A DNA stretch of 37,856 nucleotides, taken from Campylobacteraceae bacterium (GTDB taxonomy: Bacteria; Campylobacterota; Campylobacteria; Campylobacterales; Sulfurovaceae). Below the pieces are notes generated by a model. That model was not told the DNA's origin. It saw only the letters and a list, made by a program, of their open reading frames with translations, and did no database searches. Location of the stretch: contig JAMOOX010000097.1 of assembly GCA_027065045.1 (NCBI GenBank), positions 1 through 37,856 on the forward strand, given 5' to 3'. Of the stretch, positions 1 through 37,856 are shown in pieces. The position numbers and the translations under genes are program-made. Position 1 is the first letter of the stretch. Each line of letters begins with the position of its first letter.

Positions 1-2
1 TG

Positions 3-683
3 TGGCAATTTGCCCAAAGTGCCGAGGGTATAAAAGAGGCTTGTTTAGCCCTTAATACTCCTGTGGTTAGTGGAAATGTATCTCTATATAATGAGACAAA
101 TGGAGTAAGTGTATTTCCTACACCTGCTATTGCTATGGTTGGATTAAATGAAGATGCCTCTAATGTACTTGGTAGTAGCTTTGTAGATAATGGTAGTAAT
201 ATCTTATTGGTAGGTTCTACAAAAGGTGAATTTGGTGGAAGTCTATATATCAAGGAGCTATTTGGTGAAACAGTTGGTAACTTATCAGATGTAGATTATA
301 AATCAGAGTTGGCACTTTGGGAGCTTGTAATAGAAGCAAATAAAAAATCTCTCTTAAAATCAGCAAAAGATTTAAGTAGTGGTGGATTAGCTATTACTTT
401 GGCAAAAATGAGTGCTACTTCAGATATTGGAGTTGAGGTAAATGTAGAGTTTGAAGATAGTAGATATATCTTTGATGAATCACAAAGTAGAGCAGTATTA
501 GAGGTAAGTAGTGAAAATCTTGAAGCTGTTATAAGTATGGCAAAAGATTTAGGATTAGAGGTTGCTACTATTGGTACTACTGGTGGAGATAGTTTAAAAG
601 TTAATGATATTAAAATGGACTTAGATAAGTTAAAAGATACCTATTTTAATAGATTTGCTAGAGTTATTGAACAAGATTTATAA
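3..683 (+). CDS. purL: Phosphoribosylformylglycinamidine synthase subunit PurL, C-terminal part
   Basis: The frame is open from base 3 and continues off the left edge, so only about the last 226 codons are present. PurL makes FGAM from FGAR, ATP and glutamine-derived ammonia in de novo purine synthesis. Visible PurL features are the segment FAQSAEGIKEACLALN, followed by SGNVSLYNET, then the C-terminal AIRS-C domain with SSGGLAITLAKM. A GTG at 63 lies inside the conserved segment and is not the real start. The gene ends at TAA 681-683 and converges with gatB across a hairpin. Identification is by family similarity recalled from memory; the conserved motif is very characteristic. Confidence 0.95.
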   Translation, partial: WQFAQSAEGIKEACLALNTPVVSGNVSLYNETNGVSVFPTPAIAMVGLNEDASNVLGSSFVDNGSNILLVGSTKGEFGGSLYIKELFGETVGNLSDVDYKSELALWELVIEANKKSLLKSAKDLSSGGLAITLAKMSATSDIGVEVNVEFEDSRYIFDESQSRAVLEVSSENLEAVISMAKDLGLEVATIGTTGGDSLKVNDIKMDLDKLKDTYFNRFARVIEQDL

Positions 684-690
684 AAATTAA

Positions 691-712
691 AGAACTTCTA
701 AATAGAAGTTCT
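691..712 (-). terminator. Hairpin terminator between convergent purL and gatB
   Basis: There is a perfect 9-bp inverted repeat, AGAACTTCT - AAAT loop - AGAAGTTCT. Read on the - strand the stem is followed by TTAATTTTTA, the U-rich tract of an intrinsic terminator, so it should stop gatB transcription. Read on the + strand the downstream tract is poor in T, so termination of purL would be weaker. Confidence 0.75.
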
Positions 713-736
713 TAGAAGTTGGAGTAAGAAGTTTTT

Positions 737-2164
737 CTATCCTAACTTCTCTTTTAAAAGCTCATTCACCTTTTGAGGATTAGCAGAACCTTTTGATGCT
801 TTCATAGTTTGCCCTACAAAGAAGCCAAACAGTTTATCTTTTCCACCTTTGTATTGTTCTACTTTATCAGGATTATTTGCCAATATCTCATCAATAATAG
901 CCAATATTGCCCCATCATCATTAACTTGCTTTAATCCCATTTTATCTATTAGAGTATCTATATCACTATCTTCACTCATCAATACATCTAAAATATCTTT
1001 AGCACCCTTACCATTAATCTCACCATTATCAATTTTTGATACAAGTTCGCCAAGTTTAGAGGCACTTACAGGAGAGTTTGTAATATTAAATTCACTCTTA
1101 TTAAGTCTTCCAAGCAGTTCATTATTTAGCCAACTTACACTATTTTTTGCACTTGCCCCACTCTTTAGCATATTTTCAAAGTAGTATGCCAACTCTTTTG
1201 TAGCACAAAGGACTAGAGCATCATACTTTTTAAGTCCAAGCTCTTCTATATATCTTTTGACTTTAGCATCAGGGAGTTCAGGCATATTTTTCGCCTCTTC
1301 TATCATCTCATCTGTTACAACAAGAGGTCTTAAATCAGGGTCTGGAAAATATCTATAATCAGCTGCCTCTTCTTTGCCTCTCATTGATTTAGTCTCACCC
1401 TTTTCTACATTCCAAAGTCTTGTCTCTTGATATACTTCACTCTCATATACACCATCTTCATAGGCTTCAGTTTGTCTTTGTACCTCATAAGCGATAGCAT
1501 CAGCTACAAATTTAAATGAGTTGATATTTTTTATCTCTACTCTTGTACCAAACTCTTTTTGTCCTTTTGGACGAATTGATACATTTACATCACATCTAAA
1601 GCTACCCTCTTGCATATTAGCATTACTAATATCAAGGTATCTTACAGTTGAGTGAAGTTTTTTAAGGTATGCTACTGCCTCATCTGCACTTCTCATATCA
1701 GGGTCTGATACTATCTCAAGTAGAGGAGTACCTGCTCTATTTAAATCTACTTTTGATACATCTCCATCATGAATATTTTTTCCAGCATCTGCTTCAAGGT
1801 GTGCTTGAGTCATTCCAATTCTTTTGGTTGTGCCATCTTTTAAATCTATAAAAACTTCACCTTTTTGGACTATTGCTTTGTGTAGTTGTGTTATTTGATA
1901 AGCTGATGGGCTATCGGGATAAAAATAGCTTTTTCTATCAAAATTAGAACTATGATTAACGATACCATTAATAGCATATCCCAATCTCATAGCTTTGATA
2001 GCAGCCTCTTTATTAACTACGGGTAATGCCCCTGGTAGTGCTAGACAAGTGGGACAAGTATTTGAGTTTTGATGATGTGCGAAGCTTGTAGGACATGCAC
2101 AAAATAGTTTAGTTTTTGTATTTAATTGAACATGGACTTCTAATCCAATAACAGTTTCAAACAT
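737..2164 (-). CDS. gatB: Asp-tRNA(Asn)/Glu-tRNA(Gln) amidotransferase subunit B
   Basis: GatB binds the misacylated tRNA and, with GatA and GatC, converts Glu-tRNA(Gln) and/or Asp-tRNA(Asn) to the amide form in the cytoplasm. The 475-residue length is normal. The N-terminus carries the family hallmark [17 protein letters not shown] cysteine set typical of the zinc site follows (CACP...CPTC around residues 22-40), then the conserved ALPVVN. The C-terminal half has the helical and YqeY-like tail domains and ends with [13 protein letters not shown]. The ATG at 2164 is preceded by AAGGTAACCTAA, a fair ribosome binding site. The gene stands alone, convergent with purL and divergent from the ABC ATPase gene. 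Confidence 0.97.
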
Positions 2165-2257
2165 TTAGGTTACCTTTGTTATAAAATATCTAAAGCGATT
2201 ATACCTTTTAGTATCTTATATGAATATTTTATGATATACTTTTTAAAAAGAAAAAAG

Positions 2258-3121
2258 ATGTCCCAAATATTAAAAATAGATATAACAAAGCCTCTTTATG
2301 GTGCTAATGGAGATATGAACCTTGATATTAATTTAGAGATAAAGCAGGGGGATTTTATAGCATTAAGTGGGCTTAGTGGAAGTGGAAAAACTACACTACT
2401 TAGAATTTTGGCAGGATTAGAGAGTGCTAAAGGAGAGATAATAGTAGATAAAGAGATATGGCTTAGTGATAAAAAGTTTTTGCCACCACAAAAAAGAGAG
2501 ATAGGATTTGTATTTCAAGATTATGCCCTATTTGATAATATGAGTGTAATAAATAATCTACTATTTGTATCCAAAGATTTAGAGTTAGCCAACTATCTAT
2601 TAGATATAACTGAATTAAGTGGGCTAAAAGACCGTATGCCAACCTCTCTAAGTGGAGGACAAAAACAGAGAGTAAGCCTATGTAGAGCAATGATGAAAAG
2701 ACCCAAACTACTATTAATGGACGAACCTCTATCAGCCCTAGACCCTAAAATGCGAAGAAAACTACAAAATGAGATTTTAACTTTACACAAAGAGTTTAAA
2801 ACCACAACTATTATGGTAAGCCACGAACCAAGTGAGATTTATAGATTAGCCTCTCGTGTAGTAGTATTAAATCATGGTAAAATTATAGATGATGGAGATG
2901 TCAAAACAACACTACTCAAAAGAGACGGCTCTGCTAAATTCTCATTTGATGGAGAGATATTAGATATTATCAAAGTAGATGTAATATATGTAGCAATTAT
3001 ATCAGTAGCTAATCAATTAGTGGAAGTAGTAGTAAGCAAAGAGGAGAAAGAGAGCCTAAATATAGGCGATAGAGTACATATTAGCACCAAAGCATTTGCC
3101 CCAATTATTCATAGATATTAG
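2258..3121 (+). CDS. modC: Molybdate-type ABC transporter ATP-binding protein (orphan)
   Basis: This is an ABC ATPase of the CysA/ModC group. With the start taken at ATG 2258 (MSQILK, after AAAAAGAAAAAAG) it has 287 residues. An earlier in-frame ATG at 2231 would add nine residues (MIYFLKRKK) of unlikely sequence. It shows Walker A GLSGSGKTT (38-46), Q-loop FQDYALF, signature LSGGQKQR (131-138), Walker B LLLMDEPLSALD (151-162) and the H-loop VSHEP. The last 60 residues resemble the TOBE/Mop oxyanion domain of ModC. No modA or modB is adjacent: the left neighbour is gatB on the other strand and the right neighbour is a small unknown ORF. ModC is the best family guess; another anion importer is possible. 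Confidence 0.7.
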   Translation: MSQILKIDITKPLYGANGDMNLDINLEIKQGDFIALSGLSGSGKTTLLRILAGLESAKGEIIVDKEIWLSDKKFLPPQKREIGFVFQDYALFDNMSVINNLLFVSKDLELANYLLDITELSGLKDRMPTSLSGGQKQRVSLCRAMMKRPKLLLMDEPLSALDPKMRRKLQNEILTLHKEFKTTTIMVSHEPSEIYRLASRVVVLNHGKIIDDGDVKTTLLKRDGSAKFSFDGEILDIIKVDVIYVAIISVANQLVEVVVSKEEKESLNIGDRVHISTKAFAPIIHRY

Positions 3122-3157
3122 GTGTGTTTGGTTATAATAGTGAAGTAGGGTGGTTAA

Positions 3158-3349
3158 ATGGAAGAGACAAGTTATAAAAAATATATTACAAATGGTAAAG
3201 ATAAATCAACGATTAAAACTACATATCAAAATGGAGAGATAAGAGTTAAAGATAGAAGAGAGATAGAAAAAAAATATAATTGTCCTTTTGTTTTGGCTTA
3301 TGGTTCAAATTTTTTTACAGATTATAGGTTTTTTACAGTTTATTTATAG
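3158..3349 (+). CDS. Small hypothetical protein, 63 residues
   Basis: I do not recognise a family. The ORF begins MEETSYKKYITNG and ends NFFTDYRFFTVYL. It has a possible -10 TATAAT at 3133-3138 and an AGTAGGG-type site just upstream of the ATG, so it may be expressed. It contains no signal peptide or membrane segment. After the stop another frame continues as QFIYREQFDMV, so it could also be the damaged end of a longer gene. It lies where nosZ would be expected in related clusters but shows no resemblance to NosZ. Confidence 0.35.
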   Translation: MEETSYKKYITNGKDKSTIKTTYQNGEIRVKDRREIEKKYNCPFVLAYGSNFFTDYRFFTVYL

Positions 3350-3410
3350 AGAACAATTTGATATGGTATAGGTATAAGAATATATTATAACTATCCCTTT
3401 ATCGCTCTTG

Positions 3411-3424
3411 TTGATATTTATCAA
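3411..3424. promoter_or_regulatory. FNR/CRP-family operator upstream of nosB
   Basis: The sequence TTGATATTTATCAA is a perfect palindrome of the FNR type (TTGAT-N4-ATCAA). Its centre, 3417.5, lies 41.5 bp upstream of a predicted start site near 3459, which is class II activator geometry. FNR-like or NssR-like regulators are known to control nitrogen-oxide respiration genes in Campylobacterota. Which regulator binds here cannot be told from sequence. Confidence 0.75.
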
Positions 3425-3446
3425 TAGGATTATAATAAATTAATGT

Positions 3447-3452
3447 TATAAT
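3447..3452 (+). promoter_or_regulatory. -10 element and start region of the nos operon
   Basis: A consensus TATAAT lies at 3447-3452, giving a start near 3459. There is no good -35 box at the usual distance, which fits an activator-dependent promoter with the FNR-type box in its place. The leader is only about 20 nt and contains AAAAGGAG (3466-3473) before the nosB ATG at 3479. A second TATAAT at 3431-3436 is less well placed relative to the operator. Confidence 0.55.
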
Positions 3453-3478
3453 TCACTCAAATTATAAAAGGAGCTTAT

Positions 3479-4255
3479 ATGCATCCAAGTCTAATAAAGG
3501 CAAGAGTTTTTACTATAATAGCATTAACTATTTTGACATTCTCTTTTACACTTCCAATGATAACATTTCATGGAGTATTAAATAAGATTCATGATGATAA
3601 GGTAGAAGAGATTTCACCAATTAGTTATACTATTTGGAATATGTATAATAGTGGTAGATATAAGAGTGTTACAACTGATAAAGAGGCACATAATAATTTG
3701 GCTAAGATGATAGAGACTCAGGGGGAATTGGGTGTAGCTTCTCTTCCTATTTGGGCTGTTTCATTGGAAGCACCAAATTATCCAAAAGAGGCATTTCCAG
3801 AGGGGATACCTGTGTTTTTTCATTTTGATGGATATAGTGGAGAGGTTCATGAGATGAATACTATCAATCACTATGTTGGAATGGATCCTATGTGGGTTGG
3901 TGGACATCTTGAACGAGAGATTGGGATTTATGCACTTCTTTTATTATCTTTAGGAATGATATATTTTATGTTGTTTAACAATAAGATTTTGACCTATTTG
4001 ATGCTTATTCCTGCTTCGTTACCAGTTTTATTTATTCTTGATTATTCTTATTGGTTATATTGGTTTGGACATAACTTGCATGATTGGGGTGCATTTAAAA
4101 TCAAGCCATTTATGCCTACTGTTTTTGGAGATGGGAAGATTGCACAATTTATCACTCACTCTTATCCTACGATAGGGTTTTATATGATATTAGCGATTAG
4201 TCTTCTAAGTCTATTGGCATTTTTTGCAAAGAAAAAAGCTATGAAAGAGGCTTAG
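3479..4255 (+). CDS. nosB: Nos operon membrane protein NosB
   Basis: NosB is an integral membrane protein of unknown biochemical role, typical of clade II N2O-reduction operons, where it normally follows nosZ directly. This copy has 258 residues. It has an N-terminal membrane segment (about 11-30), a large exported loop (30-145) with aromatic and histidine-rich stretches, and three further membrane helices near 148-166, 171-192 and 232-252, ending in a basic tail. The WYWFGHNLHDWG-like region between the last two helices is strongly aromatic. The start is supported by AAAAGGAG six bases upstream. It is the first gene of the operon; nosD starts four bases after its stop. Assignment rests on context plus topology, so it is good but not certain. 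Confidence 0.75.
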   Translation: MHPSLIKARVFTIIALTILTFSFTLPMITFHGVLNKIHDDKVEEISPISYTIWNMYNSGRYKSVTTDKEAHNNLAKMIETQGELGVASLPIWAVSLEAPNYPKEAFPEGIPVFFHFDGYSGEVHEMNTINHYVGMDPMWVGGHLEREIGIYALLLLSLGMIYFMLFNNKILTYLMLIPASLPVLFILDYSYWLYWFGHNLHDWGAFKIKPFMPTVFGDGKIAQFITHSYPTIGFYMILAISLLSLLAFFAKKKAMKEA

Positions 4256-4258
4256 AAT

Positions 4259-5473
4259 TTGATTAAACTATTATTAACTCTTCTATCACTATTGAGCATA
4301 TTAAATGCTAATATGCTTCAAGATGCTATTGATAATGCACCTAGTGGTTCTATATTGAAGCTTCCAAAGGGAGTTTATAGAGGTAGTATTACTATCAATA
4401 AGCCTATATCTATTATTGGCAAAGAGGATGGTGTGATAATTGATGGAGATGGTAATGATACAGTTATTACTACAAATGGTTCTTTTATCACTTTATCAAA
4501 TTTAGAGATTAGAAATAGTGGTAATAGACATCATAATCTTGATGCTGGAATTAAGATGAATAGTGGTAAGCAAAATGAGATTAGTAATTGTAGGATTATT
4601 GATTGTTTGTTTGGTATTGATATGCAGATGGTTAGTAACTCTATTATTAAAAATAATTATATTACTTCAAAAGATGTAGATTTAGGGCTTCGTGGAGATG
4701 GGCTAAGGTTATGGTATAGTAATGATAATATAGTCAAAAATAATAAGCTTTATAAATCAAGAGATATGGTAGTTTGGTACTCTCATGGTAATATTATTGA
4801 GAGTAATATTGGAGAACATGGTAGATACTCTTTGCACTTTATGTATGCAGGGAAAAATATTGTCAAAAATAATAGATATAAATTCAACTCTGTTGGAATA
4901 TTTTTTATGTACTCCAAAGATACGGTAGCTACGGGTAATCTTATTCAAAGTTCACTTGGTGCGACGGGAATGGGAATGGGGCTAAAAGATGTATCAAACT
5001 TTACAATCAAAAATAATACAATTATATATTGTGCGCAGGGGCTTTATATTGATAGAAGTCCATTTGAACCTGATACTCATAATTGGATTATTGGGAATAA
5101 GGTTTTATATAATGCAGAAGCACTTCATTTTCACTCCTTAAGTGAGAATAATGTAATTAAAGATAATACTATTATGGGAAATATTGAAGATATTGTAAAT
5201 GATAGTAGAGGAAGTAAGACTAATGAAAATGAGATAGTAGGTAATTATTGGGATAATTATGAGGGATTTGATAGAGATGGAAATAATATTGGTGATACTT
5301 CACACAAAGTATATCAATATGCCGACCAACTTTGGGTCTATAATCCTGATGTTAAATTCTTTTATGGCTCTCCTGTGATTTCACTACTAAACTTTTTGGC
5401 AAAACTTGCACCATTTTCTAAGCCACTCTTTATTATGGAAGATAAAGAACCAAAAGTAAGAATAGAAGGATAA
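4259..5473 (+). CDS. nosD: Periplasmic copper-processing beta-helix protein NosD
   Basis: NosD is a periplasmic protein needed, with the NosF/NosY ABC complex, to mature the copper centres of nitrous oxide reductase. The start is a TTG at 4259, with GAGG eight bases upstream; it opens a clear signal peptide (MIKLLLTLLSLLSILNANM). Residues 20-330 are a right-handed beta-helix of CASH/NosD type with many NNxI, NxIxxNxI and GNxI rungs, for example IIKNNYITS, IKNNTIIYC and VIKDNTIMGN. The C-terminal NYWDNYEGFDRDGNNIGD is characteristic of NosD. The length of 404 residues is normal. It is followed two bases later by nosG. Confidence 0.93.
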   Translation: MIKLLLTLLSLLSILNANMLQDAIDNAPSGSILKLPKGVYRGSITINKPISIIGKEDGVIIDGDGNDTVITTNGSFITLSNLEIRNSGNRHHNLDAGIKMNSGKQNEISNCRIIDCLFGIDMQMVSNSIIKNNYITSKDVDLGLRGDGLRLWYSNDNIVKNNKLYKSRDMVVWYSHGNIIESNIGEHGRYSLHFMYAGKNIVKNNRYKFNSVGIFFMYSKDTVATGNLIQSSLGATGMGMGLKDVSNFTIKNNTIIYCAQGLYIDRSPFEPDTHNWIIGNKVLYNAEALHFHSLSENNVIKDNTIMGNIEDIVNDSRGSKTNENEIVGNYWDNYEGFDRDGNNIGDTSHKVYQYADQLWVYNPDVKFFYGSPVISLLNFLAKLAPFSKPLFIMEDKEPKVRIEG

Positions 5474-5475
5474 GT

Positions 5476-6216
5476 ATGGCATCAATCAAAACAGATAGAC
5501 GAGATTTTATGAAATACTCTACAATTGGCATTTTAGCACTTGTAGCAGGGGCAGGGACTCTACTCTCTCCAGAGATTTTAGAGGCAGAGAGTAGATTACG
5601 ACCACCAGGGGCTGTAGATGAAAAAGAGTTTTTGGGACTTTGTATCAAGTGTGGGCAGTGTCTTCAAGTATGTCCATATCACTCAATAAAGTTAGCTGAT
5701 ATTGCAAAAGGGCATGGTATGGGTACGCCATATATTGATGCTACTGTTCGTGGTTGTTATGCTTGTGAGGCAGTACCTTGTGTATTGGCTTGTCCTAGTG
5801 GGGCATTGGACCACTCTTGTGAAAAGGCTACTGATATTAAAATGGGAATAGCTGTTTTAGAAAATCCTAAAACTTGTTTGGCAGTTAGAAGAGAGCCTAT
5901 TCCAGCTGGTTATGATAAAAAGATGAAAGAGTTTTTGGCAAATCAGACTAATGTAACAGAGTATGAGAATAAAGTGCTAGAGAAGTTTGAGAGCTTTGAG
6001 GGTAAGGCTTGTACACTATGTGCCGATATGTGTCCTATGCCAAATCCTCTTAGTGCGATTGCTATGGTAAGTACATCTGTGGGGATTATCAAACCAGAAG
6101 TTTATGAGGGATGTACTGGGTGTGGTGTATGTCAAGAGGTCTGTCCTACAAGCATTCCATCAATTGTAATTAAACCTAGAGTTAGTTATGATGAGTATTA
6201 TAATAAGGAGAAATAG
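5476..6216 (+). CDS. nosG: Ferredoxin-type protein NosG (NapG-like)
   Basis: This exported iron-sulfur protein is thought to pass electrons from menaquinol, together with NosH, toward periplasmic cytochromes for N2O reduction. The N-terminus is a Tat signal with TDRRDFMK (6-13) and a hydrophobic stretch. Four [4Fe-4S] ligand groups are visible: CIKCGQCLQVCP (56-67), CYACEAVPCVLACP, CTLCADMCPMP and CTGCGVCQEVCP. The length of 246 residues matches the NapG/NosG family. The ATG at 5476 follows AAGGATAAG. It is packed between nosD and a cytochrome c gene, in the standard clade II order. Confidence 0.92.
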   Translation: MASIKTDRRDFMKYSTIGILALVAGAGTLLSPEILEAESRLRPPGAVDEKEFLGLCIKCGQCLQVCPYHSIKLADIAKGHGMGTPYIDATVRGCYACEAVPCVLACPSGALDHSCEKATDIKMGIAVLENPKTCLAVRREPIPAGYDKKMKEFLANQTNVTEYENKVLEKFESFEGKACTLCADMCPMPNPLSAIAMVSTSVGIIKPEVYEGCTGCGVCQEVCPTSIPSIVIKPRVSYDEYYNKEK

Positions 6217-6218
6217 AG

Positions 6219-6821
6219 GTGTTTAGTATTAAGCAAAAAGCAACAAAATTAAGTCTTGTTTTGGTTGCTTTGATGATAACAAGTTGTAATGATAGTGATA
6301 AAAAAGAGATAGTAAAAGATAGCACTCCTTTAGGCAAAATTGAGGTAGTAGCAAATAGTAATGCAAAAGAGATAAAGGTAAAAGAGAAAATAAGTGATAA
6401 AAATCAGAGTAAATCTTATTATCTAAATTATAATATTAAAAGTAATTATGATGAAAACTCTCAACCTGCAAATAAAGATGCTTCTGTAAGGGTAAAACCA
6501 CGGACAAGCATTGATGCACAAATTCATATTAGAAGTCCTTATGAAGAGGTAAAAATTTCTATGATGGTCAAAAGACTTAGCAAAAAGTTTATTGTAAAGT
6601 GTTCGGCTTGTCATAATGATTATGCAAATGGAATTATTGGTCCATCTCTTTTGGCTAAAACTAATGATGAGATAATCAAGAGTATATCAGACTTTAAAAG
6701 TGGTAAAAAATCAAATCCATTGATGAAAGATTTGATTAGTATGATGAGTGATAAAGAGATAAAAGAGTTGGCAGATGAAATATATACATTTAATAAACAA
6801 ATCCAAGAGTTAGGGAAATAG
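6219..6821 (+). CDS. nosC1: Lipoprotein monohaem cytochrome c of the nos operon (NosC1-like)
   Basis: A class I c-type cytochrome that probably carries electrons between NosGH and nitrous oxide reductase. The start is GTG at 6219, with AAGGAG eight bases upstream. The N-terminus is a lipoprotein signal ending LMITSC (Cys23), followed by a charged, low-complexity linker to about residue 115. The haem motif is CSACH at 128-132, and a downstream NPLMKD offers the methionine ligand. The 200-residue size with one haem matches the first of two cytochromes usual in Campylobacterota nos clusters. The next cytochrome gene starts two bases after its stop. Confidence 0.85.
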   Translation: MFSIKQKATKLSLVLVALMITSCNDSDKKEIVKDSTPLGKIEVVANSNAKEIKVKEKISDKNQSKSYYLNYNIKSNYDENSQPANKDASVRVKPRTSIDAQIHIRSPYEEVKISMMVKRLSKKFIVKCSACHNDYANGIIGPSLLAKTNDEIIKSISDFKSGKKSNPLMKDLISMMSDKEIKELADEIYTFNKQIQELGK

Positions 6822-6822
6822 T

Positions 6823-7320
6823 ATGAAAAATATAATAGCAGGATTATCTACAATAATTGTAATAGGGCTTATGGCATATACTGCAAATACTGGTGGTGCT
6901 TATCACGGTGGAGAACATGGTAAGGTGATTAAAGATTTTGGAGATACTATCTCTAATTCAACTGTAGCTGTCAAACCAAAAGAGAAAAGTGATAGAGATA
7001 AAGAAAATGATGCTCTAAATGCTCTTAGAGATAAAGCAGGTAATGCAGGTGCATTTAAAGTATCACAAGCATATAAGAGTAAATGTGCATCGTGTCATGG
7101 TGTAAATGGCAGCGGTATGCAAAATGGTAAAAAACTAATGGGTGCAAAACTATTTGGACAGAGTGCTGATAAGGTTTATAATAGTTTAATAGAGTTTAAA
7201 TCTGGACGAAGAGAAAATGTAGTTATGAAAGGACTTTTAATCTCATTGAGTAAAGATGATTTAAAAGTATTTGCAGATGAGATTGGAGAGTTCCCTGCTC
7301 GTGCTGAGGCATTAAAATAG
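6823..7320 (+). CDS. nosC2: Membrane-anchored monohaem cytochrome c (NosC2-like)
   Basis: The second class I cytochrome c of the operon. The N-terminal hydrophobic segment (4-20) is a signal or anchor, followed by a histidine-bearing patch (GGAYHGGEHG) and a charged linker. The haem motif is CASCH (88-92) in the context KCASCHGVNGSG, with a likely methionine ligand in VVMKGLL. It should act in the periplasm as partner of the preceding cytochrome. The two proteins share their haem-domain plan (SxxFKSGxxxNxxMKxL) and probably arose by duplication. Confidence 0.87.
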   Translation: MKNIIAGLSTIIVIGLMAYTANTGGAYHGGEHGKVIKDFGDTISNSTVAVKPKEKSDRDKENDALNALRDKAGNAGAFKVSQAYKSKCASCHGVNGSGMQNGKKLMGAKLFGQSADKVYNSLIEFKSGRRENVVMKGLLISLSKDDLKVFADEIGEFPARAEALK

Positions 7321-7335
7321 TATTTAGGAGTCTAT

Positions 7336-8241
7336 ATGGATAAGTATAATAATAGAGAAATTATTAAAAAAAGTACATTTTGGAGTACTTTTTTTGATAA
7401 GAGTAGAGATGGTAAAACAAAATTTAGTTATAGAATGAAGAGGTGGATTTTGGTTATCTCTATTCATCTTCTATTTTTCTTATCTTTTCATATAGATTTA
7501 CAGATATTAGAAGGTACTCTAAATGGTTCTAGGTTTCTAGGATTTCATATGACAGATATTTATACTACAATGCAACTATATATTGCTACCTATCATCTAC
7601 CAATTAATATGATAATTGGTACGGTTACAATCTTGATAGTATATATACTTGTAGGTGGGAGAAGCTACTGTGCATGGGTATGTCCTTATGGAATTTTAAG
7701 TGAAATTGGTGAAAAATGGCATAATACTTTAGTAACTAAAAAGATTATCAAAAGTAGAACATTTGACCATAGAGTAAGACATATCTTTTGGGCTATATTC
7801 TTGGGATTATCATTTATAAGTGGATATTTAGTATTTGAAACATTTAATGTAATTGGAATTTTGAGCCGTATGATAGCCTATGGTTGGAGTGTAGCAATTA
7901 TTTGGGTAGTAGTAGTATTTGCTATGGAGGTATTTTTCTCTCGCCGTGCATGGTGTAAATATATTTGCCCTATTGGCACAACCTATGGATATATTGGCAA
8001 AGTATCTGCCCTTAGAATAGAGTGGAATGATAACTGTGATAGCTGTATGGTATGTCATGATGTATGTTTTGAAAATCAGGTATTAGAGATTACAAAAGCC
8101 AAATATAAAAAGCAAATTGATGAGAAAGAGATAAAAACTCAATATATTACAGGTGCTGATTGTACCTTATGTGGAAGATGTATTGATGTATGCCACGAAG
8201 ATGCTTTGAAGTTTGATTTTAGATTGAAAGATTTGGTGTAG
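7336..8241 (+). CDS. nosH: Polytopic iron-sulfur quinol dehydrogenase subunit NosH (NapH-like)
   Basis: NosH is a NapH/NosR-C-terminal-like membrane protein proposed to take electrons from menaquinol and hand them to NosG. Membrane helices are near residues 37-55, 85-108, 145-165 and 175-197. Two cytoplasmic CxxxCP motifs are present, CAWVCP (112-117) and CKYICP (207-212). The soluble end has two [4Fe-4S] groups, with C234/C237/C240/C244 and C276/C279/C282/C286. At 301 residues it is normal for the family. It lies 15 bases after the cytochrome gene and 3 bases before nosF. Confidence 0.92.
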   Translation: MDKYNNREIIKKSTFWSTFFDKSRDGKTKFSYRMKRWILVISIHLLFFLSFHIDLQILEGTLNGSRFLGFHMTDIYTTMQLYIATYHLPINMIIGTVTILIVYILVGGRSYCAWVCPYGILSEIGEKWHNTLVTKKIIKSRTFDHRVRHIFWAIFLGLSFISGYLVFETFNVIGILSRMIAYGWSVAIIWVVVVFAMEVFFSRRAWCKYICPIGTTYGYIGKVSALRIEWNDNCDSCMVCHDVCFENQVLEITKAKYKKQIDEKEIKTQYITGADCTLCGRCIDVCHEDALKFDFRLKDLV

Positions 8242-8244
8242 GGT

Positions 8245-8889
8245 ATGATAAAAATAAACAATCTAACCAAAAAATTTGGAAAAAACATATCGTTAGATAA
8301 TGTTAATATAGAGTTTAATAAAAGTGATTATATCGCATTAATGGGTGCAAATGGAGCAGGGAAAACTACTCTTGTTCGTTCAATTTTGGGATATTATCAC
8401 CCTGATAGTGGTAGTGTAGAGATTAATGGATTAGACCCTATAAAAGATAGAGTAGAGGTGCTAAATAATATTAGTTTTGTGCCTCAACTTCCACCTCCAA
8501 TTAAGCTAAGTATCTCTGAATTAATGGAGTATATAAGTAAGAGTACAGGGGTGGATAAGGGGCAAATTGAGTATTTTTCTAATGAAATGAAGCTTGATAT
8601 TAAAGCAAATATTAATAAATCATTTTTTACTCTTAGTGGAGGAATGAAACAGAAGCTTTTGATTGCTATAAGTTTAGCACGAAAGAGTAAGATTATAATA
8701 TATGATGAACCAACAGCAAATCTTGACCCAAAAGCAAGAGATGATTTTTATAGACTTCTTAAAGATAATCAAGAGGATAAAACTTTATTATTTATTACTC
8801 ATAGATTAGAAGAGGTTCAAGATATTGTAAATAGAGAAGTATATATGGATTTGGGTAAGATTGTTTCAGATAAGGCCATAATAATTTAG
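8245..8889 (+). CDS. nosF: ABC transporter ATPase NosF
   Basis: The cytoplasmic ATPase of the NosDFY copper-centre maturation complex. Motifs are Walker A MGANGAGKTT, Q-loop FVPQLPPP, signature TLSGGMKQK, Walker B IIIYDEPTANLDP and switch His in FITHRLEE. The length of 214 residues is slightly short but in range, ending soon after the RecA-like core. In typical clusters nosY follows directly; here a caspase-like gene intervenes, starting 26 bases downstream. Confidence 0.93.
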   Translation: MIKINNLTKKFGKNISLDNVNIEFNKSDYIALMGANGAGKTTLVRSILGYYHPDSGSVEINGLDPIKDRVEVLNNISFVPQLPPPIKLSISELMEYISKSTGVDKGQIEYFSNEMKLDIKANINKSFFTLSGGMKQKLLIAISLARKSKIIIYDEPTANLDPKARDDFYRLLKDNQEDKTLLFITHRLEEVQDIVNREVYMDLGKIVSDKAIII

Positions 8890-8915
8890 ATATAATCTAT
8901 AAAAGGAGTTTTGAA

Positions 8916-9929
8916 ATGAAATTTTTAAATATTAGAGTTTTAATCTCTATATCTTTAGCTACTATTATGTTCTCTTGTAGTGGTTCATCTTTGCCAATCA
9001 AAAAGCCAGTGGGTAGTTCTAAACGAATAGCTTTATTAGTGGGTGTAGAGGATTATGCAGGTAATAATAATGATTTGATAGGAATTGATAAAGATATATC
9101 CAAGATGAAAGCTTTGTGTAATAGTTGGGGATTTAGTGTAACTGTACTCAAAAATTCTCTTAATCTCAAATCCTATTTATCTAATTATAGTAGAACTTTA
9201 GATAGTAATGATATTTTTATTATATACTACTCTGGACATGGTACAAGTATTATAGATAGAAATGGTGATGAGAGTGATGGTAGAGATGAGGCGTTAGTTT
9301 TGAGTGATTCTAGGACAAATCAATATCTAATTGATGATACTCTTAACCTATATCTAAATAGAATTAATGCTAGAAAACTTATCATTATTGACTCTTGTCA
9401 TAGTGGGACAATATATAAATCATTTCGTCTAAGTAATATAGAACCAATTGATACATCTATCAAATCAATACATCTATCTACTAATAACTTTGCAAATATC
9501 AAAATAGAATCAGTAGAGGTAAAGAAAAAAAATATCTTTAAAAGATTATGGGAAATTAGCAAAAAGAAGTTAAAAGAGGCTCAATATAATAAAATGAAAA
9601 AAGATAGTATGGTGAAATTTATAAATCCATCATATATTAATAAAGACTATTCAAGAGGTGATGATGAGTATAGACCAACTGCTACAGCCCCAAAACTAGG
9701 TGGAGAGTTTTTATTTTTTGGTGCAACACAAGATAATGAGAAATCAATTGCTACAAGAAGTGGTAGTATCTTTACCAAAGCATTTATATCAAATATAGAG
9801 ACAACCAAAAGTATAAATTCTATATATAGAGATATAGCAAATGATATTAGTGGATTTCAACCATCTCTAAGGGCTTCAGATAGTTCTCTTAGAAATGTTA
9901 GTATGAATAGTTATCTTAAGATGAAATAG
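8916..9929 (+). CDS. Caspase-like (peptidase C14) lipoprotein inserted in the nos operon
   Basis: A predicted caspase-fold cysteine protease on the outer face of a membrane. The N-terminus is a lipoprotein-type signal with IMFSC (Cys21). The p20-like core spans about residues 36-165: a strand RIALLVGVEDY, the catalytic histidine loop IIYYSGHGT (His108) with an acidic DRNGDESDGRDE insertion that could bind calcium, and the catalytic cysteine in IIIDSCHSG (Cys161). A basic variable stretch (200-235) precedes a p10-like end with FFGATQDNEKSIATRSGSIFT. Both catalytic residues are intact. AAAAGGAG precedes the ATG, and nosY begins 13 bases after the stop, so it is probably cotranscribed. Its substrate is unknown, and I know of no established role for such a protease in N2O respiration. 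Confidence 0.85.
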   Translation: MKFLNIRVLISISLATIMFSCSGSSLPIKKPVGSSKRIALLVGVEDYAGNNNDLIGIDKDISKMKALCNSWGFSVTVLKNSLNLKSYLSNYSRTLDSNDIFIIYYSGHGTSIIDRNGDESDGRDEALVLSDSRTNQYLIDDTLNLYLNRINARKLIIIDSCHSGTIYKSFRLSNIEPIDTSIKSIHLSTNNFANIKIESVEVKKKNIFKRLWEISKKKLKEAQYNKMKKDSMVKFINPSYINKDYSRGDDEYRPTATAPKLGGEFLFFGATQDNEKSIATRSGSIFTKAFISNIETTKSINSIYRDIANDISGFQPSLRASDSSLRNVSMNSYLKMK

Positions 9930-9942
9930 AAAAAGGAGAGAG

Positions 9943-10770
9943 GTGAAGAATTTATATTTAATAGCATTTTTGGATTTAAAAGAGTCATTAAGGGCTAAGT
10001 GGTTTTTGGTATATTCATTGGTATTTGGGGGGCTTATTGCACTGTTTTTTATTGCAGGTGTTACAGAATCACAAGTGATGGGATTTAGTGGGCTTAGTAG
10101 GTTATTACTTATGTATATCCAAATTACAATTATAATATTACCAATTTTTATACTCATTACTACAGTTCGTTCAATCTCAGGAGATAGAGATAATCATATT
10201 TTAGAGTATATGTTATCATTTCCAATATCTCTAAAAGAGTACTATTGGGGCAAAATTATAGGGCGATTTATAACAGTTTATCTCCCTGTACTATTGGCTA
10301 TGATAATTGCTATAATATTTGGAGTGATAAAAGGGGCTTCTATTCCATGGAGTATATTTTTCTTATATACGGGGCTACTTTTTGCACTAAGTAGCTCATT
10401 TTTAGGAATTGCATTTTTTATATCTTCATTTGTCAAATCAAGTGAAGTAGCTTTGGGAATTGCATTTTTTGTATGGATTTTACTACTTGCATTTATAGAT
10501 ATAGCTTTGATTTCTATTATGATGAGCAATAGATTAGATGAAGAGTTGATTATATTTATAGCTTTAATTAATCCAATGGAGATTTTTAGAGTATCTGCTA
10601 TATCGCTATTTGACCCAGAACTTACCGTAATGGGACCTGTGGCATTTTATATTTTAGATACTATTAAACAAAGTACATTTATATTTATATCCATAGCCTA
10701 TCCTATACTTTTGGGATTAGGTTTTGCATTTATGGGATTTAGAATATTCAAAAAGAAAGATTTAGTATAA
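9943..10770 (+). CDS. nosY: ABC-2 type permease NosY
   Basis: The membrane half of the NosDFY transporter that supports copper-site assembly in nitrous oxide reductase. The start is GTG at 9943, with AAAAGGAG seven bases upstream. About six membrane helices are visible: near residues 19-41, 55-78, 101-123, 131-155, 163-190 and 243-264. The GDRDNHILEYMLSFPISLKEYYWGK motif region between helices 2 and 3 is typical of this ABC-2 group. The length of 275 residues is normal. It ends 13 bases before nosL. Confidence 0.9.
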   Translation: MKNLYLIAFLDLKESLRAKWFLVYSLVFGGLIALFFIAGVTESQVMGFSGLSRLLLMYIQITIIILPIFILITTVRSISGDRDNHILEYMLSFPISLKEYYWGKIIGRFITVYLPVLLAMIIAIIFGVIKGASIPWSIFFLYTGLLFALSSSFLGIAFFISSFVKSSEVALGIAFFVWILLLAFIDIALISIMMSNRLDEELIIFIALINPMEIFRVSAISLFDPELTVMGPVAFYILDTIKQSTFIFISIAYPILLGLGFAFMGFRIFKKKDLV

Positions 10771-10783
10771 TAAGGAAAAAAAG

Positions 10784-11275
10784 ATGATAAAAGTATTACT
10801 ATCTATATTAATGTTATCAGCATTTAGTTTGGCTTCGCCTAAGTTTCAAGTGGTCTATAAAATGGATTTCAATAAAGATACAAAGTGTTTAGTAAGAAAC
10901 TTGGATATTTATAAAAATCCAAAATGGGCATCTAAAATAGAGCTAAAAAATGGAAAACAGGTTTTTTTCTCTAGTCCAAAGTCTATGTTTGAATTTTATC
11001 ATAGACCAGGTAAATGGTTTGATGTAGGAGTCAAAAGTGAAAATGATTTTCAAAATATAATAGTAACTGATTATATGACAATGAAACCAATTAATGCAAA
11101 AGAGGCATTTTATATCTATGGTAGCCGTGCTATATCTCCTGCTGGTGATGATTTGGTAGCTATAGAAGATGAGTATAAAGCAAAAGAGTTTGCACTTAAA
11201 TATAGTGGCAAAAGAGTAATGAGATTTAATGAAGTATCAGATGCTTTGATTAGATTGATTAATGGTAGAATATAA
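10784..11275 (+). CDS. nosL: NosL-like copper chaperone with altered metal motif
   Basis: NosL proteins are exported Cu(I) carriers that load nitrous oxide reductase. This 163-residue protein has a plain signal peptide (MIKVLLSILMLSAFSLAS) rather than an obvious lipobox. It aligns to NosL through NPKWASKI, the segment FFSSPKSMFEFY, and TDYMTMKPINAKEAFYIYGS. Where NosL usually carries C-P-V-C-G-M, this protein reads C-L-V-R-N-L, so the second cysteine and the methionine are missing. Metals could still bind through Met or His elsewhere (M-x-M in YMTMK). It is the last nos gene and ends two bases before a convergent tRNA. Confidence 0.75.
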   Translation: MIKVLLSILMLSAFSLASPKFQVVYKMDFNKDTKCLVRNLDIYKNPKWASKIELKNGKQVFFSSPKSMFEFYHRPGKWFDVGVKSENDFQNIIVTDYMTMKPINAKEAFYIYGSRAISPAGDDLVAIEDEYKAKEFALKYSGKRVMRFNEVSDALIRLINGRI

Positions 11276-11276
11276 G

Positions 11277-11353
11277 TGGTACGCCCATTAGGATTCGAAC
11301 CTAAGACCTTCGGTACCGCAAACCGATGCTCTATCCAGCTGAGCTATGAGCGC
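11277..11353 (-). tRNA. tRNA-Arg, anticodon GCG
   Basis: Read on the - strand this folds as a complete cloverleaf. The acceptor stem is GCGCTCA paired with TGGGCGT (with a G-T first pair), the D arm contains GCTCAGCTGGATAGAGC, and the anticodon stem TCGGT/ACCGA has loop TTGCGGT. The T arm TTAGG-TTCGAAT-CCTAA is perfect, the discriminator is A, and CCA is encoded. The anticodon GCG reads CGC and CGU as arginine; most bacteria use ACG (inosine) here. A TATAAT-like -10 lies in the upstream region read from the right. Confidence 0.93.
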
Positions 11354-11404
11354 GTAATTTATATTTAGAGTGAGAATTATATCTAATAGAAGATTAATAT
11401 TAAT

Positions 11405-11671
11405 TTAAATTGATATTAAATCTTCTAAATCTTTGATAGATTCTATTTTATCTTTATCTTGTGATATATCATAATCTTCTCTATTTAATATAATAAAATC
11501 ATCACCATAAAATATAAATTCACTTTTACTTATGTCTGTTCCTCTTTTGAAGCATTATAAGCTTGTGAAAAGAGTTCTATAAAGTTGGATACCATTGTTA
11601 TAGTTAATTCATATATTGTATTAGCTGTGATATGTTGATGATATTGTAATATATTATATAATAATTAGTAT
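11405..11671 (-). pseudogene. Frameshifted remnant of an unknown small gene
   Basis: Two - strand open frames abut and overlap with a shift. The first is open from about 11671 to a stop at 11530-11532 and includes MVSNFIELFSQAYNASKEEQ. The second runs from 11554 to a stop at 11405-11407 and includes SKSEFIFYGDDFIILNRED and an acidic end. Joined at about 11550 they would form one protein of some 80-90 residues. Neither half has a good start codon with a ribosome binding site. I do not recognise the family; short proteins of this look are often antitoxin-like, but that is only an impression. The rest of the 11354-11768 gap holds the tRNA and ctpA promoters. Confidence 0.35.
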
Positions 11672-11719
11672 TAATATTGAGAATTAAATTCAAATATAAC
11701 CATTTAGTAAAATTAAATC

Positions 11720-11749
11720 TTAACAAACTTTTTGATAGAATACGATAAT
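11720..11749 (+). promoter_or_regulatory. Candidate sigma-70 promoter for ctpA-purC
   Basis: TTAACA (11720-11725), an 18-bp spacer and GATAAT (11744-11749) lie just upstream of ctpA, whose ATG at 11769 follows GAGGGCTTA. No other promoter-like sequence is visible before purC, which starts nine bases after ctpA ends, so the two are probably cotranscribed. Confidence 0.4.
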
Positions 11750-11768
11750 TTAAAATTATGAGGGCTTA

Positions 11769-13097
11769 ATGGTTAAAAAGAGTAAAAATATTATTATCGT
11801 TGGATTTTTTGTATCTTGTATCTTTGCATTTGTAAGTGTTACATCTATACTAGATGCCAAAAGTGGTATAAACAATCAAGAGTTATCAAAGCTTGAAGCA
11901 TATATGAAATTTACAGAGGTGTTGAGATTTATTGAAACGGAGTATGTTGATGAGGTCAATACTACATATTTAATTGAAAAAGCTATTAGTGGATTACTTA
12001 CTAATTTAGATTCTCACTCTACATTTCTTGATAAAAAATCACTAAGTAATATGCAAGTATCTATGAAAGGTGAATTTGGAGGATTAGGTATTAGTATAGG
12101 TATGAAAGATGGGGCTTTGACAATTATTACTCCTCTTGATGATACCCCTGCTTATCGTGCTGGTGTTAAAGCAGGTGATATAATTATCAAAATAGATGAT
12201 AAAAATGCAATTGGAATGAAGCTAGATGAGGCAGTCTCAATTATGAGAGGTAAGCCTAAAACGCCAATTACTATTACAATAGTGCGTAAAGGCGAGAGAA
12301 AACCACTAGAGATAAAGATTATAAGAGATATAATCAAATTAGATTCTGTATATCTCAAAGAGATAGAAGAAAATAGTGATATATTATATATTAGAGTATC
12401 TACATTTGATGCTAAAGTGGTACAAAATACATCAAAAGCAATCAAATCTAATCCAAAGAAAAAAGGTATTATTTTGGATTTGAGAAATAATTCTGGTGGG
12501 CTTTTAGACCAAGCAGTAGGACTTGTGGATATGTTTGTAGATGAGGGTATAATTGTATATCAAAAAGGACATAATCAACCAAAAGATGAGTTTTTGGCAT
12601 CAAAGTCTAACACTTTGACAAAACTACCATTAATAGTCCTTGTAAATGCTGGAAGTGCTAGTGCTAGTGAGATTGTTTCAGGTTCTCTACAAGACCATAA
12701 AAGAGCTATTATTTTGGGTGAAGTAACATTTGGTAAAGGTAGTGTCCAACAGATAAGACAGATATCAAATAGTGAGGCTATCAAGCTTACAACTGCAAGA
12801 TATTATCTACCAAGTGATAGAACTATCCAAGCCGTTGGAGTCAAGCCTGATATTGAGGTAAAGTTTGGAGAGGTATTAAAAGATGATGAGTTTAATTTCT
12901 CTATCAAAGAGAAAGATTTAAAAGGACACCTAGAAGAGGAGTTATCTAAAATTGATACCAACTCAACTATAAAAATAGCTGATAATAATAGCAGTGAGAA
13001 TAATAGTTCTATAATTAAAATAGATTATATATACAAAGATGCTCAATTAAAGAGTGCAATTAATATATTAAAAGCCTTAATTACTTTAAAAAAATAG
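11769..13097 (+). CDS. ctpA: C-terminal processing peptidase, S41A family
   Basis: A periplasmic Ser/Lys protease that trims or degrades envelope proteins by recognising C-termini. The N-terminal membrane segment (8-27) is followed by a short helical region, then a PDZ domain (about 90-175, with GEFGGLGISIG and AGVKAGDIIIKIDD). The protease core holds the catalytic serine in NAGSASASE (293-301) and the general-base lysine Lys323 in FGKGSVQ. A low-complexity Ser/Asn linker lies near residue 400. The length of 442 residues is normal. In Campylobacter the equivalent gene also precedes purC. Confidence 0.94.
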   Translation: MVKKSKNIIIVGFFVSCIFAFVSVTSILDAKSGINNQELSKLEAYMKFTEVLRFIETEYVDEVNTTYLIEKAISGLLTNLDSHSTFLDKKSLSNMQVSMKGEFGGLGISIGMKDGALTIITPLDDTPAYRAGVKAGDIIIKIDDKNAIGMKLDEAVSIMRGKPKTPITITIVRKGERKPLEIKIIRDIIKLDSVYLKEIEENSDILYIRVSTFDAKVVQNTSKAIKSNPKKKGIILDLRNNSGGLLDQAVGLVDMFVDEGIIVYQKGHNQPKDEFLASKSNTLTKLPLIVLVNAGSASASEIVSGSLQDHKRAIILGEVTFGKGSVQQIRQISNSEAIKLTTARYYLPSDRTIQAVGVKPDIEVKFGEVLKDDEFNFSIKEKDLKGHLEEELSKIDTNSTIKIADNNSSENNSSIIKIDYIYKDAQLKSAINILKALITLKK

Positions 13098-13106
13098 GAG
13101 AGATAG

Positions 13107-13817
13107 ATGAAAAAAACTAATTTACTTTATGAGGGTAAAGCCAAAAAAATATGGGAAACAGAAGATAATAATCTATTAATATCAGAGTTTAAAGATGATT
13201 TAACTGCATTTAATGGAGAGAAAAAATCAAGTGAAGAGGGTAAAGGTGCATTAAACAATAAAATCTCAACAGAGCTTTTTAAAGTCCTTAATGCCAAAGG
13301 TGTGCCAACTCACTTTGTAGATATGCTAGATGATAATAATATGCTTCATAAGAGATGTGATGTAATTTATATTGAAGTAATTGTAAGAAATATAGCTACA
13401 GGTAGCCTTAGCCGTAATTTAGGGATTGAAGATGGTAAAGTATTACCATTTACTCTAGTTGAATTTGATTATAAAAATGATGAATTAGGCGACCCAAAAC
13501 TAAACGACCAACACTGTCTAATTTTAGATTTAGTAAAAAATAGAGATGAACTTGATTATATTAGATTCTTAGCTAGAAGAGTAAATACAATTATGCAAGA
13601 GTTTTTTGCTAATAGAGATTTAAAAGTTGTTGATTTTAAATTAGAGTTTGGTAGAGATAATCATGGAAATATCATCTTAATTGATGAACTTAGCCCTGAT
13701 AACTTTAGATTTTGGGATGCTAATACTGGTGAGAGTATGGATAAAGATAGATTTAGAAAAGGTCAAGGTGGGCTAAAAGTAGCTTATGAAGAGGTTTTAA
13801 GTAGAATATTAAAATAG
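13107..13817 (+). CDS. purC: SAICAR synthetase PurC
   Basis: PurC joins CAIR and aspartate with ATP to form SAICAR in purine synthesis. The 236-residue protein starts [11 protein letters not shown], the family signature, and contains [24 protein letters not shown] and [14 protein letters not shown], all diagnostic. TAGGAGAGATAG precedes the ATG. It directly follows ctpA. In Campylobacter relatives purS and purQ come next; here nhaA follows instead. Confidence 0.97.
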
Positions 13818-13843
13818 ATTTTTGCTAAAATAAGGGTTTAAAA

Positions 13844-15172
13844 ATGAAACTATATGCACCATGGGAAAAAGCCTTTAATAGAATTTCTACACCATTTGAG
13901 CATTTTATACATGCTCAAACAACTACAGGTATAATTCTAATTTTTATGACAATATTAGCTCTTATACTTGCAAATACTCCATTAACTGAAACATACACAC
14001 ATTTTTTCCATACAAAAATAGATTTAACTATTGGTTCGTGGGAGCTATCTCACTCTATTCATCACTGGATAAATGATGGATTGATGGCTATATTCTTTTT
14101 TATAATTGGATTAGAGATAAAAAGAGAGATTTTGGTAGGTGAGCTTTCAAATATAAAAGTAGCTATTTTACCTATCTTATCAGCTATTGGTGGTATGATT
14201 TTTCCTGCGTTGATATATTATAGCATTAATATAGATGGAGAGGGTGCTGTTGGATGGGGCATACCTATGGCTACCGATATTGCTTTTGCTATTAGTGTTT
14301 TGGTACTTTTGGGCAAGAGAGTACCACCTGCTCTTGTTACATTTTTGGTAGCACTTGCTATAGTAGATGACCTTGGTGCAGTTTTGGTAATAGCCATATT
14401 TTATACAGAACAGATTTATATCTTACCACTTATTTTAGCAGGGGCATCTTTTGTTATTTTAGTTATATTCAATCGTTTTGGAATTCATATGATATTACCA
14501 TATTTTATAATAGGGCTTTTTATGTGGTTTTTTATGCTTGAATCTGGTATTCATGCTACAATCGCTGGAGTAATTGCAACTATGGCAATACCATCAAAAC
14601 CCAAACAAACCCCTTTGGATTTCACAAACCATACTAGAAATTTATTAGATGAGTATGATAACTACCCCATCTCAACAGACCATATTATGCATGAGAGACA
14701 AAAAGCCATTTTAAATAATATAAAAGATAGAATTAACGAAGTAGGCACACCAGCTTCAAGACTAGAACACGACCTACATCTCCCCGTTGCTTTGATAATA
14801 ATTCCCCTATTCGCTCTTGCAAATGCAGGTATAACCATAGATTTTAGTTCAATTAGCAATACAGTTATAGAACCAGTATCTATAGGTATTATAGCAGGGC
14901 TTATTATGGGCAAAGTCTTGGGTATCTTTGGCATAGCATGGTTAGCTATCAAACTAAAAATAGCTACAATACCCCAAAATAGCAGTATGAGTCAAATATT
15001 TGGCGTAGCATTTCTTGGAGGTATTGGTTTTACAATGTCTATATTTGTAGCCGATTTGGCATTTATAAACAACCCTGAACTTATTTTCCAAGCTAAAATA
15101 GGAATATTAAGTGCATCTCTATTTGCAGGATTATTTGGGTATTTATGGTTAAGGTATATTGCTAAGAGTTAA
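13844..15172 (+). CDS. nhaA: Na+/H+ antiporter NhaA
   Basis: An inner-membrane electrogenic sodium/proton antiporter for pH and sodium balance. The 442-residue protein has about 11-12 membrane helices. The paired aspartates of the ion site are in ALAIVDDLGAVL (equivalent to E. coli Asp163/Asp164), with a further conserved Asp in MATDIAFAISVL. A hydrophilic loop around residues 247-305 is longer than in E. coli NhaA, as is usual in Campylobacterota. It starts 26 bases after purC and may be expressed with it. It is the last recognisable housekeeping gene before the injection-system region. Confidence 0.96.
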   Translation: MKLYAPWEKAFNRISTPFEHFIHAQTTTGIILIFMTILALILANTPLTETYTHFFHTKIDLTIGSWELSHSIHHWINDGLMAIFFFIIGLEIKREILVGELSNIKVAILPILSAIGGMIFPALIYYSINIDGEGAVGWGIPMATDIAFAISVLVLLGKRVPPALVTFLVALAIVDDLGAVLVIAIFYTEQIYILPLILAGASFVILVIFNRFGIHMILPYFIIGLFMWFFMLESGIHATIAGVIATMAIPSKPKQTPLDFTNHTRNLLDEYDNYPISTDHIMHERQKAILNNIKDRINEVGTPASRLEHDLHLPVALIIIPLFALANAGITIDFSSISNTVIEPVSIGIIAGLIMGKVLGIFGIAWLAIKLKIATIPQNSSMSQIFGVAFLGGIGFTMSIFVADLAFINNPELIFQAKIGILSASLFAGLFGYLWLRYIAKS

Positions 15173-15222
15173 TTGAAAAGTTTATCAGATTTAGTCTCAC
15201 TATTATTAATTTATTTATGTAG

Positions 15223-15444
15223 AATTTATTATTTTATCCTTTTAAATGTAGCAACCAAAATGGAGAGTATGAATCGGCTCCAAGAATTTCAATTATGTAT
15301 GATTTAGAGAATAAATTTGTACTTGAAGGGAATCAACACCCAAATTTAAAAGCTTTACTTCAAGAGTTAAAAGTAGGTGACAAACTCAAAATTAGAGCTG
15401 TAAAGGTAGTTCTTCCCGACTTCGCCCACCACTTGTTGTTGTGA
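15223..15444 (+). pseudogene. Remnant open frame without a usable start
   Basis: A 73-codon open frame follows a TAG at 15220-15222 and ends at TGA 15442-15444. Its first ATG is internal (15295). It reads like real protein, with GEYESAPRISIMYDLENKF and a charged LLQELKVGDKLKI stretch, but has no start codon with a binding site. Its end overlaps the helix-turn-helix ORF on the other strand. I do not recognise the family. It is best taken as the broken tail of a lost gene at the border of the injection-system region. Confidence 0.3.
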
Positions 15445-15535
15445 CATCTTTATATTTACCCTCTTTTACCAACCTTTTAATAGTTTGAGGTGTCACTCCC
15501 TCAATCTTGGCAAGTTTCCATGTTGATACTAACAT
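15392..15535 (-). CDS. Truncated helix-turn-helix protein (MerR/excisionase/IS607-resolvase-like N-terminus)
   Basis: A 47-residue ORF. It begins MLVSTWKLAKIEGVTPQTIK, a helix-turn-helix of the MerR/excisionase type, and continues RLVKEGKYKD then TTTSGGRSREEL, which resembles the TxGGHRR turn of IS607-family resolvases. It stops soon after, so it is only the DNA-binding part. The ATG is seven bases past the stop of the DUF4255 gene with no clear ribosome binding site. It may be a decayed mobile-element gene or a tiny regulator at the operon end. Confidence 0.45.
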   Translation of the reverse strand: MLVSTWKLAKIEGVTPQTIKRLVKEGKYKDVTTTSGGRSREELPLQL

Positions 15536-15542
15536 TTTAGAA

Positions 15543-16139
15543 TTATACTAGGTTATTGCTTATATTGCTATTAAGTTTAACTGTTTTAACAATTTTAACT
15601 TTAGATAACTTCTCTTCATCTTGAATTGCTATTAATCCTACTCTATATACGACTGATGGCATATATTTACCACCTAATAGACTCCATAAACCACTCTGTT
15701 GTTCTAGCGGTATAGTATTTAACATAAAGTTTAATTTTTCTATATTTTTAAACTTATCTAGTTCTTTTGTATTTTCTACTGTAAATGCCATTTTTTGTTG
15801 AAAAAACTCAATAACTTTGGTAATATAATTTAGCTCATTTAGATAATCATTAGCAAAATTTGAGATAAAAATAATTTGTAAATTAAGATTAACAGCAGGG
15901 TTTTGGGTATAAACTTTTCTATTTTCTACCCGTTTTTTAACCATAGCACTTTTAGTAGAAAGCTCCTCTTCTATATTTAATAGACTCATAGATATAGCAT
16001 TATCAGGTAGATTAAATTCTCCATTTATGCTATTTGGTTTATGTAAGACTACACTTTTTTTATCTGTTGGCATCTTGATATCACTATCAATAAAAGTTGA
16101 AACCTCTTTGGCTATAAGTTGTAAAATATCTCCTATCAT
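15543..16139 (-). CDS. CIS tail-terminator-like protein, DUF4255 (Pvc16/Afp16 type)
   Basis: DUF4255 proteins occur in eCIS loci and correspond to the terminator that caps the sheath-tube assembly. This 198-residue protein shows the family plan: a helical start (MIGDILQLIAKEVSTFI), a strand AISMSLLNIEEELS, the conserved stretch NPAVNLNLQIIFISNFANDYLNELNYITKVI, and a C-terminal GLWSLLGGKYMPSVVYRVGLIAI. It is the last gene of the long - strand operon, starting 31 bases after the giant lipoprotein gene. Terminators are structural parts, so finding one after an envelope module ties that module to the CIS. Confidence 0.8.
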   Translation of the reverse strand: MIGDILQLIAKEVSTFIDSDIKMPTDKKSVVLHKPNSINGEFNLPDNAISMSLLNIEEELSTKSAMVKKRVENRKVYTQNPAVNLNLQIIFISNFANDYLNELNYITKVIEFFQQKMAFTVENTKELDKFKNIEKLNFMLNTIPLEQQSGLWSLLGGKYMPSVVYRVGLIAIQDEEKLSKVKIVKTVKLNSNISNNLV

Positions 16140-16170
16140 TTTATTATCCTTTAATAATTAGTATAATACT

Positions 16171-19100
16171 CTACCAATTTGGTGGAGTTAAACCACCACC
16201 ATTACTAGTATTAAAATCAGTATGTGTTACTGAAGTATTTACAGCCCATATACTTAAATCTTGTGAAAAATTATTTGTCCCATAAAACATTCTATTCATA
16301 TTGGTTACATTTTGAACATCCCAAGATGAAATATCTGTATCAAAACTATCTGCTTCTTCAAACATTCCCTCCATATTTGTAATAGTAGATACATTCCAAC
16401 TATCAATATTTTGATTAAAATTTGTATTAGCAAACATATAACTCATATCTGTAACATTAGATAAATTTGGTCTATCTTTAATTATACTATTCATATTTAT
16501 ACAGCCATTAAATGAGTTACTCATATCTTGCCACTCAATTGTACCCCATTGTTCAATTGATATAAGTTTTTTAACATCATTTGCGTCCATATTATTTCCC
16601 AAGAACTTTGGAAAATCTCCTTTGATTTTTATAGTATAATCACCAATTGTACCATATGTATGTACAATATCTGATGTTAAATTAATATTTGAACTATTAT
16701 CTCCCCAATCAATTGAAAAATTATAGTCAGTTCTTGTATCATCTATATTGATTTTAATTTGATAATCAGTAGAATTTCCTAGATTATCAGTTCTCCAAGT
16801 TGTAATAAATGGTTGATATGTATCTACTGATTGTATAATAGTTGAAGATGCTATATTGAAGTTACCTGAACTATCTTTTGTTACATTTTCATCTATTTTT
16901 ACAATTATGGGTTGGTTTGAATTAAATGGTGCTTGTAGAGTTAATGTATAAAAAGACCCACTACCATTAAAGTTACGACTATTGATATTATCACCTGATA
17001 TATTAATATCACTTAAATTAAAATCTACTACATCTTCTGAAAAATCAAAGTTATATGTAATCTCTTCTATTTTCCATCTAGTACCACTAAGATATGCTAC
17101 AGTATCTAAAGCTAAATCATGATTACTTGAAATAATAACAGTTGGTCTAGTAGTATCTGCACCATCGACTGCTATAATTACACTTGATGGTAATCCCTCT
17201 CCTGAGTTATTAGTAAATGTTACTTCTAAATTATATTCATCATCTGCAAATATATTTTCTGAATGAGCTATAGTAATTTCACCACCTAATGTAATATTGA
17301 AATTTTCACTACCAATACCTGATAGATTTACATCACTAATAGCACTATCTTTTTCATCTACTACAACTGTACCAACAACTGTTCCATTTATATCACTATC
17401 TTTAATCCTTTCAAAGAAGCTATCTGCTGTTGGTCTATCCTCTTCTACATTAGTAATATTAATAGTAACATTTGATGGAATGGAACTACCTGATATAGTT
17501 ATGGCTGTAGCTTGTAAAGTATAGTTTTGATTAGTTTCAAAATCTGGTGGAATAACTATGTATATACTACCATTTGTTTCTACTTTAAAGTGTTCTGCAT
17601 CAGTGCCTGAGAGATTAATGCTTGTAATATTTCTATCTCCTTGGCTATTAATAACAATATTACCTATATTTGTACCTTTAGCAGTATTTTCTATTACAGT
17701 AGTAGTAAATGTAGATAGAGTAGCTACTACATCGGGTACATCTTCTATATTAATAACTACAGATTTAGATATAGAATCTCCTGCATCATTTGTTGCTACT
17801 GCTACTAATGAGTATGATGTTATTGTCTCATAGTTTAGGGCTAAAGCTACAGTTATTGTACCATCTATAGCTACACTAAAATATTGTGCATTCCCACCTG
17901 ATAGATTAATGGCTGTAATAGGTCTATCACCATTTGTTATAATATTTATATTTCCCACAACTGAACCTATAGTTAAACTCTCTTTGATAGTCGTAGAAAA
18001 ATTATCTATAATAGGCATAATATCAGGAATATCAGTTATAGTAATAGTAACACTTTTAGAGAGACTTATTCCTGCATCATTAGTAGCTACTGCTATAAGA
18101 TTAAACTTATTTTGTGTCTCATAATCTGGTGATTTTGCTATTGTTATTTGACCATTTGTAGCTACTGTAAAATATTCAGCACCCACTCCTGTAAGAGAAA
18201 TTTTACTAATTTCACTATCTCCTTTTACTATAATTGGAATATTTCCAGAAATTATTGTACCTACAGGAATATTTTCATCTATTGTTGGAGAAAAATTATC
18301 TATAATTGGGATAACATCTGCTACTGGTAGAACAGTAATACTTATATCTACAATATTAGAAGCACCTGCTGTATTTGTGGCAACTGCTTTTAGAGTATAT
18401 GTCTTTATAAATTCATCTTTTTCATAATCTGGTGGATTTACTACTGTTATAATACCTTTTGTATCTACAATAAAATCCTCTTTACCATCACCTGTAAGAG
18501 TAATACTATTAATAGGACTATCTCCAACATCTCTAATATTAATAATTCCAACAATTGTATTTGCTTGGCTATTTTCTACAATATTTGCATTTACTGATTC
18601 AATTAATGGCACTTTATTTGCTATATCTTCTAGCGTAATAGTAATATCAGTAGGAGTGCTTGTGCCTCCAGCATTTGTAGCAATAGCTTTTAGGCTATAT
18701 ACCCTTTGTACTTGTGTATCTAATGGTGGTGTGATTGAAAATACTGAAATTCTACCTTTGTTATCTACACTAAAGTGTTCTGCACCAATTCCTGATAGGT
18801 TAATGGTTGATATTGGGCTATCTCCCTCGCTTGTGATATTAATTGTACCAACTACACTATTAAGTGCTATATTTTCACGGATATTTGCACTAAAACTATT
18901 GATAGTTGGTGCTACATCAGGAATATCTGTAATAGCTATTGTAATACCTTGTGATGTACTATCTCCTGCACTATTAGTAGCTACAGCTGTTAGTACATAT
19001 TGATATTTCTTTTCATAATCTGGAGGATTTACAATATAAATATTACCTTGTGTATCAACTCTAAAATCTTCTGCGCCATCTCCTGAGAGGCTAATGGTTG

Positions 19101-20211
19101 ATATTGGGCTATCTCCAATAGTTGATATATTAATCTTATCAATAATATTATCTTTAGGGGTATTTTCTATCACTTTGACTGAAACATTATTTATAATGGG
19201 TGTTACATCTGCACTATCTACTACGCTTATAGTAATATTTTGTGGTATGCTATCTCCTGCACTATTTGTAGCTATTGCTGTAAGATTATATATATTTTTA
19301 CTCTCATAATCTATATTTGGATTTTTTCCTAAAGTTACTAATCCATATTTGCTATCTATAGTAAAGTTCTCACTACCATCTCCACTGAGAGTCATATTTG
19401 TAATTGGTGTATCACCACTATAAACTATAGTTACTGTACCTATAATAGATGAACCCTCTTGTGAATTTTCTAAGACACTTCCATTAAAGCCCCGAATTAC
19501 TGGTACTAATTCACCTTTATCACTTAAATTAATAGTTACAGTAGCTGGTTTACTATCTCCTGATATATTAGTAGCCGTTACTAGAAGATTATAACTTTTA
19601 AGCTTTTCATAATCTAATATAGCACTACTAGATACTTTAATTGTACCCTCTTTATCAACTGTAAATGAACTACTATTATCACCACTTAAGGTCATAGATG
19701 TAATAGGAGAATCTCCTTGGCTTATTATTGCTACTTTACCTACTAGAGTATCACTTGGTGAGTTCTCTTCTATTGTGGCTGTGAAGTTTTCTAATGATGC
19801 CACCTCTTCAGGTATATTTACTACTTCAATAGTTACAACAGTTGCTTTGCTATTACCCTCAATATCTGTAATAGTAAGTGCAAGATTATAAGTATTTCTA
19901 GTCTCATAATCTATTTTGGCATCTCTATTTAATATTAATAATCCACTCTTATCAATTAAAAAATTTTCGCTACCATCACCACTTAATATAATATCTTTCA
20001 TTTCAAATATAACTAAATTTGATAAATCTACTCTACCAATAGTTGTACCAAATGAAGCATTCTCATCTATTTTACCCGAAAAAGAGTTTAATATTTCAGG
20101 TTCTACAGGAGTAATTAGGGCTGTATCTGATGAACTCCCTCCAGTTTCACCACAACTATTTAATAGTAAAAAAATAGTTGTAATAAATAATATAATTAAT
20201 TTCTTTTTCAT
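16171..20211 (-). CDS. Giant cadherin-like / BspA-repeat surface lipoprotein
   Basis: A 1346-residue predicted surface or periplasmic adhesin. The N-terminus is a lipoprotein signal ending LLNSC (Cys20). About ten cadherin-like repeats of roughly 95 residues follow (to about residue 960), each with an E-N-x-x-x-G/T-x-x-V/I-G opening (for example IDENASFGTTIG, IEENSPSDTLVG), a central DSPITxMTLSGD-like strand and an xxDYExxxxYNLxAxATN close. Next come an Ig-like domain starting TTRPTVIISS, a PKD-like segment with IDWGDNSS and HTYGTIGDYTIKI, and BspA/DUF285 repeats (SNVTDMSYMFANT, ISSWDVQNVTNMNRMF). It sits between a beta-barrel gene and the terminator gene of the CIS operon. It probably mediates contact with other cells; calcium binding is possible but unproven. 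Confidence 0.8.
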   Translation of the reverse strand: MKKKLIILFITTIFLLLNSCGETGGSSSDTALITPVEPEILNSFSGKIDENASFGTTIGRVDLSNLVIFEMKDIILSGDGSENFLIDKSGLLILNRDAKIDYETRNTYNLALTITDIEGNSKATVVTIEVVNIPEEVASLENFTATIEENSPSDTLVGKVAIISQGDSPITSMTLSGDNSSSFTVDKEGTIKVSSSAILDYEKLKSYNLLVTATNISGDSKPATVTINLSDKGELVPVIRGFNGSVLENSQEGSSIIGTVTIVYSGDTPITNMTLSGDGSENFTIDSKYGLVTLGKNPNIDYESKNIYNLTAIATNSAGDSIPQNITISVVDSADVTPIINNVSVKVIENTPKDNIIDKINISTIGDSPISTISLSGDGAEDFRVDTQGNIYIVNPPDYEKKYQYVLTAVATNSAGDSTSQGITIAITDIPDVAPTINSFSANIRENIALNSVVGTINITSEGDSPISTINLSGIGAEHFSVDNKGRISVFSITPPLDTQVQRVYSLKAIATNAGGTSTPTDITITLEDIANKVPLIESVNANIVENSQANTIVGIINIRDVGDSPINSITLTGDGKEDFIVDTKGIITVVNPPDYEKDEFIKTYTLKAVATNTAGASNIVDISITVLPVADVIPIIDNFSPTIDENIPVGTIISGNIPIIVKGDSEISKISLTGVGAEYFTVATNGQITIAKSPDYETQNKFNLIAVATNDAGISLSKSVTITITDIPDIMPIIDNFSTTIKESLTIGSVVGNINIITNGDRPITAINLSGGNAQYFSVAIDGTITVALALNYETITSYSLVAVATNDAGDSISKSVVINIEDVPDVVATLSTFTTTVIENTAKGTNIGNIVINSQGDRNITSINLSGTDAEHFKVETNGSIYIVIPPDFETNQNYTLQATAITISGSSIPSNVTINITNVEEDRPTADSFFERIKDSDINGTVVGTVVVDEKDSAISDVNLSGIGSENFNITLGGEITIAHSENIFADDEYNLEVTFTNNSGEGLPSSVIIAVDGADTTRPTVIISSNHDLALDTVAYLSGTRWKIEEITYNFDFSEDVVDFNLSDINISGDNINSRNFNGSGSFYTLTLQAPFNSNQPIIVKIDENVTKDSSGNFNIASSTIIQSVDTYQPFITTWRTDNLGNSTDYQIKINIDDTRTDYNFSIDWGDNSSNINLTSDIVHTYGTIGDYTIKIKGDFPKFLGNNMDANDVKKLISIEQWGTIEWQDMSNSFNGCINMNSIIKDRPNLSNVTDMSYMFANTNFNQNIDSWNVSTITNMEGMFEEADSFDTDISSWDVQNVTNMNRMFYGTNNFSQDLSIWAVNTSVTHTDFNTSNGGGLTPPNW

Positions 20212-20220
20212 AGTATCCTC

Positions 20221-20850
20221 CTAGAACCAATATGTAAAGCCAACGGTCAAAATATCTGATGTCATATCAGAATTTGTCGCTAATCCATCAAAACCTGTAT
20301 CGTCATATAGTATAACATAATCTGCAAATAGGTTGATTTTATCATATAATCTATATGACATTCCTCCACCAAATTGAACACTCTTTACACTTCTAGCTAT
20401 ATCACCCTCGGGGACATTTGTAATCTCTACTTGTCCATATCCTATTAAACCATAAACAGATATATCACCCAATGGATAAATTCCTTTTATATATGCACCA
20501 ATATTTGTAAAGTTTGTTGGATAATCTTCATTATCTTTATTTATTGTATTTCCACTATCATAATCAACTGCACCTACATCTGCTGAATATCTAATTTCTA
20601 GTGCCATATAATCACCATATTGATAACCTACAACTATATTTTTGCCAAATGTTGTAAATTCCTCTTGTGTACCACTATTACTTAGAATTTGATATGATAC
20701 ACCCCCACCTACATAAAAATGCCCTTTTTGTAAATCTACAGATATTGTATCCATTTTGGCTCTTGCATCTGCTATAATACTGCTCTCTCCATAGAGTAGG
20801 CTACTACATAAAACTAATGCTGTTGTTAATACTTTAACCTCTTTTTTCAT
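20221..20850 (-). CDS. Outer-membrane beta-barrel protein (OmpA-like eight-strand type)
   Basis: A 209-residue exported protein with signal peptide MKKEVKVLTTALVLCSSLLYG, a short linker, then alternating amphipathic strands: GHFYVGGGVSYQI, IVVGYQYGDYMALEIRYSADVG, NIGAYIKGIYPLGDISVYGLIGYGQVEI, VQFGGGMSYRLYDKINLFADYVILYD, and the end ILTVGFTYWF. The final aromatic residue is the usual barrel-assembly signal. It has no peptidoglycan-binding OmpA C-domain. It lies ten bases before the giant lipoprotein gene and 23 bases after the four-domain sensor gene. It may be the outer-membrane partner of the envelope module. Confidence 0.8.
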   Translation of the reverse strand: MKKEVKVLTTALVLCSSLLYGESSIIADARAKMDTISVDLQKGHFYVGGGVSYQILSNSGTQEEFTTFGKNIVVGYQYGDYMALEIRYSADVGAVDYDSGNTINKDNEDYPTNFTNIGAYIKGIYPLGDISVYGLIGYGQVEITNVPEGDIARSVKSVQFGGGMSYRLYDKINLFADYVILYDDTGFDGLATNSDMTSDILTVGFTYWF

Positions 20851-20873
20851 AAAACTCTCCTTTTTGATATAAT

Positions 20874-23432
20874 TTATTTTTCGTTACTAAAAAAGTTGCT
20901 AAGATGATTTGATTGAATCTCTTGCATTCTTCCATTTTTATATAATTTAGATATACCACTATTTAATTTACCTATAATCTCATCTACTCTAGGATTACTA
21001 CTATGGACGATTAGATTCATCTCTAGTAGGGTTGATATTGTCTCTATTGATGATATTATATCTCCTATTCTCATTTCAGATATAATAGCAGAACCTGAAA
21101 ATTTATCTACTGCTACAAAATCTACTCTATTTTCAACAAGTAGAGTAAAACAATCTTTTTTGTTACTTGGTCTAATAAGTTTAATGGTTTTGCCATCAAT
21201 TAAACCTTGATTTGTCAAATCAAATGTATATATACCCTTTGGACGACATATTTTACTATTATATACATCTTTTGGAGATAGAGGATTTATCTTATTATCA
21301 TTTCTCTTATATAAGGTACTAATTGTCTCAAAAATTGGTTTAGAGAATTTGAATTTACATCTTCTTTGTGCATCTTTGCTTAGGTTTGTCTTATTACAAT
21401 CTGGCTTGTACCATGCTATACCTACATCTGCCTTGCCACTCTCTAGCATATCAAAATGAGTAGAGAAATCTTTGTTCCAAAATATCTTATAGTCATTATC
21501 TCCATTTATTTCAAAAATCTCTTGGACTATATGATTTGCCATACCTCCATAGGGTAGGGTAGGGCTAAGGAATGGTTTAAAATCTGTTCCTGATAGTAGT
21601 TTAATTCCATTGGCACTTACATTTTTATTAAACTCTTTATCCTCTTTTTTAAACTTAAATTGTCTAATTTGTGGTATTGTTAGTTGAGATTTAATATATA
21701 TATTAGATGGATTTTTACCAATAGTATCTCTATTAGCATAGTATATAATATCCCATCTCTTAGAGTTTTTATAGAATTTATAAGCTATTGATGCTAAGGT
21801 ATCACCTTTTTTTACTATATACTTCTTGTTATTCTCTACAATAGAGGCTTTATCATATACTACTCTAAATCCATTATTAAAACGAATTATTGTATCAATA
21901 TTTCTCATACGATTTTTGCTTCTTGTATTGGTAGCTAGATTTAAGAAACTACCACCTCTTAATACTCTAAAGTCTTTATCTTTTTTATTGTCTTTGTAAT
22001 TATTACTATAGTAGCTACTACACCACTCCCATAAATTACCTCTCATATCATATAAACCCCATTTATTTGGTTTTTTAAGGGCTACTTGATGGGTATGATT
22101 ATTAGAGTTTTTAGCAAACCATGCTACATCTTCAATATTGCTACTATCACTATTAGAGGCATACTCCCACTCTATTTCACTAGGTAATCTATAATTATTT
22201 CTACCCTCTAAAAAGTTTAATTTTTCTATAAATTGAATAGCATCTCTATAGCTTATATTATCTACTGGGTATAGAGAGCTATTTTGGTGTAATCTATCAC
22301 TTTTAAAGTATGATGGATTACCACTCATAAGTCTATTCCATTGTGCTTGTGTTACTTCAGTAGTCTGTATATAAAATGAATTTACTCTTTTATCTGTTTT
22401 GGGTTGTTCGTTTTTGGGTAGAGTTTTATCACTACTTCCCATCTCAAATGAACCACTAGGAAGCTTTTTAAATCTCATACCAATTGTATTTATAAACTCT
22501 CCTAGTCTATCCATATTTCTAAAAATTGACTCTTTGGCTACACTATGTAGCGACCACTTAACTCTCTTGTAGTAGTATGGATAAATAATCTTCCAATAGC
22601 TATCACCATCCTCTCTTATATTATCCATATTTCTTGATATGGCATCAATTAAATTAGATATATTTTGTACATAATAGTTAAATCTTTTTATGATTTTACT
22701 TTTTTGATAATTATATGATATTAGCATAGTAGTTAAGCTATTTGTCTCTACCTCTTTGTTTAGCCATGAGTAGTGAGATGGATTAATATATGATACTTTA
22801 TAATCACTGCCTAATGTTGGAGATATAAGAGTAAGCTTTTTGCCATCTTTATCACTGATTTTAGATAGTGTTGATGATGGTTTAGACTCTATTAAAATTA
22901 CGGCATCTATATTTTTATCAATTAATTTTTTGATAGCATTTTTAGATTTATAATGACTCTCTATCCAATCTATGCGATGTTTATGTTTAAGTAATCTTCC
23001 TATGGTAGAGAAACTATTTTTGCCAATATCAATATTTACTTTTTTATTTTTTAGGTCTTGAATAGTTTTAATATTAGAATTAGCCCTTACTATAATATAA
23101 ATATCCTCATCATATAGAGGTAAAATCATTTTGATATTTTTTTCAAATCCATCTACTCTCTCTATATCTCTTTTATAAAGTAGTACATCATAAGGAACTA
23201 TTGCAAATTGAGCTTTTGGGTCTGTGAGGACTTTATCTATTATTTGTAAATGAGTACCATAATAGATATTTATATTCATACTTCGTTCTGTAATTTTTTT
23301 AATATCTTTTGCTATATTATAATCAATATCATTTTCTACTAATAGATGAATTGTAGTATCTTTATTAAAAACTTCACCATATAATATATGAGTAAAAAGA
23401 ATTAAAAGTATAAGTTGTTTTATTAGTTTCAT
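20874..23432 (-). CDS. Four-domain periplasmic protein: TAXI + FGE-like + LysM + SBP_bac_3
   Basis: The start is set at ATG 23432, preceded by AAGGAAA and opening a signal peptide (MKLIKQLILLILFTHILYG). A longer frame back to 23504 overlaps the PAAR gene and adds non-signal sequence. In the 852-residue form the order is: TAXI/PhnD-type binding domain (about 26-240; IYIIVRANSNIKTIQDLKNK); linker; FGE/sulfatase-modifying-factor-like domain (317-527; YRLPSEIEWEYAS, GNLWEW, LRGGSF, FNNGFRVV); LysM (537-588; YIVKKGDTLASIAYKFY); and a family-3 binding domain (608-838; GTDFKPF, MLESGKADVGIAW, LVENRVDFVAVD). The FGE-like domain lacks the active-site cysteine pair. It would sit in the periplasm, held to peptidoglycan by LysM, with two ligand pockets. 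A sensor or assembly regulator is my inference. Confidence 0.85.
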   Translation of the reverse strand: MKLIKQLILLILFTHILYGEVFNKDTTIHLLVENDIDYNIAKDIKKITERSMNINIYYGTHLQIIDKVLTDPKAQFAIVPYDVLLYKRDIERVDGFEKNIKMILPLYDEDIYIIVRANSNIKTIQDLKNKKVNIDIGKNSFSTIGRLLKHKHRIDWIESHYKSKNAIKKLIDKNIDAVILIESKPSSTLSKISDKDGKKLTLISPTLGSDYKVSYINPSHYSWLNKEVETNSLTTMLISYNYQKSKIIKRFNYYVQNISNLIDAISRNMDNIREDGDSYWKIIYPYYYKRVKWSLHSVAKESIFRNMDRLGEFINTIGMRFKKLPSGSFEMGSSDKTLPKNEQPKTDKRVNSFYIQTTEVTQAQWNRLMSGNPSYFKSDRLHQNSSLYPVDNISYRDAIQFIEKLNFLEGRNNYRLPSEIEWEYASNSDSSNIEDVAWFAKNSNNHTHQVALKKPNKWGLYDMRGNLWEWCSSYYSNNYKDNKKDKDFRVLRGGSFLNLATNTRSKNRMRNIDTIIRFNNGFRVVYDKASIVENNKKYIVKKGDTLASIAYKFYKNSKRWDIIYYANRDTIGKNPSNIYIKSQLTIPQIRQFKFKKEDKEFNKNVSANGIKLLSGTDFKPFLSPTLPYGGMANHIVQEIFEINGDNDYKIFWNKDFSTHFDMLESGKADVGIAWYKPDCNKTNLSKDAQRRCKFKFSKPIFETISTLYKRNDNKINPLSPKDVYNSKICRPKGIYTFDLTNQGLIDGKTIKLIRPSNKKDCFTLLVENRVDFVAVDKFSGSAIISEMRIGDIISSIETISTLLEMNLIVHSSNPRVDEIIGKLNSGISKLYKNGRMQEIQSNHLSNFFSNEK

Positions 23433-23443
23433 TATATTTTCCT

Positions 23444-23812
23444 TTATACCATTACTTTGACTTGACCTGCAAATGAGATAGATATTACACCTGCCCACAT
23501 ACACATAAGTTTAGAACTATCATTAACTGATGGCATATTTTTGACTAATACCATAGGATTAGCAGGTGTCCATGGTGCAACTGTATTTGGAATACAAGGG
23601 ACAGGAGAACCTAATGCTGCAATTACAGCAGGATTAGCAGGCGATGTACACATTCCAAATGGTGGGATATTAACCATAGGTTTATTATCCATAATATTTG
23701 CCATTGGCTTTTCTGTACACATTATCATCTTGTCTGGTAAGATATTTAAGTTACTTGGAGCAACTCCAAATGAACACATCATCATCCCTCCAGTACATAA
23801 AGAAAATCCCAT
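23444..23812 (-). CDS. PAAR-like spike-tip protein, DUF4280
   Basis: DUF4280 proteins are PAAR-like tips that cap the spike in eCIS and some type VI systems. The 122-residue protein matches almost throughout: CTGGMMMCSFGVAPSNLNIL (6-25), PMANIMDNKPMVNIPPFGMC (37-56), a mid cysteine in SPVPCIPNTVAPW, and KLMCMWAGVISI at the end. Cysteines at 6, 13, 32, 55, 73 and 104 could bind metal. An AGGAGG lies a few bases before the ATG, the strongest ribosome site in the region, fitting a structural part. It is far from the spike gene, amid the envelope module. Confidence 0.9.
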   Translation of the reverse strand: MGFSLCTGGMMMCSFGVAPSNLNILPDKMIMCTEKPMANIMDNKPMVNIPPFGMCTSPANPAVIAALGSPVPCIPNTVAPWTPANPMVLVKNMPSVNDSSKLMCMWAGVISISFAGQVKVMV

Positions 23813-23821
23813 TTACTCCTC

Positions 23822-24442
23822 CTAAAGTGCTACTAGAAGCATCAATAATGCCCCTATTAATATAGGTGAAATACTACTACTAGCATTACCACCATAATCA
23901 GACCTAATCTCTTTGGATATATCTTTTATCCCAGCATCTCTTTTATCTACAATATTTACTAATACACCTATTCTATTGGCTTTTTTGACTTTATTAATAG
24001 TAAAGTTATCACTAAATCCAACTACACTTGATGGTGCTTTGGCAAACTCTGTATTTATGATAAAATGACTTTTATCTTTGGTTTGATTTTGGGCTAATAT
24101 TAACATACCTCTCTTCTCTACCATCAACTCTCTACTAGAGAATACTTTATGAAGTTTATTACTATATACAATTGTATAATATATCTTATTAGTAGATGAT
24201 ATAGGTGCAGGAATTACAGCTCTACACATTGATTTTTTACATTTCATTGATGAGAATACTTCATATTTTGCACTCTTTTGAGATTTGAAATATACTCTAG
24301 CACTCTCTATAAAATTTTTATCTTCAATAGTTGCATCAATATTTATTCTATAATTTGGTGCATAAAAATCTTTTGGAATAGATTTGATACTTGCTACTAA
24401 TGGATAGAGTAGTACAGCTAATATTATTATATATTTTTTCAT
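23822..24442 (-). CDS. Exported protein with C-terminal membrane segment, unknown function
   Basis: I do not recognise a family. The 206-residue protein has signal peptide MKKYIIILAVLLYPLVAS, a beta-rich domain with two cysteines close together (KCKKSMC, about residues 68-73) that could form a disulfide, and a final hydrophobic stretch SPILIGALLMLLVAL preceded by a Gly/Ser-rich linker. That tail could anchor it in the inner membrane or be a sorting tail. Its ATG overlaps the stop codon of the preceding coiled-coil gene by one base, so the two are translationally coupled. It lies nine bases before the PAAR-like gene. Confidence 0.7.
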   Translation of the reverse strand: MKKYIIILAVLLYPLVASIKSIPKDFYAPNYRINIDATIEDKNFIESARVYFKSQKSAKYEVFSSMKCKKSMCRAVIPAPISSTNKIYYTIVYSNKLHKVFSSRELMVEKRGMLILAQNQTKDKSHFIINTEFAKAPSSVVGFSDNFTINKVKKANRIGVLVNIVDKRDAGIKDISKEIRSDYGGNASSSISPILIGALLMLLVAL

Positions 24443-26295
24443 TATTTATACTCCTTGAGTAATAATTTTTCTTTAACTTTAGATTTACCTATAAACTCAT
24501 AGTTATCTAATAGTTCATATTTTATATCTTCTGTTTTGCTAAGTATATAAAATAGATTTTTATCTAATTTATTAGATTTTTCTATCTCTTCTTGGATATT
24601 ATTTTTTGTTTTGTTTGAAATATCTTTGATGGTACTAAATGATGATACCCTAGATTTAGAATCACTAGTTAATTTATATACCTTATCTTCTATTAAAAAT
24701 AGACTATATCTAATATCTTTGATTAGTTCATCTATTAAAAGTTTTAGAAGTTCTCTTATTTTGCTAGTAGAGGTTGAGGTTAATTTATTGGCTGTTATAT
24801 CTTTGACTTTTGCAATTAGCTCTTTTTGTGTATCTTCATCTCTTACGCTACTATCTTTGACTACACTATTTAGTCTAGATATAAACTCATCTACTCTATC
24901 TTCAAATAGCCCCATATTAAGTTCTGTAATAAGTGATATACTATCTTCATATTTCTTGCTAAATTTATCTAATAAGTTATTGACATATACATTCTCTTTT
25001 CGTATCACTTGAAGACTATTATCAAATGCAAATGCAAATTTATAATCACCCTCTAGTGTATTAGTTATCTCTTTGAGAGATGATAATATATTATTAAGGC
25101 TATATCCATTATTTTCTATATAAAATTCAATAGCTTTAATATTAGTAGAGATTTTAGAAAATAGTTCTAATCTATCTGCTAGACTAAGAGAGTTTAATTC
25201 ACCTAATTTATTAATATCAATTATACTCTCTAATGCTTTGTCTCTATATTTATCCTCTTTTAATGAGGGTCTATAATCATTATCTAAATATTTTTTGATA
25301 CTATTATCTATATTATTGAGCAGTAAATCAACTCTTTTCATCTGATTATTTACACCACTTTTTAGCTCATTTAATTTTGGATTTGATGCTTTTGATATAA
25401 TTTCTTGCTTGAATACTCCATCACAAGTTGGCTTAATTGCCTCATTTATCTCTCCTAATAATATATCATCTCTTGCACTATTATCATTATCATTATCTAT
25501 TTTTGATACTACATCTTTTATCCCACGATTAATATTCTTAGATAAAATTCCTAGCTCATCTAAAGATGTTTTTTGGATATATTTAATTTTATCTTTATCT
25601 CCATTCTCTTTGAGATATATAAAGAAGCTTTTCATCGTACTATCAATATCTTTTATCTGTTTGATAATATAATTAACTAATAAACTAAGTAGTAGTATAG
25701 CTAATATAGATAGTAGTGCTAATATTTGTAAAAATGTAGATAGAGATGTAAATTCATTTATCATACTCTTGTTTTTGATAGTTGCTAAAACTACATATTT
25801 TATATCTTTGAGATTGAAACTCATAGCTACATTTTGCCCATCATATATATCTTGAAAGTTTTTAGCACTATAGCTATCAGATAATATTTTACTATTAGTA
25901 GCTATCTCTCCATATTGTGGATATGATTGAGCTTTAAACTCCTCTTTTGTGGCACTAGATGCTGTAATAATAAATTTATTATCTACTTTAATATAGGATT
26001 TTAGAGATAAAAGTTTTGTACCTATGATAGAAGATGATATCTCTCTTACAATAGCTAAATATGATTGAGGGTCTATAAATTCACCTTGGAGTACTTTTTT
26101 ATGATAATCTAATAGAGATAGAGTTGCTTTTATAAGTGATACCTGAATAATCTCATTTTTCTTATTTTCTATATCTCTATTTTGCATTTTTTGTTCATCT
26201 ATATAGTTATTAAATACAAATATAAGAGCAAATAGGAGATTAATTGCAATAAAAAGTATGATAATTTTATTTTTAATACTAGGTCTTATTATCAT
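24442..26295 (-). CDS. Two-TM Cache/MCP-like transducer with long coiled coil
   Basis: A 617-residue inner-membrane protein laid out like a chemoreceptor. TM1 is at about 10-28, a periplasmic sensor-like domain at 30-185 (Cache-like, with VDNKFIITASSATKEEFKA), TM2 at about 187-211, then a HAMP-like stretch (212-270) and a long helical cytoplasmic region to the end. The conserved receptor tip that contacts CheA/CheW is not present, and no methylation-helix pattern is clear. It is therefore unlikely to act in normal chemotaxis. Four bases of overlap with the FGE-like lipoprotein gene suggest the two work together. It may pass a periplasmic signal to the cytoplasmic CIS or clamp it at the membrane. 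Confidence 0.75.
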   Translation of the reverse strand: MIIRPSIKNKIIILFIAINLLFALIFVFNNYIDEQKMQNRDIENKKNEIIQVSLIKATLSLLDYHKKVLQGEFIDPQSYLAIVREISSSIIGTKLLSLKSYIKVDNKFIITASSATKEEFKAQSYPQYGEIATNSKILSDSYSAKNFQDIYDGQNVAMSFNLKDIKYVVLATIKNKSMINEFTSLSTFLQILALLSILAILLLSLLVNYIIKQIKDIDSTMKSFFIYLKENGDKDKIKYIQKTSLDELGILSKNINRGIKDVVSKIDNDNDNSARDDILLGEINEAIKPTCDGVFKQEIISKASNPKLNELKSGVNNQMKRVDLLLNNIDNSIKKYLDNDYRPSLKEDKYRDKALESIIDINKLGELNSLSLADRLELFSKISTNIKAIEFYIENNGYSLNNILSSLKEITNTLEGDYKFAFAFDNSLQVIRKENVYVNNLLDKFSKKYEDSISLITELNMGLFEDRVDEFISRLNSVVKDSSVRDEDTQKELIAKVKDITANKLTSTSTSKIRELLKLLIDELIKDIRYSLFLIEDKVYKLTSDSKSRVSSFSTIKDISNKTKNNIQEEIEKSNKLDKNLFYILSKTEDIKYELLDNYEFIGKSKVKEKLLLKEYK

Positions 26296-27395
26296 AATGA
26301 TTCCTTAGCTTTCTTTACTCCATCAATAAGCTCTTTTGGTATCTCTTTGGTAATAGCATCTATCTGCCCACCAATAGGTGATGCTTTGATTTTATCTCCT
26401 AATGCTTTTTTCATAGCATCTCTATCAAACTTACCATCAAATACATTGTTTAGCTCCTCTTTAGATAAATCTAAATCATCAGGATTTAATCCCAACTCCT
26501 CTGCTAGTTTAGCTTTATACTCTTTGAACTTTTTAGTTACCATATTATCAATTTTTAGGTCTCTTGCACATCTAAATCCTAAATCATTAGATTTATAATC
26601 AACTAAATCAAATGCTCTAAAAGATACTGTATTTGGATAACCATTTGTATAGTGCCATGACCCACCACGATTTACTTTTAGTCTTCCTTTTTCTCTATTG
26701 ACTGGATTTATACGACAATCTCTATACTTTTTGCTAAATATTATATCCATTGTTGATTTCTTCGCACCCTTTTGAGGACAACGAGATGAGTAGTAATCTC
26801 TACGATAAGTATCTTCTACCCACTCTCTAACATTTCCTGCCATATCATATAAATCATATTTATTTGGTGGATAACTCTTGACTGCTATTGCCCAATTATG
26901 TTTGGATTTTCTATAATTCATATTATTAGCACTCTCTTTATTACCCCATGGAAATTTTTTGAGTTCTAATTTACCTCTAGCCCCATACTCCCACTCTGCC
27001 TCTGTTGGTAATCTTTTGCCATAATATTTACAGTAGTTTCTAGCATCTTTATAAGATACATCAACCACAGGCAAATCATCTCCTCCTAAATCTTTATCTT
27101 CCATATATTTAGGTGGCTTACTCTTACATGCTAGGGCATCTAAATACTCTTTGTACATCGCATTTGTTACCTCTGTCTTATCAAGATAAAAAGTACCCAC
27201 ATATACACCTGCTAATGGTTTATCTTTGAAATAATCTTTGGTTGTACCCATCAAATATTTTCCACCAATAATCAGACTCATAGGGTCTGTATTAGTAGCT
27301 GATGCTTTGGCTTTTGATGCATCACAAGTTGCTTTTTGAGCACAGCTACTAATTATCATAGCAGTTACTGATAATATTAAATATACTTTTTTCAT
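26292..27395 (-). CDS. FGE-like (sulfatase-modifying-factor fold) lipoprotein, probably non-catalytic
   Basis: The 367-residue protein has a lipobox ending MIISSC (Cys18). An FGE-sulfatase domain spans 42-280, with GGKYLMGT, KTEVTNAMY, RLPTEAEWEYGAR (128-140), GNVREW (187-192), VNRGGSW (241-247) and LGFRCARD (272-279). Catalytic FGEs carry a cysteine pair between GGSW/Y and GFR; here that stretch (HYTNGYPNTVSFRA) has none. This recalls TagR, the FGE-fold periplasmic protein that switches on threonine phosphorylation in a Pseudomonas type VI system. A charged helical tail (285-367) follows. It overlaps its upstream neighbour by one base and its downstream neighbour by four. Confidence 0.85.
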   Translation of the reverse strand: MKKVYLILSVTAMIISSCAQKATCDASKAKASATNTDPMSLIIGGKYLMGTTKDYFKDKPLAGVYVGTFYLDKTEVTNAMYKEYLDALACKSKPPKYMEDKDLGGDDLPVVDVSYKDARNYCKYYGKRLPTEAEWEYGARGKLELKKFPWGNKESANNMNYRKSKHNWAIAVKSYPPNKYDLYDMAGNVREWVEDTYRRDYYSSRCPQKGAKKSTMDIIFSKKYRDCRINPVNREKGRLKVNRGGSWHYTNGYPNTVSFRAFDLVDYKSNDLGFRCARDLKIDNMVTKKFKEYKAKLAEELGLNPDDLDLSKEELNNVFDGKFDRDAMKKALGDKIKASPIGGQIDAITKEIPKELIDGVKKAKESL

Positions 27396-28702
27396 TAGTT
27401 ATCTCCTATGCTTAATACAAACTCTACATCTTCACTATCTTTAATAGTGAGATTTTTATAAATTACAATAATATCTCTTCTTTTGACATCATAAACAAAA
27501 GGATTTTTATAGATATATGTAATTATCTTGTGAGATTTCTTTTTGAGTTCTATATCTCCTGATGGTACGACTGTGATTAGGTGTCTTGGTCTAATTGGTA
27601 TCTTATCAAAACTATTAGTCCTAAACTCTTTGAGTGTGATATTCATATCTTCACTAGAGTTATTATGGACTTCATAAATATATTTTACCCCTCCATCATT
27701 TTTGGATTTAGATTTGAAGCTAAAGCTAATTGCCTCTTCTAAATCAATCCTTTCATGAATAGAGGTGATCGCTGGTTTGACTGCTTCATGTAGATTACCA
27801 TAAAATGGGTCTATATTTTGGATTGTGTTATAACACTCAAAAGCACTTACCATCGCCTCAATTTTAAGATTAATCTTAGCATCAAGAGTATTTTTGGGTG
27901 CTATCAAAAAGTTTTGGACTTCAACTGTTCGTATTCTATCTTTTTTGATATAGTAGCTATGTGGGTTTAACCCTTTTTTCTTTTTGAGATTATCAAAAAA
28001 CTCATTAGGTAGTGATATTACTTTGAGATTATTATCAAGAAATGTAGATAGATAATCCTCTGGGGCAAACATAAATATAGCATCTATTGCATCTTTTTTA
28101 ATAGCTTTAATAGACTCTTTTAGGTTTAGACTATGATATCTAATATCAAGAGGTGTACCACTATCAATAGCAATACCTGCAAGATAGAGTTGAGCCATAT
28201 TTGATGATAATCCTGATGATACTCTCATTCCTCTCATATCATCAATTGATTTAATATCTTTTTTGGATATTAGATACAAAACTGAACTACTAGGAGAACA
28301 TATAATCCCATAATTATCATATTTTTCCAATCCTAATAGAGAGTTGTTTTTAATCCCTAAAATATCACCTCTTACAATAGCTATATTTGCTTTTGATTTT
28401 TTAAGAGAGTTTATCGCATCTAAACTACCCTCTGTTGTGATTTTGCGTAAATTAAGCTCTTCATATTTTTGACTTAAGAATATATCACTTACTCTAATAT
28501 CTAAATCTCTATCTATAGATATAAAAATATCTTTGAAAATATTAATATTAGATAGCTTTTTATCATATTTTATATTTTTTTTATAATCTCTATCCATAGA
28601 GTTTATCATATTTCTTACTACATCTAAATTAGCATTTGTTTTTTTCTTATCTTCTCCAAAGCCAAATGATATAATAAATAAAAGCAATAGAATTTTATAC
28701 AT
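27395..28702 (-). CDS. TAXI/PhnD-type periplasmic binding protein with beta-rich C-terminus
   Basis: A 435-residue exported protein: signal peptide MYKILLLLFIISFGFG, a charged linker, then a substrate-binding fold of the TAXI type (about 68-275). Visible features are SLKKSKANIAIVRGDIL, VLYLISKKDIKSIDDMRGMR and IKKDAIDAIFMFAPE. These resemble the glutamate/aromatic-acid binding proteins of TRAP transporters. The extra C-terminal domain (330-435) is beta-rich, with VHNNSSEDMNITLKEF, and looks Ig-like. No TRAP permease gene is nearby, so a transport role is unlikely. It shares its fold with the first domain of the four-domain protein further down the operon. Confidence 0.75.
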   Translation of the reverse strand: MYKILLLLFIISFGFGEDKKKTNANLDVVRNMINSMDRDYKKNIKYDKKLSNINIFKDIFISIDRDLDIRVSDIFLSQKYEELNLRKITTEGSLDAINSLKKSKANIAIVRGDILGIKNNSLLGLEKYDNYGIICSPSSSVLYLISKKDIKSIDDMRGMRVSSGLSSNMAQLYLAGIAIDSGTPLDIRYHSLNLKESIKAIKKDAIDAIFMFAPEDYLSTFLDNNLKVISLPNEFFDNLKKKKGLNPHSYYIKKDRIRTVEVQNFLIAPKNTLDAKINLKIEAMVSAFECYNTIQNIDPFYGNLHEAVKPAITSIHERIDLEEAISFSFKSKSKNDGGVKYIYEVHNNSSEDMNITLKEFRTNSFDKIPIRPRHLITVVPSGDIELKKKSHKIITYIYKNPFVYDVKRRDIIVIYKNLTIKDSEDVEFVLSIGDN

Positions 28703-28706
28703 CTAT

Positions 28707-29900
28707 TTACTCCTCTTTGCTTTTAGTAGGTTTTTCTACTATCTTATTACCATCTTTGAGTACTGTGAAAGTGAAATCTACTGAAGCTACTTCAATTTTA
28801 TTATATTTTACTTTAATAATCTCTAATATTAATCTCCCTTTATACTCTCCAGCTTTGATAGATTCATTTTTCAAAAAGCTTTTTTCTAGTTTAAATTCAA
28901 ATGTTCCAATTCCTTCTGGCTTGATAATTTGATTATTTTTAGATACTATATTAATAATCATATTAGCAGTAATTACAGGGCTATCTAATCCATCTATGAT
29001 TTTATTGTTTACTTTTACAATAATATCACCATCTATACTATTTTTGATATAAAATAGTTTTCTCTCATTAATATTATTAAATTTCAACTCTTTTGGAATA
29101 ATTAGATAACCATCTTTATATAGCTTATCATGTAGAAGCTCTCTTTTTTCATTAGTTACATCTTTTTTGCTATAATGACTTCTAATACAGACACTTCTTT
29201 GTAAATCTCTTATCACTAAACTAGCATCTTTGCCACCTATACCTTTTGCAAGTTTGGGTAATGCTCTACCACACATAATTTGAGATAGTATAAATAGTGC
29301 AAAAATAACAGTAGCTAAAAATAGATAAAAAGCATACATAGGGTTTTTATCATAGAAGTAAAATTTTTTGAGGGTAGGGTTAAGAAATGTATTTACAGGA
29401 AATTGAGGAATTACAATATTACTCATTACAAACTCATCATGTTGTTTTGAATATTGTATTTTAAATGCACTTACATCATTGGCAATTTGAGCTATTATCT
29501 CTGTTTCTAGTGCATCTACTTCACTACCATCTACTAATACTACAGTTTTTATAATATTTTCAAATGTATATGTATTTACTTCACATTTTGCACTACCATG
29601 CTTATAATCACCCTTACTATCTAATACAGGTACAAAGATTTTTTCTACAAAATATTGTATCTCAAATGCCGTGTGTGTAGCTAAATATCTCTCTTTAAAT
29701 ACACTTCCACCATTTTCTAATGTAGCAATATCTAAACAACTCATCTCTTTGGCATCTACCAAAAAACCATCTAAATAGACATTAGTACGATATAAAAGAC
29801 CCTTGGTTGAGGTCTCTATCACAACATTACTAATCTTATTTCTAGCTTTTCCATGACTCTTATGTACAACTTCAAATATATCATCTTCATTATGATTCAT
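28707..29900 (-). CDS. Single-TM protein with large N- and C-terminal domains, unknown
   Basis: I do not recognise a family. The 397-residue protein has no signal peptide, an N-terminal region of about 185 residues with mixed strands (VVIETSTKGLLYRTNVYLDGF), one strong membrane helix (about 189-209; FYLFLATVIFALFILSQIMC), and a C-terminal domain of about 185 residues that is beta-rich (LILEIIKVKYNKIEVASVDFTFTV). The topology would put the N-terminal domain in the cytoplasm and the C-terminal domain in the periplasm. It lies between the FHA gene and the TAXI gene, so it could be the link that docks the baseplate to the membrane. Confidence 0.75.
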   Translation of the reverse strand: MNHNEDDIFEVVHKSHGKARNKISNVVIETSTKGLLYRTNVYLDGFLVDAKEMSCLDIATLENGGSVFKERYLATHTAFEIQYFVEKIFVPVLDSKGDYKHGSAKCEVNTYTFENIIKTVVLVDGSEVDALETEIIAQIANDVSAFKIQYSKQHDEFVMSNIVIPQFPVNTFLNPTLKKFYFYDKNPMYAFYLFLATVIFALFILSQIMCGRALPKLAKGIGGKDASLVIRDLQRSVCIRSHYSKKDVTNEKRELLHDKLYKDGYLIIPKELKFNNINERKLFYIKNSIDGDIIVKVNNKIIDGLDSPVITANMIINIVSKNNQIIKPEGIGTFEFKLEKSFLKNESIKAGEYKGRLILEIIKVKYNKIEVASVDFTFTVLKDGNKIVEKPTKSKEE

Positions 29901-29921
29901 AATCTATCTCCTACTTCCTAC

Positions 29922-31184
29922 CTATATCGGAATATTTTGTAAATTTAAAATTTTACCATTCTTACCAAGGGCTACATAATCTTGAACTCTTATAAATTTC
30001 TTCATACCCTTTTCTACTCTCATAGCATTTACATAGATACCACTAGTATTTTCTAAATCTTCTATAAAATAACCACTCTCATATATATATATTTTGGCAT
30101 GTTTAGGTGCAATATCTTCTCCACGGACTATCATATCACAACTCTCATCACTACCTACAATAATATAATCTTTTTTAACAACCTCTTTTTTCTGCTCTTT
30201 GAGTATATTTTCCCAATCACCATCAAATATAGTAGCATTATTAAAGTGCAATATCACCTTAGAGAAAAATGAACTCTCTATATTTAAAAAAGGATTATAA
30301 TACTCTACTTTTAGTGTCTCACTAAATTCAAATATAGCCTTTAATCTTATAAGATTTTTCCAAAGAGCTGTATGAATTATATCATCTCGTTCTATATCTA
30401 TTTTTAGTGACATTTCTAAAAGTTTTTTGAGACTACTATATAGTTCCCAAGGTCTATTATTAGTGCTTTTTTTAATACTACTAGAAATAGATAAAGAGTA
30501 AGATGCAATAGTTGCCATACTATAAATATTTTTTCTAAAACCAAATTCATGTAAAAAATTCCCATACTTATCAAGAGCATTAGATATATGTTCAATATCT
30601 TCTAAGTTTAAAAGTATATTTTCACCCAAAATTTTGGGTACATAATTTAAATTAATCTCATTATCTTTGGGTTCAAATGGATTTATTGGGGATTGTATAT
30701 TTTGAGTACCTTGATGAGATATATAAATTCTACCTAATTCTATTAACTCATTATCTCTTAATTTCTTTTGAGATAGTGTAATTTTGGATGTTTCATTAAT
30801 ATTATAATATATCTGTACATCTTTATCATATTTTGATGGTTTTAGATTATCCATTTGGGTATCATAGGCTATATATACAAATATATGAAATCTATTATCA
30901 AATTGTTCTACTAAAATATCTTTTAATAATATATAATTTTTATCCAAAAAGATTATATTACCATTAATATCAATAGCACTACCTGATTTGACAATTAGAT
31001 TATTATTATCTACTATTAGTTCCAAAGAGCCTTTAAATCCTACCAATACACCTTTTCCAATACCATAAACATTAGCAATAGATATTTTACTACTTAAACA
31101 ACTCTCATTTAATCCAATCTGTTGTGGATTAAATTTAATTCCATCAATAAAATTTGTTTTATATAACTTCTCTGTAGGTAACAT
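29922..31184 (-). CDS. FHA-domain protein with tail-fibre-like N-terminal segment
   Basis: A 420-residue cytoplasmic protein. Residues 338-415 form a forkhead-associated domain: IIVGSDESCDMIV, APKHAKIYI (His362), and DLENTSGIYVN, which bind phosphothreonine in known FHA proteins. The usual SxxH serine is replaced by Ala-Pro. The N-terminal part has VLVGFKGSLELIV and IKVxSGSAID-like sequence (GSAIDINGNIIFLDKNY), a pattern seen in CIS and phage appendage proteins. The middle is helical. FHA proteins are regulators or scaffolds in type VI systems. No Ser/Thr kinase is visible in the window. The ATG overlaps the stop of the small upstream gene by one base. Confidence 0.8.
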   Translation of the reverse strand: MLPTEKLYKTNFIDGIKFNPQQIGLNESCLSSKISIANVYGIGKGVLVGFKGSLELIVDNNNLIVKSGSAIDINGNIIFLDKNYILLKDILVEQFDNRFHIFVYIAYDTQMDNLKPSKYDKDVQIYYNINETSKITLSQKKLRDNELIELGRIYISHQGTQNIQSPINPFEPKDNEINLNYVPKILGENILLNLEDIEHISNALDKYGNFLHEFGFRKNIYSMATIASYSLSISSSIKKSTNNRPWELYSSLKKLLEMSLKIDIERDDIIHTALWKNLIRLKAIFEFSETLKVEYYNPFLNIESSFFSKVILHFNNATIFDGDWENILKEQKKEVVKKDYIIVGSDESCDMIVRGEDIAPKHAKIYIYESGYFIEDLENTSGIYVNAMRVEKGMKKFIRVQDYVALGKNGKILNLQNIPI

Positions 31185-31402
31185 TAATTATCCTCCTCTA
31201 AAAACATTTTACGAACTTTGAGATATAATCTATCATATACTTTATCTTCATTTATAATATATCTATCTTTTATGTTATCATATAATAAATCAACTTTATT
31301 ATCTACTATATTATTCACTTGTGAGATTATTTTAAGTTTATTTAAGTCAGCTCTATTGATAAGGTGTCTATTTTTAAAGAGGGAATTTTTAGTCGTAATC
31401 AT
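31184..31402 (-). CDS. Small helical protein of the CIS operon, about 72 residues
   Basis: I do not recognise a family. The frame allows starts at 31417, 31408 and 31402. I prefer 31402 (MITTKNSLFKNR), because GAAAGAG lies six bases upstream, and because this gives a 14-base rather than 29-base overlap with the preceding tail gene. The protein is highly charged and mostly helical (LNKLKIISQVNNIVDNKVDLLYDNIKD). Its position between the gp7-like and FHA genes suggests a small baseplate or chaperone part. Confidence 0.6.
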   Translation of the reverse strand: MITTKNSLFKNRHLINRADLNKLKIISQVNNIVDNKVDLLYDNIKDRYIINEDKVYDRLYLKVRKMFLEEDN

Positions 31403-32177
31403 AGTCATCTCTTTCATAAGTGATTATATCTTCTTTTATATCGTTTTCTATATGAAGTTTATAATTATAGATTATATTCATTTGTGAATTTACAGGTTTC
31501 TCTTTTTCAAAAATAGACTCAATAATATTATAAAGCTTACTCTCTTCATCTTCATCTTGAGATAATCTATTTTCAATAACTACACTAAATCCTCTTATTT
31601 TAGGGTTGGTAATATGTTGGTTTAGTGGGCTATAAGGATTATCATCAATAGTAATATCAACATTAATTAATGATTTGATAAGTTTGATAAAGTAACCTTT
31701 TGTTCCTCTACTTTTATATAACTCTACTACATTTGATACTATTCTTCTTCTAGCTTTTTCATCTGTTATATTACTATACTTAATACCAAACCAAGAGGAT
31801 AACCAATCTATATAATTAGTTCTATATGGTTTAAAAACTTCATCAATATTGAATATTTTTTCATTAATATCTAATAGTGATGACTGCACACCAAAGAGGT
31901 ATCTTTTCAAAAAATCTTTTTTATGATACAAAAGAGGTAGATAGTTCATTAAAGAGTATGAATTTAGAGTCAAATCTATACTCTCATCTATATTAAAACT
32001 ATCAACAGATACCAAAGATAGCTCATCTTTACCTCTTATTTCTACTATTTTAATAGTATTTACCTCTATATTATTTTTATCAAGTAGTACTTTGAGTCTA
32101 TAATATCCAATAGGCAAATCCTCTTTTAATATTTTTTGAAGATGAGTAACAACATCTCTTTTGGTATCAAATATCAT
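31389..32177 (-). CDS. Baseplate wedge protein, gp7/phage tail protein I type
   Basis: This 262-residue protein matches the phage tail protein I group (TIGR02242-like) found in eCIS next to the baseplate J gene. Marks of the family are SLMNYLPLLYHKKDFLKRYL (about 73-92), a FGVQSSLLDINEKI helix, NYIDWLSSWFGIKYS, and RRRIVSNVVELYKSRGTKGY, the RGT turn being the most conserved feature. It would join the gp6-like J protein to form the baseplate wedge around the hub. The 11-base overlap with the J gene shows tight coupling. The first 70 residues and the acidic tail are specific to this copy. Confidence 0.88.
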   Translation of the reverse strand: MIFDTKRDVVTHLQKILKEDLPIGYYRLKVLLDKNNIEVNTIKIVEIRGKDELSLVSVDSFNIDESIDLTLNSYSLMNYLPLLYHKKDFLKRYLFGVQSSLLDINEKIFNIDEVFKPYRTNYIDWLSSWFGIKYSNITDEKARRRIVSNVVELYKSRGTKGYFIKLIKSLINVDITIDDNPYSPLNQHITNPKIRGFSVVIENRLSQDEDEESKLYNIIESIFEKEKPVNSQMNIIYNYKLHIENDIKEDIITYERDDYDYD

Positions 32178-35058
32178 AAGATAAATCCTCTATAATCACA
32201 TTATCAATATGTACAAGTTGATTATGTGCTAGATTTACCTTGATAATATGCTTTAATGAACCATTAAGAGAAAATTCAATCTCATCAATAAATATATTAT
32301 TATCAACTTTTTGTATAATAGCATAAAAATCACTCTTATTAATTAGCTTACCAAGAGGAAAACCATCACCTTTATATCCTGTGATAGGGTCAAAATATTT
32401 AGAGGCATTAGATATTATAGAGTTTGATAAATCAAGCCTAGATACACTATAACCCTCTACTGTATATAGTAGTTTTAGATATACGCTAATTGTTACAACA
32501 GTTGGTGGTATTAATATTGGATTTACTGTAAGTAGGCTTCTTTTTTGTAGATAGTTTTTTAAATCATCTAATAGCTTTTTATTGATAAATCCCATATCTT
32601 TGATAATTGTTTTGGTGATAGGCATAATAATAACATCACCATCTTTTGCTATACATTTAGCTCTTTTAATAATAGGAGAGAAGTTTTGACAAAGCAGTTC
32701 ATAATCCTCTACACTAATAGCTCTATCCATAGTTTTAAGAACCGATGGGGCATAACTTTTGAGATTATCTAAGCTATCTCCATCTACTCCATTTTCTGTT
32801 TTTTGATGGTTTGTTACACTATCAATATAATTAATAGATTCTCTAATTACACTAAGTTCATCTCTATTTACATTGCCATCTTTACCCATAGTAATACTAT
32901 AACTAGCAATTCTTACAGTCTCTCCAAGTTCAGGAATAGCCCCATACTCCCCATCTCCAAACTCAATCAATCCATCTATTCCATTAAATCTAAATACTTT
33001 ATCATCTTTGCCATAATCTATAAATCTATCAACTGCCTTAAACTCATCATCTCCTACAAATACCTTGGGTGGTGCAACCAAATTTTTGGAATTTAATGCA
33101 AATCTCAAATCAGGTAACCCATCAGAACGCCCTAATAACTCATCATAAAAAGTCTCTTGTTGGATTACATCTACACTATTTAATAAAACTGCATTAATTG
33201 GAGGTGAGTTTTGAAGAGAGTTAAATATTACTCTAGCTTTTATCCACATTCTATTATACTCTTCTATATATAGAGTATTTTTTTCAAGAGCATCTATCAT
33301 AGGTAGTTCAATAGTTACATTTCCTGATGCTGTAAGCCCATCAGTAGTATCATCTACATTATCTAAAGCTTCCCATTTGCCATCTTTTAGTAATTCCCAT
33401 TTTATCACTCTTTGTTGTGTAAATATATTTCTCTCTTTTGTATCATTATCTATATCAAAAAATATAGATATGCTATCTTCACTTAAATATGAATCAAATG
33501 CCAAAAACAGAGCCTCTTCTCTTTCTCCTACAACATCAAAAAGCTTTGTAGGTAAATCATCAATAAACTCTATATCTTTGTATTTAAAATCATTTAATAC
33601 AGTACAATCTTGGATATCATCTCTTGGCTTTGAATAGCTTATATATACAGAACTAAATACAGGTGGTCTTAGAGTAGATGGAGTGATTACCATCTTATTA
33701 TTGATATATTCACTCTTCTCTTCTGCCCCATAATTACCATCTGCTATCCTACATCTTACCCAATACCCCTCTTCTCCATTAAACTCTATCATTATCATAT
33801 CTTCTGGAATTTCAAACGATACGCTTCCATCTCTTGTCATAAGCTTTGTATCATCTAATACTTTGAGAAAACTCCATTGATTAATATCTGTAGGATACTC
33901 CCAAACTAATCTTAGATTATCATTATCTTTTGGCAAAATATACTCAGGATTTAAAGAGTGTTTAATAGATATAGTTATCATAGTATGTGCTACTTCAAAA
34001 GCCTCTTTACTATCTATATAAAATATCTCTTCTACCATCTTATCATCTATTTTTGGTCTATTCCCAAATGGATAAAAATCATTATTAAGGTTAAGTGCCT
34101 CTCCATTATGAGAACAGTAAGTTGGCAATACTCCACCTTTGACACTACTTGTAACCACACTTACCTCATAAATAGCAAACTCTTTAAGCCATGATGGAAC
34201 TTCTTCAAAAGTACCTCTCATATAATAGTTCTCATCTTGACTAAATCGTTCTAATACCCACTCTTGAAACTCACTATTTTCACCCTTAAATGTAACAGAT
34301 AAAATATCAGCATCTTTATCATCTAAAACTAATGAATAGTTATTTAAAATATTAAGAGATTGCCAAGATACACCATTATAAAACTCCCACTTAATATTTT
34401 CTAAAAAGTTCTCTTTGATATGATGTATTCTCATAGTAGTAGGTAGCCTAAATACAATAGATATATCAGCATTATAATTAAATACATGAAAAGATTTTGA
34501 AGCTAGATAAATTTGTGTAATATTATCACTAGCCCCATCAGCATTAAATGGTGTAAAGCTACCCGTATCTTTTAGCATAGCCATATTATCTACAATATCA
34601 TCTCTTTCTCTATATGTATTAAATGTTTTGGAGTAGATATTTAATAGTTTTGCATTTGATATACTCAAATCTTTTACTGTTTCAAATAGTACTACCTCTT
34701 CATCACCCTGTGGGTCGGTAGTAATGATAGAACCCTCTGGAATAAGTATTGTACTTTTCTTATCGCTAGTTGATTCATACCCCTCACTCAAAGAGAATGT
34801 AACTTGCCCATAAGATGGACGAGGTAATCTCTGTTTAATACCTATTAAATCCAAAAATGCCAAATAGTTTTTTTGTGGTACTTGATTAAGTCGTTCTATC
34901 ACATCTTCATTCATAGAACTTAACAACTCAACAATAGTAATCCCTGGGTCACTAGTATTATGATTTGTCCACTCAGGACAATGTTTTACAATATTAGATA
35001 CTGCATCATCTCTAATCTCTTGATAAGTTCGCCCATCTAATTTAATATCTTTTAACAT
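32167..35058 (-). CDS. Baseplate J-like wedge protein (gp6/Afp11 type)
   Basis: A 963-residue putative baseplate assembly protein of the eCIS type. The start MLKDIKLDGRTYQEIRDDAV and the following CPEWTNHNTSDPGITIVELL are typical of the large J-like proteins of Afp/PVC loci. The central part is a set of beta-rich insertions. The core J domain is in the last 350 residues, with FRFNGIDGLIEFGDGEYGAI, GKDGNVNRDEL and RAISVEDYELLCQNFSPIIKRAKCI. With the gp7-like protein it forms the wedges that hold the sheath and open on contact. It starts ten bases after the gp25 gene. Confidence 0.92.
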   Translation of the reverse strand: MLKDIKLDGRTYQEIRDDAVSNIVKHCPEWTNHNTSDPGITIVELLSSMNEDVIERLNQVPQKNYLAFLDLIGIKQRLPRPSYGQVTFSLSEGYESTSDKKSTILIPEGSIITTDPQGDEEVVLFETVKDLSISNAKLLNIYSKTFNTYRERDDIVDNMAMLKDTGSFTPFNADGASDNITQIYLASKSFHVFNYNADISIVFRLPTTMRIHHIKENFLENIKWEFYNGVSWQSLNILNNYSLVLDDKDADILSVTFKGENSEFQEWVLERFSQDENYYMRGTFEEVPSWLKEFAIYEVSVVTSSVKGGVLPTYCSHNGEALNLNNDFYPFGNRPKIDDKMVEEIFYIDSKEAFEVAHTMITISIKHSLNPEYILPKDNDNLRLVWEYPTDINQWSFLKVLDDTKLMTRDGSVSFEIPEDMIMIEFNGEEGYWVRCRIADGNYGAEEKSEYINNKMVITPSTLRPPVFSSVYISYSKPRDDIQDCTVLNDFKYKDIEFIDDLPTKLFDVVGEREEALFLAFDSYLSEDSISIFFDIDNDTKERNIFTQQRVIKWELLKDGKWEALDNVDDTTDGLTASGNVTIELPMIDALEKNTLYIEEYNRMWIKARVIFNSLQNSPPINAVLLNSVDVIQQETFYDELLGRSDGLPDLRFALNSKNLVAPPKVFVGDDEFKAVDRFIDYGKDDKVFRFNGIDGLIEFGDGEYGAIPELGETVRIASYSITMGKDGNVNRDELSVIRESINYIDSVTNHQKTENGVDGDSLDNLKSYAPSVLKTMDRAISVEDYELLCQNFSPIIKRAKCIAKDGDVIIMPITKTIIKDMGFINKKLLDDLKNYLQKRSLLTVNPILIPPTVVTISVYLKLLYTVEGYSVSRLDLSNSIISNASKYFDPITGYKGDGFPLGKLINKSDFYAIIQKVDNNIFIDEIEFSLNGSLKHIIKVNLAHNQLVHIDNVIIEDLSYDI

Positions 35059-35068
35059 ACATTTACCT

Positions 35069-35461
35069 TTATTTAGACTCTAATAGATAAAATGGATATA
35101 CCAAGTTATCTACAACATTTATCTCTTTAATATAATATGATACATCAATAACTATCTCATTCTTTGCCACTGATTCTACCTCCACACTTTTGACCTCTAC
35201 GCGTGGTTCCCAGCGATTAATCGCATCATTAACATACATCCTAGCCCTTGCTTGAGTAGCACTATTATTAATCTCAAACATAAGTTCATGTATCTCACAA
35301 CCAAAATTATAATTCATAACCCTCTCACCAATTTTTGTAGATAAAATTATAAATATAGACTCTTTAATCAAATCCTGCAAAGAAGATAACATAATAGCAC
35401 CATCACTACCTATATCAAAAGATAAAGATACACCCTTACCCAAAAAAGAATTATCAACCAT
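35069..35461 (-). CDS. gp25-like baseplate protein
   Basis: A 130-residue protein of the gp25/Afp9/TssE group, which links the baseplate wedge to the sheath. It shows the usual plan: a GVSLSFDIGSDGAIMLSS start, the helix DLIKESIFIILSTKIGERVM, the conserved NYNFGCEIHELMFEINN, and AINRWEPRVEVKSVEVES near the end. The EPR motif is the family hallmark for sheath initiation. A strong ribosome site (AGGAGG) precedes the ATG, and a consensus promoter lies upstream, making this the first gene of a new transcription unit. Confidence 0.93.
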   Translation of the reverse strand: MVDNSFLGKGVSLSFDIGSDGAIMLSSLQDLIKESIFIILSTKIGERVMNYNFGCEIHELMFEINNSATQARARMYVNDAINRWEPRVEVKSVEVESVAKNEIVIDVSYYIKEINVVDNLVYPFYLLESK

Positions 35462-35515
35462 TATAACTACCTCCTAGCTATCTATTCTCATATCCTAAAT
35501 CAAAAGAAAAAATTA

Positions 35516-35544
35516 GTTATATTATATCATATAAGTTGTGTCAA
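35516..35544 (-). promoter_or_regulatory. Strong sigma-70 promoter for the baseplate operon
   Basis: Read on the - strand, TTGACA (35539-35544), a 17-bp spacer and TATAAC (35516-35521) make a near-consensus promoter about 55 bp before the gp25 ATG. A strong AGGAGG ribosome site sits between them. All genes from gp25 to the DUF4255 terminator follow with gaps under 32 bp or overlaps, so one transcript of about 20 kb could start here. Confidence 0.7.
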
Positions 35545-35613
35545 AGTATGTCATTTGAAATTATTCTTTTCTATTTGTTGAGTAATTATAATGTGTATTA
35601 TACTTAATTGTTT

Positions 35614-35644
35614 CTAGTCCTCACACAGGAGCGATGGGAACTAG
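35614..35644 (-). repeat. REP-like GC-richer hairpin element
   Basis: On the - strand the element starts CTAGTTCCCATCGC and ends GTGTGAGGACTAG, forming an imperfect hairpin around TCCT with CTAG outer arms, one bulged T and one mismatch. It is much richer in GC than its surroundings. From memory it resembles the widespread REP/RAYT-type hairpin family with cores like GTTCCCACGC...GCGTGGGAAC. It lies 34 bp after the hub gene stop and could also end or protect that transcript. Only one copy is in the window. Confidence 0.5.
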
Positions 35645-35677
35645 TAAAAGTAAAAATTTGACCCTAAAATCCAATAT

Positions 35678-36802
35678 TTATTTATGTGTACCATTGCTAA
35701 TAACTTCAAAAAATGTCCTATAAGAAGAACCGCTATAAATATGTTCACAAGATGTAATATAATACTCTCCATCTAATTTTTTACCAAGATTACCAACTTT
35801 TAGTAACTTCCCAGATAAGATTTTAGGTTCACCCTCACAACTCCCTGTTGCTTTTAAGTAGTTCATAGATGATGCTGTAAGCTTTGCTTTTGCTATCTCT
35901 TTTGCCTCTCCACTTAATATATTTGGAATATCTAGCTTATAATTTTTACTCTTATTCTTTAGCTTACTCTTCACCTCTTTTGTAGCCATCTTTTTAGCAC
36001 TACCTACTTTTGGCTCATCTCCTGCTTTTACTTTCTCTTCTACACCCTCTTTTTTGACATAATCCCAACTACTTACCATCACCTCTTCAGGAATATTATT
36101 AGAATCCATTCGTACTTTAAAATCAATCAAAGTATCATACCAATCAAGATTTACACTTTTTTTCTTATCTTTAAAACGAGCCTTTTTAAATACCATTTTA
36201 CGATCATCTACGGCTAATTCATATCCTATCAAATCAGCCCTTCTTCGTAAAAAGTCCAAATTAGATTCATTATTTTGGAATATATAATCATGCTTTTTAG
36301 AAGTAGTATCAATAGAAGATTGTAATCCTGCCTCTCCTGCCATCTTTTTGGCAATATCGCTATCTTTCATCTTGACAAAAGGACGAGAGTGTGCCATCTC
36401 TCCTAATTTATGTAGTTTATCGTAACATATCAAATGAACTTTTGGAGATTGTCCACGAGAAAAGTCATAATCAACTCTTACAATCTCTCCTTGAAATATC
36501 TCTTCATACTTTTTAGAACCAATACTTATAGTTATATCTTTACCTATATCAAAGTTTGCATCATCTTGTAGCTTAGTAAGTGGGTCATAAAAAACCACCA
36601 TCGCTACATCCAAAGCATCAACAGATAAATTTACTTTTATCTTCTCCAAATTTGCATAAACTTCTCTATCTACTTTTTTATTATTAATCTTTATCTCTGC
36701 ATCTACTAATAACATACTCTCTCCTACTACTTTAAATCCACCAACTAAGCCACTGCCACCTCCACTAGAACCACCTCTATCAACTCCACCACAACTACCC
36801 AT
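35678..36802 (-). CDS. Spike hub protein, gpD/gp27-like
   Basis: A 374-residue protein of the phage late control D type, the hub on which the spike sits. It has ADIKI-like opening strands (VDAEIKINNKKVDREVYANL), FQGEIVRVDYDFSRGQSPKVHLICYD, the helix-strand DSDIAKKMAGEAGLQ, and NESNLDFLRRRADLIGYEL, which is diagnostic. The end YYITSCEHIYSG fits the family. The start at 36802 gives a Gly-rich leader of 29 residues (MGSCGGVDRGGSSGGGSG). A second start at 36715 (MLLVDAEIKI) has a better ribosome site, AGGAG. The first keeps tight spacing with the spike gene (3-bp gap). In VgrG and Afp8 the hub and spike are one chain; here they are split. Confidence 0.88.
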   Translation of the reverse strand: MGSCGGVDRGGSSGGGSGLVGGFKVVGESMLLVDAEIKINNKKVDREVYANLEKIKVNLSVDALDVAMVVFYDPLTKLQDDANFDIGKDITISIGSKKYEEIFQGEIVRVDYDFSRGQSPKVHLICYDKLHKLGEMAHSRPFVKMKDSDIAKKMAGEAGLQSSIDTTSKKHDYIFQNNESNLDFLRRRADLIGYELAVDDRKMVFKKARFKDKKKSVNLDWYDTLIDFKVRMDSNNIPEEVMVSSWDYVKKEGVEEKVKAGDEPKVGSAKKMATKEVKSKLKNKSKNYKLDIPNILSGEAKEIAKAKLTASSMNYLKATGSCEGEPKILSGKLLKVGNLGKKLDGEYYITSCEHIYSGSSYRTFFEVISNGTHK

Positions 36803-36805
36803 AAT

Positions 36806-37633
36806 TTATCCTATCTTAGTAATACTTCCCTTTAAAGAAGCAATAGCACTACTCTCTAGCTTTAATGGTCCGGTAGCCTTTACATTTGCCACAGCAGAAG
36901 CTTTAATATCTAGTGTAGCTTTAGACTCTATTTTCATTGGTGCTTTTGATATCATATCAAGCTTTGCACCAGCATCAAATTTCATACCTGTTTTTGATTT
37001 AAGTTCAATTTTATTAGCCTCAATCTTTAAATTTTTTTCTACCTTAATAGTCATATTCTTTTTTACTTTTACATCAAGTTCATCTTCTGTTTCAATACTA
37101 AATTTACCTTTAGCTTTAAGCGTAATTGTACCTTTATCCTCTTCATTAATGATTTCAATAAATTTATCTTTTACATCAAAAGTGATAGAGCGTTTTTCAC
37201 TTTTATCCATAATAATAATCTTCTCTTCACCATCTTTATCATCAAATGTAATTTTATGCCCACTTCGTGAAGTAAAAGAACGCCTATCATTCTTATCATC
37301 ATCATTTTTATCAGTTGGAGTATCTTTACCATTCCACAAAGCCCCCAACATATAAGGAGAATTAACATCACCATTCTCAAAAGCAATTAATACTTCATCA
37401 TCAATTTCAGGGATAAAATAAGAACCTCTCTCTTTACCGGCCATAAAATTAGCAATCCGTACCCAATTAGACTCTTTATCCTTAGCCTCACCCATCCAAG
37501 GAAATTTAACCTTAATACGAGCCATTCCATCAGGGTCTTTATTATTAGTAACCATAGCCGTAACAACACCATAAATTCTATTGTCTTGTTCTTTATATCT
37601 ACTCTGTTGATATTTTTTTAATTGAGGTATCAA
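36806..37633 (-). CDS. Spike protein, gp5/baseplate V-like with beta-helix tip
   Basis: A 275-residue protein equal to the C-terminal half of VgrG. The start is TTG at 37633, supported by AAAGGA six bases upstream; the next in-frame ATG is well inside the fold. The OB-fold (about 18-105) carries IYGVVTAMVTNNKDPDGMAR, VKFPW, NWVRIANFMAG, and GSYFIPEIDDEVLIAFENGD, the core gp5 motif. After a charged linker, residues 130-275 form repeating short strands (MTIKVEKNLKIEANKIELKS) of a triple-stranded beta-helix needle. No lysozyme domain is present. Confidence 0.92.
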   Translation of the reverse strand: MIPQLKKYQQSRYKEQDNRIYGVVTAMVTNNKDPDGMARIKVKFPWMGEAKDKESNWVRIANFMAGKERGSYFIPEIDDEVLIAFENGDVNSPYMLGALWNGKDTPTDKNDDDKNDRRSFTSRSGHKITFDDKDGEEKIIIMDKSEKRSITFDVKDKFIEIINEEDKGTITLKAKGKFSIETEDELDVKVKKNMTIKVEKNLKIEANKIELKSKTGMKFDAGAKLDMISKAPMKIESKATLDIKASAVANVKATGPLKLESSAIASLKGSITKIG

Positions 37634-37645
37634 ACTATATCCTTT

Positions 37646-37856
37646 TTACTCATTATCTGTTATATTATTTATAGTTGAATCAACTCTATCACTAGCATTA
37701 TTTATAGTTGAATCAACTCTATCACTAGCATTATTTATAGTTGAATCAACTCTATCACTAGCATTATTTATAGTTGAATCAACTCTATCACTAGCATTAT
37801 TTATAGTTGAATCAACTCTATCACTAGCATTATTTATAGTTGAATCAACTCTATCA
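37646..37856 (-). CDS. C-terminal end of an unknown protein made of 11-residue repeats
   Basis: The frame is open from the right edge to TAA 37646-37648; the 5' part lies outside the window. The visible 70 codons are almost all perfect copies of ASDRVDSTINN, then ITDNE. An 11-residue repeat with Val/Ile spacing suits a right-handed (hendecad) coiled coil. The stop is 12 bases before the TTG of the spike gene, so it should be in the same transcript. In Afp-type loci a LysM tail protein usually precedes the spike gene; whether this is one cannot be judged from the end alone. Confidence 0.75.
   Translation of the reverse strand, partial: DRVDSTINNASDRVDSTINNASDRVDSTINNASDRVDSTINNASDRVDSTINNASDRVDSTINNITDNE
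37664..37856. repeat. 33-bp perfect tandem repeat, five full copies and a partial sixth
   Basis: Units begin at 37664, 37697, 37730, 37763, 37796 and 37829 (the last cut by the window edge at 28 bp). All are identical base for base. Each unit is 11 codons, so copy-number change keeps the frame. Each holds the near-palindrome AGTTGAATCAACT. The array runs beyond the window. Confidence 0.95.

Follow-up and report, generated by a model that had tools for sequence, protein, structure and literature searches.

Genes for a CIS joined to a conserved membrane and periplasmic module in a Campylobacterota bacterium suggest a syringe docked in its own cell

How the tail of a contractile injection system (CIS), an injection device resembling a phage tail, is docked, and how it is commanded to fire, is an open question. 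The locus described here raises this question in a Campylobacterota MAG, where tightly packed CIS and envelope genes, all on one strand, occupy the right half of contig C97; the whole of this contig (37,856 nucleotides) was analysed and is referred to as the window. The carriers are a group of marine vent bacteria, and the literature searched described no CIS with such parts in Campylobacterota. The joining of the CIS genes to conserved membrane and periplasmic genes suggests a syringe that is docked inside the cell that makes it and is governed by the envelope; its docking and control parts appear to differ from those of all injection machines known to date.

As evident from Table 1, the baseplate, hub, spike, tip and terminator are all present in the window, and every CIS structural part named in the original prediction was recovered by Pfam or TIGR02242. 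DUF4280 has been equated with PAAR_H (PMC8651086). The sheath and tube, for which the original prediction proposed sequencing to the right of 37,856, were found on contig C20, whose left end carries a sheath, a tube, a second sheath, a second tube and a response regulator (Pfam matches: Phage_sheath_1, Phage_sheath_1C and gp19 tube). C97 terminates at 37,856, within a 33-bp tandem repeat, and the present assembly therefore contains no sequence further to the right; an assembly overlap test between the right end of C97 and the left end of C20 found zero k-mers in common. The gene order over C20 and C97 agrees with the contiguous order in the relative G163, where the sheath and tube are joined to the baseplate genes. 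In the complete G163 operon, annotation showed no Pvc15-like AAA+ ATPase, and no Cis13-like (Afp13/Pvc13-like) tail fibre was annotated, while the envelope module is present at the locus. Hydropathy analysis revealed no TM segment in baseplate I or J. Baseplate I matched 9gtp_E of the Streptomyces CIS baseplate (E 8e-4), and the closest solved relatives of the sheath were those of the Streptomyces CIS (8BKY, 8BL4) and the haloarchaeal T6SS (9EZM), which operate from the cell interior.

Table 1. Features of the locus, with positions in the window and the evidence for each assignment.
Feature	Position	Strand	Evidence
33-bp tandem repeat encoding NNASDRVDSTI; tail of ORF truncated by contig end	37664..37856	-	TRF, translation
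Spike, VgrG/gp5-like, Phage_base_V	36806..37633	-	Pfam PF04717 E 9e-27; 56% to G163
Baseplate hub, GPD/gp27-like	35678..36802	-	Pfam PF05954, PF24032; PHROG 52
gp25-like baseplate wedge, Cis9	35069..35461	-	Pfam PF04965 E 5e-22
Baseplate J, Cis11, gp6/TssF-like	32167..35058	-	Pfam PF04865; PHROG 219; 60% to G163
Baseplate I, Cis12, gp7/TssG-like, Tail_P2_I	31389..32177	-	TIGR02242 E 2e-15
Conserved small gene, 74 aa (77 aa if start 31417)	31187..31408 or 31417	-	Conserved C-terminus
FHA protein, proposed baseplate-to-membrane adaptor	29922..31184	-	Pfam FHA, Yop-YscD_cpl; hhalign to TssK
Bitopic (single-TM) inner-membrane protein, proposed anchor	28707..29900	-	Hydropathy; AF2 model
Secreted TAXI/NMT1-type solute-binding-like protein	27395..28702	-	Pfam NMT1_3 E 1e-11; TRAP_TAXI below cut-off
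FGE-fold lipoprotein, PorK/GldK-like	26292..27395	-	Pfam PF03781 E 2e-49; lipobox ISSC; PorK matches
2-TM protein	24442..26295	-	Hydropathy; no Pfam family
Small secreted protein, C-terminal TM	23822..24442	-	Hydropathy; 36% to G163
DUF4280 PAAR-like spike tip	23444..23812	-	Pfam PF14107 E 1e-33
Secreted TAXI-FGE-LysM-SBP_bac_3 protein	20874..23432	-	Pfam; start analysis
OmpA-type beta-barrel (OMP_b-brl), outside conserved module	20221..20850	-	Pfam PF13505; missing from G163 locus
Cadherin-repeat/DUF285 surface lipoprotein, outside conserved module	16171..20211	-	Pfam; missing from G163 locus
Pvc16_N (DUF4255) tail terminator	15543..16139	-	Pfam PF14065 E 1e-29

The envelope genes had been predicted to overlap or to be separated by fewer than 32 bp, and the measured intergenic distances of this run were -4 to 31 bp. 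The only long gaps are those between the hub and gp25 genes (216 bp) and between the I and FHA genes (204 bp). The second of these is filled by a conserved small gene that the original prediction overlooked; an ending of the YDRLYLKVRKMFLEE type is preserved in relatives, with the C-terminal YDxLYLKVRxMFLEE motif present in G163 and L015 and slightly altered in G004. Predicted terminators within the gene run were fewer than in shuffled sequences, with a single one on the coding strand, which was intragenic.

All nine genes of the predicted envelope set are present, but only seven of them, together with the small gene, constitute the conserved module, because the beta-barrel and the adhesin (the cadherin-repeat/DUF285 protein, with a lipobox-like start, NSC) are missing from the complete G163 operon. 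The single-TM protein comprises two tandem cytosolic repeats that align to each other (hhalign E 1.5e-8), a TM segment at about residues 187-210 and a periplasmic Ig-like domain with Ig/PapD-like fold matches; the pLDDT of its AF2 model was 66. The 2-TM protein has a periplasmic region of ~160 residues and a helical cytosolic region without an output domain. Its former label, Cache/MCP-like, reflected topology alone: no Cache or MCP signalling domain was found, and a HAMP match appeared only in the G004 relative, below threshold (E 0.004). Sequence searches against the PDB yielded no match for the single-TM, 2-TM and small secreted proteins. In FGE enzymes, the active-site cysteines have a set position relative to the RGGS motif. 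The FGE-fold lipoprotein has no cysteines immediately after this motif, which makes FGE enzyme activity appear unlikely from its sequence. LysM does not have a gene of its own, as had been supposed; a single protein bears TAXI, FGE, LysM and SBP_bac_3 and likely starts, with a signal peptide, at the ATG at 23432. The FGE region of this protein best matched the Treponema variable protein TvpA (2y3c, E 4e-20), and a diversity-generating retroelement for the FGE domains was considered for that reason; it was rejected for now, with no template-like repeat in the window and no annotated reverse transcriptase. Given the SBP-like and FGE-like folds, ligand sensing is plausible.

The FHA protein has a C-terminal FHA/YscD-like domain, and the AF2 secondary structure predicts an N-terminal beta region and four helices ahead of it; TssK likewise has a beta region followed by four helices (PMC6300606). 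Comparison of the FHA protein with 30 Campylobacterota TssK proteins by hhalign gave P values of 0.008-0.009 at a probability of just 5%, with the N-termini aligned on both sides; the score was equalled in one of 120 column permutations and was above those of nine other families of the locus. The N-terminus also weakly matched the Anabaena crown protein Cis19 (E 0.49). The AF2 model was of low confidence (pLDDT 52), and a fold search with it returned essentially FHA-domain proteins, TssK not being among them. There was no match to the TssK family model PF05936 in G000 or G163 and none to the FHA protein in a scan of IMG/VR. The phosphothreonine-binding residues of the FHA domain are partly missing in three of the four homologues. 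We also observed that the order of the I gene, the small gene, the TssK-like gene and the membrane protein gene resembles the tssG-tssN-tssK order of T6SSiii, in which TssN binds TssK (PMC10781749). These similarities weakly suggest that the FHA protein may be a TssK-like adaptor, with the shoulder and neck of TssK and with the FHA domain replacing the membrane-binding head.

Because of this TssK-like FHA protein and the bitopic membrane protein, the cell-anchored machine that was originally proposed is still the best reading, and the anatomy supports this putative anchoring. We favour, with a probability of about 0.55, a cell-retained CIS that is docked through an FHA-bearing TssK-like adaptor and whose assembly or firing is gated from the periplasm. 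Of this reading, the gene content and order, their conservation, the protein topology and the homology of the tail are observed; the docking contacts, ligand sensing and firing direction that we infer would be as follows. The baseplate (J, I, gp25, hub and spike) would bind the FHA protein, which would act like TssK of the T6SS, its N-terminal shoulder and helical neck sitting on the wedge. The FHA domain, in place of the TssK head, would bind the cytosolic repeats of the bitopic protein, and this contact would dock the tail beneath the inner membrane. The Ig-like domain of the bitopic protein, the TAXI and FGE proteins, the 2-TM protein and the LysM-bearing protein would form or recruit a periplasmic complex that may mark the envelope site, bind peptidoglycan and sense a ligand or contact. 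Such sensing would allow the baseplate to assemble, or the tail to fire across the envelope behind its DUF4280 tip. A fuller proposal is tentative, and we would sooner doubt than assert it: an independently evolved, trans-envelope, ligand-gated CIS, serving as a diderm secretion system and combining an eCIS-type tail with a membrane complex of its own that has no relation to TssJLM, TssNQOPR or CisA, an FHA-carrying TssK-like adaptor and a periplasmic solute-binding and FGE/LysM gate.

The module might instead serve control only, sensing at the envelope and thereby licensing the CIS to assemble or fire in the manner of TagQRST-PpkA-Fha, with the tail anchored otherwise or unanchored; we consider this unlikely. 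The locus does group an FHA domain with an FGE lipoprotein and a 2-TM protein, and a fold link between TagR and FGE proteins is possible. In P. aeruginosa, the assembly of TssK requires the envelope sensors TagQ and TagR (PMC6657622, PMC10482370). However, the annotated genes of the window and of the G163 operon include no Ser/Thr kinase or phosphatase, and the FHA domain shares a polypeptide with a tail-adaptor-like part and neighbours a conserved bitopic protein, an arrangement that would also suit docking.

A search of related genomes for the same gene order had been proposed, and we found that the association is conserved, the module staying with a CIS in three distinct lineages. In G163, the entire set is contiguous from the sheath through the TAXI-FGE-LysM-SBP protein, ordered as in the window; past the baseplate, the genes run FHA, single-TM, TAXI, FGE, 2-TM, small secreted, DUF4280 tip and TAXI-FGE-LysM-SBP. 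A third contig, L015, has part of the same order (spike-hub-gp25-J-I-FHA-TM-TAXI). In G004, an eCIS_core cargo protein and DUF4280 are encoded on the module contig, and contigs with the corresponding sheath and baseplate genes belong to the same genome. The module proteins are mostly 35-60% identical across these associations, and the association has therefore been kept through long divergence. Among 399 genomes of the order, sheaths of at least 63% identity were found only in module-bearing genomes, other sheaths reaching at most 46% over the main segment. The CIS of G380 is a separate one, in which the PAAR-like gene adjoining the spike differs, and the module was not found there. G384 and G192 were discarded as CIS controls; the sheath-like gene of G384 has ordinary neighbours, and gp25 was not matched in either genome. 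The window and G163 agree in having the DUF4280 tip inside the module. The view that the module is woven into the CIS operon was not borne out in full: Pvc16 is not fixed after the module, lying beyond the opposite end of the operon in G163, and the module and baseplate genes of G004 are on separate contigs, the baseplate genes running on into unrelated genes, so that the module is not always woven in.

This separability of tail and module in G004 would suit a free eCIS operon beside an unrelated, inserted envelope signalling and adhesion operon, with a promoter as the only thing shared, and Pvc16, DUF4280 and the eCIS_core cargo are eCIS-type parts. G319 (92% complete) contains three divergent module genes (FHA, TM and TAXI+CHAP), and searches there for sheath, spike and gp25 found none; the module may therefore function without a CIS. 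No divergent modules beyond that of G319 were found in its family. The repeated association, the tip embedded in the module and the TssK-like features of the FHA protein nevertheless make such an arrangement improbable.

We give little credence to a cytoplasmic CIS that would serve stress-induced self-killing or ghost-cell release, as in Streptomyces and Anabaena; the membrane module would then be the trigger that recruits the CIS to the membrane of its own cell. The closest solved sheaths fit this idea; Streptomyces CisA is bitopic, has an SBP-like periplasmic domain and is needed for firing (PMC12237407), and tCIS firing is restricted to lysed or ghost cells. In contrast, the LysM domain and the lipoprotein extend toward the peptidoglycan and outer membrane, suiting outward firing, and the haloarchaeal relatives fire at neighbours. 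Lastly, a prophage or decaying remnant is largely refuted already and highly improbable: the distribution is sporadic (one of five genomes in the genus, four of 399 in the order), but the reading frames are intact across the locus, the order is conserved in relatives and the flanking genes are housekeeping genes, annotation of which, in line with the prophage check proposed originally, revealed no capsid, terminase or portal genes.

Membrane-anchored CISs seem to be of multiple origin (T6SS, T6SSiv, tCIS, haloarchaeal T6SS and Streptomyces CisA). A cell-retained, docked CIS at this locus would be a further case, in which docking and sensing are assigned to a compact and separable module and one protein unites an FHA domain with a TssK-like adaptor, and the putative ligand-binding proteins in the same operon would make the path from signal to firing genetically traceable.

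Among known systems, the PorK/GldK lipoproteins of the T9SS share the FGE fold and sequence matches with the locus lipoprotein, which is, however, far below the GldK family cut-off; other T9SS genes were not seen. The locus may resemble TagQRST-PpkA-Fha of the H1-T6SS, in which envelope sensors control an FHA protein and the TssK adaptor, whereas the locus has no detected kinase, fuses FHA to the adaptor and includes TAXI and SBP domains. Canonical and Bacteroidota T6SSs (TssK with TssJLM or TssNQOPR) share the logic of an adaptor and membrane proteins and the tssG-tssN-tssK-like order. In contrast, the locus has an eCIS-type tail with a phage-like single-chain sheath, Pvc16, DUF4280 and an eCIS_core cargo, and FHA in place of the TssK head; no match to TssJLM (Pfam/NCBIfam on the envelope genes) or TssNQOPR was found. 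The Anabaena tCIS is likewise a membrane-anchored eCIS-type tail, and the N-terminus of its Cis19 crown weakly resembles the locus FHA protein, but it is anchored by extensions of Cis12 and Cis13 without a separate periplasmic module. In the haloarchaeal T6SS of Halogeometricum borinquense, an eCIS-type tail has become membrane-attached in T6SS mode, with a conserved membrane protein in its cluster, and its sheath is among the three closest to that of the locus; its anchor has six TM helices, and FHA, TAXI and FGE genes are not reported in the text consulted. The Streptomyces coelicolor CIS with CisA is cell-retained, as proposed here, and has the closest solved sheath and wedge and a bitopic protein with a periplasmic domain. 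The cytosolic part of CisA is mostly unstructured and its periplasmic part SBP-like, whereas the locus protein has two cytosolic repeats and an Ig-like periplasmic domain, and the locus encodes its SBP-like proteins as separate genes, together with an FHA adaptor, in a diderm host.

The entire window, contig C97, belonged to a 2.06 Mb MAG and was assigned to Campylobacterota; the nearest named loci were those of Sulfurovum sp. CSMAG_1818, Epsilonproteobacteria bacterium SZUA-451 and Campylobacteraceae bacterium BB28. The original prediction had described a contractile injection system (CIS) locus joined to a set of envelope genes, and this observation proved to be real, as Pfam and NCBIfam bore out both the CIS parts and the envelope genes that it had listed. 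The minus strand was almost entirely coding from 37633 down to 15543, with intergenic gaps of -4 to 31 bp in the envelope run. The sole apparent break, 204 bp between baseplate gene I and the FHA gene, was occupied by a small gene of 74-77 codons, the C-terminus of which was conserved in every relative checked. LysM shared a single secreted protein with three further domains, TAXI, FGE and SBP_bac_3, each present once. Elsewhere, a caspase-domain gene (Peptidase_C14, E 8.5e-26) was found within an apparent nos (nitrous oxide reductase accessory) cluster of NosD, ferredoxin-like, cytochrome and ABC genes.

Coordinates of features in the window and in related loci
Feature	Sequence	Coordinates	Strand
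Caspase-domain gene	window	8916-9929	
TAXI-FGE-LysM-SBP gene, most likely start	window	23432	
Bitopic membrane protein	window	28707-29900	-
FHA protein	window	29922-31184	-
33-bp repeat	window	37664-37856	
Response regulator	L004 (C20, same genome)	5247-5921	
317-aa protein	L010 (G163)	6314-7267	
DUF4280 gene and efflux neighbours	L012 (G004:C150)	9348-14297	
SIR2-STAND protein	L012 (G004:C150)	15239-18643	
CHAP-bearing TAXI protein	L014 (G319:C257)	272-1738	
Broken FHA gene	L015 (relative)	5749-7010	
Gene pair between hub and gp25	L065 (G004)	3302-6057	

The sheath and tube genes had been expected to the right of position 37,856. C97 itself stops at 37856, within a 33-bp tandem repeat, and therefore they could not lie in the window. 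Both were present in the same genome, on contig C20, at its left end. The repeat (5.8 copies, 100% matches, encoding NNASDRVDSTI) forms the end of an ORF directly before the spike that is truncated by the contig end; the G163 protein at the equivalent position lacked such a repeat. C20 opened with a response regulator (Trans_reg_C domain). Behind it came the sheath and gp19 tube, a Mu gp41-like chaperone, another sheath, shorter than the first, another tube, and a cut ORF of which only the start was present. No overlap between C97 and C20 was found, and the regulator had no match within the examined stretch of the G163 contig. In the relative G163, the same genes sat on one contig in the order sheath, tube, gp41-like, second sheath, second tube, 1145-aa putative tape measure, CIS_tube protein, spike, hub, gp25, J and I, continuing with FHA protein, single-TM protein, TAXI, FGE protein, 2-TM protein, small secreted protein, DUF4280 and TAXI-FGE-LysM-SBP protein. 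Three eCIS_core (PF13699) proteins lay past the sheath, and Pvc16 was farther out still. The last gene of this order was followed by one whose 317-aa product has some four TM helices and, at its N-terminus, a large periplasmic part; by its topology alone, this product recalls a pentameric ligand-gated channel.

Family libraries matched only the C-terminal FHA/YscD-like domain of the FHA protein. Upon hhalign alignment of its N-terminal part with 30 Campylobacterota TssK proteins, the N-termini were in register (8-93 on 5-92; P 0.008-0.009); one of 120 column permutations scored equally high, lower scores came from the reversed profile and from nine further families of the locus, and hhalign's own probability was 5%. 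TssK has a shoulder built as a beta-sandwich, a neck of four helices, and a head, which is the part binding the membrane complex (PMC6300606). The AlphaFold model of the FHA protein was poor (pLDDT 52), and its secondary structure comprised a beta region, four helices (194-289) and FHA. The similarity suggests, but does not prove, a TssK-like adaptor. The N-terminus also weakly matched All3314 (E 0.49), which is Cis19 in the crown of the Anabaena tCIS; this match, too, points to baseplate-attached proteins of that class. Residues at the canonical phosphothreonine-binding positions of the FHA fold were incomplete in three of four homologues. The bitopic protein contained one TM helix (about 187-210), and two tandem repeats in its cytosolic half (hhalign between halves, E 1.5e-8). 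The model of its periplasmic half was an Ig-like sandwich, whose best fold matches included PapD-type chaperones; because of its context and lack of a signal peptide, the orientation of the protein is probably N-in/C-out. The strongest rival explanation takes the module to be a regulator only; the TssK-like N-terminus would suit a part in docking as well.

The FHA protein was present in 4 of 399 genomes of the order and one of five in the genus, and the locus is therefore a rare accessory one. A sheath of at least 63% identity was seen only in module-bearing genomes, and L015 repeated the spike-hub-gp25-J-I-FHA-TM-TAXI order at 55-68% identity up to the contig end. The FHA reading frame of this MAG contig was broken near codon 368, through assembly error or in reality. 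In G004, sheath, baseplate and module were spread over three contigs: the baseplate contig carried unrelated genes beyond I, and the module contig carried the small gene, FHA, TM, TAXI, FGE, 2-TM, DUF4280 and an eCIS_core protein. Among seven genomes queried, eCIS_core proteins numbered four in G163, three in G004 and none in the other five, including the window's own. The G004 DUF4280 gene had ABC/MacB-like permease genes on one side and HlyD and outer-membrane efflux genes on the other, unusual surroundings for a spike tip, and a SIR2-STAND protein came after the module. Two genes lying between hub and gp25 of the G004 baseplate operon read by eye like a putative McrBC-type or other defence pair. 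A 5-kb contig of G319 held divergent genes for FHA, TM and TAXI proteins, and sheath, spike and gp25 were not found in this 92%-complete genome, which counts against tight coupling of module and CIS. Its TAXI protein had a C-terminal CHAP-like domain (E 3.5e-4), possibly a peptidoglycan hydrolase. We weighed a free eCIS co-transcribed with the module by chance, for which G319 may speak, and also a self-killing device. A prophage remnant, contradicted by the flanks and intact frames, was excluded for practical purposes.

The cell-anchored CIS of the original prediction is the best-supported reading, although the module must be trimmed to its conserved genes, as the beta-barrel and cadherin adhesin were absent from G163. 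The parts would form a chain from baseplate through FHA adaptor, bitopic protein and periplasmic binding proteins to an outer-membrane-directed lipoprotein and the LysM protein. If the FHA protein works as TssK does with TssL/TssM and with TssN, it would dock the baseplate onto the bitopic protein, and the periplasmic proteins would gate assembly or firing, by analogy with CisA and with TagQR control of TssK assembly. The genes, their order and conservation, the topology and the homology of the tail are shown by these results; a TssK-like adaptor is suggested, whereas docking, sensing and firing outwards are inferred. The closest solved structures to the sheath were the Streptomyces and haloarchaeal CISs, ahead of the other listed CIS sheaths, including tCIS, PVC and AFP; this relationship favours a cell-retained mode.
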